This document shows positions 1 through 64,000 of a DNA stretch of 64,000 nt, one piece after another. The notes beneath the pieces were generated by a model, which worked only from the letters and a program-made list of their open reading frames with translations, made no database searches and had not been told where the DNA came from. Numbering within the stretch: position 1 is the stretch's first letter; the number at the start of each line of letters is the position of its first letter. The position numbers and the translations under genes were made by a program. Origin of the DNA: Arachis hypogaea (Eukaryota > Streptophyta > Magnoliopsida > Fabales > Fabaceae); contig NC_092052.1 in the NCBI RefSeq assembly GCF_003086295.3, positions 79,116,687-79,180,686 of the forward strand. The letters are read 5' to 3'.

Positions 1-500
1 GCATCATGATTGGAGAAGAGGTGGAGGTTCATGAGATTATACCTTAAGAACTCTACAAGGTGGCTGACAAGTCCTCCACTATGGCAAGGTTAGCTTTTTC
101 CCACCTCATTTGCCATCTATGCAACTCAGCTGGGATTGACATAAAAGGAGACATTCCCATTGAGGAAGAGAACCCCATCACTAAGAAAAGGATGGAGCAA
201 ACAAGAGATCCCATTCATGGAGCTCAAGAGACACATGAAGCTCATCACCATGAGATCCCGGAGATGCCTCAAATGCATTTTCCTCCACAAAACTATTGGG
301 AGCAAATCAACACCTCCCTAGGAGAATTAAGTTCCAACATGGGACAATTAAGGGTGGAACATCAAGAGCACTCCATCATCCTTCATGAAATTAGAGAAGA
401 TCAAAAAGCAATGAGGGAGGAATAACAAAGACAAGGAAGAGACATAGAAGAGCTCAAGGACATCATTGGTTCCTCAAGAAGGAAACGCCACCATCACTAA
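1..500 (+). pseudogene. C-terminal part of a plant retroelement gag-region protein (RT1)
   Basis: An open frame enters from the left edge and reads to a stop at 498-500. It is interrupted by two stops, TAA at 46-48 and TAA at 423-425; reading continues sensibly through both, so each probably replaced a CAA glutamine codon. The visible part starts near VADKSSTMARLAF, contains HLICHLCNSAGI, then a His/Met/Pro-rich linker and a helical, charged tail (GELSSNMGQLRVEHQEH), and ends in a basic RRKRHHH tail. It resembles the uncharacterised 'putative plant transposon protein' found in non-autonomous legume elements. No enzymatic motif is visible. The start lies outside the window. Confidence 0.6.
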
Positions 501-1631
501 GGTGGACTCATTCCTTGTTCTTACATTCTCTGTTTTTCGTTTTCCCTATGTTAAGTGCTTATCCATGTTTGTGTCTTATTACATGATCATTAGTCTTTAG
601 TAACTTTGTCTTAAAGTTATGAATGTCCTATGAATCCATCACCTCTCTTAAATGAAAACTGTTTTAATTCAAAAGAACAAGAAGTACATGAGTTTCGAAT
701 TTATCCTTGAACTTAGTTTAATTATATTGATGTGGTGACAATGCTTCTTGTTTTCTGAATGAATGCCTGAACAGTGCATATGTCTTTTGAAGTTGTTGTT
801 TTAGAATGTTAAATATGTTGGCTCTTGAAAGAATGATGACAAGGAGACATGTTATTTGATAATCTGAAAAATCATAAAAATGATTCTTGAAGCAAGAAAA
901 AGCAGCAAAAGAACAAAGCTTGCAGAAAAAAAAATAATAAAAAAGAGAAAAAGCAAGCAGAAAAAGCCAAAAGCTCTTAAAACCAAAAGGCAAGAGCAAA
1001 AAGCCAATAACCCTTAAAACCAAAAGGCAAGGGTAAATAAAAAGGATCCCAAGGCTTTGAGCATCAGTGGATAGGAGGGCCTAAAGGAATAAAATCCCGG
1101 CCTAAGCGGCTAAACCAAGCTGTCCCTAACCATGTGCTTGTGGCGTGAAGGTGTCAAGTGAAAACTTGAGACTGAGCGGTTAAATTCAAGGTCCAAAGCA
1201 AAAGAAGAGTGTGCTTAAGAACCCTGGACACCTCTAATTGGGGACTTTAGCAAAGCTGAGTCACAATCTGAAAAGGTTCACCCAGTTATGTGTCTGTGGC
1301 ATTTATGTATCCGGTGGTAATACTGGAAAACAAAGTGCTTAGGGCCACGGCCAAGACTCATAAAGTAGCTGTGTTCAAGAATCAACATACTGAACTAGGA
1401 GAATCAATAACACTATCTGAACTCTGAGTTCCTATAGATGCCAATCATTTTGAACCTCAATGGATAAAGTGAGATGCCAAAACTATTCAAGAGGCAAGAA
1501 GCTACAAGTCCCGCTCATCTGATTGGAGCTATGTTTCATTGATAGTTTGGAATTTATAGTATATTCTCTTCTTTTTATCCTATTTGATTTTCAGTTGCTT
1601 GGGGACAAGCAACAATTTAAGTTTGGTGTTG
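501..1631 (+). other. RT1 3' untranslated region and polypurine tract
   Basis: There is no convincing gene in this 1.1 kb. It holds A-rich sequence near 900-1050 with two near-copies of a unit built on accaaaaggcaag, then unique sequence. It ends in a purine-rich stretch with ggggacaagcaac and aagtttggtgttg directly before the LTR, the expected position for the plus-strand primer. An open frame on the minus strand at 718-1023 is a by-product of the A-rich composition. Confidence 0.6.
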
Positions 1632-3344
1632 TGATGAGCGGATAATTTATACGCTTTTTGGCATTGTTTTTAGTATGTTTTTAGTAGGATCTAGTTACTT
1701 TTAGGGATGTTTTTATTAGTTTTTATGTTAAATTCACATTTCTGGACTTTACTATGAGTTTGTGTGTTTTTCTGTGATTTCAGGTATTTTCTGGCTGAAA
1801 TTGAGGGACTTGAGCAAAAATCAGATTCAGAGGTTGAAGAAGGACTGCTAATGCTGTTGGATTCTGACCTCCCTGCACTCAAAGTGGATTTTCTGGAGCT
1901 AAAAAACTCAAAATGGCACGCTTTTAATTGCGTTGGAAAGTAGACATCCAGGGCTTTCCAGCAATATATAATAGTCCATACTTTGGCCGAGTTTAGACGA
2001 TGTAAAAGGGCGTTGAACGCCAGTTCTACGCTGTAGTCTGGAGTTAAACGCCAGAAACACGTTACGAACCAGAGTTGAACGCCAGAAACACGTTGCAACC
2101 TGGCGTTCAACTCCAGAAAGAGCCTCTGCACGTGTAACATTCAAGCTCAGCCCAAGCACACACCAAGTGGGCCCCGGAAGTAGATTTATGCATCAATTAC
2201 TTACTTCTGTAAACTCTAGTAACTAGTTTAGTATGAATAGGACTTTTTACTATTGTATTAGACATCTTTGGATCATCTTGGGGACGTCTGGTTCTTAGAT
2301 CATGGGGGTTGGCCGGCCATGCCTGAACCTTTCACTTATGTATTTTCAAACGGTAGATTTCTACACTCCATAGATTAAGGTGTGGAGCTCTGCTGTTCCT
2401 CATGAATTAATGCAAAGTACTACTGTTTTTCTATTCAATTCAACTTATTCCGCTTCTAAGATATTCTTTCGCACTTCAACATGAATGTGATGAACGTGAC
2501 AATTATCATCATTCCCTATGAACGCATGCCTGACAACCACTTCCGTTCTACCTTAGATTGAATGAGTATCTCTTGGATCTCTTAATCAGAATCTTCGTGG
2601 TATAAGCTAGATTGATGGCGGCATTCATGAGAGTCCAGAAGGTCTAAACCTTGTCTGTGGTATTCCAAGTAGGACTCTGGGATTGAATGACTGTGACGAA
2701 CTTCAAACTCGCGAGTGCTGGGCGTAGTGACAGACGCAAAAGGAGGGTGAATCCTATTCCAGTATGATCGAGAACCTCAGATGATTAGCCGTGCTGTGAC
2801 AGAGCATTTGGACCATTTTCACAAGAGGATAGGATGCAGCCATTGACCATGGTGATGCCTCCAGATGATTAGCCATGCAGTGACAGCGCATCAGACCATT
2901 TTCCAGAGAGGATGAAAAGTAGCCATTGACAATGGTGATGTCCTTACATAAAGCCAGTCATAGAAAGGAGTAAGACTGATTGGATGAAGACAGCAGGAAA
3001 GCAGAAGTTCAGAGGGACGAAAGCATCTCTATACGTTTATCTGAAATTCTCACCAATGATATACATAAGTATTTTTATCTTTATTTTCTATCTACTTATT
3101 ATTTATTTTCGAAAACCCCATAATCAATTATTATCTGCCTGACTGAGATTTACAAGATGACCATAGCTTGCTTCATACCAACAATCTCCGTGGGATCGAC
3201 CCTTACTCACATAAGGTTTATTACTTGGACGACCCAGTGCACTTGCTGGTTAGTTGTATCGAAGTTGTGACTGAAAAACGATTTATTAAGACGTGCGTAC
3301 AGAGTTTTTGTCGCCGTTGCCTGAGATCACAATTTTGTGCACCA
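1632..3344 (+). repeat. RT1 3' LTR
   Basis: A 1.71 kb terminal repeat beginning TGATGAGCGG and ending GTGCACCA. The left side is preceded by a purine-rich tract; the right side abuts RT2 integrase sequence. A large part is present again after the gap at 12022-13276. It contains a block at 3181-3255 (gtgggatcgacc, then cgacccagtgcacttgc) shared in diverged form with the RT5 LTR. Copies of the motif gaacgccagaaacacgtt lie near 2010-2110. Target-site duplication cannot be tested because the other LTR is outside the window. Confidence 0.85.
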
Positions 3345-4560
3345 GTGCTCTTCTACTCTGGCTCGTTCCCAAGCAACTTTAACCATTGGGACATCCTTTC
3401 CTCGCAGCTTCTTCATACTACTGTCATCGATCCTTACTGGTGTCACTTAGAAAGTCAAGTTCTCTATCAACTCGACCGATTCATGCTCCAAAACATGAGC
3501 CGCATCCGACGTGTACTTACGGAGTTGTGACACGTGGAATACGTCATGCAAGTTAGATAGATGAGGTGGCAAAGCGACTTGATACGCCACCGGCCCGAAT
3601 CTCTTTAGAATCTCAAATGGTCATATATATCTTGGGTTCAACTTCTTAGTCTTGATTGCTCTTCCAATCCCAGTTGTCGGTGTAACCCTAAGGAATACGT
3701 GTTCTCCTACTTCAAACTCTAACAGTTTCTTTCTCTGATCCACATAACTCTTTTGTTGACTCTGAGCAGTCAAAATCCTTTCTCGTATTCTCTTAATCTT
3801 CTCAGTAGTCTCTGCTACCACATCTAGACCTAATACACTTGCTTTACCAGATTCATACCAACAAAGTGGAGACTGGCACCTTCGTCCATACAAGGCTTCA
3901 TACGGAGCCATCCCAATGCTCGCATGAAAGCTGTTATTATATGCAAACTCCACCAACAGCATGTAACGATCCCAACTCCCGGGTTGATCCAACACACATG
4001 CTCTTAGCATATCTTCCAATGTCTGAATAGTCCTTTCCGATTGTCCATCGGTTTGCGGATGATATACGATACTAAGAGATAGCTTCTTACCGAAAGCTCT
4101 TTGGAAAGCTTGACAGCACACCATGCAACCTTACTATCTCCCTGATGTACAATCTTACCAACTCCTCCATAGAACAGTTTACTCGGATAGGCAGAAAATG
4201 AGCGGATTTGGTTAAGCGATCCACGATCACCCAAATTGCATCAAATCCCGACCTAGTCCTCGGTAAACCGGTCACAAAATCCATCGCAATTCCTTCCCAC
4301 TTCCACTGAGGAATCTCAAGTGGTTGTAGCATTCCTGACGGTTTTTGATTCTCTATCTTCACTTTTTGACAAGTCAAACACTTGGATACTACTGTTGCTA
4401 CATCACCCTTCATCCCAGTAGGCCACCAGAACATTTTCTTCAAGTCATAATACATCTTTGTGCTCCCGGGATGAATAGAAAATCCACTGTTGTGAGCTTC
4501 TGACAACAAATCTTGTCTCAAACTCCCCACATCTGGTATGCAACTTCTTCTCTTGTACCT
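3345..4560 (-). pseudogene. RT2 integrase (broken)
   Basis: Integrase catalyses insertion of retroelement cDNA. Reading leftward, 4530-4235 encodes a zinc-binding region (CLTCQKVK) and the first catalytic Asp in WVIVDRLTKSAHF. A deletion at about 4120-4130 then joins RLHGV directly to AFQRAFG and shifts the frame. This removes the segment that normally carries the second catalytic Asp (the SDRDP motif region). After the break, 4124-3621 carries [12 protein letters not shown] with the catalytic Glu, then a C-terminal domain that continues with stops to 3345, where RT1 interrupts it near a VEEH motif. The family assignment is secure, and the missing Asp makes it inactive. Confidence 0.85.
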
Positions 4561-6114
4561 CTATAACCCCTCATCATCCTTAGTGAATTCTTCGCGCCTC
4601 TTATCACTAACTGGCTGAAATAATTGCTGAAGCCTCTGCTCATCTTGCTGAGCCCTTTGTATTTCTGATTTAAATGTGCTTGGGATTTGTAGCTGGTTCA
4701 AACAAGCTTTCCCAGCAACTTCACCAATATCTAGCTTAACATCCACAAACTTATCTACTAGCTCCTCTTCCTTGATCCTCATCCAAGCTATCGTTAGAGA
4801 TTTCCGACTCAGAGCGTCTGCTACCACGTTCGCCTTTCCAGGGTGATAACTCAACTCGAAATCATAATCTTTAAGCAACTCCATCCACCTTCTCTGGCGC
4901 ATATTTAGATCCTTCTGATCAAAGATATACTTGAGACACTTATGATAAGAAAAGATGCTAAACCTTACTCCGTACAAGTGGTGCCTCCAAATCTTCAATG
5001 CAAACACAATCGCCGCTAATTCCAAGTCATGAGTGGGGTAATCCACCTCATGCGGTCTCAGCTGATGTGATGCGTAAGCCACCACGTTTCGGTGTTGCAT
5101 CAACATGCAACCCAAACCTTTCAGTGACGCATCACAATATACTTCAAACAGTTCATGCGGTTCTGGTAAGATTAGAACAGGTGTTGAAGTTAATCTCTGC
5201 TTTAGCGTCTGAAAACTGTCTTCGCACTCCAACGTCCACACAAATGGCACCTCTTTCCTCATTAATTTCGTCATTGGTAGCGCAATCCAGGAAAATCCTT
5301 CAATAAATCTCCGGTAATATCTGGCTAAACCCAAAAAGCTCCTAACTTCCATCACAGTCGTCGATCTTTCCCATTCCATCACCGCTTCTACCTTAGAAGG
5401 ATCCACCGCTATTCCTCCTTTACTCACCACGTGGCCTAAGAACTTCACTTCCTCCTTCCAGAACTCGCACTTTGACAACTTAGCGTACAACTTCCGCTTC
5501 TTCAAGATTTGCAACACAATCCTGAAGTGCTCCTCATGCTCTTTCACCGCCTTAGAATAAACTAAGATGTCATCTATGAAAACCACCAGGAATTTGTCCA
5601 AAAAGGGACGAAACACTCTGTTCATGTAATCCATGAAAATAGTAGGTGCATTCGTTAACCCAAAGGACATTACCGCAAACTCGTAGTGTCCATAGCGTGT
5701 CCTAAATGCCGTCTTAGGGATATCATCCTCTTTCACCCTGATTTGAAGGCAACCAGATCTTAAATCTATCTTGGAAAACACTCAAGCTCCTTACAATTGA
5801 TCTATCAAGTCATCTATTCTTGGCAGCAGGTACTTATTCTTCACAATCACCTTGTTCAACTGTCGATAATCCATGCACAAGCGCATTCCTCCATCTTTTT
5901 TCTTCACCAATAAAACTGGCGCCCCCCACGGTGATACACTCAGTCGAATGAACCTCTTATTCAGAAGCTCTTCCAACTGAGTCTTCAACTCTGCCAGCTC
6001 TATCGGAGCCATTCCATATGGCGCAATTGACACTGGCCCAGCTCTCGGCACTAATTCGATCGCAAACTCAATTTTCCTTTGAGGTGGGAACTCCGGGATA
6101 TCTTCTGTGAACAC
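4561..6114 (-). pseudogene. RT2 reverse transcriptase and RNase H (two in-frame stops)
   Basis: This copies element RNA into DNA. The frame starting at 6114 carries the RT N-terminal motifs [15 protein letters not shown] and [10 protein letters not shown]. Two stops lie at about 5782-5795 between IDQL and [10 protein letters not shown], and the same frame then runs to 4561. The catalytic box is [11 protein letters not shown], the FIDD variant usual in chromovirus-type elements. RNase H follows, with the [13 protein letters not shown] motif and the terminal [15 protein letters not shown]. Apart from the two stops this 1.55 kb is well preserved. It is followed on the left by integrase in another frame. 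Confidence 0.9.
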
Positions 6115-6141
6115 TTCTCAAAAATTTTTAACCACCGATAT

Positions 6142-6759
6142 TTAATCTAAGTCCTGGGCATCACCCAACGTATTCGCAGCCAACAGAATATAACCCTGAC
6201 ACTCCTTCCCACTATAATGCACCATTACAGAATTCAGGTAATATCCTATAGCTACCACTGCTCCATTTTCTCCTTTTGGCATAAACCGAATGGTCCATTC
6301 AAAGCAATCCAACAAAACCCGATACTTCGACAACCAATCAAACCCCAAAATTATTTCCAATCCAATCATTGGAAAATAGATTAAATCGTGCACAAAGTCT
6401 CTACCCTCAAGCTTGAAACCTACTTGTCTACAACCTGACCTAGTCATAACTGTTTGATGCGGAGTATGTACATGCAAATCAAAAGGTAACTCTGACACTT
6501 TCAAGCCTAATCCCTTAACTTTAGCAAACAAAATAAACGAATGCGAAGCTCCAGTATCATATAATGCAACCAAGGACATATCACCAATTAGACATATACC
6601 TCTCATCAATGCATCCGTCTTGGAAGCATCCTTGGCATTCACAACAAAGACTCGACCTTGATGCTGACTCTGGCCCGCATTCTGATTCCTCCAACGAGGG
6701 CAATCCCTAGCAATGTGGCTAGGCAACCCACACTTGAAGAAACCACCTAAACCAACCTT
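6142..6759 (-). pseudogene. RT2 zinc knuckle and aspartic protease
   Basis: The frame begins with a gag zinc knuckle, KCGLPSHIARDC. The expected first Cys of the CX2C pair appears as Phe (GGFFKC), so the knuckle is degenerate. A retropepsin-like protease follows with the active-site motif ALYDTGASHSF and a downstream FDWLSKY motif. It would process the polyprotein. Stops at about 6140 and 6118 separate it from the reverse transcriptase; both fit CAA to TAA and CGA to TGA changes. No start codon can be chosen reliably because the gag upstream is deleted. Confidence 0.85.
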
Positions 6760-7026
6760 TCATGAGTCATAAGGGTGAAAATGTACGCAACGATTACAAG
6801 CTAAATCCGGAGAACTCTTACTCTGATTTCCTCTCCCCTTAGCATACTGAAACTGATTCTGATTGTTCTTTCTGAAGCCCCCTTGGCCGTGAGGCGCATA
6901 TCCTCCTCTATTGAAGCTTTGTCCTCTAAGATGGAAATACTTGCCACGCCCCTGACTAGAGCTCCCTCCATGAGTGTCCTTAGATGCCGCCACGGTCTTG
7001 GCATACTCCTCCACTAATCTAGCCAT
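6760..7026 (-). pseudogene. RT2 gag remnant (C-terminal linker only)
   Basis: An 88-codon frame rich in Gly, Arg, Gln and Asn (GGYAPHGQGGFRKNNQNQ) precedes the zinc knuckle in the right order and strand. It is the basic linker usually found between the gag core and the knuckle. The roughly 200-residue gag core should lie further right, but only about 250 bases separate this frame from the primer binding site at 7280. The core has therefore been deleted. A short stretch of coding character (RMEDRLEKAVGQRS) survives near 7030-7080 in another frame. Confidence 0.7.
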
Positions 7027-7279
7027 ATTCCTTAGACCGCTGTCCCACAGCCTTCTCCAACCTATCCTCCATGCGATCCCATCGCCACCGCCTTCCGAAT
7101 CTCCTCAATCCCAGTAGAAAACACAGGTAATATACAATGGAAGTAAAACACAAGTAGAAGCATATAAGGCAAATAGTTCAGATAGCAAGTAAGCACGTTA
7201 TTCAATTAGGCAAACCATCACAAGTAAACAAAGCATACCAATAGATAGAAAATGCATATGATGAATGCCTGCCCTACTG

Positions 7280-7291
7280 GCTGTGATATCA
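7280..7291 (-). other. RT2 primer binding site
   Basis: The minus strand reads TGATATCACAGC. This matches the initiator-Met tRNA site TGGTATCAGAGC at 10 of 12 positions and begins three bases after the LTR end (...CCAACA, ATG, site), the usual spacing. Position and spacing support the call. The two mismatches suggest decay or a variant site. Confidence 0.65.
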
Positions 7292-7939
7292 CATTGTTGG
7301 TTCAACTGCCAACCCGACACATCTCCATGGAGACGTCGCCCTTCGGATTTCTCATATGGGAACCCCTGAGATATAGTGCCTGGATCACTGTCCAGGTACC
7401 GGCGCCTTCTCGCCTATAGATCCGAAGGGATGCGAACGGGATACTCTTGCCACAGACCTCACATCTCAACGCAAGCGGGACGAACCACCGCCCTTACACC
7501 GCCACCGCTACCTCGACAGGCGGGATCCAACCGCCATCTCTGCTGGGTGTATAGCGTCTCATGATCTCAGTAAAAATAATATCTCAGTGGTTTTTAGAAA
7601 ACAATTTCAATATACAGAGATCCATCATCTCAATCCAAGTCCTCGACTCATCTCAACCACTGTCCATTCATAACTCAGTTTCCAATGTCAAAAGTTCATC
7701 ATTCCTTATCTCATATATCACTCATCCTCCACCAATCGGCAAATCATTCTCAGCACGCCAGAAACCTAGGCCTCCGTTTTCTAATTTATCATAAAACCGT
7801 TGTCTAGCAACCTTAAGTTACATCCCATGTTCTAATACTCAAAATTAAGCCCATAAGTCCTAAAATGGTGTTTTAGAAGCTTACAACCTTGTTGGGAAGG
7901 TAGAATAGTTGAAAATAAATAAAATTTTGAGAAATAGGA

Positions 7940-8255
7940 CGTGTGCGGCCGCACAAGGGTCTGTGCGTTCCCACACTCCTGAGAGTTTTAAAATGCGTGC
8001 GTACGCACAGGTGTCAATTTTTACAAGGATCTGTGCACTCGCACAACCTGTGCCAGCGTCCCCAACAAACTGACCTTCCCGATGTGTGTGTCTGCACAGG
8101 TTGAAGTTTTTCCTTAGTGCGCACACAAGCTGTGCTAGCGCTGCGAACAGAACGCACTCCCCTACCTGTGCATGCGCACGGGTGTGTGAATCCGCACAGG
8201 TCAAAATATTTGCAAGGCGTGCGTTAGCACGAGGGTGTGCACCCGCACATATCAG
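7940..8255. repeat. Cluster of GTGCG/CGCAC palindromes in the RT2 LTR
   Basis: About eight half-site pairs lie in 300 bases: gtgtgcggccgcacaag, gtgcgtacgcacagg, ctgtgcatgcgcacgg and degenerate versions. The surrounding sequence is A/T rich, so the CpG content here is striking. Function is unknown. The same block is present at 17822-18137. Confidence 0.6.
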
Positions 8256-9465
8256 TAATCATGAAATTCTGCAACTTTGCAGAATTTCAGATTTTTAACA
8301 CCAACTTTGAAGGATCATAACTTCCTCTAGAAAATTCCAATTTTCATAAATTTTATATCGATTTAAAGAGTTTTCAAAGATCTTTAATAATAAATAAATT
8401 TCAATCAATTTCAAAAACCAAGGCAAAAGTTATGATCGAGCAAAGTTTACCAAAAACTCAATTTTTCCAAACTTCCCAATTTACACAATTTCTTACCATA
8501 CACGTTTCAAATCATACCAAAGCACTTAAAGTCACTCCAAGATCCATTTTTCACCAAAAAATACCCTATTGGGTCACAACCACAATTTATACCAATCTCT
8601 CATCATACCTTATCATTTTCAACATCAATATCATCATACTACAATTTTACAACCATAATGCCAAGTCATCCAATTCAACATCACTTATATCATCATTATG
8701 CCTTTTCAATTTACACAATCAATTATCATTATCATATTCTCATCATTCATCATACTTAAACCCAAAATCATTAATTCATCATAAATCACCACATATCATC
8801 ATTTACCAACTCAACAACCATTTAATTTCAAACCTATCCTATAGGTCACTAGCCTAAGTGTCCATGAATATTATATACTACATAGAGAAAACCAAAACCA
8901 TACCTTGGTCGATTCTCTTTATGCACCCAAATTCCAACTTAGCATAAACAAGCTTCCAACCACAATCCATGCTTTCAATTCCACTCCAATAAGCACAAAT
9001 AAGTTCCAAGAGCTCCCAAAGCCACAATAATCAAACTATATACATATAAATCACCTCAAATCAACCTAGGGTTCCAACTAAACCAAATTTCTTAAGGGTT
9101 TAGTGGCCCTTACCTTCTCCAATAGATTTACTAGCAAGAATTCAAGGCTAAGCAAGGATTAGAGCAAACCTAAACACCAAGAATCACAAAAACTCATTTA
9201 ATCAAAAACCCTATATACCCAAATTTTGAGGAGAGAAACTGAGAGGCATTCGATCTTTCCTTACCAATTTCTTATATGGGTTTTTTAGAGCTCTCCACGA
9301 GAAACGCGTAGCCACAAACGGTGCAGCGATCAGAGCTCTCTAGCTCAAGATATGAGCTTTGAAGATTGAGATGAATAGTACTCAATCTCTTCTCTTCTCC
9401 TCCTTTAATTTCTGATTGTGTGTGCTTGTTAGTGTGTTGTGATGCTGGTTGGTTCATTAATTGAG

Positions 9466-9475
9466 CCTTTTATAT
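9466..9475 (-). promoter_or_regulatory. TATA box of the RT2 LTR
   Basis: The minus strand reads ACATATAAAAGGCTC here, a strong TATA consensus about 350 bases inside the LTR start. It would place transcription start near 9440. The same box is at 19351-19360 in the second copy. Confidence 0.6.
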
Positions 9476-9971
9476 GTTGGACTTGGGCCCAACTTGGGTC
9501 GTCTAACCCGTTAGCATTTTTTAGCCCGTTTGGCCCACTTCGGCAAACCTTTAAATTAACGCCCGATTTTTCATTTCTAACATTTTTCTAATGTTTTTCC
9601 ATTTTCACTTTTCTCTTGCGGTACTGGCAGACTTGAACCAGTTCAATCGTTCAACTGCCGGTTACCATTTTTTATGTTTTTCGCAGAAAGCACATTTTCT
9701 GACTCAGAAAGACCTAATAAGTCCGAAAATCACCTTTAAATCTTCAAATTCTCTTTCTACTTTTTGGAACCTAATTTGGGCAATTAATCACTTAATTAAC
9801 CGATTGATTAGTTGCAGTTCTTACATTGAGTAGTGCTTAGGTCTGTGCGTGTGTTTTCAGGCTGTCATTAGCTAGATTTTAGGGGAGTTACCATCTAAGT
9901 TCCTGGTAGTTTAGGCTTCATTTTGGCTGTAGATAAGCTTTGGTTTAACTGCGAATAGGTAGTTTGTAGAT

Positions 9972-11021
9972 ATGGCCCAGCGTTCTGTCATGAGGGTCAT
10001 GAGAATGCCCTACGATCGATACAGTTGGGTGACTTCGGATGTGAAGGAAACCCCCAACCAGATGTCTTTGGAGGAACTTATGGAGTTCCGACAAGCCGAG
10101 TACCTCTGCGGGGAAGGAGACAAAGAGAATAACTTTGAGGTTTTTGTTCCCGTCGTCCAGGAATGGATATTCCAACTGAACCTACACTCTCCCCGGGTCC
10201 CCGATTGGATCTGGTTTTACAAGGCAATATTCACCCACCTGGGGTTCGCATCCCATTCTCTCCTTTTCAAATGGCACTGCTCAACCGATATGACGTGGCG
10301 CCATCTCAGTTACATCCGAACAACTGGGCCTCCATCCGCTGTTTCGAATGGTAAATGAGTATTTAGAGCTGCCGGCCTTCATCGAGGTATTTCTTTTTCT
10401 TTTTACCTTGACAAACCCTTCCAAAAGGGGAGGGCCAAAAAGGGCTTTATGTCCTTCCGAGTAGCTCAAGGTCAGAGAACTTCAACTTGTTCGAGGATTC
10501 TTATCACGGCTTTAAAGATAAGTACTTCAAAGTTCGCCCTGCTGAAGGTCGGCACCCCTTCTGGCTAACCTTGGAGGGGGAGCATCGCATCCCGACCTAC
10601 TGGAGTTTTGGGGCAAGGGTGAACGCCTTCACGAAGGTGACATACAAGGGGCTGTCTCCCGAGAATAAGAGGGTTGCCGACGTCTTGTTGGCTATATTCA
10701 GCAAGAACATGTTAACCCCCACCTTCTTATGGGCGATCAAGACATGGCTAGGGGTTATGTAGGTGTGTGGTGCTTGGTCCTTTGCTCGCGTTTATTATTT
10801 GTATACTTGATTAACCATCTTGCCGACTAACGAGCTCTTGTTTGTTGTCGCAGCATCAATGGCTGGCAACTGGTTGACTTGATGCTTTGTTGACACATTT
10901 CTTGCTGATGGCAGCGATGACGAGTCTGCCACCCATAATAACAGGTTCCTCCCAACATGCTGCTGAGGTCGAGGCTCAGTTCCAACCTATCTAGGGGGAG
11001 GTGATTGGGACCAGTGGTGGT
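9972..11021 (+). pseudogene. RT3 antisense accessory gene, first copy, cut by the gap
   Basis: This is the same gene described at 19869-21639, running into the N gap. Compared with that copy it has many single-base losses (one G lost from a G5 run near 10240, one A near 10350, one C near 10480), each breaking the frame. The losses increase toward the gap, the pattern of unpolished contig-end sequence rather than biological decay. The intron acceptor and the start of the second exon are visible near 10853. Use the copy at 19869 as the reference. Confidence 0.75.
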
Positions 11022-12021
11022 NNNNNNNNNNNNNNNNNNNNNNNNNNNNNNNNNNNNNNNNNNNNNNNNNNNNNNNNNNNNNNNNNNNNNNNNNNNNNNN
11101 NNNNNNNNNNNNNNNNNNNNNNNNNNNNNNNNNNNNNNNNNNNNNNNNNNNNNNNNNNNNNNNNNNNNNNNNNNNNNNNNNNNNNNNNNNNNNNNNNNNN
11201 NNNNNNNNNNNNNNNNNNNNNNNNNNNNNNNNNNNNNNNNNNNNNNNNNNNNNNNNNNNNNNNNNNNNNNNNNNNNNNNNNNNNNNNNNNNNNNNNNNNN
11301 NNNNNNNNNNNNNNNNNNNNNNNNNNNNNNNNNNNNNNNNNNNNNNNNNNNNNNNNNNNNNNNNNNNNNNNNNNNNNNNNNNNNNNNNNNNNNNNNNNNN
11401 NNNNNNNNNNNNNNNNNNNNNNNNNNNNNNNNNNNNNNNNNNNNNNNNNNNNNNNNNNNNNNNNNNNNNNNNNNNNNNNNNNNNNNNNNNNNNNNNNNNN
11501 NNNNNNNNNNNNNNNNNNNNNNNNNNNNNNNNNNNNNNNNNNNNNNNNNNNNNNNNNNNNNNNNNNNNNNNNNNNNNNNNNNNNNNNNNNNNNNNNNNNN
11601 NNNNNNNNNNNNNNNNNNNNNNNNNNNNNNNNNNNNNNNNNNNNNNNNNNNNNNNNNNNNNNNNNNNNNNNNNNNNNNNNNNNNNNNNNNNNNNNNNNNN
11701 NNNNNNNNNNNNNNNNNNNNNNNNNNNNNNNNNNNNNNNNNNNNNNNNNNNNNNNNNNNNNNNNNNNNNNNNNNNNNNNNNNNNNNNNNNNNNNNNNNNN
11801 NNNNNNNNNNNNNNNNNNNNNNNNNNNNNNNNNNNNNNNNNNNNNNNNNNNNNNNNNNNNNNNNNNNNNNNNNNNNNNNNNNNNNNNNNNNNNNNNNNNN
11901 NNNNNNNNNNNNNNNNNNNNNNNNNNNNNNNNNNNNNNNNNNNNNNNNNNNNNNNNNNNNNNNNNNNNNNNNNNNNNNNNNNNNNNNNNNNNNNNNNNNN
12001 NNNNNNNNNNNNNNNNNNNNN
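11022..12021. other. Assembly gap of exactly 1000 N
   Basis: This is a placeholder gap. Sequence to its left matches sequence ending at 20929, and sequence to its right matches sequence starting near 2047. The true gap length is therefore probably negative: the flanks overlap. Confidence 0.97.
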
Positions 12022-13276
12022 ACGAAACATACGTTACGAAAAAAAAAAAAGAGTTGAAGCCAAAACAGTTGCACCTGCGTTCAACTCCAGAAAGAGCTTG
12101 CCGTGTAACATAAGCTCAGCCCACACACAATGGCCCGAAGTAGATTTATGCATCAATTACTTACTTCTGTAAACTCTAGTAACTAGTTTAGTATGAATAG
12201 GACTTTTACTATTGTATTAGACATCTTTGGATCATCTTGGGGACGTCTGGTTTAGATCATGGGGTGGCGGCATGCTGAACCTTTCACTTATGTATTTCAA
12301 ACGGTAGATTTCTACACTCCATAGATTAAGGTGTGGAGCTCTGCTGTTCCTCATGATTAATGCAAAGTACTACTGTTTTTCTATTCAATTCAACTTATTC
12401 CGTTCTAAGATATTCTTCGCACTTCAACATGAATGTGATGAACGTGACAATTATCATCATTCCTATGACGCATGCCTGACAACACTTCCGTTCTACCTTA
12501 GATTGATGAGTATCTCTTGGATTCTTATCAGAATTTCGTGGTATAAGCTAGATTGATGGCGGCATTCATGAGAGTCCAGAAGGTCTAAACCTTGTCTGTG
12601 GATTCCAGTAGGACTCTGGGATTGAATGATGTGACGAACTTCAAACTCGCGAGTGCTGGGCGTAGTGAGACGCAAAAGGAGGGTGATCTATTCCAGTATG
12701 ATCGAGAACCTCAGATGATTAGCCGTGCTGTGACAGAGCATTTGGACCATTTTCACAAGAGGATAGGATGCAGCCATTGACCATGGTGATGCCTCCAGAT
12801 GATTAGCCATGCAGTGACAGCGCATCAGACCATTTTCCAGAGAGGATGAAAAGTAGCCATTGACAATGGTGATGTCCTTACATAAAGCCAGTCATAGAAA
12901 GGAGTAAGACTGATTGGATGAAGACAGCAGGAAAGCAGAAGTTCAGAGGGACGAAAGCATCTCTATACGTTTATCTGAAATTCTCACCAATGATATACAT
13001 AAGTATTTTTATCTTTATTTTCTATCTACTTATTATTTATTTTTCGAAAACCCCATAATCAATTATTATCTGCCTGACTGAGATTTACAAGATGACCATA
13101 GCTTGCTTCATACCAACAATCTCCGTGGGATCGACCCTTACTCACATAAGGTTTATTACTTGGACGACCCAGTGCACTTGCTGGTTAGTTGTATCGAAGT
13201 TGTGACTGAAAACGATTTATTAGACGTGCGTACAGAGTTTTTGTCGCCGTTGCCTGAGATCACAATTTTGTGCACA
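12022..13276 (+). repeat. RT1 LTR, second copy (5' end missing)
   Basis: Matches 2047-3344. The first 60 bases are badly corrupted, including a run of twelve A, and small deletions are frequent throughout. It ends at the same junction with RT2 integrase sequence (gtgctcttctac). Confidence 0.85.
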
Positions 13277-14451
13277 GTGCTCTTCTACTCTGGCTCGTTC
13301 CAGCAACTTTAACCATTGGGACTCCTTTCTCGCAGCTTCTTCATACTACTGTCATGATCTTACTGGTGTCACTTAGAAAGTCAAGTTCTCTATCAACTCG
13401 ACCGATTCATGCTCCAAAACATGAGCCGCATCCGACGTGTACTTAGGAGTTGTGACACGTGGAATACGTCATGCAAGTTAGATAGATGAGGTGGCAAAGC
13501 GACTTGATACGCCACCGGCCCGAATCTCTTTAGAATCTCAAATGGTCATATATATCTTGGGTTCAACTTCTTAGTCTTGATTGCTCTTCCAATCCCAGTT
13601 GTCGGTGTAACCCTAAGGAATACGTGTTCTCCTACTTCAAACTCTAACAGTTTCTTTCTCTGATCCACATAACTCTTTTGTTGACTCTGAGCAGTCAAAA
13701 TCCTTTCTCGTATTCTCTTAATCTTCTCAGTAGTCTCTGCTACCACATCTAGACCTAATACACTTGCTTTACCAGATTCATACCAACAAAGTGGAGACTG
13801 GCACCTTCGTCCATACAAGGCTTCATACGGAGCCATCCCAATGCTCGCATGAAAGCTGTTATTATATGCAAACTCCACCAACAGCATGTAACGATCCCAA
13901 CTCCCCGGGTTGATCCAACACACATGCTCTTAGCATATCTTCCAATGTCTGAATAGTCCTTTCCGATTGTCCATCGGTTTGCGGATGATATACGATACTA
14001 AGAGATAGCTTCTTACCGAAAGCTCTTTGGAAAGCTTGACAGCACACCATGCAACCTTACTATCTCCCTGATGTACAATCTTACCAACTCCTCCATAGAA
14101 CAGTTTACTCGGATAGGCAGAAAATGAGCGGATTTGGTTAAGCGATCCACGATCACCCAAATTGCATCAAATCCCGACCTAGTCCTCGGTAAACCGGTCA
14201 CAAAATCATCGCAATTCCTTCCATTCCTGAGGATTCATGGTTGTGCATTTGCGGTTTTTGATTTCTATCTTCACTTTTTGACAGTCAAACTTGGATACTA
14301 TGTTGCTACTCCCTTATCCAGTAGCACCAGAATTTTTTCAGTATAATACATCTTTGTGCTCCGGATGAATAGAAAATCCACTGTTGTGGCTTCTGACAAC
14401 AATTTGTCTCAAACTCCCCACATCTGGTATGCAACTTCTTCTCTTGTACCT
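13277..14451 (-). pseudogene. RT2 integrase, second copy
   Basis: The same locus as 3345-4560, with the same loss of the segment carrying the second catalytic Asp. It has extra single-base deletions, especially at 14200-14470 where the zinc-binding region is unreadable although intact in the first copy. An extra C near 13907 also breaks the frame. The first copy is the better sequence here. Confidence 0.8.
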
Positions 14452-15996
14452 CTATAACCTCATCATCTTAGTGATTCTTCGCGCTCTTATCACTAATGGC
14501 TGAATAATTGCTGAGCCTCTGCTCATCTTGCTGAGCCTTTGTATTTCTGATTTAAATGTGCTTGGGATTTGTAGCTGGTTCAAACAAGCTTTCCCAGCAA
14601 CTTCACCAATATCTAGCTTAACATCCACAAACTTATCTACTAGCTCCTCTTCCTTGATCCTCATCCAAGCTATCGTTAGAGATTTCCGACTCAGAGCGTC
14701 TGCTACCACGTTCGCCTTTCCAGGGTGATAACTCAACTCGAAATCATAATCTTTAAGCAACTCCATCCACCTTCTCTGGCGCATATTTAGATCCTTCTGA
14801 TCAAAGATATACTTGAGACACTTATGATAAGAAAAGATGCTAAACCTTACTCCGTACAAGTGGTGCCTCCAAATCTTCAATGCAAACACAATCGCCGCTA
14901 ATTCCAAGTCATGAGTGGGGTAATCCACCTCATGCGGTCTCAGCTGATGTGATGCGTAAGCCACCACGTTTCGGTGTTGCATCAACATGCAACCCAAACC
15001 TTTCAGTGACGCATCACAATATACTTCAAACAGTTCATGCGGTTCTGGTAAGATTAGAACAGGTGTTGAAGTTAATCTCTGCTTTAGCGTCTGAAAACTG
15101 TCTTCGCACTCCAACGTCCACACAAATGGCACCTCTTTCCTCATTAATTTCGTCATTGGTAGCGCAATCCAGGAAAATCCTTCAATAAATCTCCGGTAAT
15201 ATCTGGCTAAACCCAAAAAGCTCCTAACTTCCATCACAGTCGTCGATCTTTCCCATTCCATCACCGCTTCTACCTTAGAAGGATCCACCGCTATTCCTCC
15301 TTTACTCACCACGTGGCCTAAGAACTTCACTTCCTCCTTCCAGAACTCGCACTTTGACAACTTAGCGTACAACTTCCGCTTCTTCAAGATTTGCAACACA
15401 ATCCTGAAGTGCTCCTCATGCTCTTTCACCGCCTTAGAATAAACTAAGATGTCATCTATGAAAACCACCAGGAATTTGTCCAAAAAGGGACGAAACACTC
15501 TGTTCATGTAATCCATGAAAATAGTAGGTGCATTCGTTAACCCAAAGGACATTACCGCAAACTCGTAGTGTCCATAGCGTGTCCTAAATGCCGTCTTAGG
15601 GATATCATCCTCTTTCACCCTGATTTGAAGGCAACCAGATCTTAAATCTATCTTGGAAAACACTCAAGCTCCTTACAATTGATCTATCAAGTCATCTATT
15701 CTTGGCAGCAGGTACTTATTCTTCACAATCACCTTGTTCAACTGTCGATAATCCATGCACAAGCGCATTCCTCCATCTTTTTTCTTCACCAATAAAACTG
15801 GCGCCCCCCACGGTGATACACTCAGTCGAATGAACCTCTTATTCAGAAGCTCTTCCAACTGAGTCTTCAACTCTGCCAGCTCTATCGGAGCCATTCCATA
15901 TGGCGCAATTGACACTGGCCCAGCTCTCGGCACTAATTCGATCGCAAACTCAATTTTCCTTTGAGGTGGGAACTCCGGGATATCTTCTGTGAACAC
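14452..15996 (-). pseudogene. RT2 reverse transcriptase and RNase H, second copy
   Basis: Matches 4561-6114 including the FIDD catalytic box, the RNase H motifs and the same two stops between the frames. Only the extreme C-terminal end (14452-14550) differs, through small deletions that change the last 20 or so residues. Agreement over more than 1.4 kb, including the lesions, shows this is the same insertion event. Confidence 0.88.
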
Positions 15997-16023
15997 TTCT
16001 CAAAAATTTTTAACCACCGATAT

Positions 16024-16641
16024 TTAATCTAAGTCCTGGGCATCACCCAACGTATTCGCAGCCAACAGAATATAACCCTGACACTCCTTCCCACTATAAT
16101 GCACCATTACAGAATTCAGGTAATATCCTATAGCTACCACTGCTCCATTTTCTCCTTTTGGCATAAACCGAATGGTCCATTCAAAGCAATCCAACAAAAC
16201 CCGATACTTCGACAACCAATCAAACCCCAAAATTATTTCCAATCCAATCATTGGAAAATAGATTAAATCGTGCACAAAGTCTCTACCCTCAAGCTTGAAA
16301 CCTACTTGTCTACAACCTGACCTAGTCATAACTGTTTGATGCGGAGTATGTACATGCAAATCAAAAGGTAACTCTGACACTTTCAAGCCTAATCCCTTAA
16401 CTTTAGCAAACAAAATAAACGAATGCGAAGCTCCAGTATCATATAATGCAACCAAGGACATATCACCAATTAGACATATACCTCTCATCAATGCATCCGT
16501 CTTGGAAGCATCCTTGGCATTCACAACAAAGACTCGACCTTGATGCTGACTCTGGCCCGCATTCTGATTCCTCCAACGAGGGCAATCCCTAGCAATGTGG
16601 CTAGGCAACCCACACTTGAAGAAACCACCTAAACCAACCTT
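16024..16641 (-). pseudogene. RT2 zinc knuckle and protease, second copy
   Basis: The same as 6142-6759, with ALYDTGASHSF intact and the same Phe in place of the first knuckle Cys. Confidence 0.83.
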
Positions 16642-16908
16642 TCATGAGTCATAAGGGTGAAAATGTACGCAACGATTACAAGCTAAATCCGGAGAACTCT
16701 TACTCTGATTTCCTCTCCCCTTAGCATACTGAAACTGATTCTGATTGTTCTTTCTGAAGCCCCCTTGGCCGTGAGGCGCATATCCTCCTCTATTGAAGCT
16801 TTGTCCTCTAAGATGGAAATACTTGCCACGCCCCTGACTAGAGCTCCCTCCATGAGTGTCCTTAGATGCCGCCACGGTCTTGGCATACTCCTCCACTAAT
16901 CTAGCCAT
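16642..16908 (-). pseudogene. RT2 gag remnant, second copy
   Basis: The same 88-codon Gly/Arg/Gln-rich linker as 6760-7026, with the same missing gag core. Confidence 0.7.
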
Positions 16909-17176
16909 ATTCCTTAGACCGCTGTCCCACAGCCTTCTCCAACCTATCCTCCATGCGATCCCATCGCCACCGCCTTCCGAATCTCCTCAATCCCAGTAGA
17001 AAACACAGGTAATATACAATGGAAGTAAAACACAAGTAGAAGCATATAAGGCAAATAGTTCAGATAGCAAGTAAGCACGTTATTCAATTAGGCAAACCAT
17101 CACAAGTAAACAAAGCATACCAATAGATAGAAAATGCATATGATGAATGCCTGCCCTACTGGCTGTGATATCACAT

Positions 17177-19722
17177 TGTTGGTTCAACTGCCAACCCGAC
17201 ACATCTCCATGGAGACGTCGCCCTTCGGATTTCTCATATGGGAACCCCTGAGATATAGTGCCTGGATCACTGTCCAGGTACCGGCGCCTTCTCGCCTATA
17301 GATCCGAAGGGATGCGAACGGGATACTCTTGCCACAGACCTCACATCTCAACGCAAGCGGGACGAACCACCGCCCTTACACCGCCACCGCTACCTCGACA
17401 GGCGGGATCCAACCGCCATCTCTGCTGGGTGTATAGCGTCTCATGATCTCAGTAAAAATAATATCTCAGTGGTTTTTAGAAAACAATTTCAATATACAGA
17501 GATCCATCATCTCAATCCAAGTCCTCGACTCATCTCAACCACTGTCCATTCATAACTCAGTTTCCAATGTCAAAAGTTCATCATTCCTTATCTCATATAT
17601 CACTCATCCTCCACCAATCGGCAAATCATTCTCAGCACGCCAGAAACCTAGGCCTCCGTTTTCTAATTTATCATAAAACCGTTGTCTAGCAACCTTAAGT
17701 TACATCCCATGTTCTAATACTCAAAATTAAGCCCATAAGTCCTAAAATGGTGTTTTAGAAGCTTACAACCTTGTTGGGAAGGTAGAATAGTTGAAAATAA
17801 ATAAAATTTTGAGAAATAGGACGTGTGCGGCCGCACAAGGGTCTGTGCGTTCCCACACTCCTGAGAGTTTTAAAATGCGTGCGTACGCACAGGTGTCAAT
17901 TTTTACAAGGATCTGTGCACTCGCACAACCTGTGCCAGCGTCCCCAACAAACTGACCTTCCCGATGTGTGTGTCTGCACAGGTTGAAGTTTTTCCTTAGT
18001 GCGCACACAAGCTGTGCTAGCGCTGCGAACAGAACGCACTCCCCTACCTGTGCATGCGCACGGGTGTGTGAATCCGCACAGGTCAAAATATTTGCAAGGC
18101 GTGCGTTAGCACGAGGGTGTGCACCCGCACATATCAGTAATCATGAAATTCTGCAACTTTGCAGAATTTCAGATTTTTAACACCAACTTTGAAGGATCAT
18201 AACTTCCTCTAGAAAATTCCAATTTTCATAAATTTTATATCGATTTAAAGAGTTTTCAAAGATCTTTAATAATAAATAAATTTCAATCAATTTCAAAAAC
18301 CAAGGCAAAAGTTATGATCGAGCAAAGTTTACCAAAAACTCAATTTTTCCAAACTTCCCAATTTACACAATTTCTTACCATACACGTTTCAAATCATACC
18401 AAAGCACTTAAAGTCACTCCAAGATCCATTTTTCACCAAAAAATACCCTATTGGGTCACAACCACAATTTATACCAATCTCTCATCATACCTTATCATTT
18501 TCAACATCAATATCATCATACTACAATTTTACAACCATAATGCCAAGTCATCCAATTCAACATCACTTATATCATCATTATGCCTTTTCAATTTACACAA
18601 TCAATTATCATTATCATATTCTCATCATTCATCATACTTAAACCCAAAATCATTAATTCATCATAAATCACCACATATCATCATTTACCAACTCAACAAC
18701 CATTTAATTTCAAACCTATCCTATAGGTCACTAGCCTAAGTGTCCATGAATATTATATACTACATAGAGAAAACCAAAACCATACCTTGGTCGATTCTCT
18801 TTATGCACCCAAATTCCAACTTAGCATAAACAAGCTTCCAACCACAATCCATGCTTTCAATTCCACTCCAATAAGCACAAATAAGTTCCAAGAGCTCCCA
18901 AAGCCACAATAATCAAACTATATACATATAAATCACCTCAAATCAACCTAGGGTTCCAACTAAACCAAATTTCTTAAGGGTTTAGTGGCCCTTACCTTCT
19001 CCAATAGATTTACTAGCAAGAATTCAAGGCTAAGCAAGGATTAGAGCAAACCTAAACACCAAGAATCACAAAAACTCATTTAATCAAAAACCCTATATAC
19101 CCGAAATTTTGAGGAGAGAAACTGAGAGGCATTCGATCTTTCCTTACCAATTTCTTATATGGGTTTTTTAGAGCTCTCCACGAGAAACGCGTAGCCACAA
19201 ACGGTGCAGCGATCAGAGCTCTCTAGCTCAAGATATGAGCTTTGAAAGATTGAGATGAATAGTACTCAATCTCTTCTCTTCTCCTCCTTTCAATTTCTGA
19301 TTGTGTGTGCTTGTTAGTGTGTTGTGATGCTGGTTGGTTCATTAATTGAGCCTTTTATATGTTGGACTTGGGCCCAACTTGGGTCCGGTCTAACCCGTTA
19401 GCATTTTTTAGCCCGTTTGGCCCAACTTCGGGCCAAACCTTTAAAATTAACGCCCGATTTTTCATTTCTAACATTTTTCTAATGTTTTTTCCAGTTTTCA
19501 CTTTTTCTCTTGCGGTACTGGGCAGACTTGAACCAGTTCAATCGGTTCAACTGCCGGTTCACCATTTTTTATGTTTTTCGCAGAAAGCACATTTTCTGAC
19601 TCAGAAAGACCTAATAAGTCCGAAAATCACCTTTAAATCTTCAAATTCTCTTTCTACTTTTTGGAACCTAATTTGGGCAATTAATCACTTAATTAACCGA
19701 TTGATTAGTTGCAGTTCTTACA
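17177..19722 (-). repeat. RT2 5' LTR, second copy
   Basis: Matches 7295-9825. The primer binding site is at 17162-17173, the palindrome cluster at 17822-18137 and the TATA box at 19351-19360. Between 19100 and 19570 this copy has bases missing from the first copy (for example gggtccggtc against gggtcgtc), so it is the better version there. Confidence 0.75.
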
Positions 19723-19868
19723 TTGAGTAGTGCTTAGGTCTGTGCGTGTGTTTTCAGGCTGTCATTAGCTAGATTTTAGGGGAGTTACCATCTAAGTTCC
19801 TGGTAGTTTAGGCTTCATTTTGGCTGTAGATAAGCTTTGGTTTAACTGCGAATAGGTAGTTTGTAGAT

Positions 19869-21639
19869 ATGGCCCAGCGTTCTGTCATGAGGGTCATGAG
19901 AATGCCCTACGATCGATACAGTTGGGTGACTTCGGATGTGAAGGAAACCCCCAACCAGATGTCTTTGGAGGAACTTATGGAGTTCCGACAAGCCGAGTAC
20001 CTCTGCGGGGAAGGAGACAAAGAGAATAACTTTGAGGTTTTTGTTCCCGTCGTCCAGGAATGGATATTCCAACTGAACCTACACTCTCCCCGGGTCCCCG
20101 ATTGGATCTGGTTTTACAAGGCAATATTCACCCACCTGGGGGTTCGCATCCCATTCTCTCCTTTTCAAATGGCACTGCTCAACCGATATGACGTGGCGCC
20201 ATCTCAGTTACATCCGAACAACTGGGCCTCCATCCGCTGTTTCGAAATGGTAAATGAGTATTTAGAGCTGCCGGCCTTCATCGAGGTATTTCTTTTTCTT
20301 TTTACCTTGACAAACCCTTCCAAAGAGGGGAGGGCCAAAAAGGGCTTTATGTCCTTCCGAGTAGCTCAAGGTCAGAGAACCTTCAACTTGTTCGAGGATT
20401 CTTATCACGGCTTTAAAGATAAGTACTTCAAAGTTCGCCCTGCTGAAGGTCGGCACCCCTTCTGGCTAACCTTGGAGGGGGAGCATCGCATCCCGACCTA
20501 CTGGAGTTTTGGGGCAAGGGTGAACGCCTTCACGAAGGTGACATACAAGGGGCTGTCTCCCGAGAATAAGAGGGTTGCCGACGTCTTGTTGGCTATATTC
20601 AGCAAGAACCATGTTAACCCCCACCTTCTTATGGGCGATCAAGACATGGCTAGGGGTTATGTAGGTGTGTGGTCGCTTGGTCCTTTGCTCGCGTTTATTA
20701 TTTGTATACTTGATTAACCATCTTGCCGACTAACGAGCTCTTGTTTGTTGTCGCAGCATCAATGGCTGGCGAACTGGTTAGACTTGATGCTTTGTTTGAC
20801 ACATTTCTTGCTGATGGCAGCGATGACGAGTCTGCCACCCATAATAACAAGGTTCCTCCCAACAATGCTGCTGAGGTCGAGGCTCAGTTCCAACCTATCT
20901 AGGGGGAGGTGATTGGGACCAGTGGTGGTCCGGGTCCCTAACCAGAGATCGAGGTTGAGGTTGAGGATGAAGGGCTTGAGGTGGTGGTTGTTGACAATCC
21001 GAAAAAAGGAAGACGTCTTCTAGCCCTGGTGGAGCCCTCCAGGTAATGGAGAAGAACTTCGACGCTGCGACCTTCATTGATGCTCAACTGCTTCCCGGCA
21101 CGGAGGACTTCTTCCATGGGGATCTCGCCTCGCAGGCTAGATGGATGTACCGTACCATGCTTCGGGGAGCCGCCGTGGCGAGAAAAGCGGAAACCGCCTT
21201 GGCAGGGGCGCAGTCGCTGGAGAACAAGCTTCAATCATCCATCCAGGCTAATGCCAAGTACAAAGAGGAGGTCAAGTCGCTCCAGATGCAGCTAGCCGAC
21301 GCCAAGGAGAAGATCAAGACCTCCGATGCTGCCGTGGCGCGACTCATCGAGCAGGAGCTCACCTTGGAGGGTCAGCTCAACGCTGCTCAAGGTCGGGTGA
21401 AGGAGCTCGAGAAAGAGCGTGATGAGGCTCTTTCGTCGGCAACCGCGGCCAAGAATGAAGTGGCTGATTTGAAAAAGAAGTACAAAGAGACCGTGAAACA
21501 GGGTAAGAATGCCATCTTGATGACTGAGGAGGCCTTCAAGGCTCAGGTGAAGTTGGTAGCTCCCGACTTTGATACCTCAACTGTTAGCATCTTCAAGACC
21601 ATCAAGGATGGCAAGATCGTTGATATCCCGAAGAAATGA
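19869..21639 (+). pseudogene. RT3 antisense accessory gene, two coding exons
   Basis: A gene on the strand opposite to RT3 pol, tail-to-tail with integrase. Exon 1 is 19869-20664 and exon 2 is 20757-21639; the spliced protein is about 559 residues. Exon 1 is fully open and carries a domain with PDWIWFYKAIFTHLGVRIPF, VAPSQLHPNNWASIRCFEM and KKGFMSFRVAQGQRTFNLFE, similar to the 'gypsy-type transposon' plant domain (Transposase_28-like, by recognition). Exon 2 has an acidic linker, then a long coiled coil (about 21180-21520) and a C-terminal motif VAPDFDTSTVSIF...GKIV. Lesions are TAG at 20900, TAA at 20939 (both probably former Gln) and loss of one A in the A run at 21002. A homologue with the same intron lies in RT6. 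Function is unknown. Confidence 0.75.
20665..20756 (+). other. Intron of the RT3 antisense gene
   Basis: 92 bases beginning GTGTGTGG and ending TTGTTGTCGCAG, with a plant-like branch point CGACTAACG about 25 bases before the acceptor. Removing it joins codon GTA plus G to CA TCA ATG GCT in frame (phase 1), giving ...GYVASMAGELVRLD. The RT6 gene has a 100-base intron of the same phase at the same place. Confidence 0.75.
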
Positions 21640-22191
21640 CGTGGTCTCACTTGTTGTATTTTGTATTTTTGTAATATGTTGGCCTTTGAATACTTTTAGT
21701 TTTAGTGAACTTGACTGCCGCTTTGCTGGTATATAACAAATTGCTCATCTACCATTTTGCTTGGTAAATGTTTTGTTCGATGTTTCTTACCATTTTATTG
21801 GTAGTTAGCTATTTGCTTATGCTTATTGACCGTTTCGTTGGTAGTTAGCAAAGCTAGGTCGTGACTTTTAGCATTTCAGTAGCCGTTTATTGTGGCATTT
21901 GTTACTTCTGTGGTTCCCAGGGTGATCAGTCCCGGGAGACCGTATCGTTCTGGCGCTGATTACTTGGCAAAGTAATTTGGTTAATTTGGATAACATTGAA
22001 TATGAAGAAAAAGTTGATGATGAATTGCAAATAAACAACAAATTGGAAATAAACAACTGCTGGCAAATAATATGAACATAAAGTAATAGCAAATAAATAA
22101 CAAAGAGCAAATAATCCCTCGTAAAGTGATACGGGTGTTACTAAACCAGTTAGACTGGCAGACCGGTTGCTCGGCCGGTGTGCCTCGGCTT
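21640..22191. other. Spacer between convergent RT3 genes
   Basis: 550 bases between the stop of the antisense gene (+) and the stop of integrase (-). Repeated short elements are seen: three close copies of tttgctggtat / tttgcttggtaaatg / ttttattggtagttagc at 21720-21850, and caaataa-type repeats at 22030-22120. No gene. Transcripts reading through from either side would overlap here. Confidence 0.6.
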
Positions 22192-23000
22192 CTAGGAATA
22201 GAATCTCCTTAGATTGCTCGCATTCCAGGTTCTGGGAACTTCCCTGCCATCTAGTCGTTCCAGCTTGTAAGCCCCATTGCCGAGAACCTCCTTCACCCTG
22301 TACGGTCCTTCCCAATTTGCTGCCAATTTTCCTTTCCCTGGCATCGGGTGTCCAACATCGTTACGACGTAAAACCAGGTCGCTCTGCTCAAACTCTCTCT
22401 TAAGTACTTTGGCATTGTAACGCAATGCCATCCTTTGTTTTAACGCCGTCTCCGACAAGTGGGCCATCTGTCTAGCTTCATCCACCAAGTCTTTTTCCAT
22501 GGCTTCTTCGACTCCTCCCAAAAGTAGTCGTGGGCTCGGTTCCCCGATCTCCACGGGTATTATCGCATCCACCCCATAGGTGAACCGGAAGGGCATCTCC
22601 CTTGTAGATGATTGTTGAGTTGTGCGATAGGACCAGAGGACTGAGGCTAACTTGTTTGCCCATGGTCATTTCTTTTCGTCAAGTCACTTTTTGAGGCCTT
22701 GTAGGATGACCTTGTTTGCAGTTTCGACTTGGCCATTAGTTTGGGGGTGCTCCACAGATGAGAACTTCTGCCTTATGCCCAAACTGACAAGAAACTCTCC
22801 GAATTTCTTGTCAGCAAACTGTCCATTGTCAGAGATGACGACTTCTGGGACTCCAAATCTGGCTATTACTTGTCTCCACATAAACTTCAGATAATTAGCC
22901 AAGGATATGCATGCCAGCGGCTCGGCCTCTACCCACTTCGTATAATAGTCGATGGCGATAATTAGGTACTTGACTTGTCCTGGTCCGACTGGGAAGGGCT
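22192..23000 (-). pseudogene. RT3 integrase, C-terminal two thirds
   Basis: From the RT4 junction at 23000 leftward the frame gives GPGQVKYLIIAIDYYTKWVEA (first catalytic Asp), EVVISDNGQFADKKF (second Asp) and SVEHPQTNGQVETANK (Glu). Two stops lie at about 22655-22683. The frame then runs to 22192 with the GKLAANWEGPYRVKEVL C-terminal motif and ends RRFYS. All three catalytic residues are present. The N-terminal zinc-binding part is at 46149-46600, across the RT4 insertion; about 50 residues between the halves are lost at the right-hand junction. Confidence 0.88.
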
Positions 23001-24528
23001 TGATAGAAAGAATTCCTTGATGGTCTAGAATTTCTCTTATAGGAAAGAATTTATTAGTTGTGAGTATAGCTCTAAACCAACAAACAATCCTCCCAATTAA
23101 AAATATTGGTTGTCACAAGTACAAATCCCAATAAGAAATTTTAACCGAAGTATTTAAACCTCGGGTCGTCTCACAAGGAATTGCAATGAAGTGCTCAATT
23201 ATTGGCTATGAAGATGCAAGGGGGTTTGATTTTTGGAAAAGATGCAAGAAAAGTAAAGGAACACCTAAAGAAAGCAGTTAATAAAAGAGAGACATCATTG
23301 GCAAGAATTAAGAATCTAAGCTTTCTATCCCAGTCACTAATAACAATAATTAACAAGAATTTATCTTATTACGTCATCCCCGACGATGGAAGAAGGTATC
23401 ATGTTATCTTTACACTCGAAGAAAATTTAATAAGAATAGCTAATCTCAATCCAAATGTCCTAATCAACTCACTAAGTGAATTAGCAAGAGATTAGAGTTA
23501 ATGGAAATCATACTAGCTAACAATTCTAGATCACCGACATAGTTGGGTCTTAATGACTCAAGATCACTTAGTTTCTCTTTCCAAGCCAAGAATGCTCAAA
23601 GATCTACTCTAAATCCCAACCAAGCATTTTGTCAAACACTTGGTGGGTATGAAAGGAAAACATAATAAATTGCAAAGGAAACAAGATCACCAACTCAAAT
23701 CATCAATAGAACATCAAACATCAAATTTGCATCAAAAGAGATCCAAATCCAACAATAGTTCATCATCACAAAAGAAAGCATTAGGTGAAATTAACAAGAA
23801 CACTAAGAGAAACAAAGGTGTAGAAACAAGAAATCACAATGGAAGTAAAATGAAGACAAGAATTGAACATGGATCTATAATGCAAATAACCCTAGAACCC
23901 TAATTCTAGAGAGAAGAGGGAGCTTCTCTCTCTAGAAACTAAACTACATGATGCTATTCTTCAAACAATTGCTCCCCCTTTGCTCAATCTTCAATACTGT
24001 ATGAAATACTCTCAGAAACGAGTTGGATTTGGGCCTGGGCAGCTCAGAAATTGCCTTCAGCGTTTTCACTTTAAGTGGGTCACATGCGAGCACCGACGCG
24101 TACAGATGGGTCTTGTGTACGCGTCACTTGGCAATTTGAAATCCATGCGTACGCATCATGTACGTGTACACATCGCCATGCGACCTCATCTTCACGCATG
24201 TGCGTTTGCTGCACGTGTGCGTCGCTTTAAGCACTCCAAATCCTTGTTTCTTCATGGATTCTCCACTATACATGCTTTTCTATTCACTTCTTCCATCCAA
24301 TACTTGCCTTATGAAACTGAGATCACTCAACAAACATAATAAGACATCGAATGGAATTAAAGTGAATCAAAATTAGCAATTTAAAGGCCTAAAAAGCATG
24401 TTTTCACTCTTAAGCACAAAATTAAGGAGAATTATAAAACCATGCTATTTCATTGAATAAATATGGGAAAAGAGTGATAAAATCCCCTAAATTAAGAACA
24501 AGATAAACCACAAAATTGGTGTTTATCA
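23001..24528 (-). repeat. RT4 3' LTR
   Basis: 1528 bases, reading on the minus strand from TGATAAACACC at 24528 to ...TTCTTTCTATCA at 23001. It is preceded on the element strand by the purine tract GTGTGGGGAGGTT. It contains CG-rich palindromes near 24095-24230 and the U5 block aaccgaagtatttaaacc (23142-23183). The same LTR is at 45029-46153 with scattered substitutions. Confidence 0.88.
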
Positions 24529-25256
24529 AACCTCCCCACACTTAAACTAAGCATGTCCTCATGCTTAAATCAAGAAAGAGGCAAAGGGTATCAACATTTA
24601 TTCAATGTAAACTATCTAAATGCAACTACCTACATGCAATCTATATGAATGCAATCACTTAGTCAAAATAAATCAAACTCCAAGAATACATACATAAGTG
24701 CAAGGGCTAAAGGTATTAACAACCAAGTCAGACCCACAATTGAATTGAATTATTGAGAAGAATTTACAAACTTGCAAGAAAAGATGATCGTGGGTGGAAA
24801 CATGTAATTGAGCGATCGAACCCTCCCCGGATGTGTATCCGCTCTATCCGCTCAAGTGTATGGGGTTGATTCACTCAATTCTCCCCTAATCATGCTTTCC
24901 AAGATTTGTTTTTCATCTAACAATCAACAGTTATTTCATGCATGCATACAAATATCATGAGGGCTTTCCCAAAGGTTGTAATGGGGTCAGGGTCAAGGTA
25001 AGATTGTATTTGGTCAAGTGAGCTTGAAATTTGAATCTTTGATCAACATAAGCTTCCCACGTAACCTATATAACAACCTATACAAGTTCGAAACTAACCT
25101 AACTACCCATTCTTCACTTTTCCACACACTCATGCATTTTCTTTTCACTTCACAACACATATGCATTGATTTTTATTGAACCTTACTTTGGGCCATTTTG
25201 TCCCCTTTTTATTGCTTTTCTTTTTCTTTTCTTTTTCTATATTTTTTTATTTATTT

Positions 25257-25279
25257 TGTATATATATATATATATATTT
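25257..25279. repeat. TA microsatellite
   Basis: About ten consecutive TA dinucleotides inside a T-rich tract. Probably variable in length. Confidence 0.85.
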
Positions 25280-26435
25280 TTTTTTTCTTTCTTTTTTTTG
25301 CAATAAACTATATGCAAAAGTATCAATGCATATGGTTTTACATTTAGTTAATACATGAGCATGTACCCAATTCCCAAATATAGAAATATAAAACACCTTT
25401 TTATCCCAATCAGTGTTTCCAAATCTCCCCAAAATCAAATGATAAGCACTCTCACTAGCATAAGCTAATCAAAGATCCAAACAAGGGACATTTATTATTT
25501 TTCACTTAAGGCTTATAATGTGCTAAAATTAAGAACAAATGGGTTAATCTTAGGCTCAAATTGGCTAACAATGAGAGATAAAAGGTAAGGTTATTTGGGT
25601 AAGTGAGCTATTTAAACAATGGCCTCAATAATATAAATGCATGTATACACAAGATAATGGACATATAGAATCAAACAAATCAAAGATTACAATCATAGAG
25701 AGAGAACAATGCACACAAGAAGGAAAATAAGTGGTTATATGACGTAACCACGCAATTAGGCTCAAAACTCACTTGCTTGAGTTCTTAGTTCAAAACATGT
25801 TCCACAATATACGTACTTCAAGCAAGTTCTCAAAAAAAATTTTTTTTCGAATCAATTGGGGTGCCTTATAGATAAAATTCTTGAAAAATATCATGATTTT
25901 GACTTAGCTTACTATATACATATGCAACACAAGAAAATGTAACAAAAATTCCTAAAATGAAATGCAAAAGTGTTGGGATTAGAAATTGTCACCCAAAAAT
26001 GCCGATCGGTCGAATGACCTCCCCACACTTAAAAGTTTACACCGTCCTCGGTGCATCCAATAATGAGCAAGGGGTACGGCGACTCTCCGACTTGCTACCT
26101 TCAGCTGGTAGGTCAACCGGTGCTGCGTGTTTTTCTCCTGATTCCATTTTTGCTTATGATAACTCATCCATAAAAAATAACAAATAGCACAAGAGATGAG
26201 AAAATGCAAGAGCAAGGAAGCATAAGTCAATAATAGGCAGCAATAAATAGCACAACACTAATGATCCAACACTTATAATGAGAAAAAAAATTAAACCCAA
26301 AATTAAACTAGCTAAATAACTGAGTAGGGGTTAATGCATGGCGTTTGGCAGTGTTGGATGATGGGTGGGAGAAGAGAAGAAGAGAGAAGAAGGAAAGAAA
26401 TGGAAAAAAGAGAAGAAAAGAAGGCGGATGGAAGG

Positions 26436-26660
26436 ATAGTCCACGCGTATGCGTGTGGCACGTGTACGCGTGGGTGGAACCAGAGAGAGGCGACGTGTAC
26501 GCGTGGGGCACGCATACGCGTGGATGGTATTGTACTAGAGGCACAAATCCAGCCCAAAACTCACACAACTCTCGGGTTTTAGTATGGAAGGTGAGGATGT
26601 TGGATCCACACGTACGCGTGGATGGTCGAAAAGCTAGGTTTCACGCGTACGCATGAGTTG
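26436..26660. repeat. Cluster of ACGCGTACGCGT-type palindromes (RT4 spacer)
   Basis: Six near-palindromes in 220 bases, for example ccacgcgtatgcgtgtgg, acgtgtacgcgtgg and cacgcgtacgcatg, in otherwise unremarkable sequence. The same motif type is in the LTRs of RT4 and RT7. Confidence 0.65.
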
Positions 26661-26923
26661 GTGACCTTTTTTCCAAATTTTTTCCAAGTTCTTGCACCAA
26701 ACCAAGCATTTCAAACCTCCAAACAACTACCAAAACACCATAAAACCTTATTTAACCTACTAGACTCCCAAATAAACACAAAAAACTAAACAAAACATAA
26801 AATTAAACCTATTTTACCAATATGTACAAAAAGGAAAAAGGGAAAGATGTTACCATGGTGGGGTGTCTCCCACCTAGCACTTTTGTTTATTGTCCTTAAG
26901 TTGGACTTATGGGGAGCTCTTCA

Positions 26924-28743
26924 TTAAGGTTGCTTGTGCTTGAATTCATCCTTGAACATCCACCAATGCTTGGACTTCCAATAGGCTCCATCATTTAAGA
27001 TTAATATCTCCAAGCTTTGATGGAGTTCTTCGTAAGCTATGACCTCCCAAAGTTGATTCTCTTTGTGCGATCTGGGATCCCACACTTTGTTCTCACACCC
27101 GTCTTCAAATTGGTCATCATGATTCCATACAGGCGGCAAGCAGTCCAAATTCTCATATAAGCGCCAAAGCATCCTCTTAGACCCCCTTAAGTGAGAACTA
27201 TACCAACTATTGCGCTTAGACTTTGAGCTTCTAACCATAATGAACCGTGAGTTAAGGTGTCTACCACTAACCAATTTTCTCCTACTCTTAACTCCACAAA
27301 AAGCTCTATGTTGTCCATCATTTTCAATCAAGCCATATTCAAGTAGAAAAGTAAAGCTTAGGGATAATAATTTTACCCACTTGAATGTTGTGTTAGATGG
27401 TGACTTAGGAAGGGGGACCTCCCCACACTTAGACAATGCGAGGTCCACTCTCTTTTGCTCTTCCTTTTCAACTTCCACCTCCTTGCAAGCTTCTTCAAAT
27501 TCAACCTCTTCCTTTTGGTCGCTTTCTTCCAATTCAAGCTCTTCATCATTGCTTACCAAGGGTATGGGAGGTGAGGTGTCTTCTTCTTTGATCTTTATGT
27601 CAAGTCTAATGGGAGAGGATTCAATTGTAGATAGGGATTCATCAATGATTGAATCCATTTCTTGATCAGCCTCTTCAAAGTCTTCCACCATGATATGTCT
27701 TGGAGATTGTACACCCTCCTCAATATCAATATCAAGCTTCCTGGAAGAGGACTCTTTACTCATACATCCCTATGGACTTCCAACATCTCTTAAATCTTTG
27801 ACTGTCCCCTCCGACTCAAGTGTCTCTACTTCCTCCCATTTGTTGTAGTTCTTGCTTCAACTCCTCTTCTACACCTTGAAGCTTTAAACTCACTCCCTCA
27901 CTATGCTCGTTGATTTTTCTACATCCATCAACAGGAGTGCCTTGATCGCCTAGGCTTAGGTAGGAGGATACTATGTTGCTGACGACTTCCGCCATGGTGG
28001 CAAGCACGTCTTCTAGCTTCTTGAACTCTTCTTGCGTCTCCTCTCCATGCCCCGTGAAGCTAGAAGAGATGTCTCATTGTCTTAGCACAAGGGAATGGCG
28101 ACCTTCGTCCATTGGAGGTGGTGTAGGAGGAGAGGTTTCATTGTTTGGGGGAAAGGGCTCATAATTGGAAGGTGGTTCAACAACTTCCACAAAATCATAA
28201 ACAATGTCACTTAGTGTGGAAGTGTTCTCAAACTTGGAATTCACCTCTTGCTCAACTTTGCCTAGCTCTTCAACCACTTTTTTTTATTAACAATCTCTTC
28301 CTCTTTCACCTGCATGACACACTCTATGCTCCGCTCTCTGGTTGATTCTCCACATTCACCCGTGGAAATGCTTTATCTGCGGTATGAATCCTATGCATCC
28401 ACATTGGTTTTAAATTTGGCAAAGTTAGCCTTGATAGTTTCTTTCATTCTTTGGGCTTCCTCTTGCTCTTTTTGGCGGATGATTACTTGAAGCCGATCCA
28501 CTGCTTCCTTGTAGTGATCCTTTGGCTCTTGTTCCACTTGACTAGCATAAGTAGGATCATGTTGCTCTTGGACCAATAGATATGGGTATTTTTCCATGGA
28601 GGGCTGTGGTGAAAAAGGGAGTTCATTTTGCGGTTGAAAGTCACCATACATTAAAGGCGGTTCCTCTTAGTAATAGCATGAAGGTGGTGATTCTTGAGAG
28701 TATTGGTAGTTGAATTATGGTGGTTCTTCATATGGTTCATATG
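26924..28743 (-). pseudogene. RT4 reading frame of unknown function
   Basis: A broken coding region running from 28743 to 26924. The first part (28743-28391) has YEPYEEPP, FNYQYSQESPPS and MYGDFQPQNELPF, with two TAA stops at former Gln positions, and a helical segment HYKEAVDRLQVIIRQKEQEE. Frames near 28277-28074 and 28007-27816 carry acidic and Pro-rich pieces. The last 279 codons (27763-26924) are very acidic, then turn basic with KSKRNSWYSSHLRGSKR, and end in a Trp-rich segment (WNHDDQFEDG, WDPRSHKENQLWEV, KHWWMFKDEF). I know no function for this family. It resembles an uncharacterised protein common in peanut annotation. Confidence 0.6.
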
Positions 28744-30811
28744 TGATGTGTGGAAAATGATCCAACACGAAACTCACCGGCAAGTGTACCGGGTCGCATC
28801 AAGTAGTAATAACTCACATGAGTGAGGTCGATCCCACAGGGATTGAAGGATTGAGCAATTTTAGTTTAGTGGTTAATTTAGTCAAGCGAATCAAGTATTG
28901 GTTGAGTGGTTTGTATTTGGCAGAAACTAAATTGCATGAATTATAAGGAGAGAAAGAAGAATTGCAGTAAATTAAAGAGAACAGAAAGTAAAGAAGCTAA
29001 ATCTTAAAGAACAAGTAATGTAGATTGCAGAAACTTAAATTGCAAGAAATGTAAATGGCTGAATCTTAAAGTGCAAGAAATGTAAATTGCTTGAATTATA
29101 AAAGGAATTGGGAATTGGGATTGCAGAATTTAAACAAGAGCAAGTGAATTGCAATTGAACAGAAGAGTAGAAGGTGAATTGAAGTAAAGTAGATCTAAAC
29201 AGAAAAGTAGAAATGCTTGAGAAATTAAAACAGAAAGTGACAGATGCTTAATTTGCAGCAATTAAAAAGATGTTGAAGATCTCAGGAGTGGAAGAGTCTA
29301 GAAAACAAGTCTAGATCTCAAATCCTTCCTTGATCTAGCAAGAACAATTGCAAAAGAAATAAAGAAAAGTAAATTGCAGAAAGTGTAGAAGAAGATGCAG
29401 TAAATAGAAATGGAATTGAATTATGCAGAAAAGTAAACAAGAGGTCTCAAAGTGAGATTGAAACAGAAGTTCTTCAATTCTCCACCCAAGATCCAAAGCA
29501 AGAAAATAAAAGAGTGCTCAAGCAAGAACAAGGAAGAAGAGAGATAAATTCCCCTTCCAAATTCTCTTAGATCTAAATTTAAAAATAAAAGCTCAAAATG
29601 AAAATGAAAGTTCAAAGAAAAATTCAAAGTAAAGTCTAGAGGTCCTAATTAAATCAAACTAGCTCCTATTTATACACTTTCTATTCTTGGATTTTAGAAT
29701 TTGGATGGGCTTTTTAATTTGGTGAAGATTTAAATTTAATTGGATTTTTGAATGAATTTCAGCCCATGTGAAAGTTGCTCCCAGGAGGATGCTCTGCTCA
29801 TGTGGGGAGCAGAGCATTGGAGCCTTGTGTGGGGATCCTTTGTTGCATCCAAGGCTGGGAGAAGCATCAGGGGAATGCTCCACTCATGTGGGGAGCGGAG
29901 TATTGGGGCCTTGTGTGCATGTCTTGTGCGCCTTGTGCTCCCTGGCCGTGTCAAATGTTGCACGCCTTGCTTCCCTGGACCGTGTCAAGCATGCTTGTGT
30001 GTGCCAAGCTTCAGCGCTCTGCTCTCCTTGTGAGCTGAGCATTGGTGCTTCCAAGGGGAGGTCCTTGGTTCGAAACTTGAGGGAAGCATGCGCTGGTGCC
30101 ATTTCCTTGGTTTCTTGTATTGCCTTTGCTCCTTGCTTCCTTAAGGTGTTGAGTTCGAATCTTGGGGGTGGCATTTGGCCAATTTTTGGCTTGTTTTCCT
30201 TGTGAGTAGCGCTCTCCTTCTTCCCTTGGGTCATGGGTTCAAACCTTGGAGCAAGCATTGGCAACTTATTTCCTTTGATTTATTTTTGGTGGAAGCCTGA
30301 TAATGCTCCCAAGGAGAGCTGAGCATTGCTTTTCCTTTCCTTGTTTCTTGTTTCTCAAATTGTGCTCAGCTCTCAAGGGGAGTAGAGCATTGAAGCTTGC
30401 CTCCTTGGTTCATTGTTGCGCTCCCTTGGAGAGCACTGGGCTCTTGGGGAGAGCTTCGTGGCTTCCCTCCTTTCATGTGCCACACTTCTCAATTCCCTTT
30501 GCCACATTATTTTCTTTTTTGGGCCACACTTCTTAAGCCACGCTTTCTTATTTTCTTCTTTTCTTCACCTACAAGAAATCAAAACAACCAATCAAAGTAT
30601 CACCAAATTCACAAAGTTTATAAATCATTAAAAATCAATTAAATTTAGCTTAAACCTCATGATTTAGCATCAATTAAATGGTGGTTATTTGATTCAAAGA
30701 AACCATACATTTCCATTCCAAATTACTTACTTAGAATGCAAGAAAGTTCATAAAACCTAATAAAAATAAAGAAAAAGACTAGTAAAACTAGGCTAAGATG
30801 ACTTGTCATCA
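28744..30811 (-). repeat. RT5 3' LTR
   Basis: 2.07 kb, reading on the minus strand from TGATGACAAGTCATC at 30811 to ...CCACACATCA at 28744. A purine-rich tract (ggggacaagcaagttttaag on the minus strand) precedes it. It holds the U5-like block at about 28779-28850 and, at 29780-30470, several copies of a motif like gagcagagcattg. Open frames there are not conserved coding sequence. Confidence 0.85.
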
Positions 30812-32335
30812 CAACATCAAACTTAAAACTTGCTTGTCCCCAAACAAGAAGATAATTATGCTCAAAGGTTCTTTCAATTGGAATGGATTGAAGAATAACT
30901 TGTATTGTCCTGTGAGTGAAGTGATTAAGTGATAGTGGGGTGAACTCTAGATTATATTCTCATACAAGGACTTCAGTGCTTACTAGTCCCTACATCTTGG
31001 AAGTCTTAGGTCTTAGGACTTTCATCCAACTGGTATCATGGGGATCTCTTTATATGTAATCACCTCGAAGCAGCTTATGATTTCTATGTTTTGGCCTTGA
31101 CTCTAAGTGTCATGTCTCAAAGCGGCTCTTCAGATAAGCTTTCAATCAATACTCCTAAACCAGTTGGTTTTAAGGTATTAGGTGTTAAAGCACCTCTAAG
31201 GATTTACTTGCTCAAGCCTCTCTCTTTGGCACATTCGACCACAAGCATTTACTAGGATAACAACTCTTTGAGTTCTTGTTTCTTTCTTCTTTTCTGCCTA
31301 GTAATTGATGCTCAGAGCCTTGGGCCATGTTCTTTTATTTTTGTATTTTCTTTATTTTCTTTTGTTTGCTGCTTCTTGGATCATTAAGTGTTTGAGAATC
31401 TCCACAATACTTCTTTGAACTCTATGTCCTGCCTATGAGCTCCCATGCAGGTTTTCATAAGCATGCAACCTCAATGCATAATCGTACAACTAGAACCACC
31501 ACTTCTCCTAATCTTTTGCTTGCCTCAAAATTGTTGAATTCCTCAATCCCTCTTTTCAAAGAACTTTCATGTGATGCATTTTTGAGATATTGAGTGCAAA
31601 CAAGTTTGGAGATTATAGGGTTGTGAATGATCAAGCATCTTAATTATTGAATTACAGAGAAACTATACTAGACAGGAAGATAGATAAGGTTATAATATCA
31701 TTTTTAATCATAGCAGTGGTGCAAAATAATCACTTAACAATACAACCTTTTGAAGTTTGCTTGATTTACTCCTCATCATCATCATTGCTGGTCTTTACAT
31801 TTCTTTTTCCTCTTTTTGGTTGATGATGCTTAATTCCTCCAAAAGCTTGTATGATACCCTGCAATGATATTAAAAGTTGCTTGTTCCCAAGCACTTGAAA
31901 AATGGTTAGCATGCATGAGTTATTAGTGGGCTTTTGCACTTACTTTGGTGTGGGAACACCAAACTTAGTACCTTGCCAATGGTTCTCGAGCATCAGACTA
32001 ACCATATGTAGAACTTCTTTTTCTTTACCAAATAAAACTAAAGATTAGGAAACAGCAGAATAGTTAATTAGTTTATCTAAATGTTTGAAGCTAGCATTGT
32101 GCCGAAGGTGAGAATATGTTTTATGATGAAATTTTGGTGGAACACCAAACTTAGAATACTTCATTCTCCCTTATATTGTTTTGGTGTGCAACATCAAACT
32201 TAGCTTCTTGCAGTACAGATAAAACTAATTGACCTTTTTATTAAAATAGCTATGAAAAGATAACTTCCTCAGGTTGGGTTGCCTCCCAACAAGCGCTTCT
32301 TTATTGTCACTAGCTTGACATCCTCCATCCTCTGA
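30812..32335 (-). other. RT5 internal non-coding region
   Basis: 1.5 kb between the gag-like frame and the 3' LTR, including the polypurine tract at the left end. Phrases such as caccaaacttagtacctt and caaacttagcttcttgc recur near 31965 and 32190. No gene recognised. Confidence 0.55.
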
Positions 32336-33570
32336 TCATGGAAGTTGAGGCTTCTGTTTCCTTTGATTTTCTCCTCTTACTGTGGGCTTTCTTTTCTCCA
32401 TTTCTTCTTGAGGAACTTCTCTGTGGTGCTTTTCTTTGATGATTGCTTCTTTTCTCGCAGCCCTCTTCTCACTTGCCTCTATGATTGCTTTTCCTTTCTC
32501 ATATCTGGCAACTTTCTCATTGTCTTTCAGGTTGTCTTCAGTGGCTCTGGGGAAAGTATTTGCCATTTCCTCACCCATTTCTGCAAGGTGCTTAGCCAGT
32601 TGTGCCATTTGCCTCTCAATTCTTCTGATTGAGATTTCCTGGTTCTGTGTTATCTCATCTTGGTGCTTCATTATTCTCTCTATTAAGATCTCCAAGTTGG
32701 TGATCCTCTGAGAGTCTTGTGAGATTGGTTGGTTGTGAGGTGTCCGAGGTTGGAAGGGTGAGTGTTGTGGTGGTGGTGTGTAGTGGTTGATGTTGGTATG
32801 GTGGTATTTTTGCTGGTTTAGGAAATTGGGGTTGTTGTAGTTGAAGTCCCTTGGTCCTTGACTTTGGTGTTCACTCCTCCTCCAGTTGTAATGAGTCCTC
32901 CAGGGTGGGTTGTACACATCACCTTGGAGCTTGTGTTGGAACATGCTTGAGGTATTACTTGGAGAGTGTGATTGCTCATAATTTTGTTGCCCACAGTTAA
33001 TTGCTTCAAAACCTTTTTCAGATTGATTCCAACCATGGGATTTTGAGGTAGGTTATGTGCATTTGCCACAGCAGTTCGCAGCTCATTAATTTTTCTGTCT
33101 ATCAGTTCTAGTTGTTGCTGAAGCTGTTGATGTATCTGCTTGCTTTGGGCCATGATTGCACTGACACCTTCAATTTCCACCACTCCTTTCTCTTCTGTGA
33201 ATGATTGCATTTCTACTTTTAGCGTATCAATTCCCTGGGGTTGTTTCAACTTGGCCAGGAATTCACTCATTAGATCCTCCCATCTGATTATGTTTCCCTG
33301 TGGGAAGGCTTCAAGCCATTGAGCAACATCGTTCATGGTGATGAGTGGATGCTTCAATTCATGGGTTACATTGTCATCTGGGATGAGGACACTACTCCTG
33401 CAACAGCTAGGATTCGTTGACGTCTCTTTCATGATTCGCACAGTCACAAACAGTCTAGATGAAGATTGAATATACTCATACCAAAATTTGGTCAGAGGGT
33501 TAGTTGACACAATAACAGTTAATAGACTTGAAAGATCAATAGGAGAAACTTGCTTCTCTCGTATATTCAA
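32336..33570 (-). pseudogene. RT5 gag-like gene (frameshifted)
   Basis: Frame one (33570-32950) includes WLEAFPQGNIIRWEDLMSEF and TLKVEMQSFTEEKG, resembling the gag core of Athila-type elements, then a Gln-rich helix QLQQQLELIDRKINEL. A one-base shift near 32950-32990 leads to frame two (32944-32336), with Asn/Pro/His-rich sequence and a coiled coil NQEISIRRIERQMAQLAKHL, ending in a Lys/Glu-rich tail. Gag would form the particle and bind RNA. No protease or RT follows, so RT5 would depend on other elements. No zinc knuckle is seen. Confidence 0.65.
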
Positions 33571-33760
33571 TCAAGCAACAGCATAGGATTCACACAGAGC
33601 CAGAAAAACCAGAAGAACTCTACTCTATTGCTAAAGTGGTGTTTTAGTTAGCTTTAGCAAAAATTCAAACAGTTAGTGTGTTAGTCAAAAATTAAAGAAA
33701 CAGAAAAGAAAAAGTGCTTGATCTAGATCTCCACTTCACTTAATCATTGTCAATCTAATT

Positions 33761-33781
33761 CAATCCCTGGCAACGGCGCCA
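33761..33781 (-). other. RT5 primer binding site
   Basis: The minus strand reads TGGCGCCGTTGCCAGGGATT. This is complementary to the 3' end expected of plant tRNA-Asp with one mismatch, and lies six bases from the LTR end. This fixes RT5 on the minus strand. Confidence 0.8.
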
Positions 33782-33787
33782 AAAACT

Positions 33788-34485
33788 TGATGTGTGGAAA
33801 ACGATCCAATACGAAACTCACCGGCAAGTGTACTGGGTCGCATCAAGTAGTAATAACTCACATGAGTGAGGTCGATCCTACAGGGATTGAAGGATTGAGC
33901 AATTTTAGTTTAGTGGTTAATTTAGTTAAGCGAATCAAGTATTGGTTGAGTGGTTTGTATTTGGCAGAAACTAAATTGCATGAATTATAAGGAGAGAAAG
34001 AAGAATTGCAGTAAATTAAAGAGAACAGAAAGTAAAGAAGCTAAATCTTAAAGAACAAGTAATGTAGATTGCAGAAACTTAAATTGCAAGAAATGTAAAT
34101 GGCTGAATCTTAAAGTGCAAGAAATGTAAATTGCTTGAATTATAAAAGGAATTGGGAATTGGGATTGCAGAATTTAAACAAGAGCAAGTGAATTGCAATT
34201 GAACAGAAGAGTAGAAGGTGAATTGAAGTAAAGTAGATCCAAACAGAAAAGTAGAAATGCTTGAGAAATTAAAACAGAAAGTGACAGATGCTTAATTTGC
34301 AGCAATTAAAAAGATGTTGAAGATCTCAGGAGTGGAAGAGACTAGAAAACAAGTCTAGATCTCAAATCCTTCCTTGATCTAGCAAGAATAATTGCAAAAG
34401 AAATAAAGAAAAGTAAATTGCAGAAAGTGTAGAAGAAGATGCAGTAAATAGAAATGGAAATTGAATTATGCAGAAAAGTAAACAA
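33788..34485 (-). repeat. RT5 5' LTR, truncated
   Basis: About 700 bases matching 28744-29440 closely (for example cgatcc for tgatcc near the start). It breaks off at 34485 inside gtaaacaa, where RT6 LTR sequence begins. The missing part (about 1.37 kb) includes the promoter region. Confidence 0.88.
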
Positions 34486-34879
34486 AGGAACACGGCCCAA
34501 ATCTAAAGGCAGCCAAAGCCTAGAAAGATAAGGACGGTTCCCCTTAAAGATAAGATAACTCCACCCAAAGATAAGATAAGATAACTATCTTATCTCCAGA
34601 AAGGTCACTCCACACCATTATAAATACACTGGAGCACCCAGGTATAACTCATACTCTGATTCTACAAAAAAACCTGCCTAATACCCTGGCTAACTTAAGC
34701 ACCGGAGTCCTTTGTAGGTAGCACCACCTTCCGGTGACGAAGGATCAGCACCACCGCCGATTTCAACAAGTCGGACACAGCGGCTCCGGCCACCCTCTGC
34801 AAGTCGGACACATCAGCACCGACCAGCACAGAAGATCTCGTCTGAGATCGACTTACAGTTTCAGGTAACCCTCAGAACA
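34482..34879 (+). repeat. RT6 5' LTR, truncated at its 5' end
   Basis: Matches 44490-44886 of the 3' LTR. The first 130 bases or so (TGTTCATGTCC...) are missing, replaced by RT5 LTR sequence. A TATA box TATAAATA is at 34619-34626, so the core promoter survives but the upstream U3 does not. A run of gataagataa repeats lies just before it. Confidence 0.9.
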
Positions 34880-34880
34880 A

Positions 34881-34898
34881 TGGCACCGTTGCCGGGGA
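34881..34898 (+). other. RT6 primer binding site
   Basis: TGGCACCGTTGCCGGGGA, one base after the LTR end AACA. It differs from the tRNA-Asp-type site TGGCGCCGTTGCCGGGGA by a single A for G, a change expected from deamination. Confidence 0.85.
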
Positions 34899-34920
34899 AC
34901 CTGGAAGTCATCCCATCATC

Positions 34921-36200
34921 ATGGCGGATAAACTTGATAACGACCACGACTCTGATCTAGAAAATAGGACGCTGCATAAGAACGCAGACACTACACCAAA
35001 TGATACTTCTCAGCCAAATAAAGAAAAGAATTCGCCAAGCACAGAAATCATGGAGGCGCTTCAAGCTCAACAAGATCGTCTCAAACAGCTCGAAAAAGAG
35101 GTCGAGCATCAACGCGAAGCCGAGAGGGACCTACGAAGGGAAACCAGGCGACGCCGAGAATTAGAGGACAAGCTCCTAAAGCTTGAAGCCGATCTCAAAA
35201 CCAAGACTACCCGATCCAGTCATGAAGATAGCCCCCACAAAGATCAAGACCCATTCACCAAAGAGATCATGAAAGCCAAAGTTCCAAAAGACTTCAAAGC
35301 TCCCGACATGATCCCGTACAATGGCACATCAGATCCAAGCCATCATTTCAGCAATTTTAGAAGCAGAATGTATCTCACCGATGCCTCGGATGCTGTTCGA
35401 TGCAAAGCCTTCCCAGCAACACTAACAAAAATAGCAATCAAGTGGTTCGACACTTTGCCCCCCAGATCCATTATAAATTTTGACGACTTGGCCAAGAAAT
35501 TTTTTGCCCGATTTTTCATCCAGAAGGACAAAGCCAAACACGCCCCAAGCCTCTTAGGAATCAAACAGGGAGATCAGAAGAATCTTCATAGCTACATGGA
35601 GAAGTTCAACAAGCATGCCTGGACATACAAAGCCTACCAACAGAAGCAGCCATTATAGGTCTCATCAATGGCCTGTGAGAAGGACCTTTTAATCACTCCA
35701 TATCAAAGAAACATCCAACATCTCTGAAAGAAGTGCAAGAACGAGCTGAGAAGTACATCAACATGGAGGAAAACTCTCGGCTAGGAGAGACCTCAAAATC
35801 CAAATTCTCTTACTCCTCCCTGGATAAGGAAAAAGAGTCCAAGAAAAAAGAAGATCAATACGGCGAGAAGCCTAAAAAATACAACAACTATACCCCTCTC
35901 CGGGTGTCTCTTGTGGATGTTTACCGAGAAGTATGCCATACTGAAAAGATACCACCACCTCGTCCCCTCAAAAGCAAGAAAGAAGGAGGAAATTAGACAG
36001 AATACTATGAATATCACCGAATCTACGGACATCCTACCAATGAATGCTTCGACTTGAAAAATGTTATTGAGAAATTGGTAAGAGAAGGATGACTAGATCG
36101 GTATTTAACCAACAAGTCGGATGAGCCTCGAAAAAGAAGATGGGACGAAGAGGCCGGATGAAGAGAACGACCACCTCACACCCCAGAGAGACACGTTCAC
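34921..36200 (+). pseudogene. RT6 gag
   Basis: Starts at ATG 34921 (MADKLDNDHDSD), shortly after the primer site. A strongly charged coiled coil (residues about 40-100) is followed by the gag core with VPKDFKAPDMIPYNGTSDP, CKAFPATLTKIAIKWFDTLPP and KKFFARFF. A frameshift near 35625 and a stop shortly after break it. The frame at 35733-35996 then carries NYTPLRVSLVDVYREV. A degenerate zinc-knuckle region YYEYHRIYGHPTNECF follows at about 36000-36050, with Tyr where RT3 has Cys. Stops at 35994, about 36090 and about 36160 separate it from the protease. Confidence 0.85.
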
Positions 36201-36890
36201 ATGATAAACGGAGGATTCACAGGAGGGGGGATCTCAAAATCATCTCGCAAAAGGCACCTCAAAGAAATATATCATGTTGAGGGAAGAGAAGGATCACCCG
36301 ACCTCCCTACAATTACTTTCACCCAAGAAGACGTGGCAGGCATCATCTCGGGAGATGACGATCCTATGGTCATCACTATCATATTGGCCAATGCAAATCT
36401 CCACTGCACACTGGTTGACAAAGGAAGCTCAGGGGATATTTTGTTTAAGCCCGCCTTTGATAAACTTGGCTTGCAGGAGAAAGAACTTAGAGCGTATCCA
36501 AACAGCTTGTTTGGACTCGGAGACACTCTAATTTAACCACTTGGATACATCTCACTACACACAACCTTCGGAAAAGGAACCCGATCAAGGACACTCAACA
36601 TAGACTATATTGTGGTCGATGTAAGTTTAGCCTACAATGCCCTGATAGGTCGGGCAACATTGAATCAGCTCACAGCAGTAGTTTCAACTCCGCATCTATG
36701 CATGAAATTCCCAACTCCAGAAAGGATTGCTACGATAAAAGGAGATCAGAAGATAGCGCGATGCTATTACAATGAAAGTCTGAACCTCAGAGGCAAAGGG
36801 GAAGAAATCCACACCATCGAACTCGGGGGAGTTCGAGATCGGGAAGAACTCCGTCCAGAACCTGAAGGCGAGATCGAAGAAGTCCAAATC
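36201..36890 (+). pseudogene. RT6 aspartic protease
   Basis: The frame includes SPDLPTITFTQEDV, then the active-site region TLVDKGSSGDILF. The Thr of the DTG catalytic motif is Lys, so activity is doubtful. A TAA stop at 36534-36536 splits it. Downstream AYNALIGRATLNQL, the flap and C-terminal motif of plant gypsy proteases, is intact. RT9 retains a normal DTG in the equivalent place. Confidence 0.82.
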
Positions 36891-38416
36891 GGAGATGACC
36901 AGGACAAAACAACAAATATCAGGGTAACCTTAAATGAGGACGTAAAGAAGCCCTTGATACAATTCCTAAGGGATAATGTCGACCTATTCGCATGGAGGGC
37001 TGCAGACATGCCGGGCATAGACCCCAAGCTAATGTGCCATAAACTGGCAGTATACCCAGGATCTCGGCCAATGCAACAGAAGCGTAGGAAGCTCGAACCG
37101 GAAAGATCCAAAGCTATGGAAGAATAGGTACAAGCTCTACTGGAGGCAGGATTCATAAGAGAAGTCAAGTACCCCCTATGGCTAGCCAATGTTGTCTTGG
37201 TGAAAAAATCAAATGGAAAATGGCGGATGTGCATTGATTACACCGACCTCAATAAAGCTTGCCCAAAAGATCCCTATCCACTCCCAAATATCGACACTCT
37301 AGTGGATGCCTCCTCTGGATATAAATACCTCTCGTTCATGGACGCTTATTCAGGATACAATCAAATCCCAATGTATCCACCTGATCAGAAAAAACCTCAT
37401 TCCTAATTCCTAAAGCAAATTACTACTATGTTGTCATGCCATTTGGACTAAAAAATGTAGGAGCTACCTACCAGAGATTGATGAAAAAATTCTTCGCAGA
37501 CCATATCGGGAAACTCATGGAGGTATATGTGGACGACATGTTGGTAAAAACACAAGGCGAGGAGACATTACTGTCTGACGTTGCCCAAGTGTTCGATACC
37601 CTCAGAAAGCATGACATGCGACTTAACCCTGCAAAGTACACATTTGCAGTAGAAGCTGGGAAATTCTTGGGTTTTATGCTAACATAACGAGGAATTGAGG
37701 CGAATCCAGATAAATGCCGGGCTATACTCGACATGAAAAGCCCAATCTATGTCAAAGAGGTACAACAACTCAATGGAAGACTGGCAGCCTTGTCCAGATT
37801 TTTAGCTGGATCAGCCAAAAGATCCCTCCCCTTCTATGCCACTCTAAGGAAAGGAAAGAAGTTTGAATGGACAACGGAGTGTGAACAGGCTTTCCAGGAT
37901 TTCAAAAGGTTCCTGGGACGACCACCTATTCTAACTCGACCATGGGAAGGAGAACCACTCGTACTGTACCTCGTAGTAGGAAATCGAGCAATGGCCTCAG
38001 CACTAGTTAGAGAAGATGAGAGTGGACAACAGCCTATCTACTTCATCAGCAAAGCCCTACAAGGGGCCGAGCTAAACTATCAAAAGATAGAAAAGTTCGC
38101 CTACGCTCTTATACTAACTTCTCGACGACTTCGACCATATTTTCGAGCTCACACGATCAAAGTCCGGACTAACCAGCCCATAAAAGGCATTCTACAGAAA
38201 ACAGATTTAGCCAGAAGAATTTTACAGTGGGCAGTCAAGCTATCTGAGTTCAACCTTCCATATGAAGCTCGGACGATGATCAAGTCCCAATATTTGGCCG
38301 ATTTCATTGCTGAGTACACTGACACTCTGAGAATTCCCACAGAATGGAATATCTATGTAGACGGCTCTTCAAACAAAACCGGAAGTGGCGCGAGCGTGAT
38401 AATAGAAAGCAATTAG
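36891..38416 (+). pseudogene. RT6 reverse transcriptase and RNase H
   Basis: RT motifs appear in order: LFAWRAADMPGIDP, ANVVLVKKSNGKWRMCIDY, SFMDAYSGYNQIPM, VMPFGLKNVGATYQ and the catalytic EVYVDDMLVKT (YVDD intact). Lesions are TAG at 37125, an extra A in the A run near 37390, and TAA at 37685. RNase H follows with LVLYLVVGNRAMASALV and QPIYFISKALQGAEL. At several of these stops RT3 has glutamine, so they are point changes in an otherwise conserved gene. Confidence 0.9.
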
Positions 38417-38790
38417 GGAACCCAAATCGAACTTTCCCTCAAATTCGGGTTCCCTGCTTCAAACAGCTAGGCCAAATATGAGGCACTACTAGCTGGTTTG
38501 AAGCTGGATAAGGAGGTTGGAGCTTAAAAGCTTATCATCTTCAGCGACTCACAAGTAGTCACCTCACAAATAGCAGGAGCTACCAAGCCAAGGATCCCAC
38601 CATGAAAAAGTACTTGGACAAAATCAGGGAACAGCTCGGATAACTCGGGGAATATGAGGTCCGCCACATACCTCAGGAATAGAATGTTCGAGCTGATGCA
38701 CTCTCAAAACTAGCCAGCACTAAATCAGGGGGCAACAATAGAAGCCTCATCCAGGAAATACTGCAAAACCGGTCAATCTCAGAAGAAGAC
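38330..38790 (+). pseudogene. RT6 second RNase H-like domain
   Basis: WNIYVDGSSNKTGSGASVII, AKYEALLAGL and IIFSDSQVVTSQIAG follow the first RNase H. This extra RNase H is a known mark of Tat-lineage elements. Stops: TAG 38414, TAG 38468, TAA near 38525, TAA near 38640 and TAG near 38680, plus a frameshift near 38580. RT3 has the same domain at about 46600-46960. Confidence 0.8.
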
Positions 38791-40059
38791 AAGGTCCTAG
38801 CCATAACAGGTCTGGATCAAGGATGGATGACTCCCATAATTAACTACCTCAAAACAGATACACTCCCTACAGATAAGAAGGAGGCGAAGAGATTAAAACG
38901 GGAGGCACAATACTACACCATCATAAACAATACTCTATACAAGAGAGGGATTTCAACACCACTGTTAAAATGTGTGCCGACTTCCAACACAAAGAAAATT
39001 TTAGAAGAAGTACATAGTGGCATCTGTGGCAACCATCTCGGAGCACGGGCTCTCGCCAAAAAAGTACTCCGAGCCAGATTCTATTGGCCGACTATACAAA
39101 AGAAAGCAACAAAGTTCGTAAAGATATGTCCACCATGTCAGAAACATGCTAATTTTTACATCGCCCCACCAGAGCACCTCATCAGCATAACCTCACCCTG
39201 GCCATTTGCAAAATGGGGACTCGACCTCCTTGGGCCCTTTCCTCAAGGATCTGGACAAGTCAAGTTTCTCATCGTAGGGGTAGACTATTTCACAAAATGG
39301 ATTGAGGCAGAGCCCCTAGCTAACGCCACTGCTCAAAGAAGTCAAAAATTCCTATATAGGAACATTGTCACAAGGTTTGGGGTTCCTTACTCCATTACCA
39401 CAGACAATGGCACTCAATTCACAGACGCAGGCTTTAGAAAATTGGTGGCCGACTTGAAAATAAAGCACCAATTCACTTCCGTAGAACACCCCCAGGCTAA
39501 TGGATAGGCAGAAGCCGCAAATAAAGTCATATTAGCCAGGCTAAAACGGAGATTACAGGATGCAAAGGGAGCCTGGGCTGAAGAACTTCCACAAGTCCTA
39601 TGGGCATATCGGACAACTCCACACTCCACTACAAGGGAATCACCTTTTCGACTGGCTTACAGAATGGAGGCAATGATCCCAGTGGAGGTCAAAGAAGGAT
39701 CCCCCAGAACGATCTACTACAGTGAAGAGGCCAACTCCCAACTTCAAAAGGAAGAGCTCGACCTACTTCCAGAAATCCGATAAAGAGCTCGGATCAGGGA
39801 GGAAGCGTTAAAACGTCGAATGGCCTCAAGGTACAACCAGAAGGTAGTACAGGAAAATTTTTCCAACAACGACCTCATCCTAATCCGAAATGATATCGGA
39901 ACAAGTCGACCAGGAGAGGGGAAGCTAGCAGCTAACTGGAAAGGACCCTACCGAGTCATAGAGGTACTCGGAAAAGGCTACTACAGGCTGTCCAAACTCG
40001 AGGGGCGAGAGCTACCAAGGTCATGGCACGCCTGCAACCTAAGAGGGTATTATAGTTAG
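38791..40059 (+). pseudogene. RT6 integrase
   Basis: The zinc-binding region GNHLGARALAKKVLRARFYW...CPPCQKHA is followed by the catalytic core: Asp in IVGVDYFTKWIEAEP, Asp in SITTDNGTQFTDAGF and Glu in the segment after SVEHPQANG. A TAG at 39505 falls inside that last motif; RT3 has Gln there. A TAA near 39781 is the only other break. The C-terminal motif GKLAANWKGPYRVIEVLGKG and the final LRGYYS are intact, and the stop is at 40057-40059. Confidence 0.9.
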
Positions 40060-40239
40060 GAGGTAATAAAGATCTTAGGTCAAGGTGCACTCTTTTTCCT
40101 AAGAAGGTTTTTTAACGAGGCACCAAGCCAAGATCTATAAACTACCTGACTTAGAAGGGTAAACACCCGCATGTATATATTTTCCAATTTGTCTACTTTC
40201 TATTTGGAATAAAACTTTTCAGATTTCTTCTACAAAGCC

Positions 40240-40421
40240 TCTCTATAGGTTGGCAAGATGAAAAACAAATCATCACCCGACCACGATGAAAATCGAATTC
40301 ATCGTTTGATTTTGACAAGGGTCGACAAAGTGAAAACCAAATTCACTGCTCGATCAAGACAAAGCTACAGGTCGGCAAGGTGATGATCAAACTCATCATT
40401 CGATCACGATAAAATCGACAA
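40240..40421 (+). repeat. Three degenerate ~60-70 bp repeats with small inverted repeats
   Basis: Units begin gttggcaagatg, ggtcgacaaagtg and ggtcggcaaggtg. Each contains a short palindromic core such as gtgaaaaccaaattcac or gatgaaaatcgaattcatc. They lie directly after integrase in RT6 and precede a second array. Confidence 0.65.
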
Positions 40422-40890
40422 AGTTATAAAAAAGTAATCCATAAGCTGAGGCCTGGCTAGCCCTGACTAAAAAATGGATTACTAATAACTTAAGAACGGA
40501 CCGACATGAAGAAGTCGGACCAATCGACCAAAGCAACAAAAAGTTATAAAAAGTAATCCATAGAAGGAAGCCTGACGAGGTCTGAGAAAAAATGGATTGC
40601 TATAACTTGGATGGACCGACATGGAGAAGTCAGATCAGATTGATCAAAATGACACAAAGTTATAAAAATTAATCCATAGAAAGAGGCCTGATCAGCCCTT
40701 ATCAAAAGTGGATTAATAGAAATAACTTAGAAGGGATCGACATGAAGAATTCGGCCCAAGCCGATCAAAAGCAACAGAGTTATAGAAAGTAAATCCATAA
40801 GAAGAGACTCGCGAGGTCCAACTAAGAATGGATTACTAAAAATAACTCGCAAGACTCAACGAAAGAAGTCGACCGACAGAAGACATGCAC
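40422..40890 (+). repeat. Four tandem ~120 bp hairpin-forming repeats
   Basis: Unit starts (agttata) are at 40422, 40542, 40658 and 40778, so spacings are 120, 116 and 120. Each unit has agttataaaaagtaatccat near its start and its approximate inverse atggattactaataactt about 50 bases later. Units 1-2 also have ccgacatgaagaagtcgg. Tandem arrays at this place, between pol and 3' LTR, are typical of Tat/Ogre elements. Confidence 0.85.
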
Positions 40891-41328
40891 TAGAAGGGAC
40901 ACAGCTCGACCCAAAGAAAGCCACGACCTCTCCCAAAATCGATTCACAAGTGTTTTATGAGAATACTAAAAAGAACAGTCAAACAAGGCTAGCCTCAAAA
41001 GGTCACTTCGACCAAAGCAGGAAATAAACCAACACAAAAGAAATAAAAAAAAGGGGTCGGCCAGAAAAAAGCTCCAACACTCTTAAGATTCTTGGAAGCC
41101 CCAAAAAGATTGCAAACAAAACACATCAAGAAGAAAAGCAAAGCTACTATAATCAACACTCAGAAGGCCACTCGAAGGTCGACCTCAAGAGTTCAAAGGC
41201 ATTTATTTTTCTAAATAAAGTTGCTAAGAAAAAAGCAACTACAAAATCATAGTCAAACAAACTACAAGCTACAGAAAATAGAGTTCAAAGACCCACAAAA
41301 CTGGGCCATTAAGATACAGAAGCAAAAA
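40891..41328. other. RT6 spacer between tandem repeats and antisense gene
   Basis: A-rich, non-coding. Together with the repeats it separates the convergent 3' ends of pol (+) and the antisense gene (-). No gene seen. Confidence 0.55.
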
Positions 41329-43282
41329 CTACAAAGGATTCAAAGATTCTCCAGTAGCGGCATCTCGAGGCGAAGGAGGAAGAGTCGCGAGGGGGACAGC
41401 GTCGACAGTCTCATCTGCCCGATTCAAGATCTGAACATCAGGATCCAACTCGGGGTGGCCGACCTCAGCTGTAGGCGTTGGAGAAGTCGGGTCAATAGAA
41501 GCCTTGGTGGATGGCACAGGAGGTGGGTCTATATCATCATCATCTTCATCCGGGGCAGGGACGATTTTCCCATTTTCCACAATATTGTCCAAACTGAAGA
41601 AAGACAGGTCAAGCTCGGGAGCAAGAACTCGGACCTGATCCTTTAAATTCTCATAAGCAGAAGTCACACTACCCACGAGATGACCCTGAAGCTCGGCATA
41701 ATCAGCCCGAGCGGATTCCAACCTCTCTCTGAGCTCTATCACCTCACCATAAGCCCGGACATAGCTATCCTTATGCATATGCGCCATCTCCTCAGCCAGG
41801 TTTCTAGAAGCCACCGTAGTAGTAGCCCAAGTCTTCTCACCTTCCAACTCTTTTTCCAGCTTAGCCAACTTCACCTCAAGCTCCTTCTTCAACCCCTTGA
41901 TCTGGTCGAATTCCGACTTGGCCTCCTCCGTAAAAGCCTTTGTCGCATGAACAGGAAGATCCTGGGCAGTTCGGAACAAGGCTGCTCCCATGTGTGCCAT
42001 CTTAATACTGCTTTGGGTAATGAAGTCCAGATAATAAAGAATGGATACATCATCAGTAGGAACAACACCATAAGGAGCAATTTGATGATCAACAAACCTC
42101 ACATCATCAAAATCAGGGGCGTCCAAATTAAAGGGCTCAATAGTCCTCTGTCTTTTTGGAGGAGGGCCAGCAGTGGGAGAAGAGGTAGCAGCTGAAGTTT
42201 GGGGAGGATCAACCAAATGAACTTGAGGAGTAGGAATCACCCTCCTCGGCCCAAAAGTGCTCAAGATTGGTTTCTTAGGAGGAACCTGAGAAGATCCTTC
42301 CCCACCAGCCTTAGCGGAGATGTTCTGGGCGGCTGTAGCTTTCCTTACCTTCTTAAAGGCCTTCATGGAATCATTAGTCTTCGCCATCTCTGAAAAAATA
42401 AAATGGGATCAGCAAAAGACAAGTTACAAATTGGAAGAAAAGGAACAAAATTAACAAAGACAAACAAGTAAAAAGAAGTCGACCACTACCTAGCTATGCT
42501 CGGAGAAGTGAGGGATCCACTAAAAACCTCTTAGTATCGAGATGAGGAGGTTACCCCCAATTCTCCTCCAACACATTCACAAAGGCCTGTTCGACCTCAT
42601 CTAGCATCTCCCACGAATATCTAGAGACTACAACATTCTTTTGCTAACATAAGGGGAAGGCAGGTTCATTATTTGACTCCAAGAAAAACGGCCAAGCTCC
42701 TTCAACAGATCAGACCTTAAAGTAATAATTCTTAAAGTCCCTAAAGGACTCATCATACATGGAAAAAGCTTTCTTTCCCTGGGCAGATCGGAAAGAAACC
42801 CAAAAAGCTTTCTTCTTTGAAGAAATCCCAGGCTTAGTCAAAACAAAGAGATAAAGAAAGAGGGTTTAAGAAGGCTTAACATTTAGTTCTTGACACAATA
42901 ATTGAAAGATCTTACTAAAGCCCCATGAGTTCAGATGAAGTTGGGATGGAGCTACATTACACGACCATAACAAATCGGTCTCGAAGGATGTAAAAGGAAT
43001 GGTAATGTTCATTTGGCTGAAAAAATAGTCATAAGCAAAAAAGAAGGGATGTTCCCCCTGGATCGGAGAAGGAAAACAAACCCTCTCATCAGGGTCAGGC
43101 GCTACCAACTCATAGTTCTTCTCTTGATCTCTACTACTACAGATCTGGTGATGCTTTCTAAGCTCTACACAGTATTCAGAATTAACCACGGAAACACACA
43201 TCAGGACGAGGGAGTCCAGCAAGTCAGACATGCCCTCGGGGACTTTGGAGGATGTCTCGATAATATTTTTGTGAGAAGACAT
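41329..43282 (-). pseudogene. RT6 antisense accessory gene, two coding exons
   Basis: Homologue of the gene at 19869-21639. Exon 1 runs 43282 to 42490 and exon 2 runs 42389 to 41329. Spliced length is 1854 bases, exactly 618 codons. Exon 1 shares IPFTSFETDLLWSCNVAPSQLHLNSW and TLFLYLFVLTKP...SFRSAQGKKAF with RT3 and stays in one frame throughout, broken only by five stops. Exon 2 is completely open: a nuclear-signal-like PPPKRQR near residue 345, a coiled coil LKKELEVKLAKLEKELEGE, then VRVLAPELDLSFFSLDNIV..GKIV, matching the RT3 C-terminal motif, and an acidic Pro-rich tail. Function unknown. It lies downstream of integrase and on the opposite strand, as in RT3. Confidence 0.78.
42390..42489 (-). 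other. Intron of the RT6 antisense gene
   Basis: On the minus strand, exon ...GCTAG, GTAGTGGTCG ... TTTTATTTTTTCAG, then AG ATG GCG AAG. Donor and acceptor match plant consensus. Length is 100 bases and phase is 1, as in RT3. Exon 2 alone starts with an ATG, so an unspliced or internal start product is also possible. Confidence 0.75.
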
Positions 43283-44354
43283 GGTCAACTAGTCCTACAG
43301 CAAGAAAAAGAAAAAAAGAATTACTAACCAAAGCAGCTCGGGAAAATCAAGAAATCAGCTCGGGCAAATCAAGAAATCAGCTTGGACAAATATGGATACA
43401 ACTCAGACTAAAATATACAACAGCAAAAGGAGACCCCAGGATTCACACCAAGGTCCAGGGGCATCCTTTGGAGGCAGTAACAGAGTAAGGACTCAGAAAA
43501 AATCTACAAGATTATATTCTGACATCTCTCAGCAAGAAAATAACCCTCTTTCAACAAGCGACACTCCAAAACCGAGAAAGAATAAAAAAGTCATCAAAAA
43601 TCGTCATCCTTTTACAAACTTATCAGCCAAGTGGAAATCATCAAAGGCGTAATCCTTTTCAGAATCAAGCAGTTCATAAGCCTCAAAATCAAAGGATACA
43701 ATCATAAACGATAACAAACATGCAAAACCCTAAATGCATCAACTACCAAGAAACAACGAAGGGTCCTACAAATTGAAGAAAGCCCTAAAACAGTGCACAT
43801 GGCAGAAACGATCAAACAGAGCAAGCAAAGAAAGATTCAAACTTTCCAACTTTTTCCAAGCAAAGATCAAAATTTTCACAAATATCCAAGCATAAAAAAG
43901 AATGACGTGAAAAGGAAAAAAGAGAAAGAAGACCCATCTGCAGCAAGGAGGAGACGATAAACGTTGAGAGAGTGAAGCAACAATGAAGCAAGCAAATCAG
44001 AACGACACCAGCAAGTCACCTCTCGAGCGAAAGGAAAAGGAAGCATGCAAGAACAAGAAAGGGTAAAGATAGAGTTAAAGTAAGCAAAGAGAAGAAAAAA
44101 CTGAAGCAAAGTCTTTTAGAAGTTCAAAATGAAATGCGAAAGAGGGAAACGGCAAAAAAGAGGAGTTAATGGGCATTAAGAACCCTCGCATGTTCCCAAG
44201 AAGAATACAAACAAAAAAATGCGCGTTGTAACCAAAGGGAGTAAAAGAAAAAATGCTTCACATTCAAGAAGCCTCAGCAAAAATAACCAAAAAGGGGTCG
44301 AAGTTTAGCAAAGACACGACCTCAAAAGAAAGACCGAAGCTCGGGCAGGGGCAC
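43283..44354 (-). other. RT6 region upstream of the antisense gene, with a candidate leader-intron acceptor
   Basis: Non-coding between the antisense gene start and the 3' LTR. Twelve bases before the ATG the minus strand reads a pyrimidine run, ttctttttttctttttc, then ttgctgtag (AG at 43296-43295), a textbook 3' splice site. A possible donor, gag|gtgacttgc, lies near 44019. The polypurine tract of RT6 (gggcaggggcac) is at 44343-44354. Confidence 0.5.
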
Positions 44355-44886
44355 TGTTCATGTCCTGGGTCGAGGTGTACGACCCGAACTGACTAAAGAC
44401 AAGTCGACTTAACTGTTCCGACCAGGATGACCCGACCTCTTTATAAAAGAGGTCGACCAAACCGCTACAGAGGCCCAAGAAGGCCCAGACAAAGGAACAC
44501 GGCCCAAATCTAAAGGCAGTCAAAGCCTAGAAAGATAAGGACGGTTCCCCTTAAAGATAAGATAACTCCACTCAAAGATAAGATAAGATAACTATCTTAT
44601 CTCCAGAAAGGTCACTCCACACCATTATAAATACACTGGAGCACCCAGGTATAACTCATACTCTGATTCTACAAAAAAACCTGCTTAATACCCTGGCTAA
44701 CTTAAGTATCAGAGTCCCTTGCAGGTACCACCACCCTCTGGTGATGAAGGATCAGCACCACCGCCAAGTTCAATAAGTCAGACACAGCGGCTCCGGCCAC
44801 CCTCCACAAGTCGAAGATATCAGCGCCGACCAGCACAGAAGATCTCATCTGAGATCGACTTACAGTTTCAGGTAACCCTCGGAACA
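44355..44886 (+). repeat. RT6 3' LTR
   Basis: 532 bases from TGTTCATGTCC to ...CTCGGAACA. TATA box TATAAATA at 44626-44633. It is the reference for the truncated 5' LTR; a few substitutions distinguish them (for example accaccaccctctgg against agcaccaccttccgg). Confidence 0.92.
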
Positions 44887-45028
44887 AAAACAAAAAATTA
44901 ACAAAAATGAGAAACAAAGTCTTAAACCCTACAAAAAACCAACAAACATACCAAAGACAAACATATTTACATATTCACAATAGCCAATAACATAACATCA
45001 TTGCAATTCCCCGGCAATGGCGCCATTT
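44887..45028 (-). other. RT4 leader and primer binding site
   Basis: The minus strand at 45025-45008 reads TGGCGCCATTGCCGGGGA, a tRNA-Asp-type primer site with one mismatch, three bases after the RT4 5' LTR end. The rest is A-rich leader. RT6 inserted 120 bases further on. This fixes RT4 on the minus strand. Confidence 0.8.
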
Positions 45029-46153
45029 TGATAGAAAGAATTCTTTGATGGTCTAGAATTTCTTTTATAGGAAAGAAATTTTTCGTTGTGAGTATAGCTC
45101 TAAACCAACAAACAATCCTCCCAATAAAAAATATTGGTTGTCACAAGTACAAACCCCAATAAAAAATTTTAACCGAAGTATTTAAACCTCGGGTCCTCTC
45201 ACAAGGAATTGCAATGAAGTGCTCAATTATTGGCTATGAAGATGCAAGGGGGTTTGATTTTCAGAAAAGGGGCAAGAAAAGTAAAGGAACAACTAATGAA
45301 AGCAGTTAATAAAAGAGAGATATCCTTGGCAAGAATTGAGAATCTAAGCTTTCTATCCCAGTCACTAATAATAATAATTAACAAGAATTTATCTTATTAC
45401 GTCATCCCCGACGATGGAAGAAGGTTTCATGTTATCTTCACACTCGAAGAAAATTTAATAAGACTAGCTAATCTCAATCCAAATGTCCTAATCAACTCAC
45501 TAAGTGGATTAGCAAGAGATTAGAGTTAATGGAAATCATACTAGCTAATAATTCTAGATCACCAACATAGTTGGGTCTTAATAACTTAAGATCACTTAGT
45601 TTTTCTTTCCAAGCCAAGAATGCTCAAAGATCTACTCTAAATCCCAACCAAGCATTTTGTCAAACACTTGGTGGGTATGAAAGGAAAATATAATAAATTG
45701 CCAAGGAAACAAGATCACCAACTGAAATCATCAATAGAACATCAAACATCAAATTTGCATTAAAAGAGATCCAAATCCAACAATAGTTCATCATCACAAA
45801 GGAAAGCATTAGGTGAAATTAATAAGAACACAAAGAGAAACAAAGGTGTAGAAACAAGAAATCATAATGGAAGTAAAATGAAGACCAGAATTGAACATGG
45901 ATCTATGATGCAAATAACCCTAGAACCCTAATTCTAGAGAGAAGAGGGAGCTTCTCTCTTTAGAAACTAAACTACATGATGCTATTCTTTAAACAATTGC
46001 TCCCCCTTTGCTCAATCTTCAATTCTACATGAAATACTCTCAGAAACGAGTTGGACTTGGGCCTGGGCCGCTCAGAAATCACCCCCAGCATTTTCACTTT
46101 AAGTGGGTCACGTGCGAGCACCGACGCGTACGCATGGGTCACGCGTACGCGTC
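45029..46153 (-). repeat. RT4 5' LTR, truncated
   Basis: Matches 23001-24125. About 400 bases of the LTR 5' end (including TGATAAACACC) are missing. It stops inside an acgcgtacgcgtc palindrome, where RT3 integrase sequence resumes. A 97-codon frame on the plus strand (45230-45523) also exists in the other LTR, but that follows from LTR identity. Confidence 0.88.
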
Positions 46154-46600
46154 CGCCATCATTGAGGGCCAGTAATAACCGGTCCTGACGAGCTTTCGGG
46201 CCAAAGCCTTCCCACCGATGTGGTGGCCGTAACATCCCTCATGGACTTCGCTTAACACGTAGTCCGTTTGGTCGGGGCACAGGCATTTCAATAGGGGTTG
46301 GCTGAGCCCTTTCTTAAACAACTGGCCTTTTATTATCGTATACTTGGCCCCTTCTCTTCTTAGCGCCTTTGCCGTCTTGTCGTTTTCAGGGAGTCTGCCG
46401 CTTTTTAGGAAATCAGTGATCGGGTCTTTCCATGAGGGGTCTGCTTGGGTTAAGTGCAAGGTCACTGTTGGTTCTTTTTCCAAACCTTGAATGAGAGATC
46501 GGTTGCCCGTTGCTGGCTTTGTGCTCACCAGCTTTAATAGGAGATCAGCCTGTGTGTTCTTCTCCCTGGGAACGTGTTGTACTCTGACCTCGTCAAACTC
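46149..46600 (-). pseudogene. RT3 integrase, N-terminal part
   Basis: The frame carries the link region and the zinc-binding start EVHEGCYGHHIGGKALARKL, up to TGYYWPSMMADA, where RT4 LTR sequence begins. Compared with RT6, the CPPCQKHA half of the zinc site and about 40 further residues are absent from both RT3 halves; they were lost with the end of the RT4 LTR. Confidence 0.85.
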
Positions 46601-47218
46601 TTTTTTCAACTTCTGGACCCTCTCCAAATACTTTTGCAGCAGTGAGTCCCTGGCTTGATACGTTCCATTAACTTGCGATGCGATGACCTAGGAGTCACTA
46701 CATACTTCCACTCTAGTGGCCCCGACTTCCCTTGCCAATTATAGGCCGCCAAGAAAGGCCTCGTATTCTGCTTGATTATTGGACACCAGGAAGTCAAACT
46801 TGATCGATTTCTCATACACGACTGTCGTTGGGCTTTCTAAAATGATTCCTGCTCCTCCGAACGTTTGGTTGGAGGCTCCATCCACATGGAGCTTCCACCG
46901 TGTGTTCAGCGACTCGGGGGAGTTTCCCGTCACTTTGACTAGAAAATTAGCCATTGCTTGGGCCTTGATTGCATGTCTGGGCTCGTACTGTAAGTCATAC
47001 TGAGACAGCTCGATTGTCCACATCATCATTTTGCCTGCCAGGTCGGGTTTTTACAGTACTTGGCGGATCGCCTGGTCCATCTTGATGATTATCTGGTGCC
47101 CTTGGAAGTACTGTCGCAACCTACGGGAGGAGGTCAGGAGTGCGTACGCCAGCTTTTCCAGCTTGCTATATCTCAGTTCTGCCCCCTGTAGCGCCTTGCT
47201 CCCAAAATAGACCGGTTG
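46601..47218 (-). pseudogene. RT3 RNase H and second RNase H-like domain
   Basis: Includes TIELSQYDLQYEPRHAIKAQ, then WKLHVDGASNQTFGGAGIIL and VSNNQAEYEAFLGGL of the second RNase H. Stops: TAA near 47055, TAA near 46740, and TAG at 46690-46688 in the motif SDS-stop-VIASQV where RT6 reads SDSQVV. Confidence 0.85.
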
Positions 47219-48434
47219 CTAAATCTTCCCTTCTTCCCATACCAGGACGGTTGCCAAGGCTTCATCCGTTACTGCCAAATTCAAGAATAGCGCTTCTCCC
47301 TTTTTGGGTTTGCCGAGGACAGGTGGTGCCGAGATGATACTCTTGAGGTGATTGAAGGCTTCCTCGTAGGCCGGGGTCCATTGGAATACTATCCCCTTTT
47401 TCATCAAGTTAAAGAATGGCAAGGCTTTGGCGGCCGATGCACCGAGGAAGCGGGATAGCGCGGTGAGCCTTCCCGCCAGTCTCTGCATGTCCTTTACACA
47501 TCCCGGGCTCGTCATCCACAGGATTGCTTCAAATTTTTCTGGGTTGGCTTCCACTCCCCTTTGGGTTATCATGAAACCCAAGAACTTCCCGGATTCCATG
47601 GCGAAGGTGCACTTGAGCGGGTTAAGCCTCATGCTGTGCCACCGAAGAGATGCGAACAAAGTCTCTAGATCACTGATGAGGCTATCGGCCTTGGTGGTTT
47701 TCACCAGGATGTCGTCTACGTATACTTCCACCATCTTGCCGATAAGATCACTAAATATCTTGTTCATCAGCCTTTGCTATGTAGCTCCTGCATTCTTCAG
47801 TCCAAACGGCATCACCTTATAGCAGTACGTATCTCCTGGCATTATGAACGCTGTCTTTTCTTTATCTGGCCGGTGCATCGGTATCTGGTTGTAGCTAGAG
47901 TATGCATCCATGAAGGTCAGATACCGGTATCCCACGGCCGCGTCAACAAGGGCATCAATATTAAGGAGGGGGAAAGAATCCTTGGGGCATGCCTTGTTGA
48001 GGTTGGAATAGTCCATGCACATTCTCCATTTCTTGCTGGGCTTCTTAACTAGGACTACATTCGACAACCAAGTTGAGTATTCCAGTTTTCGGATGAATCC
48101 CATCTCTAGTAGGTTGGCCGTTTGCCTGGCCACCTTGTCAGCTCTTTCCTGGGACATTTTCCTCCTCCTCTGTGCCACTGGCTTAGCCTCTGCCTTCACA
48201 GCTAAGTGATGTGACATGACCTAGGGGGTCAATCCACGGCATGTCGGCTGGTGTCCAGGCGAACAGGTCACCATTTACCCGAATCATCCCTACCAATGGT
48301 TCTTTTAAGTCATGAAGGAGGTTCCAGTTCACGAAGGTGAACTTCTTTTCTGAGTCGCCGACCCTAAATCTTTCGAGGTCTCCTTCGGGTTCTGGCCTAG
48401 GTTTGTCATCGACTCGCGCGTCCAGGTCGGCCAA
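47219..48434 (-). pseudogene. RT3 reverse transcriptase
   Basis: LFAWTPADMPWIDP, SNVVLVKKPSKKWRMCMDY, TFMDAYSSYNQIPM, VMPFGLKNAGAT, then VEVYVDDILVKTTK with YVDD intact, and the first RNase H start up to EGKI. Lesions: an extra C with a TAG near 48220, TAG at about 47775 where RT6 has Tyr, and TAG at 47221-47219 where RT6 has Gln (QQPIYF). Confidence 0.9.
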
Positions 48435-49193
48435 GAGACCCCAGATGCCTCTTTGGACTTCTTCCTCAGGGAGAGACTGGCGTTATCGCAAGCGACCACC
48501 ATTTCTAAATCTCCTCTGATAGATCCAACTGACCCATCATCAGAAACAACTTCATCACCAGTAGCTTAGTACAAATTACTGCTCCGAACTCATTGATGGT
48601 TTTCCTACTCCGGATGATGTTATAAGCCGTGGAATCTTTTAGGACAACGAACTCCGCCATTACTGACCTCTTCTCTCATCCCCTCCTATTGAGATTGGCA
48701 AGGAGACTATCCCATTAGGCTTAATAAATTTGTCGTCCAAGCCAACCACACCGTGTTGGTGGGTCCTTAGGTCGGAGTCCCAGAGGCCTAGAGCGTCAAA
48801 AATGTTACGAAACAAGATGTTCGAATCATCCTCCGTGTCCACAAGGATTCGCCTGACCAGCCCAATCCCCACTCTTGCCGTGATCACCATAGGAGGGTTC
48901 TTCGGAAACTTGTCAAACCATTGGTCTTCTAGACCGAATACCATCGACCAAAATCTCCTTGGGGAAGGCGTGGGGTTAGATGATGACACTGCTAAGACTT
49001 TGGCGACCTTTCTGCATGACGATTTTGACCTAGGAGCCACGTCTCTCCCAACTACAACGTTCATGATGGTGAGGCCATGTTCATGGTCCTCCTCGGGTTC
49101 TTGCCTCTGTCTCACGGCACGGCTCTTGTCGTCACCAGTTCGATCGCGATCTCGCCTCCTGGGCTCTCTTATGAGGTGGAAGAATTCTGCCAA
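48435..49193 (-). pseudogene. RT3 protease with altered active site
   Basis: Starts with LIREPRRRDRDRTGD, then NVVVGRDVAPRSKSSCRK and TARVGIGLVRRILVDTEDDSNILF. The catalytic DTG reads DTE, and the usual following Ala is Asp; RT9 has VDTGADSNNLF at the same place. A downstream GVVGLDDKFIKPNGIVSLPI motif is intact. The stretch 48435-48660 has stops. Probably inactive. Confidence 0.85.
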
Positions 49194-49515
49194 CTTGCCT
49201 TCCTAGATCGCCTGTTCTAGAGCATCTTTCAGGTGGAAACAGTCTTGGGTCTTGTGGCCGTAGCCCTTGTGGTAGTCGCAATAGAGATTTTTGTTTCCTC
49301 CAGTCCTATCCTTGAGTTGTCGGGGCTTTGACAATATGCCTTTGTTAGCGATCTGCTGATAGACTTCAACAATTGGGGATGTCAGGGGGGTGTAGTTGGT
49401 AAACTTTCCTACTCGGGGGGAATGACTTGAAGGTTTTAGCTGGAGCTCCGTCCTTGGAGTGCTTCCTTGGCCTTTCCCGCTACCGGGCTCCCTTGGCCTT
49501 TCCCTTGAGGTAAGA
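49194..49515 (-). pseudogene. RT3 gag C-terminal end with zinc-knuckle-like motif
   Basis: Reading leftward: KFTNYTPLTSP, then YCDYHKGYGHKTQDCFHLKDALEQAI, a C-X2-H-X4-H-X4-C pattern, then a stop and EGKLAEFF. The gag core and 5' LTR are missing; RT7-type spacer begins near 49515. Confidence 0.75.
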
Positions 49516-50388
49516 TCATGTTATTTTTGTAAAAATATTGGAAAGTGGGTACATACTCATGTATTGACCAAACATGTAAGACCATATGCATTGGTAAGAA
49601 AAACAAAAGAAAAGAAAAAACAAAAAGAAAAGAAAAGAAAAAAAATTGAATAATGAAAAACAAAAAGAAAGTAGAAAGAAAAGAAAAAGGAAAAGAAAGA
49701 AAGAAAAAAAAAGGGGGGACAAAATACCCCAAAGTAAGGCTCAATAACAATCAATGTATATGTGTAGCGATAAAAAATGAATGCAAGAGTATGTGAAAAA
49801 GTTAGGAATGGGTAGTTAGGCTAGTACGTAATTGCATAGGATGTTATATAGGTTAGGTGGGAAGCTTAGGTTAATTAAAGGATTCAAATTTTAGTCCACT
49901 TGGCCAAATATAACCATACCTTGACCCTAGCCCCATTACAACCTAAGAAAAGACCTAATGATATATGTATGCATGCATAGGATAACTATTGATTGTTAGA
50001 GGAAGAACAAATTTTGGAAAGCATAAAGTAGAGGAGAATTGAGTGATTAACCCTATATACCGAGTGAATATAGTGCAAACACTTCTGGTGAGGGTTCAAA
50101 GCCCAATTCCTTGTTCCTGGCTCTCACGAGCGTTCTTCATACAAGTTACACGCACTTCACTTTGATGTTTGAATTGGTAGAGTTCGTATATCATCTTATC
50201 AATTTGCCCTATGAACTCATGTATGTTCTTGAAAGATTGATTTGCCTTTGACCAAGTAGGTAGTAGCATCCATCTTAGTTGCATTCATGTAGGTAGATTG
50301 CATCTCATGAATCTCATTCTCTTGTGATCCTTTGGTCTTTTGCTTTCCTTTAGCATGAGGACATGCTATAGTCTAAGTGTGGGGAAGT
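49516..50388 (+). other. RT7 upstream spacer and polypurine tract
   Basis: A diverged reverse complement of the RT4 3' spacer. It has A/G-rich low complexity at 49595-49720. At 50376-50388 it ends in agtgtggggaagt, the purine tract that normally precedes a 3' LTR. No gene; hydrophobic frames on the minus strand come from the purine tract. Confidence 0.7.
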
Positions 50389-51936
50389 TGATAAACCCCA
50401 TTTTTAGGGTTTATCATGTATGGATTTTGAGGGTTTTATCAATGTTCTTTCACACTTATTCATATAAAAATGCATGATTTTGTGTTCTTTTCCCAATTTT
50501 GCTTCATGAATGAAAATATGCCTTTTTTTGCATTAAATTAGATATATTTTAATCCTCCTCTATTACCATTTGATGCCGTGATCTGTTTGTTAAGTGATTT
50601 CAGAGCTTATAGGGCAAGGATGGCTTAGAAGAGAGGAAGGAAGCATGCATAAAGGGAAGGAGCATGGAAAATTGGAGCTTTGGAGTTTTGAGCAGCAACG
50701 CGCACGCGTGCCTTGCGCGTACGAGTGGATGCGCGCTACCAAGATCGGCGCGAAGAAGCCAAATCCAGAAGCCGGCGCATTTGTATGCCTAAGCCAGAAC
50801 CTCATGGATGCGCACGTACGCTTGACGCATGCGCGTGGATCGTAAAGCTCCAGGGACGCGTACGCGTGCTGTGCGTGTACGCGTCGATGCCCGCATGTGA
50901 CTTTTAAAGAGAAAACGTGACTGGCAATTTTTGGGCAGTTACAGACCCTGTTTGGAGTACAGTTCTGGCGGGAAAAGGCATAAGAAGACCAAGGATTGAA
51001 GGGATCTACATCCATTCACCCATTACACACATTTTTAGATATTTTTCTAGTTAGTTACATTTTGTAGAGAGAGAAATTCCAACTTCTCTCTAGGATTTTG
51101 CTCTCTCAATTCCAATTTCTCTTGGATTTATTTGGTAAGATCAATTGCTAATTCACTTTTACTTTGATTCAAGTTGTAGATCTACTCTCCTACTCTCAAT
51201 TAGTATTTTTTTTATTCATTCACTTTGGATCTTAGATTTGTGACTTTGTTACTTTGATTTTGATTAATAAATTGAGAAATTTCATTTAATTGTTTGATTG
51301 TTGATGATTGTTTGAAGTAGATAGCTTGAATTCAATTCCTTTTTCTCAATTTCATGATGTCTCTCACTATTGCTCACCAATTGTTTGAGGAAATGACAAC
51401 CCTAGCCATGGAGTAGAATTCTCTTTCTTGGCTTAGGGGTTAAGTTGTTGGAGACACATGAATAGTTAATATCCTTTGTTGATTATCAATTGAGAATTAC
51501 TAATTGACTTGTAGGTCACTAAAGCTAGACTTCCCTAGGGTTAGACTAGGACTTGTAACTCAAGTTAATTACTTTCACTTGACTTTCCTCCATGATTAAG
51601 AGGTTAACTAACTGAAGCAATGATCAATTTTTGTCATAATTGATAGAATCTATAATGATGGAACTTCCAATACTCACCCTTAGCCAAGGTTATTATCTTG
51701 ATTGATTGTTGTTCATTTTTGTTAGCTTAAATTCTTACACCAAACTCCCAAAACCACAAAAGACTTCCTAATAAATGATGTGCATTCTAAAGCAATTCCT
51801 AGGAAGGACAACTTAGGACTAATACTCTCGGTTATAGATTTTAGAATTGTTTGATGTAAAATTTGCGTGTCGGTTAGACTATACTCACAATTGGATTTAT
51901 TGCTAATTTCTATACCGGCATAAAAATCTCTCATCA
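50389..51936 (+). repeat. RT7 LTR flanked by a polypurine tract and a primer site
   Basis: 1548 bases from TGATAAACCCC to ...AAATCTCTCATCA. Close in length and ends to the RT4 LTR, but a different subfamily. CG-rich palindromes (gacgcgtacgcgtg, gcgtgtacgcgtcg) lie at 50698-50895. It acts as a 3' LTR for the spacer on its left and as a 5' LTR for the gag on its right. Confidence 0.85.
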
Positions 51937-51939
51937 AAA

Positions 51940-51957
51940 TGGCGTCGTTGCCGAGGA
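51940..51957 (+). other. RT7 primer binding site
   Basis: TGGCGTCGTTGCCGAGGA, three bases after the LTR end. Two differences from the tRNA-Asp-type site. Confidence 0.78.
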
Positions 51958-52112
51958 ATTGCATATGTGTGCCATGTTATTGGTTAGTGTGAATATGTTG
52001 ATATGTGAATACTTGCATTTTTCTTTTGATTGTTTGTTTGTTTGATTGCTAGTTAGGATTAATCTTTGCTTATTTCCACTTGTTGTCATGAGCTTTATAC
52101 TTCCTTCATTGT

Positions 52113-54129
52113 ATGACGCATTCACTACCGGATCCGAACTTAGCCGCATTTGATCCGGAAATCAAAAGAACTTTGCTTCACATTAGGCAAGTTCGGAGGC
52201 AGTTAGCCTTTGGGAGTGGTGAAAAGGTTTTTATTAATTCACCAACCATATCCAAAGTTAATTCCGAATCGTCATTCGAAGAAGGCACTATCTACTCTTC
52301 TGTTGATACTACTAATAGTTCTTCTTTTGATCTAGGTGTTGACACTATGGCCGCTCTAAAGAGAGTTACTCTCAAGGAAGCGGGTGCTCCGGACTTTGTT
52401 CTTCAACCTCTTCACGTGCTTCACCCAAACTTGAATGCAAACTTTGAGCTTAAAACCGCTTTGATCAATCTTCTACCAAAGTTCCACGGACTTTCCGCAC
52501 AAGATCCTATTAGACACCTTAAGGATTTTCAAGGTGTATGCGCAACAACTAGGCGGGAAGGTTCCGATGAGGTTACTATATGGTTGTTTGCCTTCCTATT
52601 TTTTCTTGAGGGAAGAGCCAAAGAGTGGTTCTACACTTTGCCTAGTGATGTTGTTACCAATTGGGACTTGCTTAGAAGAGAGTTCCTAGATAAATTCTTT
52701 CCCATGGAAGTGACGGACAAGCTAAGGAAAGAGATCTCATGCATTGTACAAGGTGAGATGGAGACTCTATACGAGTATTGGGAGTGGTTTCACAAGCTCC
52801 TTGACTCATGTCCAAACCACATGATTGACACTCAAGTATTGCTTAGCTCTGTGTGCCAAGGAATGAGACCTCAAGACAAAACTCTATTGGATGCTTCAAG
52901 CAATGGTTCTTTGTCAAAGTATAGGACGGCAGAGGAGGCATGGCAACTCATTACCGACTTGGCCGAGTTCACTCAACATGCTAGATGAAGGACCAACCAT
53001 CCAAAGACCGTAAATGAAGTATCCTCTAGTAGTGAGACCACCGCCCTTGCCAAATCCTTGGGTGAGATGACAAGCCTTCTTAAGCAACTCCAAATAAATC
53101 AATACCCTCCATTTCATCAACAACAACATCAACCTCTACCACCTCCTCAACAACAAAGCCAACAATTGGTCCCCTAAAAAGTGTGTGGTATTTGCTCTTC
53201 CTATTCCCACTACACGGATGAATGTCCAAGTCTCCAAGAAGATAATACTTTGGCGACTACCCATAATTTCTATGACCGTCCGAATCAGGGATACTACCAA
53301 CAAGGCGGCAATTGCAACCAAGGGTATCCCCAACAAGGAGGCAATTACAATCAAGGGGGTAGCAACTATAATCAATCTGGGGAGATAATTTCAACCAAGG
53401 ATGGCAGAACAATTATCAACAAGGAGGTAGGCACAATGGAGGAAATCAAAGATGGAACAACAACTCACAAAACCGATACTCACAAAATCAACCATACCCC
53501 CAACAAAACCAAGGAAGAAACTACCAAACCTATCAACCACCACATCAAAGACAACCATCTCAACCCAATCAATCACAAGACCCTCAAATCACATACCCTT
53601 CCACTTTTCCCAATCAAGATGATATACTCCGTTCCATTCTCCAAGAACAAAAAGAACTTCAAACTACACTTGTCTCCGGCCTCACCGGTCTTACATCTAC
53701 TCTCCAAGCTCTTCTAACCCGTATGGAGCCACCTTCTACCTCCACTCCTCAAGTCTCAAGCTCTAGTGCCATACCCTCTCAAACTCTATCCAATTCCAAG
53801 GGTGGCATCAATGCCATTACCTTGAGATCCGGAACTCAATTGCAAGAGAGGAGTCCGAAGGCCCTAAGCCTAATAATAGTCACTCAAGATGAGGAGGGAA
53901 TTGAGATAGAAGAAGTTGAAGAGGAAGATGAGGCACAAGAGGTAGTTGAAGATGAAGTCTCTCAACCAAGAAGTGAAGTCTCCAAAGATGATAAGGTTTT
54001 GGAGGAAATTGCTCAACCAATCCCATTTCCCACATTAGTAAGGAAAGCTAAGAAGCGTGTAGAACTTGACCCCAAAATGGTGGAGATGTTCAAGAAAGTT
54101 GAGGTAACTATCCCTCTCTTTGATGCTAT
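52113..54129 (+). pseudogene. RT7 Athila-like gag and start of protease region
   Basis: ATG 52113 opens a 291-codon frame with a gag core: LPKFHGLSAQDPIRHLKDF, FLEGRAKEWFYTLPSD, REFLDKFFPMEVTDKLRKEI and CQGMRPQDKTLLDASSNGS. After TGA at 52986 the frame continues, with a second stop (TAA near 53175), into a zinc-knuckle-like VCGICSSYSHYTDECPSL and Gln/Gly/Asn-rich repeats (YYQQGGNCNQGYPQQGGN). A frameshift near 53385 moves the frame to the one containing 53723-54129, with GGINAITLRSGTQL and an acidic stretch, then ELDPKMVEMFKKVEVTIPLFDAI. There RT8 interrupts. The motifs are typical of Athila elements. Confidence 0.85.
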
Positions 54130-54596
54130 TGACGAATGGATTTCTGCTAGTAAAGAATTTCACAAATAAGTTCTCATTGCAAGTATAGTTTCTAAACCAA
54201 TAGAGAATCCTTTCGTACAAAAGTTTTGGTTGTCACTAAAGCAAACCCAATAAAATTTATAACCGAAGTATTTAAACCTCGAGTCGTCTCTCAAGGAATT
54301 GCAGGGAGGTGTAATTATTATTAGTTATGAGATTATATCTTTTTGGGGTTTTTGAAATAGGGAACAAGGAAATAAATTGGCAAGAAAGTAAATTAATAAC
54401 TAGAAAAAAACTCTTGGCAAGGTATGAGAACTGGAAATCCTATCGTAGTTATCCTTATCAATTGTGATGAGAATTGTCCGTTGCTCCCACTTAGTTAACC
54501 CTTACTAAATAAAGGAAAGTCAAGTGGACTAATCAATTTGATTACTCAAGTCCTAGTCAACTCCTAAGGAAAGACTAGCTTTAGAGGGATCCAAAT
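54130..54596 (-). repeat. RT8: LTR fragment
   Basis: Begins TGACGAATGG directly after the RT7 coding motif FDAI. It contains the block aaccgaagtatttaaacc (54261) shared with RT4 LTRs, so it is the 3' end of a minus-strand LTR of a related family. Cut at 54597 by RT9. Confidence 0.75.
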
Positions 54597-54979
54597 TGTT
54601 ACGGATCCAACCCACGGATCCTACACCCAGAATAACTCTGGACCCGGTCGCCTAGGTCCAAAACCCGCTCCACCACTCAAAGGGCCCGAAACCATCCCGA
54701 TAAGAACTCCTAACCAACTTTCGAATTCAAATGTCTCCCTTATCTTAGCCAAACAGGATAAGATATGATATTCACCACCACCTATAAATAAAGGACTCTA
54801 GTCCCTCCAGGTATTCACTCATTCCTCACACCTTATACCTCTCATATCTATTCTGACTAGAGCGTCGAAGTGTCTTTGCAGGTATCTCCCCCCACCGCTC
54901 CAACCTAGTGATCTGGCACCAGTCTCGACCCGCAAGTTCCCGATCCATCCCTCAACCCGTACTGGAGACATCTCGTACA
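54597..54979 (+). repeat. RT9 5' LTR
   Basis: 383 bases from TGTTACGGATCC to ...CATCTCGTACA. TATA box TATAAATA at 54783-54790. The partner LTR is outside the window, so ends are set by TG..CA, the RT8 junction and the primer site. Confidence 0.82.
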
Positions 54980-54980
54980 T

Positions 54981-54998
54981 TGGCACCGTCTATGGGGA
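54981..54998 (+). other. RT9 primer binding site
   Basis: TGGCACCGTCTATGGGGA, one base after the LTR end. It resembles sites of Tat/Ogre elements; the tRNA is not resolved here. Confidence 0.7.
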
Positions 54999-55106
54999 CT
55001 TGCGCCGATTGAGCCAGAATAGGGGACATACTTGAAGAAACCTCCTTAAGCCAAGATAACTCCCGAACAAGAAATTCGACCCCCGAACACCAGGAGGTCA
55101 CGAATC

Positions 55107-56491
55107 ATGGAAGGATAGCAAGTACCATCCACCATGCCACCCCAGCGCAGAATAAAGAAAACGAACACGTCGTCGTGGAACCACGGCACCCCGAAAACAC
55201 GGGGAACAAAGCGGCACAAATAATCTAAGATCTCTACCTCCGAGTCCAGGAACTCGAAGGTAGAGTGCCCACCAAGGAAAGATACAACGCCAAAAACGGA
55301 AGCCATGCAACCTCTAGATCAAAATCTTGCCGCGGCAGATCGCCAACTCGACAACACGATGGGAGAGACAATCGCAGCACCTCGCGCGACCCCATGCTTG
55401 AAAAGTCGCCAGAACGGCGACACAGTAAAAGGTACAACCGCAGCGCTTCCCGAGATCTAAGTCATCAACACGACTCAGATGAAGATTGACGACACCGAGA
55501 AACTAAGCGCACGAGAAATGACCACACAATAATGGGAGCTACTCCCTTCACGGAAAGGATCTTAAAAGCAAAACTCTCCAAAGGTTTTGATAAACCCATA
55601 GACATGAAGTATGACGAAACCAAAGATCCCTAGGAACACCTAACGGCCTTCGAGGCCAGGATGAACCTAGAAGGTGCGGCCGACGCAGTCCGATGCAGAG
55701 CTTTTCTGGTAACCCTAGCCGGGCCGGCAATCAAATGGTTCAACGCCCTCCCTAACGGATCCATAACCGGTTTCCACGATATTTCACAAAAGTTCATGGC
55801 CCAATTTACAACCAGAATCACTAAAGCTAAACACCCCATCAGCCTGCTAGGGGTCACACAGAAACAGGACGAGTCCACAAGGAAATACCTCGACCGTTTC
55901 AATGACGAATGCCTAACGGTCGACGGGCTCACAGATTCCGTCGCAAGCCTCTGCTTAACCAATGGGCTCATGAACGAAGATTTTCGCAAGCACCTTACCA
56001 CCAAACCAATGTGGACCATGCACGAGATCCAGAACGTCGCCAGAGATTACATAAACGACGAGGAGGTCAGCCAGGTCATCGCTGCCAACAAACGGCAACA
56101 CAGCAACACCCAACTGGGCAACCCGGCACCCTGGCATAACCCACCACCCAGAGAAAATCAGAGGGACCATCCCAAACCAACAAACACAAACCGACCACCC
56201 AGAATCAGCAAATTCTCTAATTACACACCTGACAGCCCCAATTACTGAGATATACCACCAAATAGCAGATCGAGGTATCATCCCAAAAGCCCGACAACTC
56301 AAAGAAAGAATGAGTGGCAACAAAACCCTTTATTACGACTACCACCGAGGTTACGGGCACAGGACACAAGACTGTTTCGACCTTAAAGACGTCCTCAAAC
56401 AAGACATAAGAGACGGCAAGCTCCCAGAGTTCGCCAAAATCATCAGAGAACCAAAATACGCGAAAAGAGACAGGTCGCCAGAAAGAGAAGG
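55107..56491 (+). pseudogene. RT9 gag
   Basis: ATG 55107 (MEG) is followed by a TAG at a likely Gln position and a frame change near 55140. An Arg/Ser-rich region at 55260-55490 (RSKSCRGRSPTRQHDGRD) precedes the gag core: EHLTAFEARMNLEGAADAVR, AIKWFNALPNGSI and FMAQFTTRITKAKHPISLLG. TAG at 55631 is another probable Gln loss. A frameshift near 56225 leads to a degenerate knuckle YYDYHRGYGHRTQDCFDL, where RT3 has Cys for the second Tyr. The frame overlaps the protease frame at 56492-56552. Confidence 0.82.
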
Positions 56492-56883
56492 ATGCAATCT
56501 GAGATGCAAAAACAACCCCTTAGGGAAAGCCCAGAGGACGACCCAACCATAATAGTAAACGTTATCACAGGCAAAGACGTATCGGGCAAGTCAAAATCAA
56601 CACTAAAAAATGACCTCAAAGTCCTGGCCGTCAGAAACCAAACTCCAACCACCGCTGACGACAATACGGTAACTTTCCTACCCGAGGACTGCCAGCACGG
56701 CACCTCGGCCGAAGACGCACCTTTCGTCATCTCGGCAAGAATCGGAACAGGACTAGTACGAAGAATACTGGTGGACACGGGCGCAGACTCCAACAACCTC
56801 TTTCGAAGAGCCTTTGACAAGCTCGGGCTCCGCAATGACAATCTCCAAACACACCACAATGGAGTCACAGGACTCGGAGACTA
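56492..56883 (+). pseudogene. RT9 aspartic protease, truncated by RT10
   Basis: NVITGKDVSGKSKSTLKND, then SARIGTGLVRRILVDTGADSNNLF with an intact DTG catalytic motif, then HHNGVTGLGD, at which point RT10 begins. The frame runs 22 codons into the RT10 LTR to a stop at 56950, but those residues are not protease. Confidence 0.88.
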
Positions 56884-59800
56884 TAACAACCCTGATTTTC
56901 GAGTACGTGAGATCTTTCTAAAAGTACGGATATCTCCGAAAGATCAGTAAAGAGAACACCTCTGATATATCATCAAGCATCTCAATCCTCATTGTCATTA
57001 TGTCATCTTTAAGCTAGAACCTCTTCTGAGGCAAGCTCGATAATGCAATCGTGAAGAACCTAGTTTTTGAACCGTATCGGTTGGCAGTGTTGATTCTGAT
57101 TTTTGAAAATAGTCTCTGTTTGACGAACCGGACTCGATTCATGAGAGGAGAGAGATAATAGTATAATATTATCATTATATTAGTATTAGAAGATGCTTAA
57201 ATGATATAATAAGGTTACCTGGTCTGTTTTAGTTAAAAATAGAAAATCGGTTTAACCAGGTTTACGCTTTACTGGTGCAGCTTAGCACCAGCACTCTCTG
57301 ATGACTTTAGCAATACTAAGGCCTCATCATACATATTTTATTCTCACAATAAATATGTTACTAGTGTAATTTATGCTAGTAGCTCAGAAAATAATTTTTA
57401 GAGATGTTTTTACGAGTGTTCCGATACATCTAGTTTTAGTAGTTGTACACCAGAGATATTTTAATATTATTTTAACCCACCTCCAAGCCAACCGATCACA
57501 ACTCACCTTACACCCCCAAGACATCCAAGGATGTCTCATTTCATCATTTTGGCCTAAAATAACAAGAGAGAAAAGAGAGAAACTTTCATGAACACTTAAT
57601 CTTCAAAGCTTGATTTCTTCTGAACTAAAACTCAAATCAAAACTCCGATTTCACCAAAATGATCCTCTCTTCTTCATCTACATAATCATGTGACTTATCA
57701 AGGCTGGAAATAAGGTGAGATGGCTGTCTCCCTCCCTCTTCAATTCGGTTTTCAAGGAAACATGCTTAAACAAGTGTTTTCTTGATGTTCTTCCTTAGAT
57801 CTCTTGCTTAGCTTGACTTGTGGGCAAAAGATCTTTGATTTCCTGCATATTTAAGGTGAGGATAACCTTCCTAAGATATTGCTGAAGTTGGTTTGGTTGA
57901 TGGTTTAGAGTTTTAAAGTTGTTCTTGATGTGCTTTAGGAGGAAAAAGTGCTTTAAGAACACTTCAAAGAGTAACCGGATTTGGAGCAGCAAATCAAGGT
58001 AGGTTTTGACGAATTTAATTTTGATTGATTGTGTTTGAGTTGTGTGATTATGATATGGTTTGACTGTACTTGAAATTGATTGTTTGTATGAGTAATTCTT
58101 GTTGAAATTTTGGTGAAAATTTGATGAAATTTGATGAAATTCAAGCTATGAATGTGTGTTCTTGTGGCTGCTGGAAAAATGAAACCTAGAGCTTAAATTG
58201 AGGTTCAATTTGTGTTAAAATCATGTAAAAAAGATGGGGTTTTAGTGGCTGGGAATTTATTTTGAATTTTGGTAAAAATCGGTTGCTGAAAAGACTGGAA
58301 AACGGGTAAAAACAGAGAAAGAATCTGAAGAATATACGAAGAACACGAAGAACACTTTGAGTGTGGTGAAGAACATTGAAGAACACCTTTTAGATCTTAG
58401 AAAGGTCAAGGAAGTAAAAATTTTGGTGTTTGGGGGGTTATTTGGTAATTTCTAAAAGTTAGGGTGGTTAAAGTAGAAATATTAAAAGTTATAGGTGGTA
58501 AAAAGTAAATTTTAAAGGTTAAAAGTAAAAGGTAAGGTAATTTTCGAAAATATATTAATAAAATAATAAATAATAATAAAATATTAAATAATAATATTTA
58601 ATTAAAAATAATATTTTAATAAAGATAATAAAATAATGTGAAAAAGGCAGTTTTCTATAAAAGCTTTAGAAAGACAACTTTAAGTGCAGAATCTCATAAT
58701 TACCTTCATAAAAAAATTAGAGAGTGGTAATAACATATTAGTGAGGCAAATATAAAGAAAAGATAAAAAGTTAAAGAAGAGATAAAAATCAAAGAGAAAG
58801 TCTGTAAAGTTTTAATGACAGAAAAACAGACAGAAATTAGTGAACGAACTAGGGCAACATAGTTAGTTCTTGAGTTACGACTAGGGTTAGGTATAATATA
58901 AAAAGTTAAACTGTTTCAGTATAGACTTAATGAACCTATACTTGGGACAAGCTAACTATTCATACCGAAATTTACATAAGCTTTAAATGCATACGTTAAA
59001 TAGAGAAATCAGAGCAAAGTAAAGAGACAAAGAGAAAAGAGTAGTATGATAAAAAGCAGAGGACCTGTTGGAGGGTCATTTGTTGCTTGAAGCAACCCAA
59101 GAGACACTTGTTTGTTCATTTGTTGCATTAAGGCGACTCCAGAGTTATTTGTTTGTTCATCTGCTGCATTGAGGCAGTCAGATAGATGGTGGTGCGACCA
59201 CTGAGAATGCTTTCCTGCGGTACAGATCCATATTTCATTTCTGTAAGGCAGAGGGGTTATTTCCTGCTACAGAAGTACCATGACCACCTGTTCCATTTCT
59301 GTAGTGGCAGAGGGGTTATTTCCTGTATACAGAAGGTGTGTCGGCATACATCCCTGCAGTGGCAGATGTGTTATTTCCTACGTGCAGTGGACCCTGTGGT
59401 GGCAGAGGGGTTATTTCATGTACACAGGGGTATAGCCAACTGGAAAGCCATACCCGTTTAAGCTGCTTTGGGTTACGTCAGGAGCGGGTGGAAACCGACA
59501 GACGAGCTCGTTACCTGTACTAGGGCTAGACATGCATCATACTTGGTTGTGCATTTTCTCTATTATGATTGCTGCATGAATGTACGCTTTATTTGTTTGT
59601 ATTCTGTTCTCCGTGTTTGTGTCTGTGTTTTACTTTCTTGTATTCTTCTGTTTGTGATATATTTTATGTTTTCTCTATTTTCTCTATTTATCTATCCTCT
59701 GTTTACTACTTCTCTATATTCTGTTATTCGTCTGCCAAACAACACAGAATTAATGAACTTAACTAATAACCCTGGCCATACTAAGAACTCCCCAGTTCTT

Positions 59801-60596
59801 ATCCCTTCTCTCTCCTTTCCCACTTCAGATGGAAGTGAGAGTACCTTACCGTAGTTCGTTGATGATGGTTCTGCAAAGAGGGTTCCGCTCTAGATAGTCT
59901 TCTGGGTCTAGGGTGAATATCGTTCTCTGTTTATATGTATATACTGTGAGACCAGTCGATGTCTACATCCCGTTTTTACGTGAACTTTAATCTAAATCCT
60001 GTGTACGAGACTCCTATTGTGTGGCTACTTGATGAGGTACCAGAGAGACCTCCTATAGCAATGTCTGATCGTGCAGAGGAGTAGCAGATGACGTTCTACC
60101 TTTTGATGACGTTCCACCTGACTTGAGTTTTGAAGACTTAGAATGTACTTTCCCTCGCTTTAGTGGTTTAGAGGGACTAGGTGAGTATAGAGTCTAGGCT
60201 AGCCTAGGTGCCAGCTTAGAGACCTCTTGAACAGGTCAGGACCTGGGATGTTGTATGTATGTATATGTATATAGTTATTATCTAGCTATATCTAGGGGTG
60301 TTCTAACTAAAGGTCTATACTCTAATAAAGGCTGGATCACTGAATGTTGCTCGCTACTTGTGATGTATTTATGTGTGGTTGCTTATAAATGTTTTATCTG
60401 TTATCAGTTGTGAGTTGATTATGAATGATTCCGTCTATTAATCCAAACATTAAAAAAAAATATACATCACAAATTAACTACGCTTTTAACAACGAATCAG
60501 GCTCATATGATAAATAATAGATAATAATTAGGAAGACAATTTGGTAGCGCTTAGTTTCCAGTATGATCTAGACATATTGAAAATTGGGTCGTTACA
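56884..60596 (+). repeat. RT10 5' LTR
   Basis: 3713 bases. The first bases are TAACAACCC where the 3' LTR has TGACAACCC, so the terminal TG has become TA. It ends GGGTCGTTACA. Contains A/T-rich sequence at 58550-58640 and a repeated-module region at 59080-59430. Frames such as 59468-59854 with hydrophobic runs are not supported as genes. Confidence 0.9.
59080..59430 (+). repeat. Degenerate tandem modules in the RT10 LTR
   Basis: First set: catttgttgcttgaagcaa, catttgttgcattaaggcg, catctgctgcattgaggcag. Second set: gcagaggggttatttc at 59249, 59307, 59362 (gcagatgtgttatttc) and 59402, each followed by a short palindrome such as ctgtatacag or tgtaca. Most of the second set is deleted from the 3' LTR. 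Confidence 0.75.
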
Positions 60597-60599
60597 ATT

Positions 60600-60611
60600 T
60601 GGTATCAGAGC
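60600..60611 (+). other. RT10 primer binding site
   Basis: TGGTATCAGAGC, perfectly complementary to the 3' end of initiator-Met tRNA, three bases after the LTR end. Confidence 0.93.
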
Positions 60612-61049
60612 AGTTCGTTCCCAGTAGAGCCTGGGGAGTGGACTGATTATGCTTCATTGCATACTCTGCTTGTGTGTCTCATGCTGTTAGGGTATCTTTA
60701 AGATACATTTGGCATGAATGTCTATGAGTGCTCATTTTGGGAATGTTCGTGCCTAACTTGAGATATTAAGACTGATCACCTTAATATTAATTGTTTGATG
60801 TGGATAAGACGTCAATGACTGCAAATAGGCATGGTGTAATCGAGTTCCGAACGACAAATTCGTGAGAGGCACAACTATTCTTATAGCTGTTATGATCTCC
60901 ACGGCCATGGCTATGTGATATTTAGATGCTGTAAGGAACGAACTGATATCTTCGTCAGGATGGCTTGAAGGAAGTAGACTGCTTGAAGATGGATTCTTGC
61001 AGGCGGCTTAAATTTTGAGGGCAAAATTTTCTTTTAGGAGGGTAGAATG
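60612..61049 (+). other. RT10 interior and polypurine tract
   Basis: 438 bases with no gene. The end (gagggcaaaattttcttttaggagggtagaatg region, 61018-61049) is the usual end of pol plus polypurine tract in chromovirus-like elements, so the interior is probably what remains after deletion of gag and pol. Confidence 0.7.
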
Positions 61050-64000
61050 TGACAACCCTGATTTTCGAGTACGTGAGATCTTTTCTGAAGGTACGGATTT
61101 CTCCGAAAGATCAGTAAAGGGAACACCTCTGATATATCATCAAGCATCTCAATCCTCATTGTCATTATGTCATCCTTAATCTAGAACCTCTTTTAAGGCA
61201 AGCTCGATAATGCAATCGTGAAGAACCTAGTTTTTGAACCGTATCGGTTACAGTTTTGATTCTAATTTTCGTAAATAGTCTCTGTTTAACGAACCGGACT
61301 CGATTCATGAGAGGAGAGAGATAATACTATAATATTATCATTATATTATTATTAGAAGATTTTTGAATGATATTATAAGGTTACCTGGTCTGTTTTAGTT
61401 AAAACAGAAAATCGGTTTAACCAGGTTTACGGTTTACTGGTGCAGCTTAGCACTAGCACTCTCTGATGACTTTAGCAATGCTAAGGCCTCATCATACATG
61501 TTTTATTCACACAATAAATATGTTACTAGTGTCATTTATGCTAGTAGCTCAGAAAATAATTTTTAGAGATGTTTTTACGAGTGTTCCGATACATCTAGTT
61601 TTAGTAGTTGTACACCAGAGATATTTTAATATTATTTTAACCCACCTCCAAGCCAACCAATCACAACTCACCTTACACCCCCCAAGGCCTCCAAGGCTGT
61701 CTCATTTCATCATTTTGGCCGAAAATAACAAGAGAGAAAAGAGAGAAACTTTCATAAACACTTAATCTTCAAAGCTTGATTTCTTCTGAACTAAAACTCA
61801 AATCAAAACTCCGATTTCACCAAAATGATCCTCTCTTCTTCCTCTACATAACCATGTGATTTATCAAGGCTGGAAATAAGGTGAGATGGCCATCTCCCTC
61901 CCTCTTCAATTCGGTTTTCAAGGAACCATGCTTAAACAAGTGTTTTCTTGATGTTCTTCCTTAGATCTCTTGCTTAGCTTGACTTGTGGGCCAAAGATCT
62001 TTGATTTCCTGCATGTTTAAGGTGAGGATAAACTTCCTAAGATGTTGCTGAAGTTCGTTTGGTTGATGGTTTAGAGTTTTAAAGTTGTTCTTGATGTGTT
62101 TTAGGAGGAAAAAGTGCTTTAAGAACACTTCAAAGAGTAACCGGATTTGGAGCAGCAAATCAAGGTAGGATTTGACGAATTTAATCTTGATTGATTGTGT
62201 TTAAGTTGTGTGATTAACATATGGTTTGGATGTGCTTGAAATTGATTGTTTGTATGAGTAATTCTTGTTGAAATTTTGGTGAAAATTTGATGAAATTTGA
62301 TGAAATTCAAGCTATGAATGTGTGTTCTTGTGGCTGCTGGAAAAATGATCCCTAGAGCTTAAATTGAGATTCAATTTGTGTTAAAATCATGTAGAAAAGA
62401 TGGGGTTTTAGTGGCTGGGAATTTATTTTGAATTTTGGCAAAAATCGGTTGCTGAAAAGATTGAAAAACGGGTAAAAATAGAGAAAGAATCTGAAGAATA
62501 TACGAAGAACACGAAGAACACTTTGAGTGTGGTGAAGAACATTGAAGAACACCTTTTAGATCTTAGAAAGGGCAAGGAAGTAAAAATTTTGGTGTTTGGG
62601 GGGTTATTTGGTAATTTCTGAAAGTTAGGGTGGTTAAAGTAGAAATATTAAAAGTTACGGGTGGTAAAAGGTAAATTTTAAAGGTTAAAAGTAAAAGGTA
62701 AGGTAATTTTCGAAAATATATTAATAAAATAATAAAATAATGTGAAAAAGGCAGTTTTCTATAAAAGCTTTAGAAAGACAACTTTAAGTGCAGAATCTCA
62801 TAATTACCTTCATAAAAAAATTAGAGAGTGGTAATAACATATTAGTGAGGCAAAGATAAAGAAAAGATAAAAAGTTAAAGAAGAGATAAAAATCAAAGAG
62901 AAAGTCTGTAAAGTTTTAATGACAGAAAAACAGACAGAAATTAGTGAACGAACTAGGGCAACATAGTTAGTTCTTGAGTTACGACTAGGGTTAGGTATAA
63001 TATAAAAAGTTAAACTGTTTCAGTATAGACTTAATGAACCTATACTTGGGACAAGCTAACTATTCATACCGAAATTTACATAAGCTTTAAATGCATACGT
63101 TAAAAAGAGAAATCAGAGCAAAGTAAAGAGACAAAGAGAAAAGAGTAGTATGATAAAAAGCAGAGGACCTGTTGGAGGGTCATTTGTTGCTTGAAGCAAC
63201 CCAAGAGACACTTGTTTGTTCATTTGTTGCATTAAGGCGACTCCAGAGTTATTTGTTTGTTCATCTGCTGCATTGAGGCAGTCAGATAGATGGTGGTGCG
63301 ACCACTGAGAACGCTTTCCTGCGGTACAGATCCATATTTCATTTCTGTAAGGCAGAGGGGTTATTTCTGTTTATATGTATATACTGTGAGACCAGTCGAT
63401 GTCTACATCCTGTTTGTACGTGAACTTTAATCTAAATCCTGTGTACGAGACTCCTATTGTGTGGCTACTTGATGAGGTAGCAGAGAGACCTCCTAAAGCA
63501 ATGTCTGATCGTGCAGAGGAGTAGCAGATGATGTTCTACCTTTTGATGACGTTCCACCTGACTTGAATTTTGAAGACTTAGAATGTACTTTCCCTCGCTT
63601 TAGTGGTTTAGAGGGACTAGGTGAGTATAGAGTCTAGGCTAGCCTAGGTGCCAGCTTAGAGACCTCTTGAACAGGTCAGGACCTGGGATGTTGTATGTAT
63701 GTATATGTATATAGTTATTATCTAGCTATATCTATGGGTGTTCTAACTAAAGGTCTATACTCTAATAAAGGCTGGATCACTGAATGTTGCTCGCTACTTG
63801 TGATGTATTTATGTGTGGTTGCTTATAACTGTTTTATCTGTTATCAGTTGTGAGTTGATTATGAATGATTCCGTCTATTAATCCAAACATTTAAAAAAAA
63901 ATATACCTCGCAAATTAACTACGCTTTTAACAACGAATCAGGCTCATATGATAAATAATATATAATAATTAGGAAGACAAATTGGTAGCGCTCAGTTTTC
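61050..64000 (+). repeat. RT10 3' LTR, incomplete at window end
   Basis: Starts TGACAACCCTGATTTTCG. Matches the 5' LTR but lacks about 60 bases of A/T-rich repeat (58560-58620 in the 5' copy) and about 664 bases corresponding to 59263-59926, joined at 63366. The last visible bases match 60540-60560 of the 5' copy, so only about 40 bases are cut off. Confidence 0.9.

What the first reader, a model, noticed from the sequence alone, without database searches (positions are those of the whole stretch)
19869..43282. Spliced antisense gene conserved in two Tat-like retrotransposons
Both RT3 (19869-21639, +) and RT6 (43282-41329, -) carry a gene downstream of integrase on the strand opposite to pol. 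The two proteins share several motifs in exon 1 (VAPSQLH.N.W, LTxP...SFRxAQG), a coiled coil, and a C-terminal motif (LAPELD../VAPDFD.. then GKIV). In each, an intron of 92 or 100 bases in phase 1 lies one or two codons before a Met-Ala. In RT6 the spliced length is exactly 618 codons, and exon 1 stays in one frame despite five stops. Conservation of intron place and phase in diverged elements implies a real, spliced gene under past selection. Extra ORFs, some antisense, are known in Tat elements; a conserved intron and this domain layout may not be described.
Basis: partly seen in the sequence, partly recalled or inferred. Interest (0 to 1): 0.9.

Follow-up and report, generated by a model that had tools for sequence, protein, structure and literature searches.

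The report
Spliced antisense gene in plant retrotransposons
Two old, broken plant jumping genes in this window each carry an extra backward-running gene that is split by an intron at the same place, and relatives in peanut and a pasture legume show the same split, so a gene type already known from such elements appears to be a properly spliced gene whose two halves belong together.

Summary
RT3 (19869-21639, +) and RT6 (43282-41329, -) carry homologous two-exon genes antisense to pol (exon 1: 34% identity over 178 aa, E about 1e-29), with GT...AG introns of 92 and 100 nt at the same place and phase. Both copies are decayed. The gene is the known Retand antisense ORF with the Transposase_28 domain (PF04195: RT3 E 2.7e-9; complete RT6-type relatives E 8.9e-11 and 1.2e-8), surveyed by Vicient 2025. 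What looks undescribed is the conserved intron. Of 175 related proteins fetched, 137 reach the end of exon 1, and 116 of these join exon 2 at exactly this point. Models that miss the join mostly read into intron or use another acceptor, with the next residue that a fixed GT donor would give. Four RT6-type models join unrelated starts, two of them from host genes, to the same exon-2 residue. Exon 2 adds a KRxR nuclear-localisation-like motif (91 of 102), a coiled coil and a conserved C-terminus. Most likely product: a nuclear accessory protein from a spliced antisense mRNA. No RNA evidence was available; named relatives are only Arachis and Stylosanthes; function is inferred.

The parts
19869..20664 (+). 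RT3 antisense gene, exon 1, with the Transposase_28 domain (about 20127-20309)
   Evidence: Open frame; PF04195 E 2.7e-9, 37.6 bits against cutoff 26.2
20665..20756 (+). RT3 phase-1 intron, 92 nt, GT...AG, CTAAC branch-like site (A near 20733)
   Evidence: site fixed by relatives
20757..21639 (+). RT3 exon 2: Met-Ala start, acidic linker, basic EKRK motif (near 21001-21012), coiled coil, C-terminal VAPDFD...DGKIVD motif; broken by two stops and a frame change
22192..22665 (-). RT3 integrase C-terminal end, opposite strand to the gene
   Evidence: weak SH3_Tf2-1 match below the curated cutoff; integrase-like sequence continues to 22999 (by eye)
42490..43282 (-). RT6 antisense gene, exon 1 (Transposase_28-type domain), five stops
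   Evidence: PF04195 weak in the first piece (E 0.01, 16.5 bits, below cutoff); complete relatives P0157 and P0163 pass the cutoff
42390..42489 (-). RT6 phase-1 intron, 100 nt, GT...AG, CTGAT branch-like site (A near 42409)
41329..42389 (-). RT6 exon 2, open: Met-Ala start, PKRQR nuclear-localisation-like motif (KRQR at 42145-42156), coiled coil, LAPELD...GKIV motif
34482..34880 (+). RT6 5' LTR (approximate ends)
   Evidence: 94.0% identical to 44489-44887 over 399 bp
44489..44887 (+). RT6 3' LTR (approximate ends)
34846..35658 (+). RT6 gag
   Evidence: PF03732 E 4.2e-8
37688..38416 (+). RT6 RNase H part of pol
   Evidence: PF17919, PF17917
38683..39507 (+). RT6 integrase
   Evidence: PF00665, PF17921
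40418..40806 (.). RT6 tandem repeat, period 116, 3.3 copies, between pol and the antisense gene

Best explanation
Both loci are decayed copies of one accessory gene of Tat/Retand-type Ty3/gypsy elements, lying antisense between pol and the 3' LTR. Supported by sequence: the gene has two coding exons and a short phase-1 spliceosomal intron inherited from the common ancestor of the RT3-, RT6- and Stylosanthes-type families. Exon 1 encodes one globular domain that contains Transposase_28; exon 2 encodes a linker with a nuclear-localisation-like motif, a conserved block, a coiled coil and a conserved C-terminus. Inferred: an antisense transcript from the element's own promoter is spliced, which attaches the globular domain to the nuclear and oligomerising tail, and the protein acts in the nucleus, probably as an oligomer on element DNA, chromatin or the pre-integration complex, to regulate the element. 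The intron can survive rounds of retrotransposition because the genomic RNA carries its complement, which has no splice sites for it; only the antisense mRNA loses it.
For: Same intron place and phase in two diverged copies; codon-position pattern. Exact exon joins: 110 of 130 RT3/Stylosanthes-type and 6 of 7 RT6-type proteins that reach the exon-1 tail, out of 175 fetched. Of the 20 other RT3/Stylosanthes-type models, 17 have G or C as the residue right after exon 1, as a split N|GT codon allows; 9 of the 20 look like read-through into intron, and P0013 and P0121 skip exactly four codons, as a downstream CAG acceptor would cause (sorted by eye). P0155 (ADH_N_2, 'isoform X3') and P0160 (FSH1, 'isoform X1') are host-gene models, and P0165 and P0174 carry other starts without a Pfam match; all four join exon 2 at the same residue. 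NLS-like motif 91 of 102, shuffled expectation 4.6. RT6-type proteins are set apart by a branch of 1.14 (support 0.996) and share the join. Nuclear location of Grande GENE23 and its own promoter: as reported in PMC7264820.
Against: No RNA read was seen; all relatives are gene models or called ORFs, and gene finders tend to bridge two open frames. That alternative RefSeq isoforms rest on transcripts is recalled, not checked. No relative's DNA was obtained, so intron lengths and splice letters outside the window are not seen and no dN/dS was done. Named relatives come only from Arachis and Stylosanthes; Stylosanthes makes up most and its models share one annotation. 20 of 130 and 1 of 7 models do not join exactly. 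Both window copies are broken. The RT6 first exon-1 piece alone is below the PF04195 cutoff. The exon-1 model is of middling quality and matches no known fold, so DNA binding is unsupported here.
Confidence: 0.8

Rival explanations
1. Two separate antisense ORFs (a Transposase_28 ORF and a coiled-coil ORF started at the conserved Met-Ala), with the gap an untranslated spacer and the joins made by gene-prediction software.
For: Six RT6-type models start at that Met (P0147, P0148, P0151, P0154, P0161, P0167); the published survey finds ORFs with ORF Finder and counts 104 antisense ORFs, 57 of them with the domain; ATGGC is a good plant start context (recalled).
Against: Joins fall on one residue across families and sources; mis-joined models show intron-like sequence and mostly one donor position; two host-gene models join the same exon-2 residue. 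The Met is replaced in 4 of the 110 exact joins, and Leu +10, Leu +13 and Arg -4 are as conserved as the Met.
Confidence: 0.1
2. The antisense transcript matters as RNA (double-stranded RNA, silencing or interference with reverse transcription), and the protein is secondary.
For: Antisense RNA roles are proposed for plant LTR elements in PMC7264820.
Against: Codon-position pattern, domain and motif conservation and a frame-keeping intron point to a selected protein. Both roles can coexist.
Confidence: 0.1
3. Independent indels in two dead copies mimic an intron.
For: Both copies carry stops or a frame change; several GT-AG pairs could fuse the frames.
Against: Same place, phase, size class and splice signals in both, and exact joins in 116 of 137 relatives.
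Confidence: 0.01

Closest known systems
Retand-lineage antisense TRP28 (Transposase_28, PF04195) ORF, Vicient 2025 (PMC11963269; parts 1-3 of 5 of the text read, plus a word search)
   Same: Antisense between pol and the 3' LTR; PF04195; other antisense ORFs with Smc-like matches and tandem repeats in the same region; LTR and internal sizes fit RT6
   Different: The paper finds ORFs with ORF Finder; the word intron does not occur in its main text. Here the globular domain and the coiled coil are two exons of one gene
Common bean ORF2 elements, Gao et al. 2014 (PMC4093653; passages read)
   Same: Antisense protein of 211-939 aa in 15 common bean Ty3/gypsy families, some with an SMC match; related hits reported in soybean, Medicago and Lotus
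   Different: Predicted with FGENESH and GENSCAN, so some may already be spliced predictions; intron and splicing are not mentioned (word search); homology to RT3/RT6 not tested
Maize Grande gene23 (Gomez-Orte 2013; not held, seen only as described in PMC7264820)
   Same: Antisense, own promoter, nuclear protein
   Different: Whether it is spliced was not seen; sequence not compared
Ogre and EVADE introns (passages in PMC6317226 and PMC12786077)
   Same: Functional introns in plant LTR retrotransposons
   Different: Those introns act on the transcript that encodes gag-pol; here the intron is on the opposite strand
HTLV-1 HBZ (antisense gene with nuclear protein as described in PMC11963269; its splicing and bZIP nature are recalled)
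   Same: Works alike in outline: antisense spliced retroelement gene, nuclear coiled-coil protein
   Different: No homology known or tested; no basic region next to the coiled coil was seen here

Membership tests
Retand antisense TRP28 gene | Antisense ORF between pol and 3' LTR | tested here: met
   RT6: gag, RNase H and INT on +, gene on -, before the 3' LTR. RT3: integrase end on -, gene on +; no RT3 LTR was found
Retand antisense TRP28 gene | PF04195 above the curated cutoff | tested here: met
   RT3 37.6 bits vs 26.2; RT6 first piece 16.5 bits, below, but its relatives P0157 (42.3) and P0163 (35.5) pass; 53 of the 66 rows of A2 match at E 0.01
Retand lineage | Reverse transcriptase groups with Retand in a tree | not tested
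   No RT tree was made; no RVT_1 match in the four RT6 ORFs scanned
Retand lineage | LTR 315-1194 bp, internal region 7.4-12.9 kb, long pol-3'LTR region, often tandem repeats | tested here: met
   RT6: LTR about 399 bp, internal about 9.6 kb, INT match ends near 39.5 kb and 3' LTR starts 44489, repeat array at 40418-40806; ranges from PMC11963269
Retand/Tat lineage | Second (archaeal-type) RNase H | tested here: inconclusive
   One RNase H region found; the following stretch is frame-broken and was listed but not scanned; the feature is recalled
Plant antisense accessory genes (Grande type) | Own promoter and nuclear protein | not testable with these tools
   Only an NLS-like motif in 91 of 102 relatives
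Spliced retroelement genes | Splicing shown in RNA | not testable with these tools
   No RNA data; gene-model joins only

The most novel reading that the evidence does not exclude
The intron is ancestral to Retand elements across flowering plants, so the Transposase_28 and Smc-like antisense ORFs listed separately are exons of one ancient, spliced, nuclear regulator, an HBZ-like gene evolved independently in plant retrotransposons; its intron persists because antisense placement hides it from the genomic RNA, and its acceptor also captures host exons.
Probability: 0.45. Interest if true: 0.75.

Novelty: new variant of a known kind. Interest (0 to 1): 0.55.

Why it matters
A 2025 review (passages read) states that plant LTR retrotransposons generally lack introns, with exceptions including Ogre and EVADE. 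A conserved intron on the antisense strand would add a class of retroelement gene and explain how it keeps an intron through RNA-based copying. It would change annotation: two antisense ORFs become one protein of about 600 aa with a nuclear-localisation-like motif, which makes the unknown role of the Transposase_28 protein testable with the right construct. It also warns that these exons can leak into host gene models.

Tried and rejected

Counting notes: the alignment search listed only the best 120 of 304 hits. Of 175 proteins, 38 lack an exon-1 tail by my score cut and were dropped from the join count. first counted 109 of 130 as joined with a Met; on the full listing, P0080, P0115 and P0140 were moved out and the four joins without Met (P0042, P0069, P0107, P0139) added, giving 110 of 130 (106 with Met). 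This sorting, and the calling of read-throughs, was by eye. P0014 also ends in Gly after the tail but by a shifted join, so it is not counted among the 17. One search kept only sequences with Met, or Ile-Ala or Lys-Ala, at that place, so its Met count is biased. The 102 proteins are those in which a hand-made pattern for the conserved block was found at least 50 residues in. The tree was rooted on the RT6-type proteins by my choice. In one search the RT3 exon-2 query was one base off frame; the comparison was redone in frame.

Papers: the ten searches listed no title or start of abstract, and I read no passage, that describes an intron in this gene; only openly licensed PMC papers are held, most hits were not opened, and two papers I asked for by id were not held: the Grande gene23 paper and, by a DOI from recall, the extra-ORF paper.
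Full report
What is there. RT3 and RT6 each have a gene on the strand opposite to pol. In RT3 it runs 19869-20664 / 20757-21639 on +, and an integrase frame ends on - at 22192. In RT6 it runs 43282-42490 / 42389-41329 on -, while gag, RNase H and integrase are on + and a pair of 399-bp LTRs (34482-34880, 44489-44887; 94.0% identical) encloses everything. The introns are 92 and 100 nt, GT...AG, phase 1, T-rich, with a CURAY-like site 23 and 19 nt from the AG. RT3 exon 1 is open and its exon 2 broken; RT6 exon 2 is open and its exon 1 has five stops. A second, 99% copy of the RT3 exon 1, intron and start of exon 2 at 9972-11021 belongs to a probable assembly duplication and is not independent.

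Is it more than chance? The exon-1 proteins are 34% identical over 178 aa (E about 1e-29), exon 2 weaker (25% over 204 aa, E 1e-8 to 1e-6). Over 173 aligned codons, identity is 0.50, 0.63 and 0.32 at positions 1, 2 and 3, against about 0.25 for shuffled pairing: the mark of a protein under constraint. The splice site is not unique from these two sequences alone, since 9 and 21 GT-AG pairs nearby keep the frame. Relatives settle it.

Relatives. Three searches of about 5.8 billion proteins gave 175 distinct proteins (one search listed 120 of its 304 hits). By a scripted search for the end of exon 1, 137 of 175 reach it: 130 of RT3/Stylosanthes type and 7 of RT6 type. In 110 of the 130 the next residues are the exon-2 start at exactly the expected place (106 with Met at +3, 4 with the Met replaced; full listing). 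In 6 of 7 RT6-type proteins the join equals that of RT6; P0153 has one extra residue. P0157 and P0163 run through the join, and RT6 matches them in spacing.

The exceptions argue for an intron rather than against it. Of the 20 that do not join exactly, 9 look like read-through: P0002, P0003, P0005, P0006 and P0007, and the Stylosanthes models P0079, P0080, P0115 and P0145. In 17 of the 20 the residue right after exon 1 is G or C, as expected if the split codon is completed by GT. P0013 and P0121 lose exactly four codons, as an acceptor at the CAG of ATGGCAG would cause. P0007 contains 29 extra residues at the junction, which would be an intron of 87 nt that is open and in frame. The sorting is by eye on protein sequences; the DNA was not seen.

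Independent use of the acceptor. In P0155 an ADH_N_2 reductase start, and in P0160 an FSH1 hydrolase start, run straight into exon 2 at the same residue; both are named as isoforms (X3 and X1) of Arachis genes. P0165 and P0174 have other starts, without a Pfam match, joined at that residue, and P0175 joins a short start of exon 1 to it. That such isoform models normally rest on transcript alignments is recalled knowledge and was not checked.

Architecture of the product. Exon 1: a domain of about 200 residues with Transposase_28 inside it; the better AlphaFold2 model (mean pLDDT 69.7, pTM 0.74) is a mixed helix and strand domain with no significant match among solved or viral predicted structures. 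Exon 2: Met-Ala-Gly start with conserved leucines, an acidic and Ser/Pro-rich linker, a K-R-x-R type motif within 50 residues before a conserved FDASGFI-like block in 91 of 102 proteins (4.6 expected by shuffling), a coiled coil, and a C-terminal LAPDFD...DGKIVD motif. Splicing therefore attaches the nuclear-type and oligomerising tail to the globular domain.

Age of the intron. In a tree of the exon-1 domain (74 sequences, rooted by choice on the RT6 type) the two RT6-type proteins are separated from all others by a branch of 1.14 substitutions per site (support 0.996), and both sides share the join. The intron thus predates the split of these families. Whether it reaches beyond Arachis and Stylosanthes was not tested.

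How it most likely works. Shown by sequence: antisense placement, two exons, constraint, shared join, motifs. Inferred: own promoter (reported for Grande gene23 in PMC7264820), splicing in the nucleus, nuclear action as an oligomer, regulation of the element. The intron is invisible to the genomic RNA, which is its complement, so it is not lost by reverse transcription; this is an argument from mechanism, not a test.

Known and new. Vicient 2025 (PMC11963269; parts 1-3 of 5 and a word search) reports antisense Transposase_28 ORFs in 97% of Retand clusters, plus other antisense ORFs, some with Smc-like matches, found with ORF Finder; the word intron does not occur in its main text. Neumann 2019 (PMC6317226, passages) found the domain in 23% of Retand elements. 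Gao 2014 (PMC4093653, passages) describes antisense ORF2 in 15 bean families, some with an SMC match. Vicient and Casacuberta 2020 (PMC7264820; parts 1-2 of 3 and a word search) call for a look at antisense and spliced transcripts. A 2025 review (PMC12786077, passages) names Ogre and EVADE as exceptions to the rule that plant LTR elements lack introns. The conserved intron and the one-gene architecture appear undescribed in what I could search; two papers I asked for were not held.

Verdict.

Noticed in passing
2071-11021 and 12050-20929: 98.5% identical stretches on both sides of a 1000-N gap (11022-12021): probably an assembly duplication, which also explains the second copy of RT3 exon 1.
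   Followed up: partly
23000-24125 and 45028-46153: 95% identical direct repeats look like LTRs of a roughly 23-kb nested insertion that contains RT6; integrase-like pieces just outside (ending at 46154, starting at 22999, both on -) look like two parts of RT3 pol, but some tens of residues seem to be missing and I saw no target-site duplication.
   Followed up: partly
P0155, P0160 (proteins): Element exon 2 appears as an exon of two Arachis host-gene models (reductase and serine hydrolase): apparent exonisation of a retrotransposon antisense exon.
   Followed up: partly
P0007 (protein): One relative seems to have an intron of 87 nt that is open and in frame, so retention would add 29 residues.
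   Followed up: no
43330-43391: Short tandem repeat (period 22, 2.8 copies) just upstream of the RT6 antisense start, possibly in its promoter region.
   Followed up: no
41202-41207 (-): AATAAA about 120 nt after the RT6 antisense stop, a possible poly(A) signal on the antisense strand (by eye).
   Followed up: no
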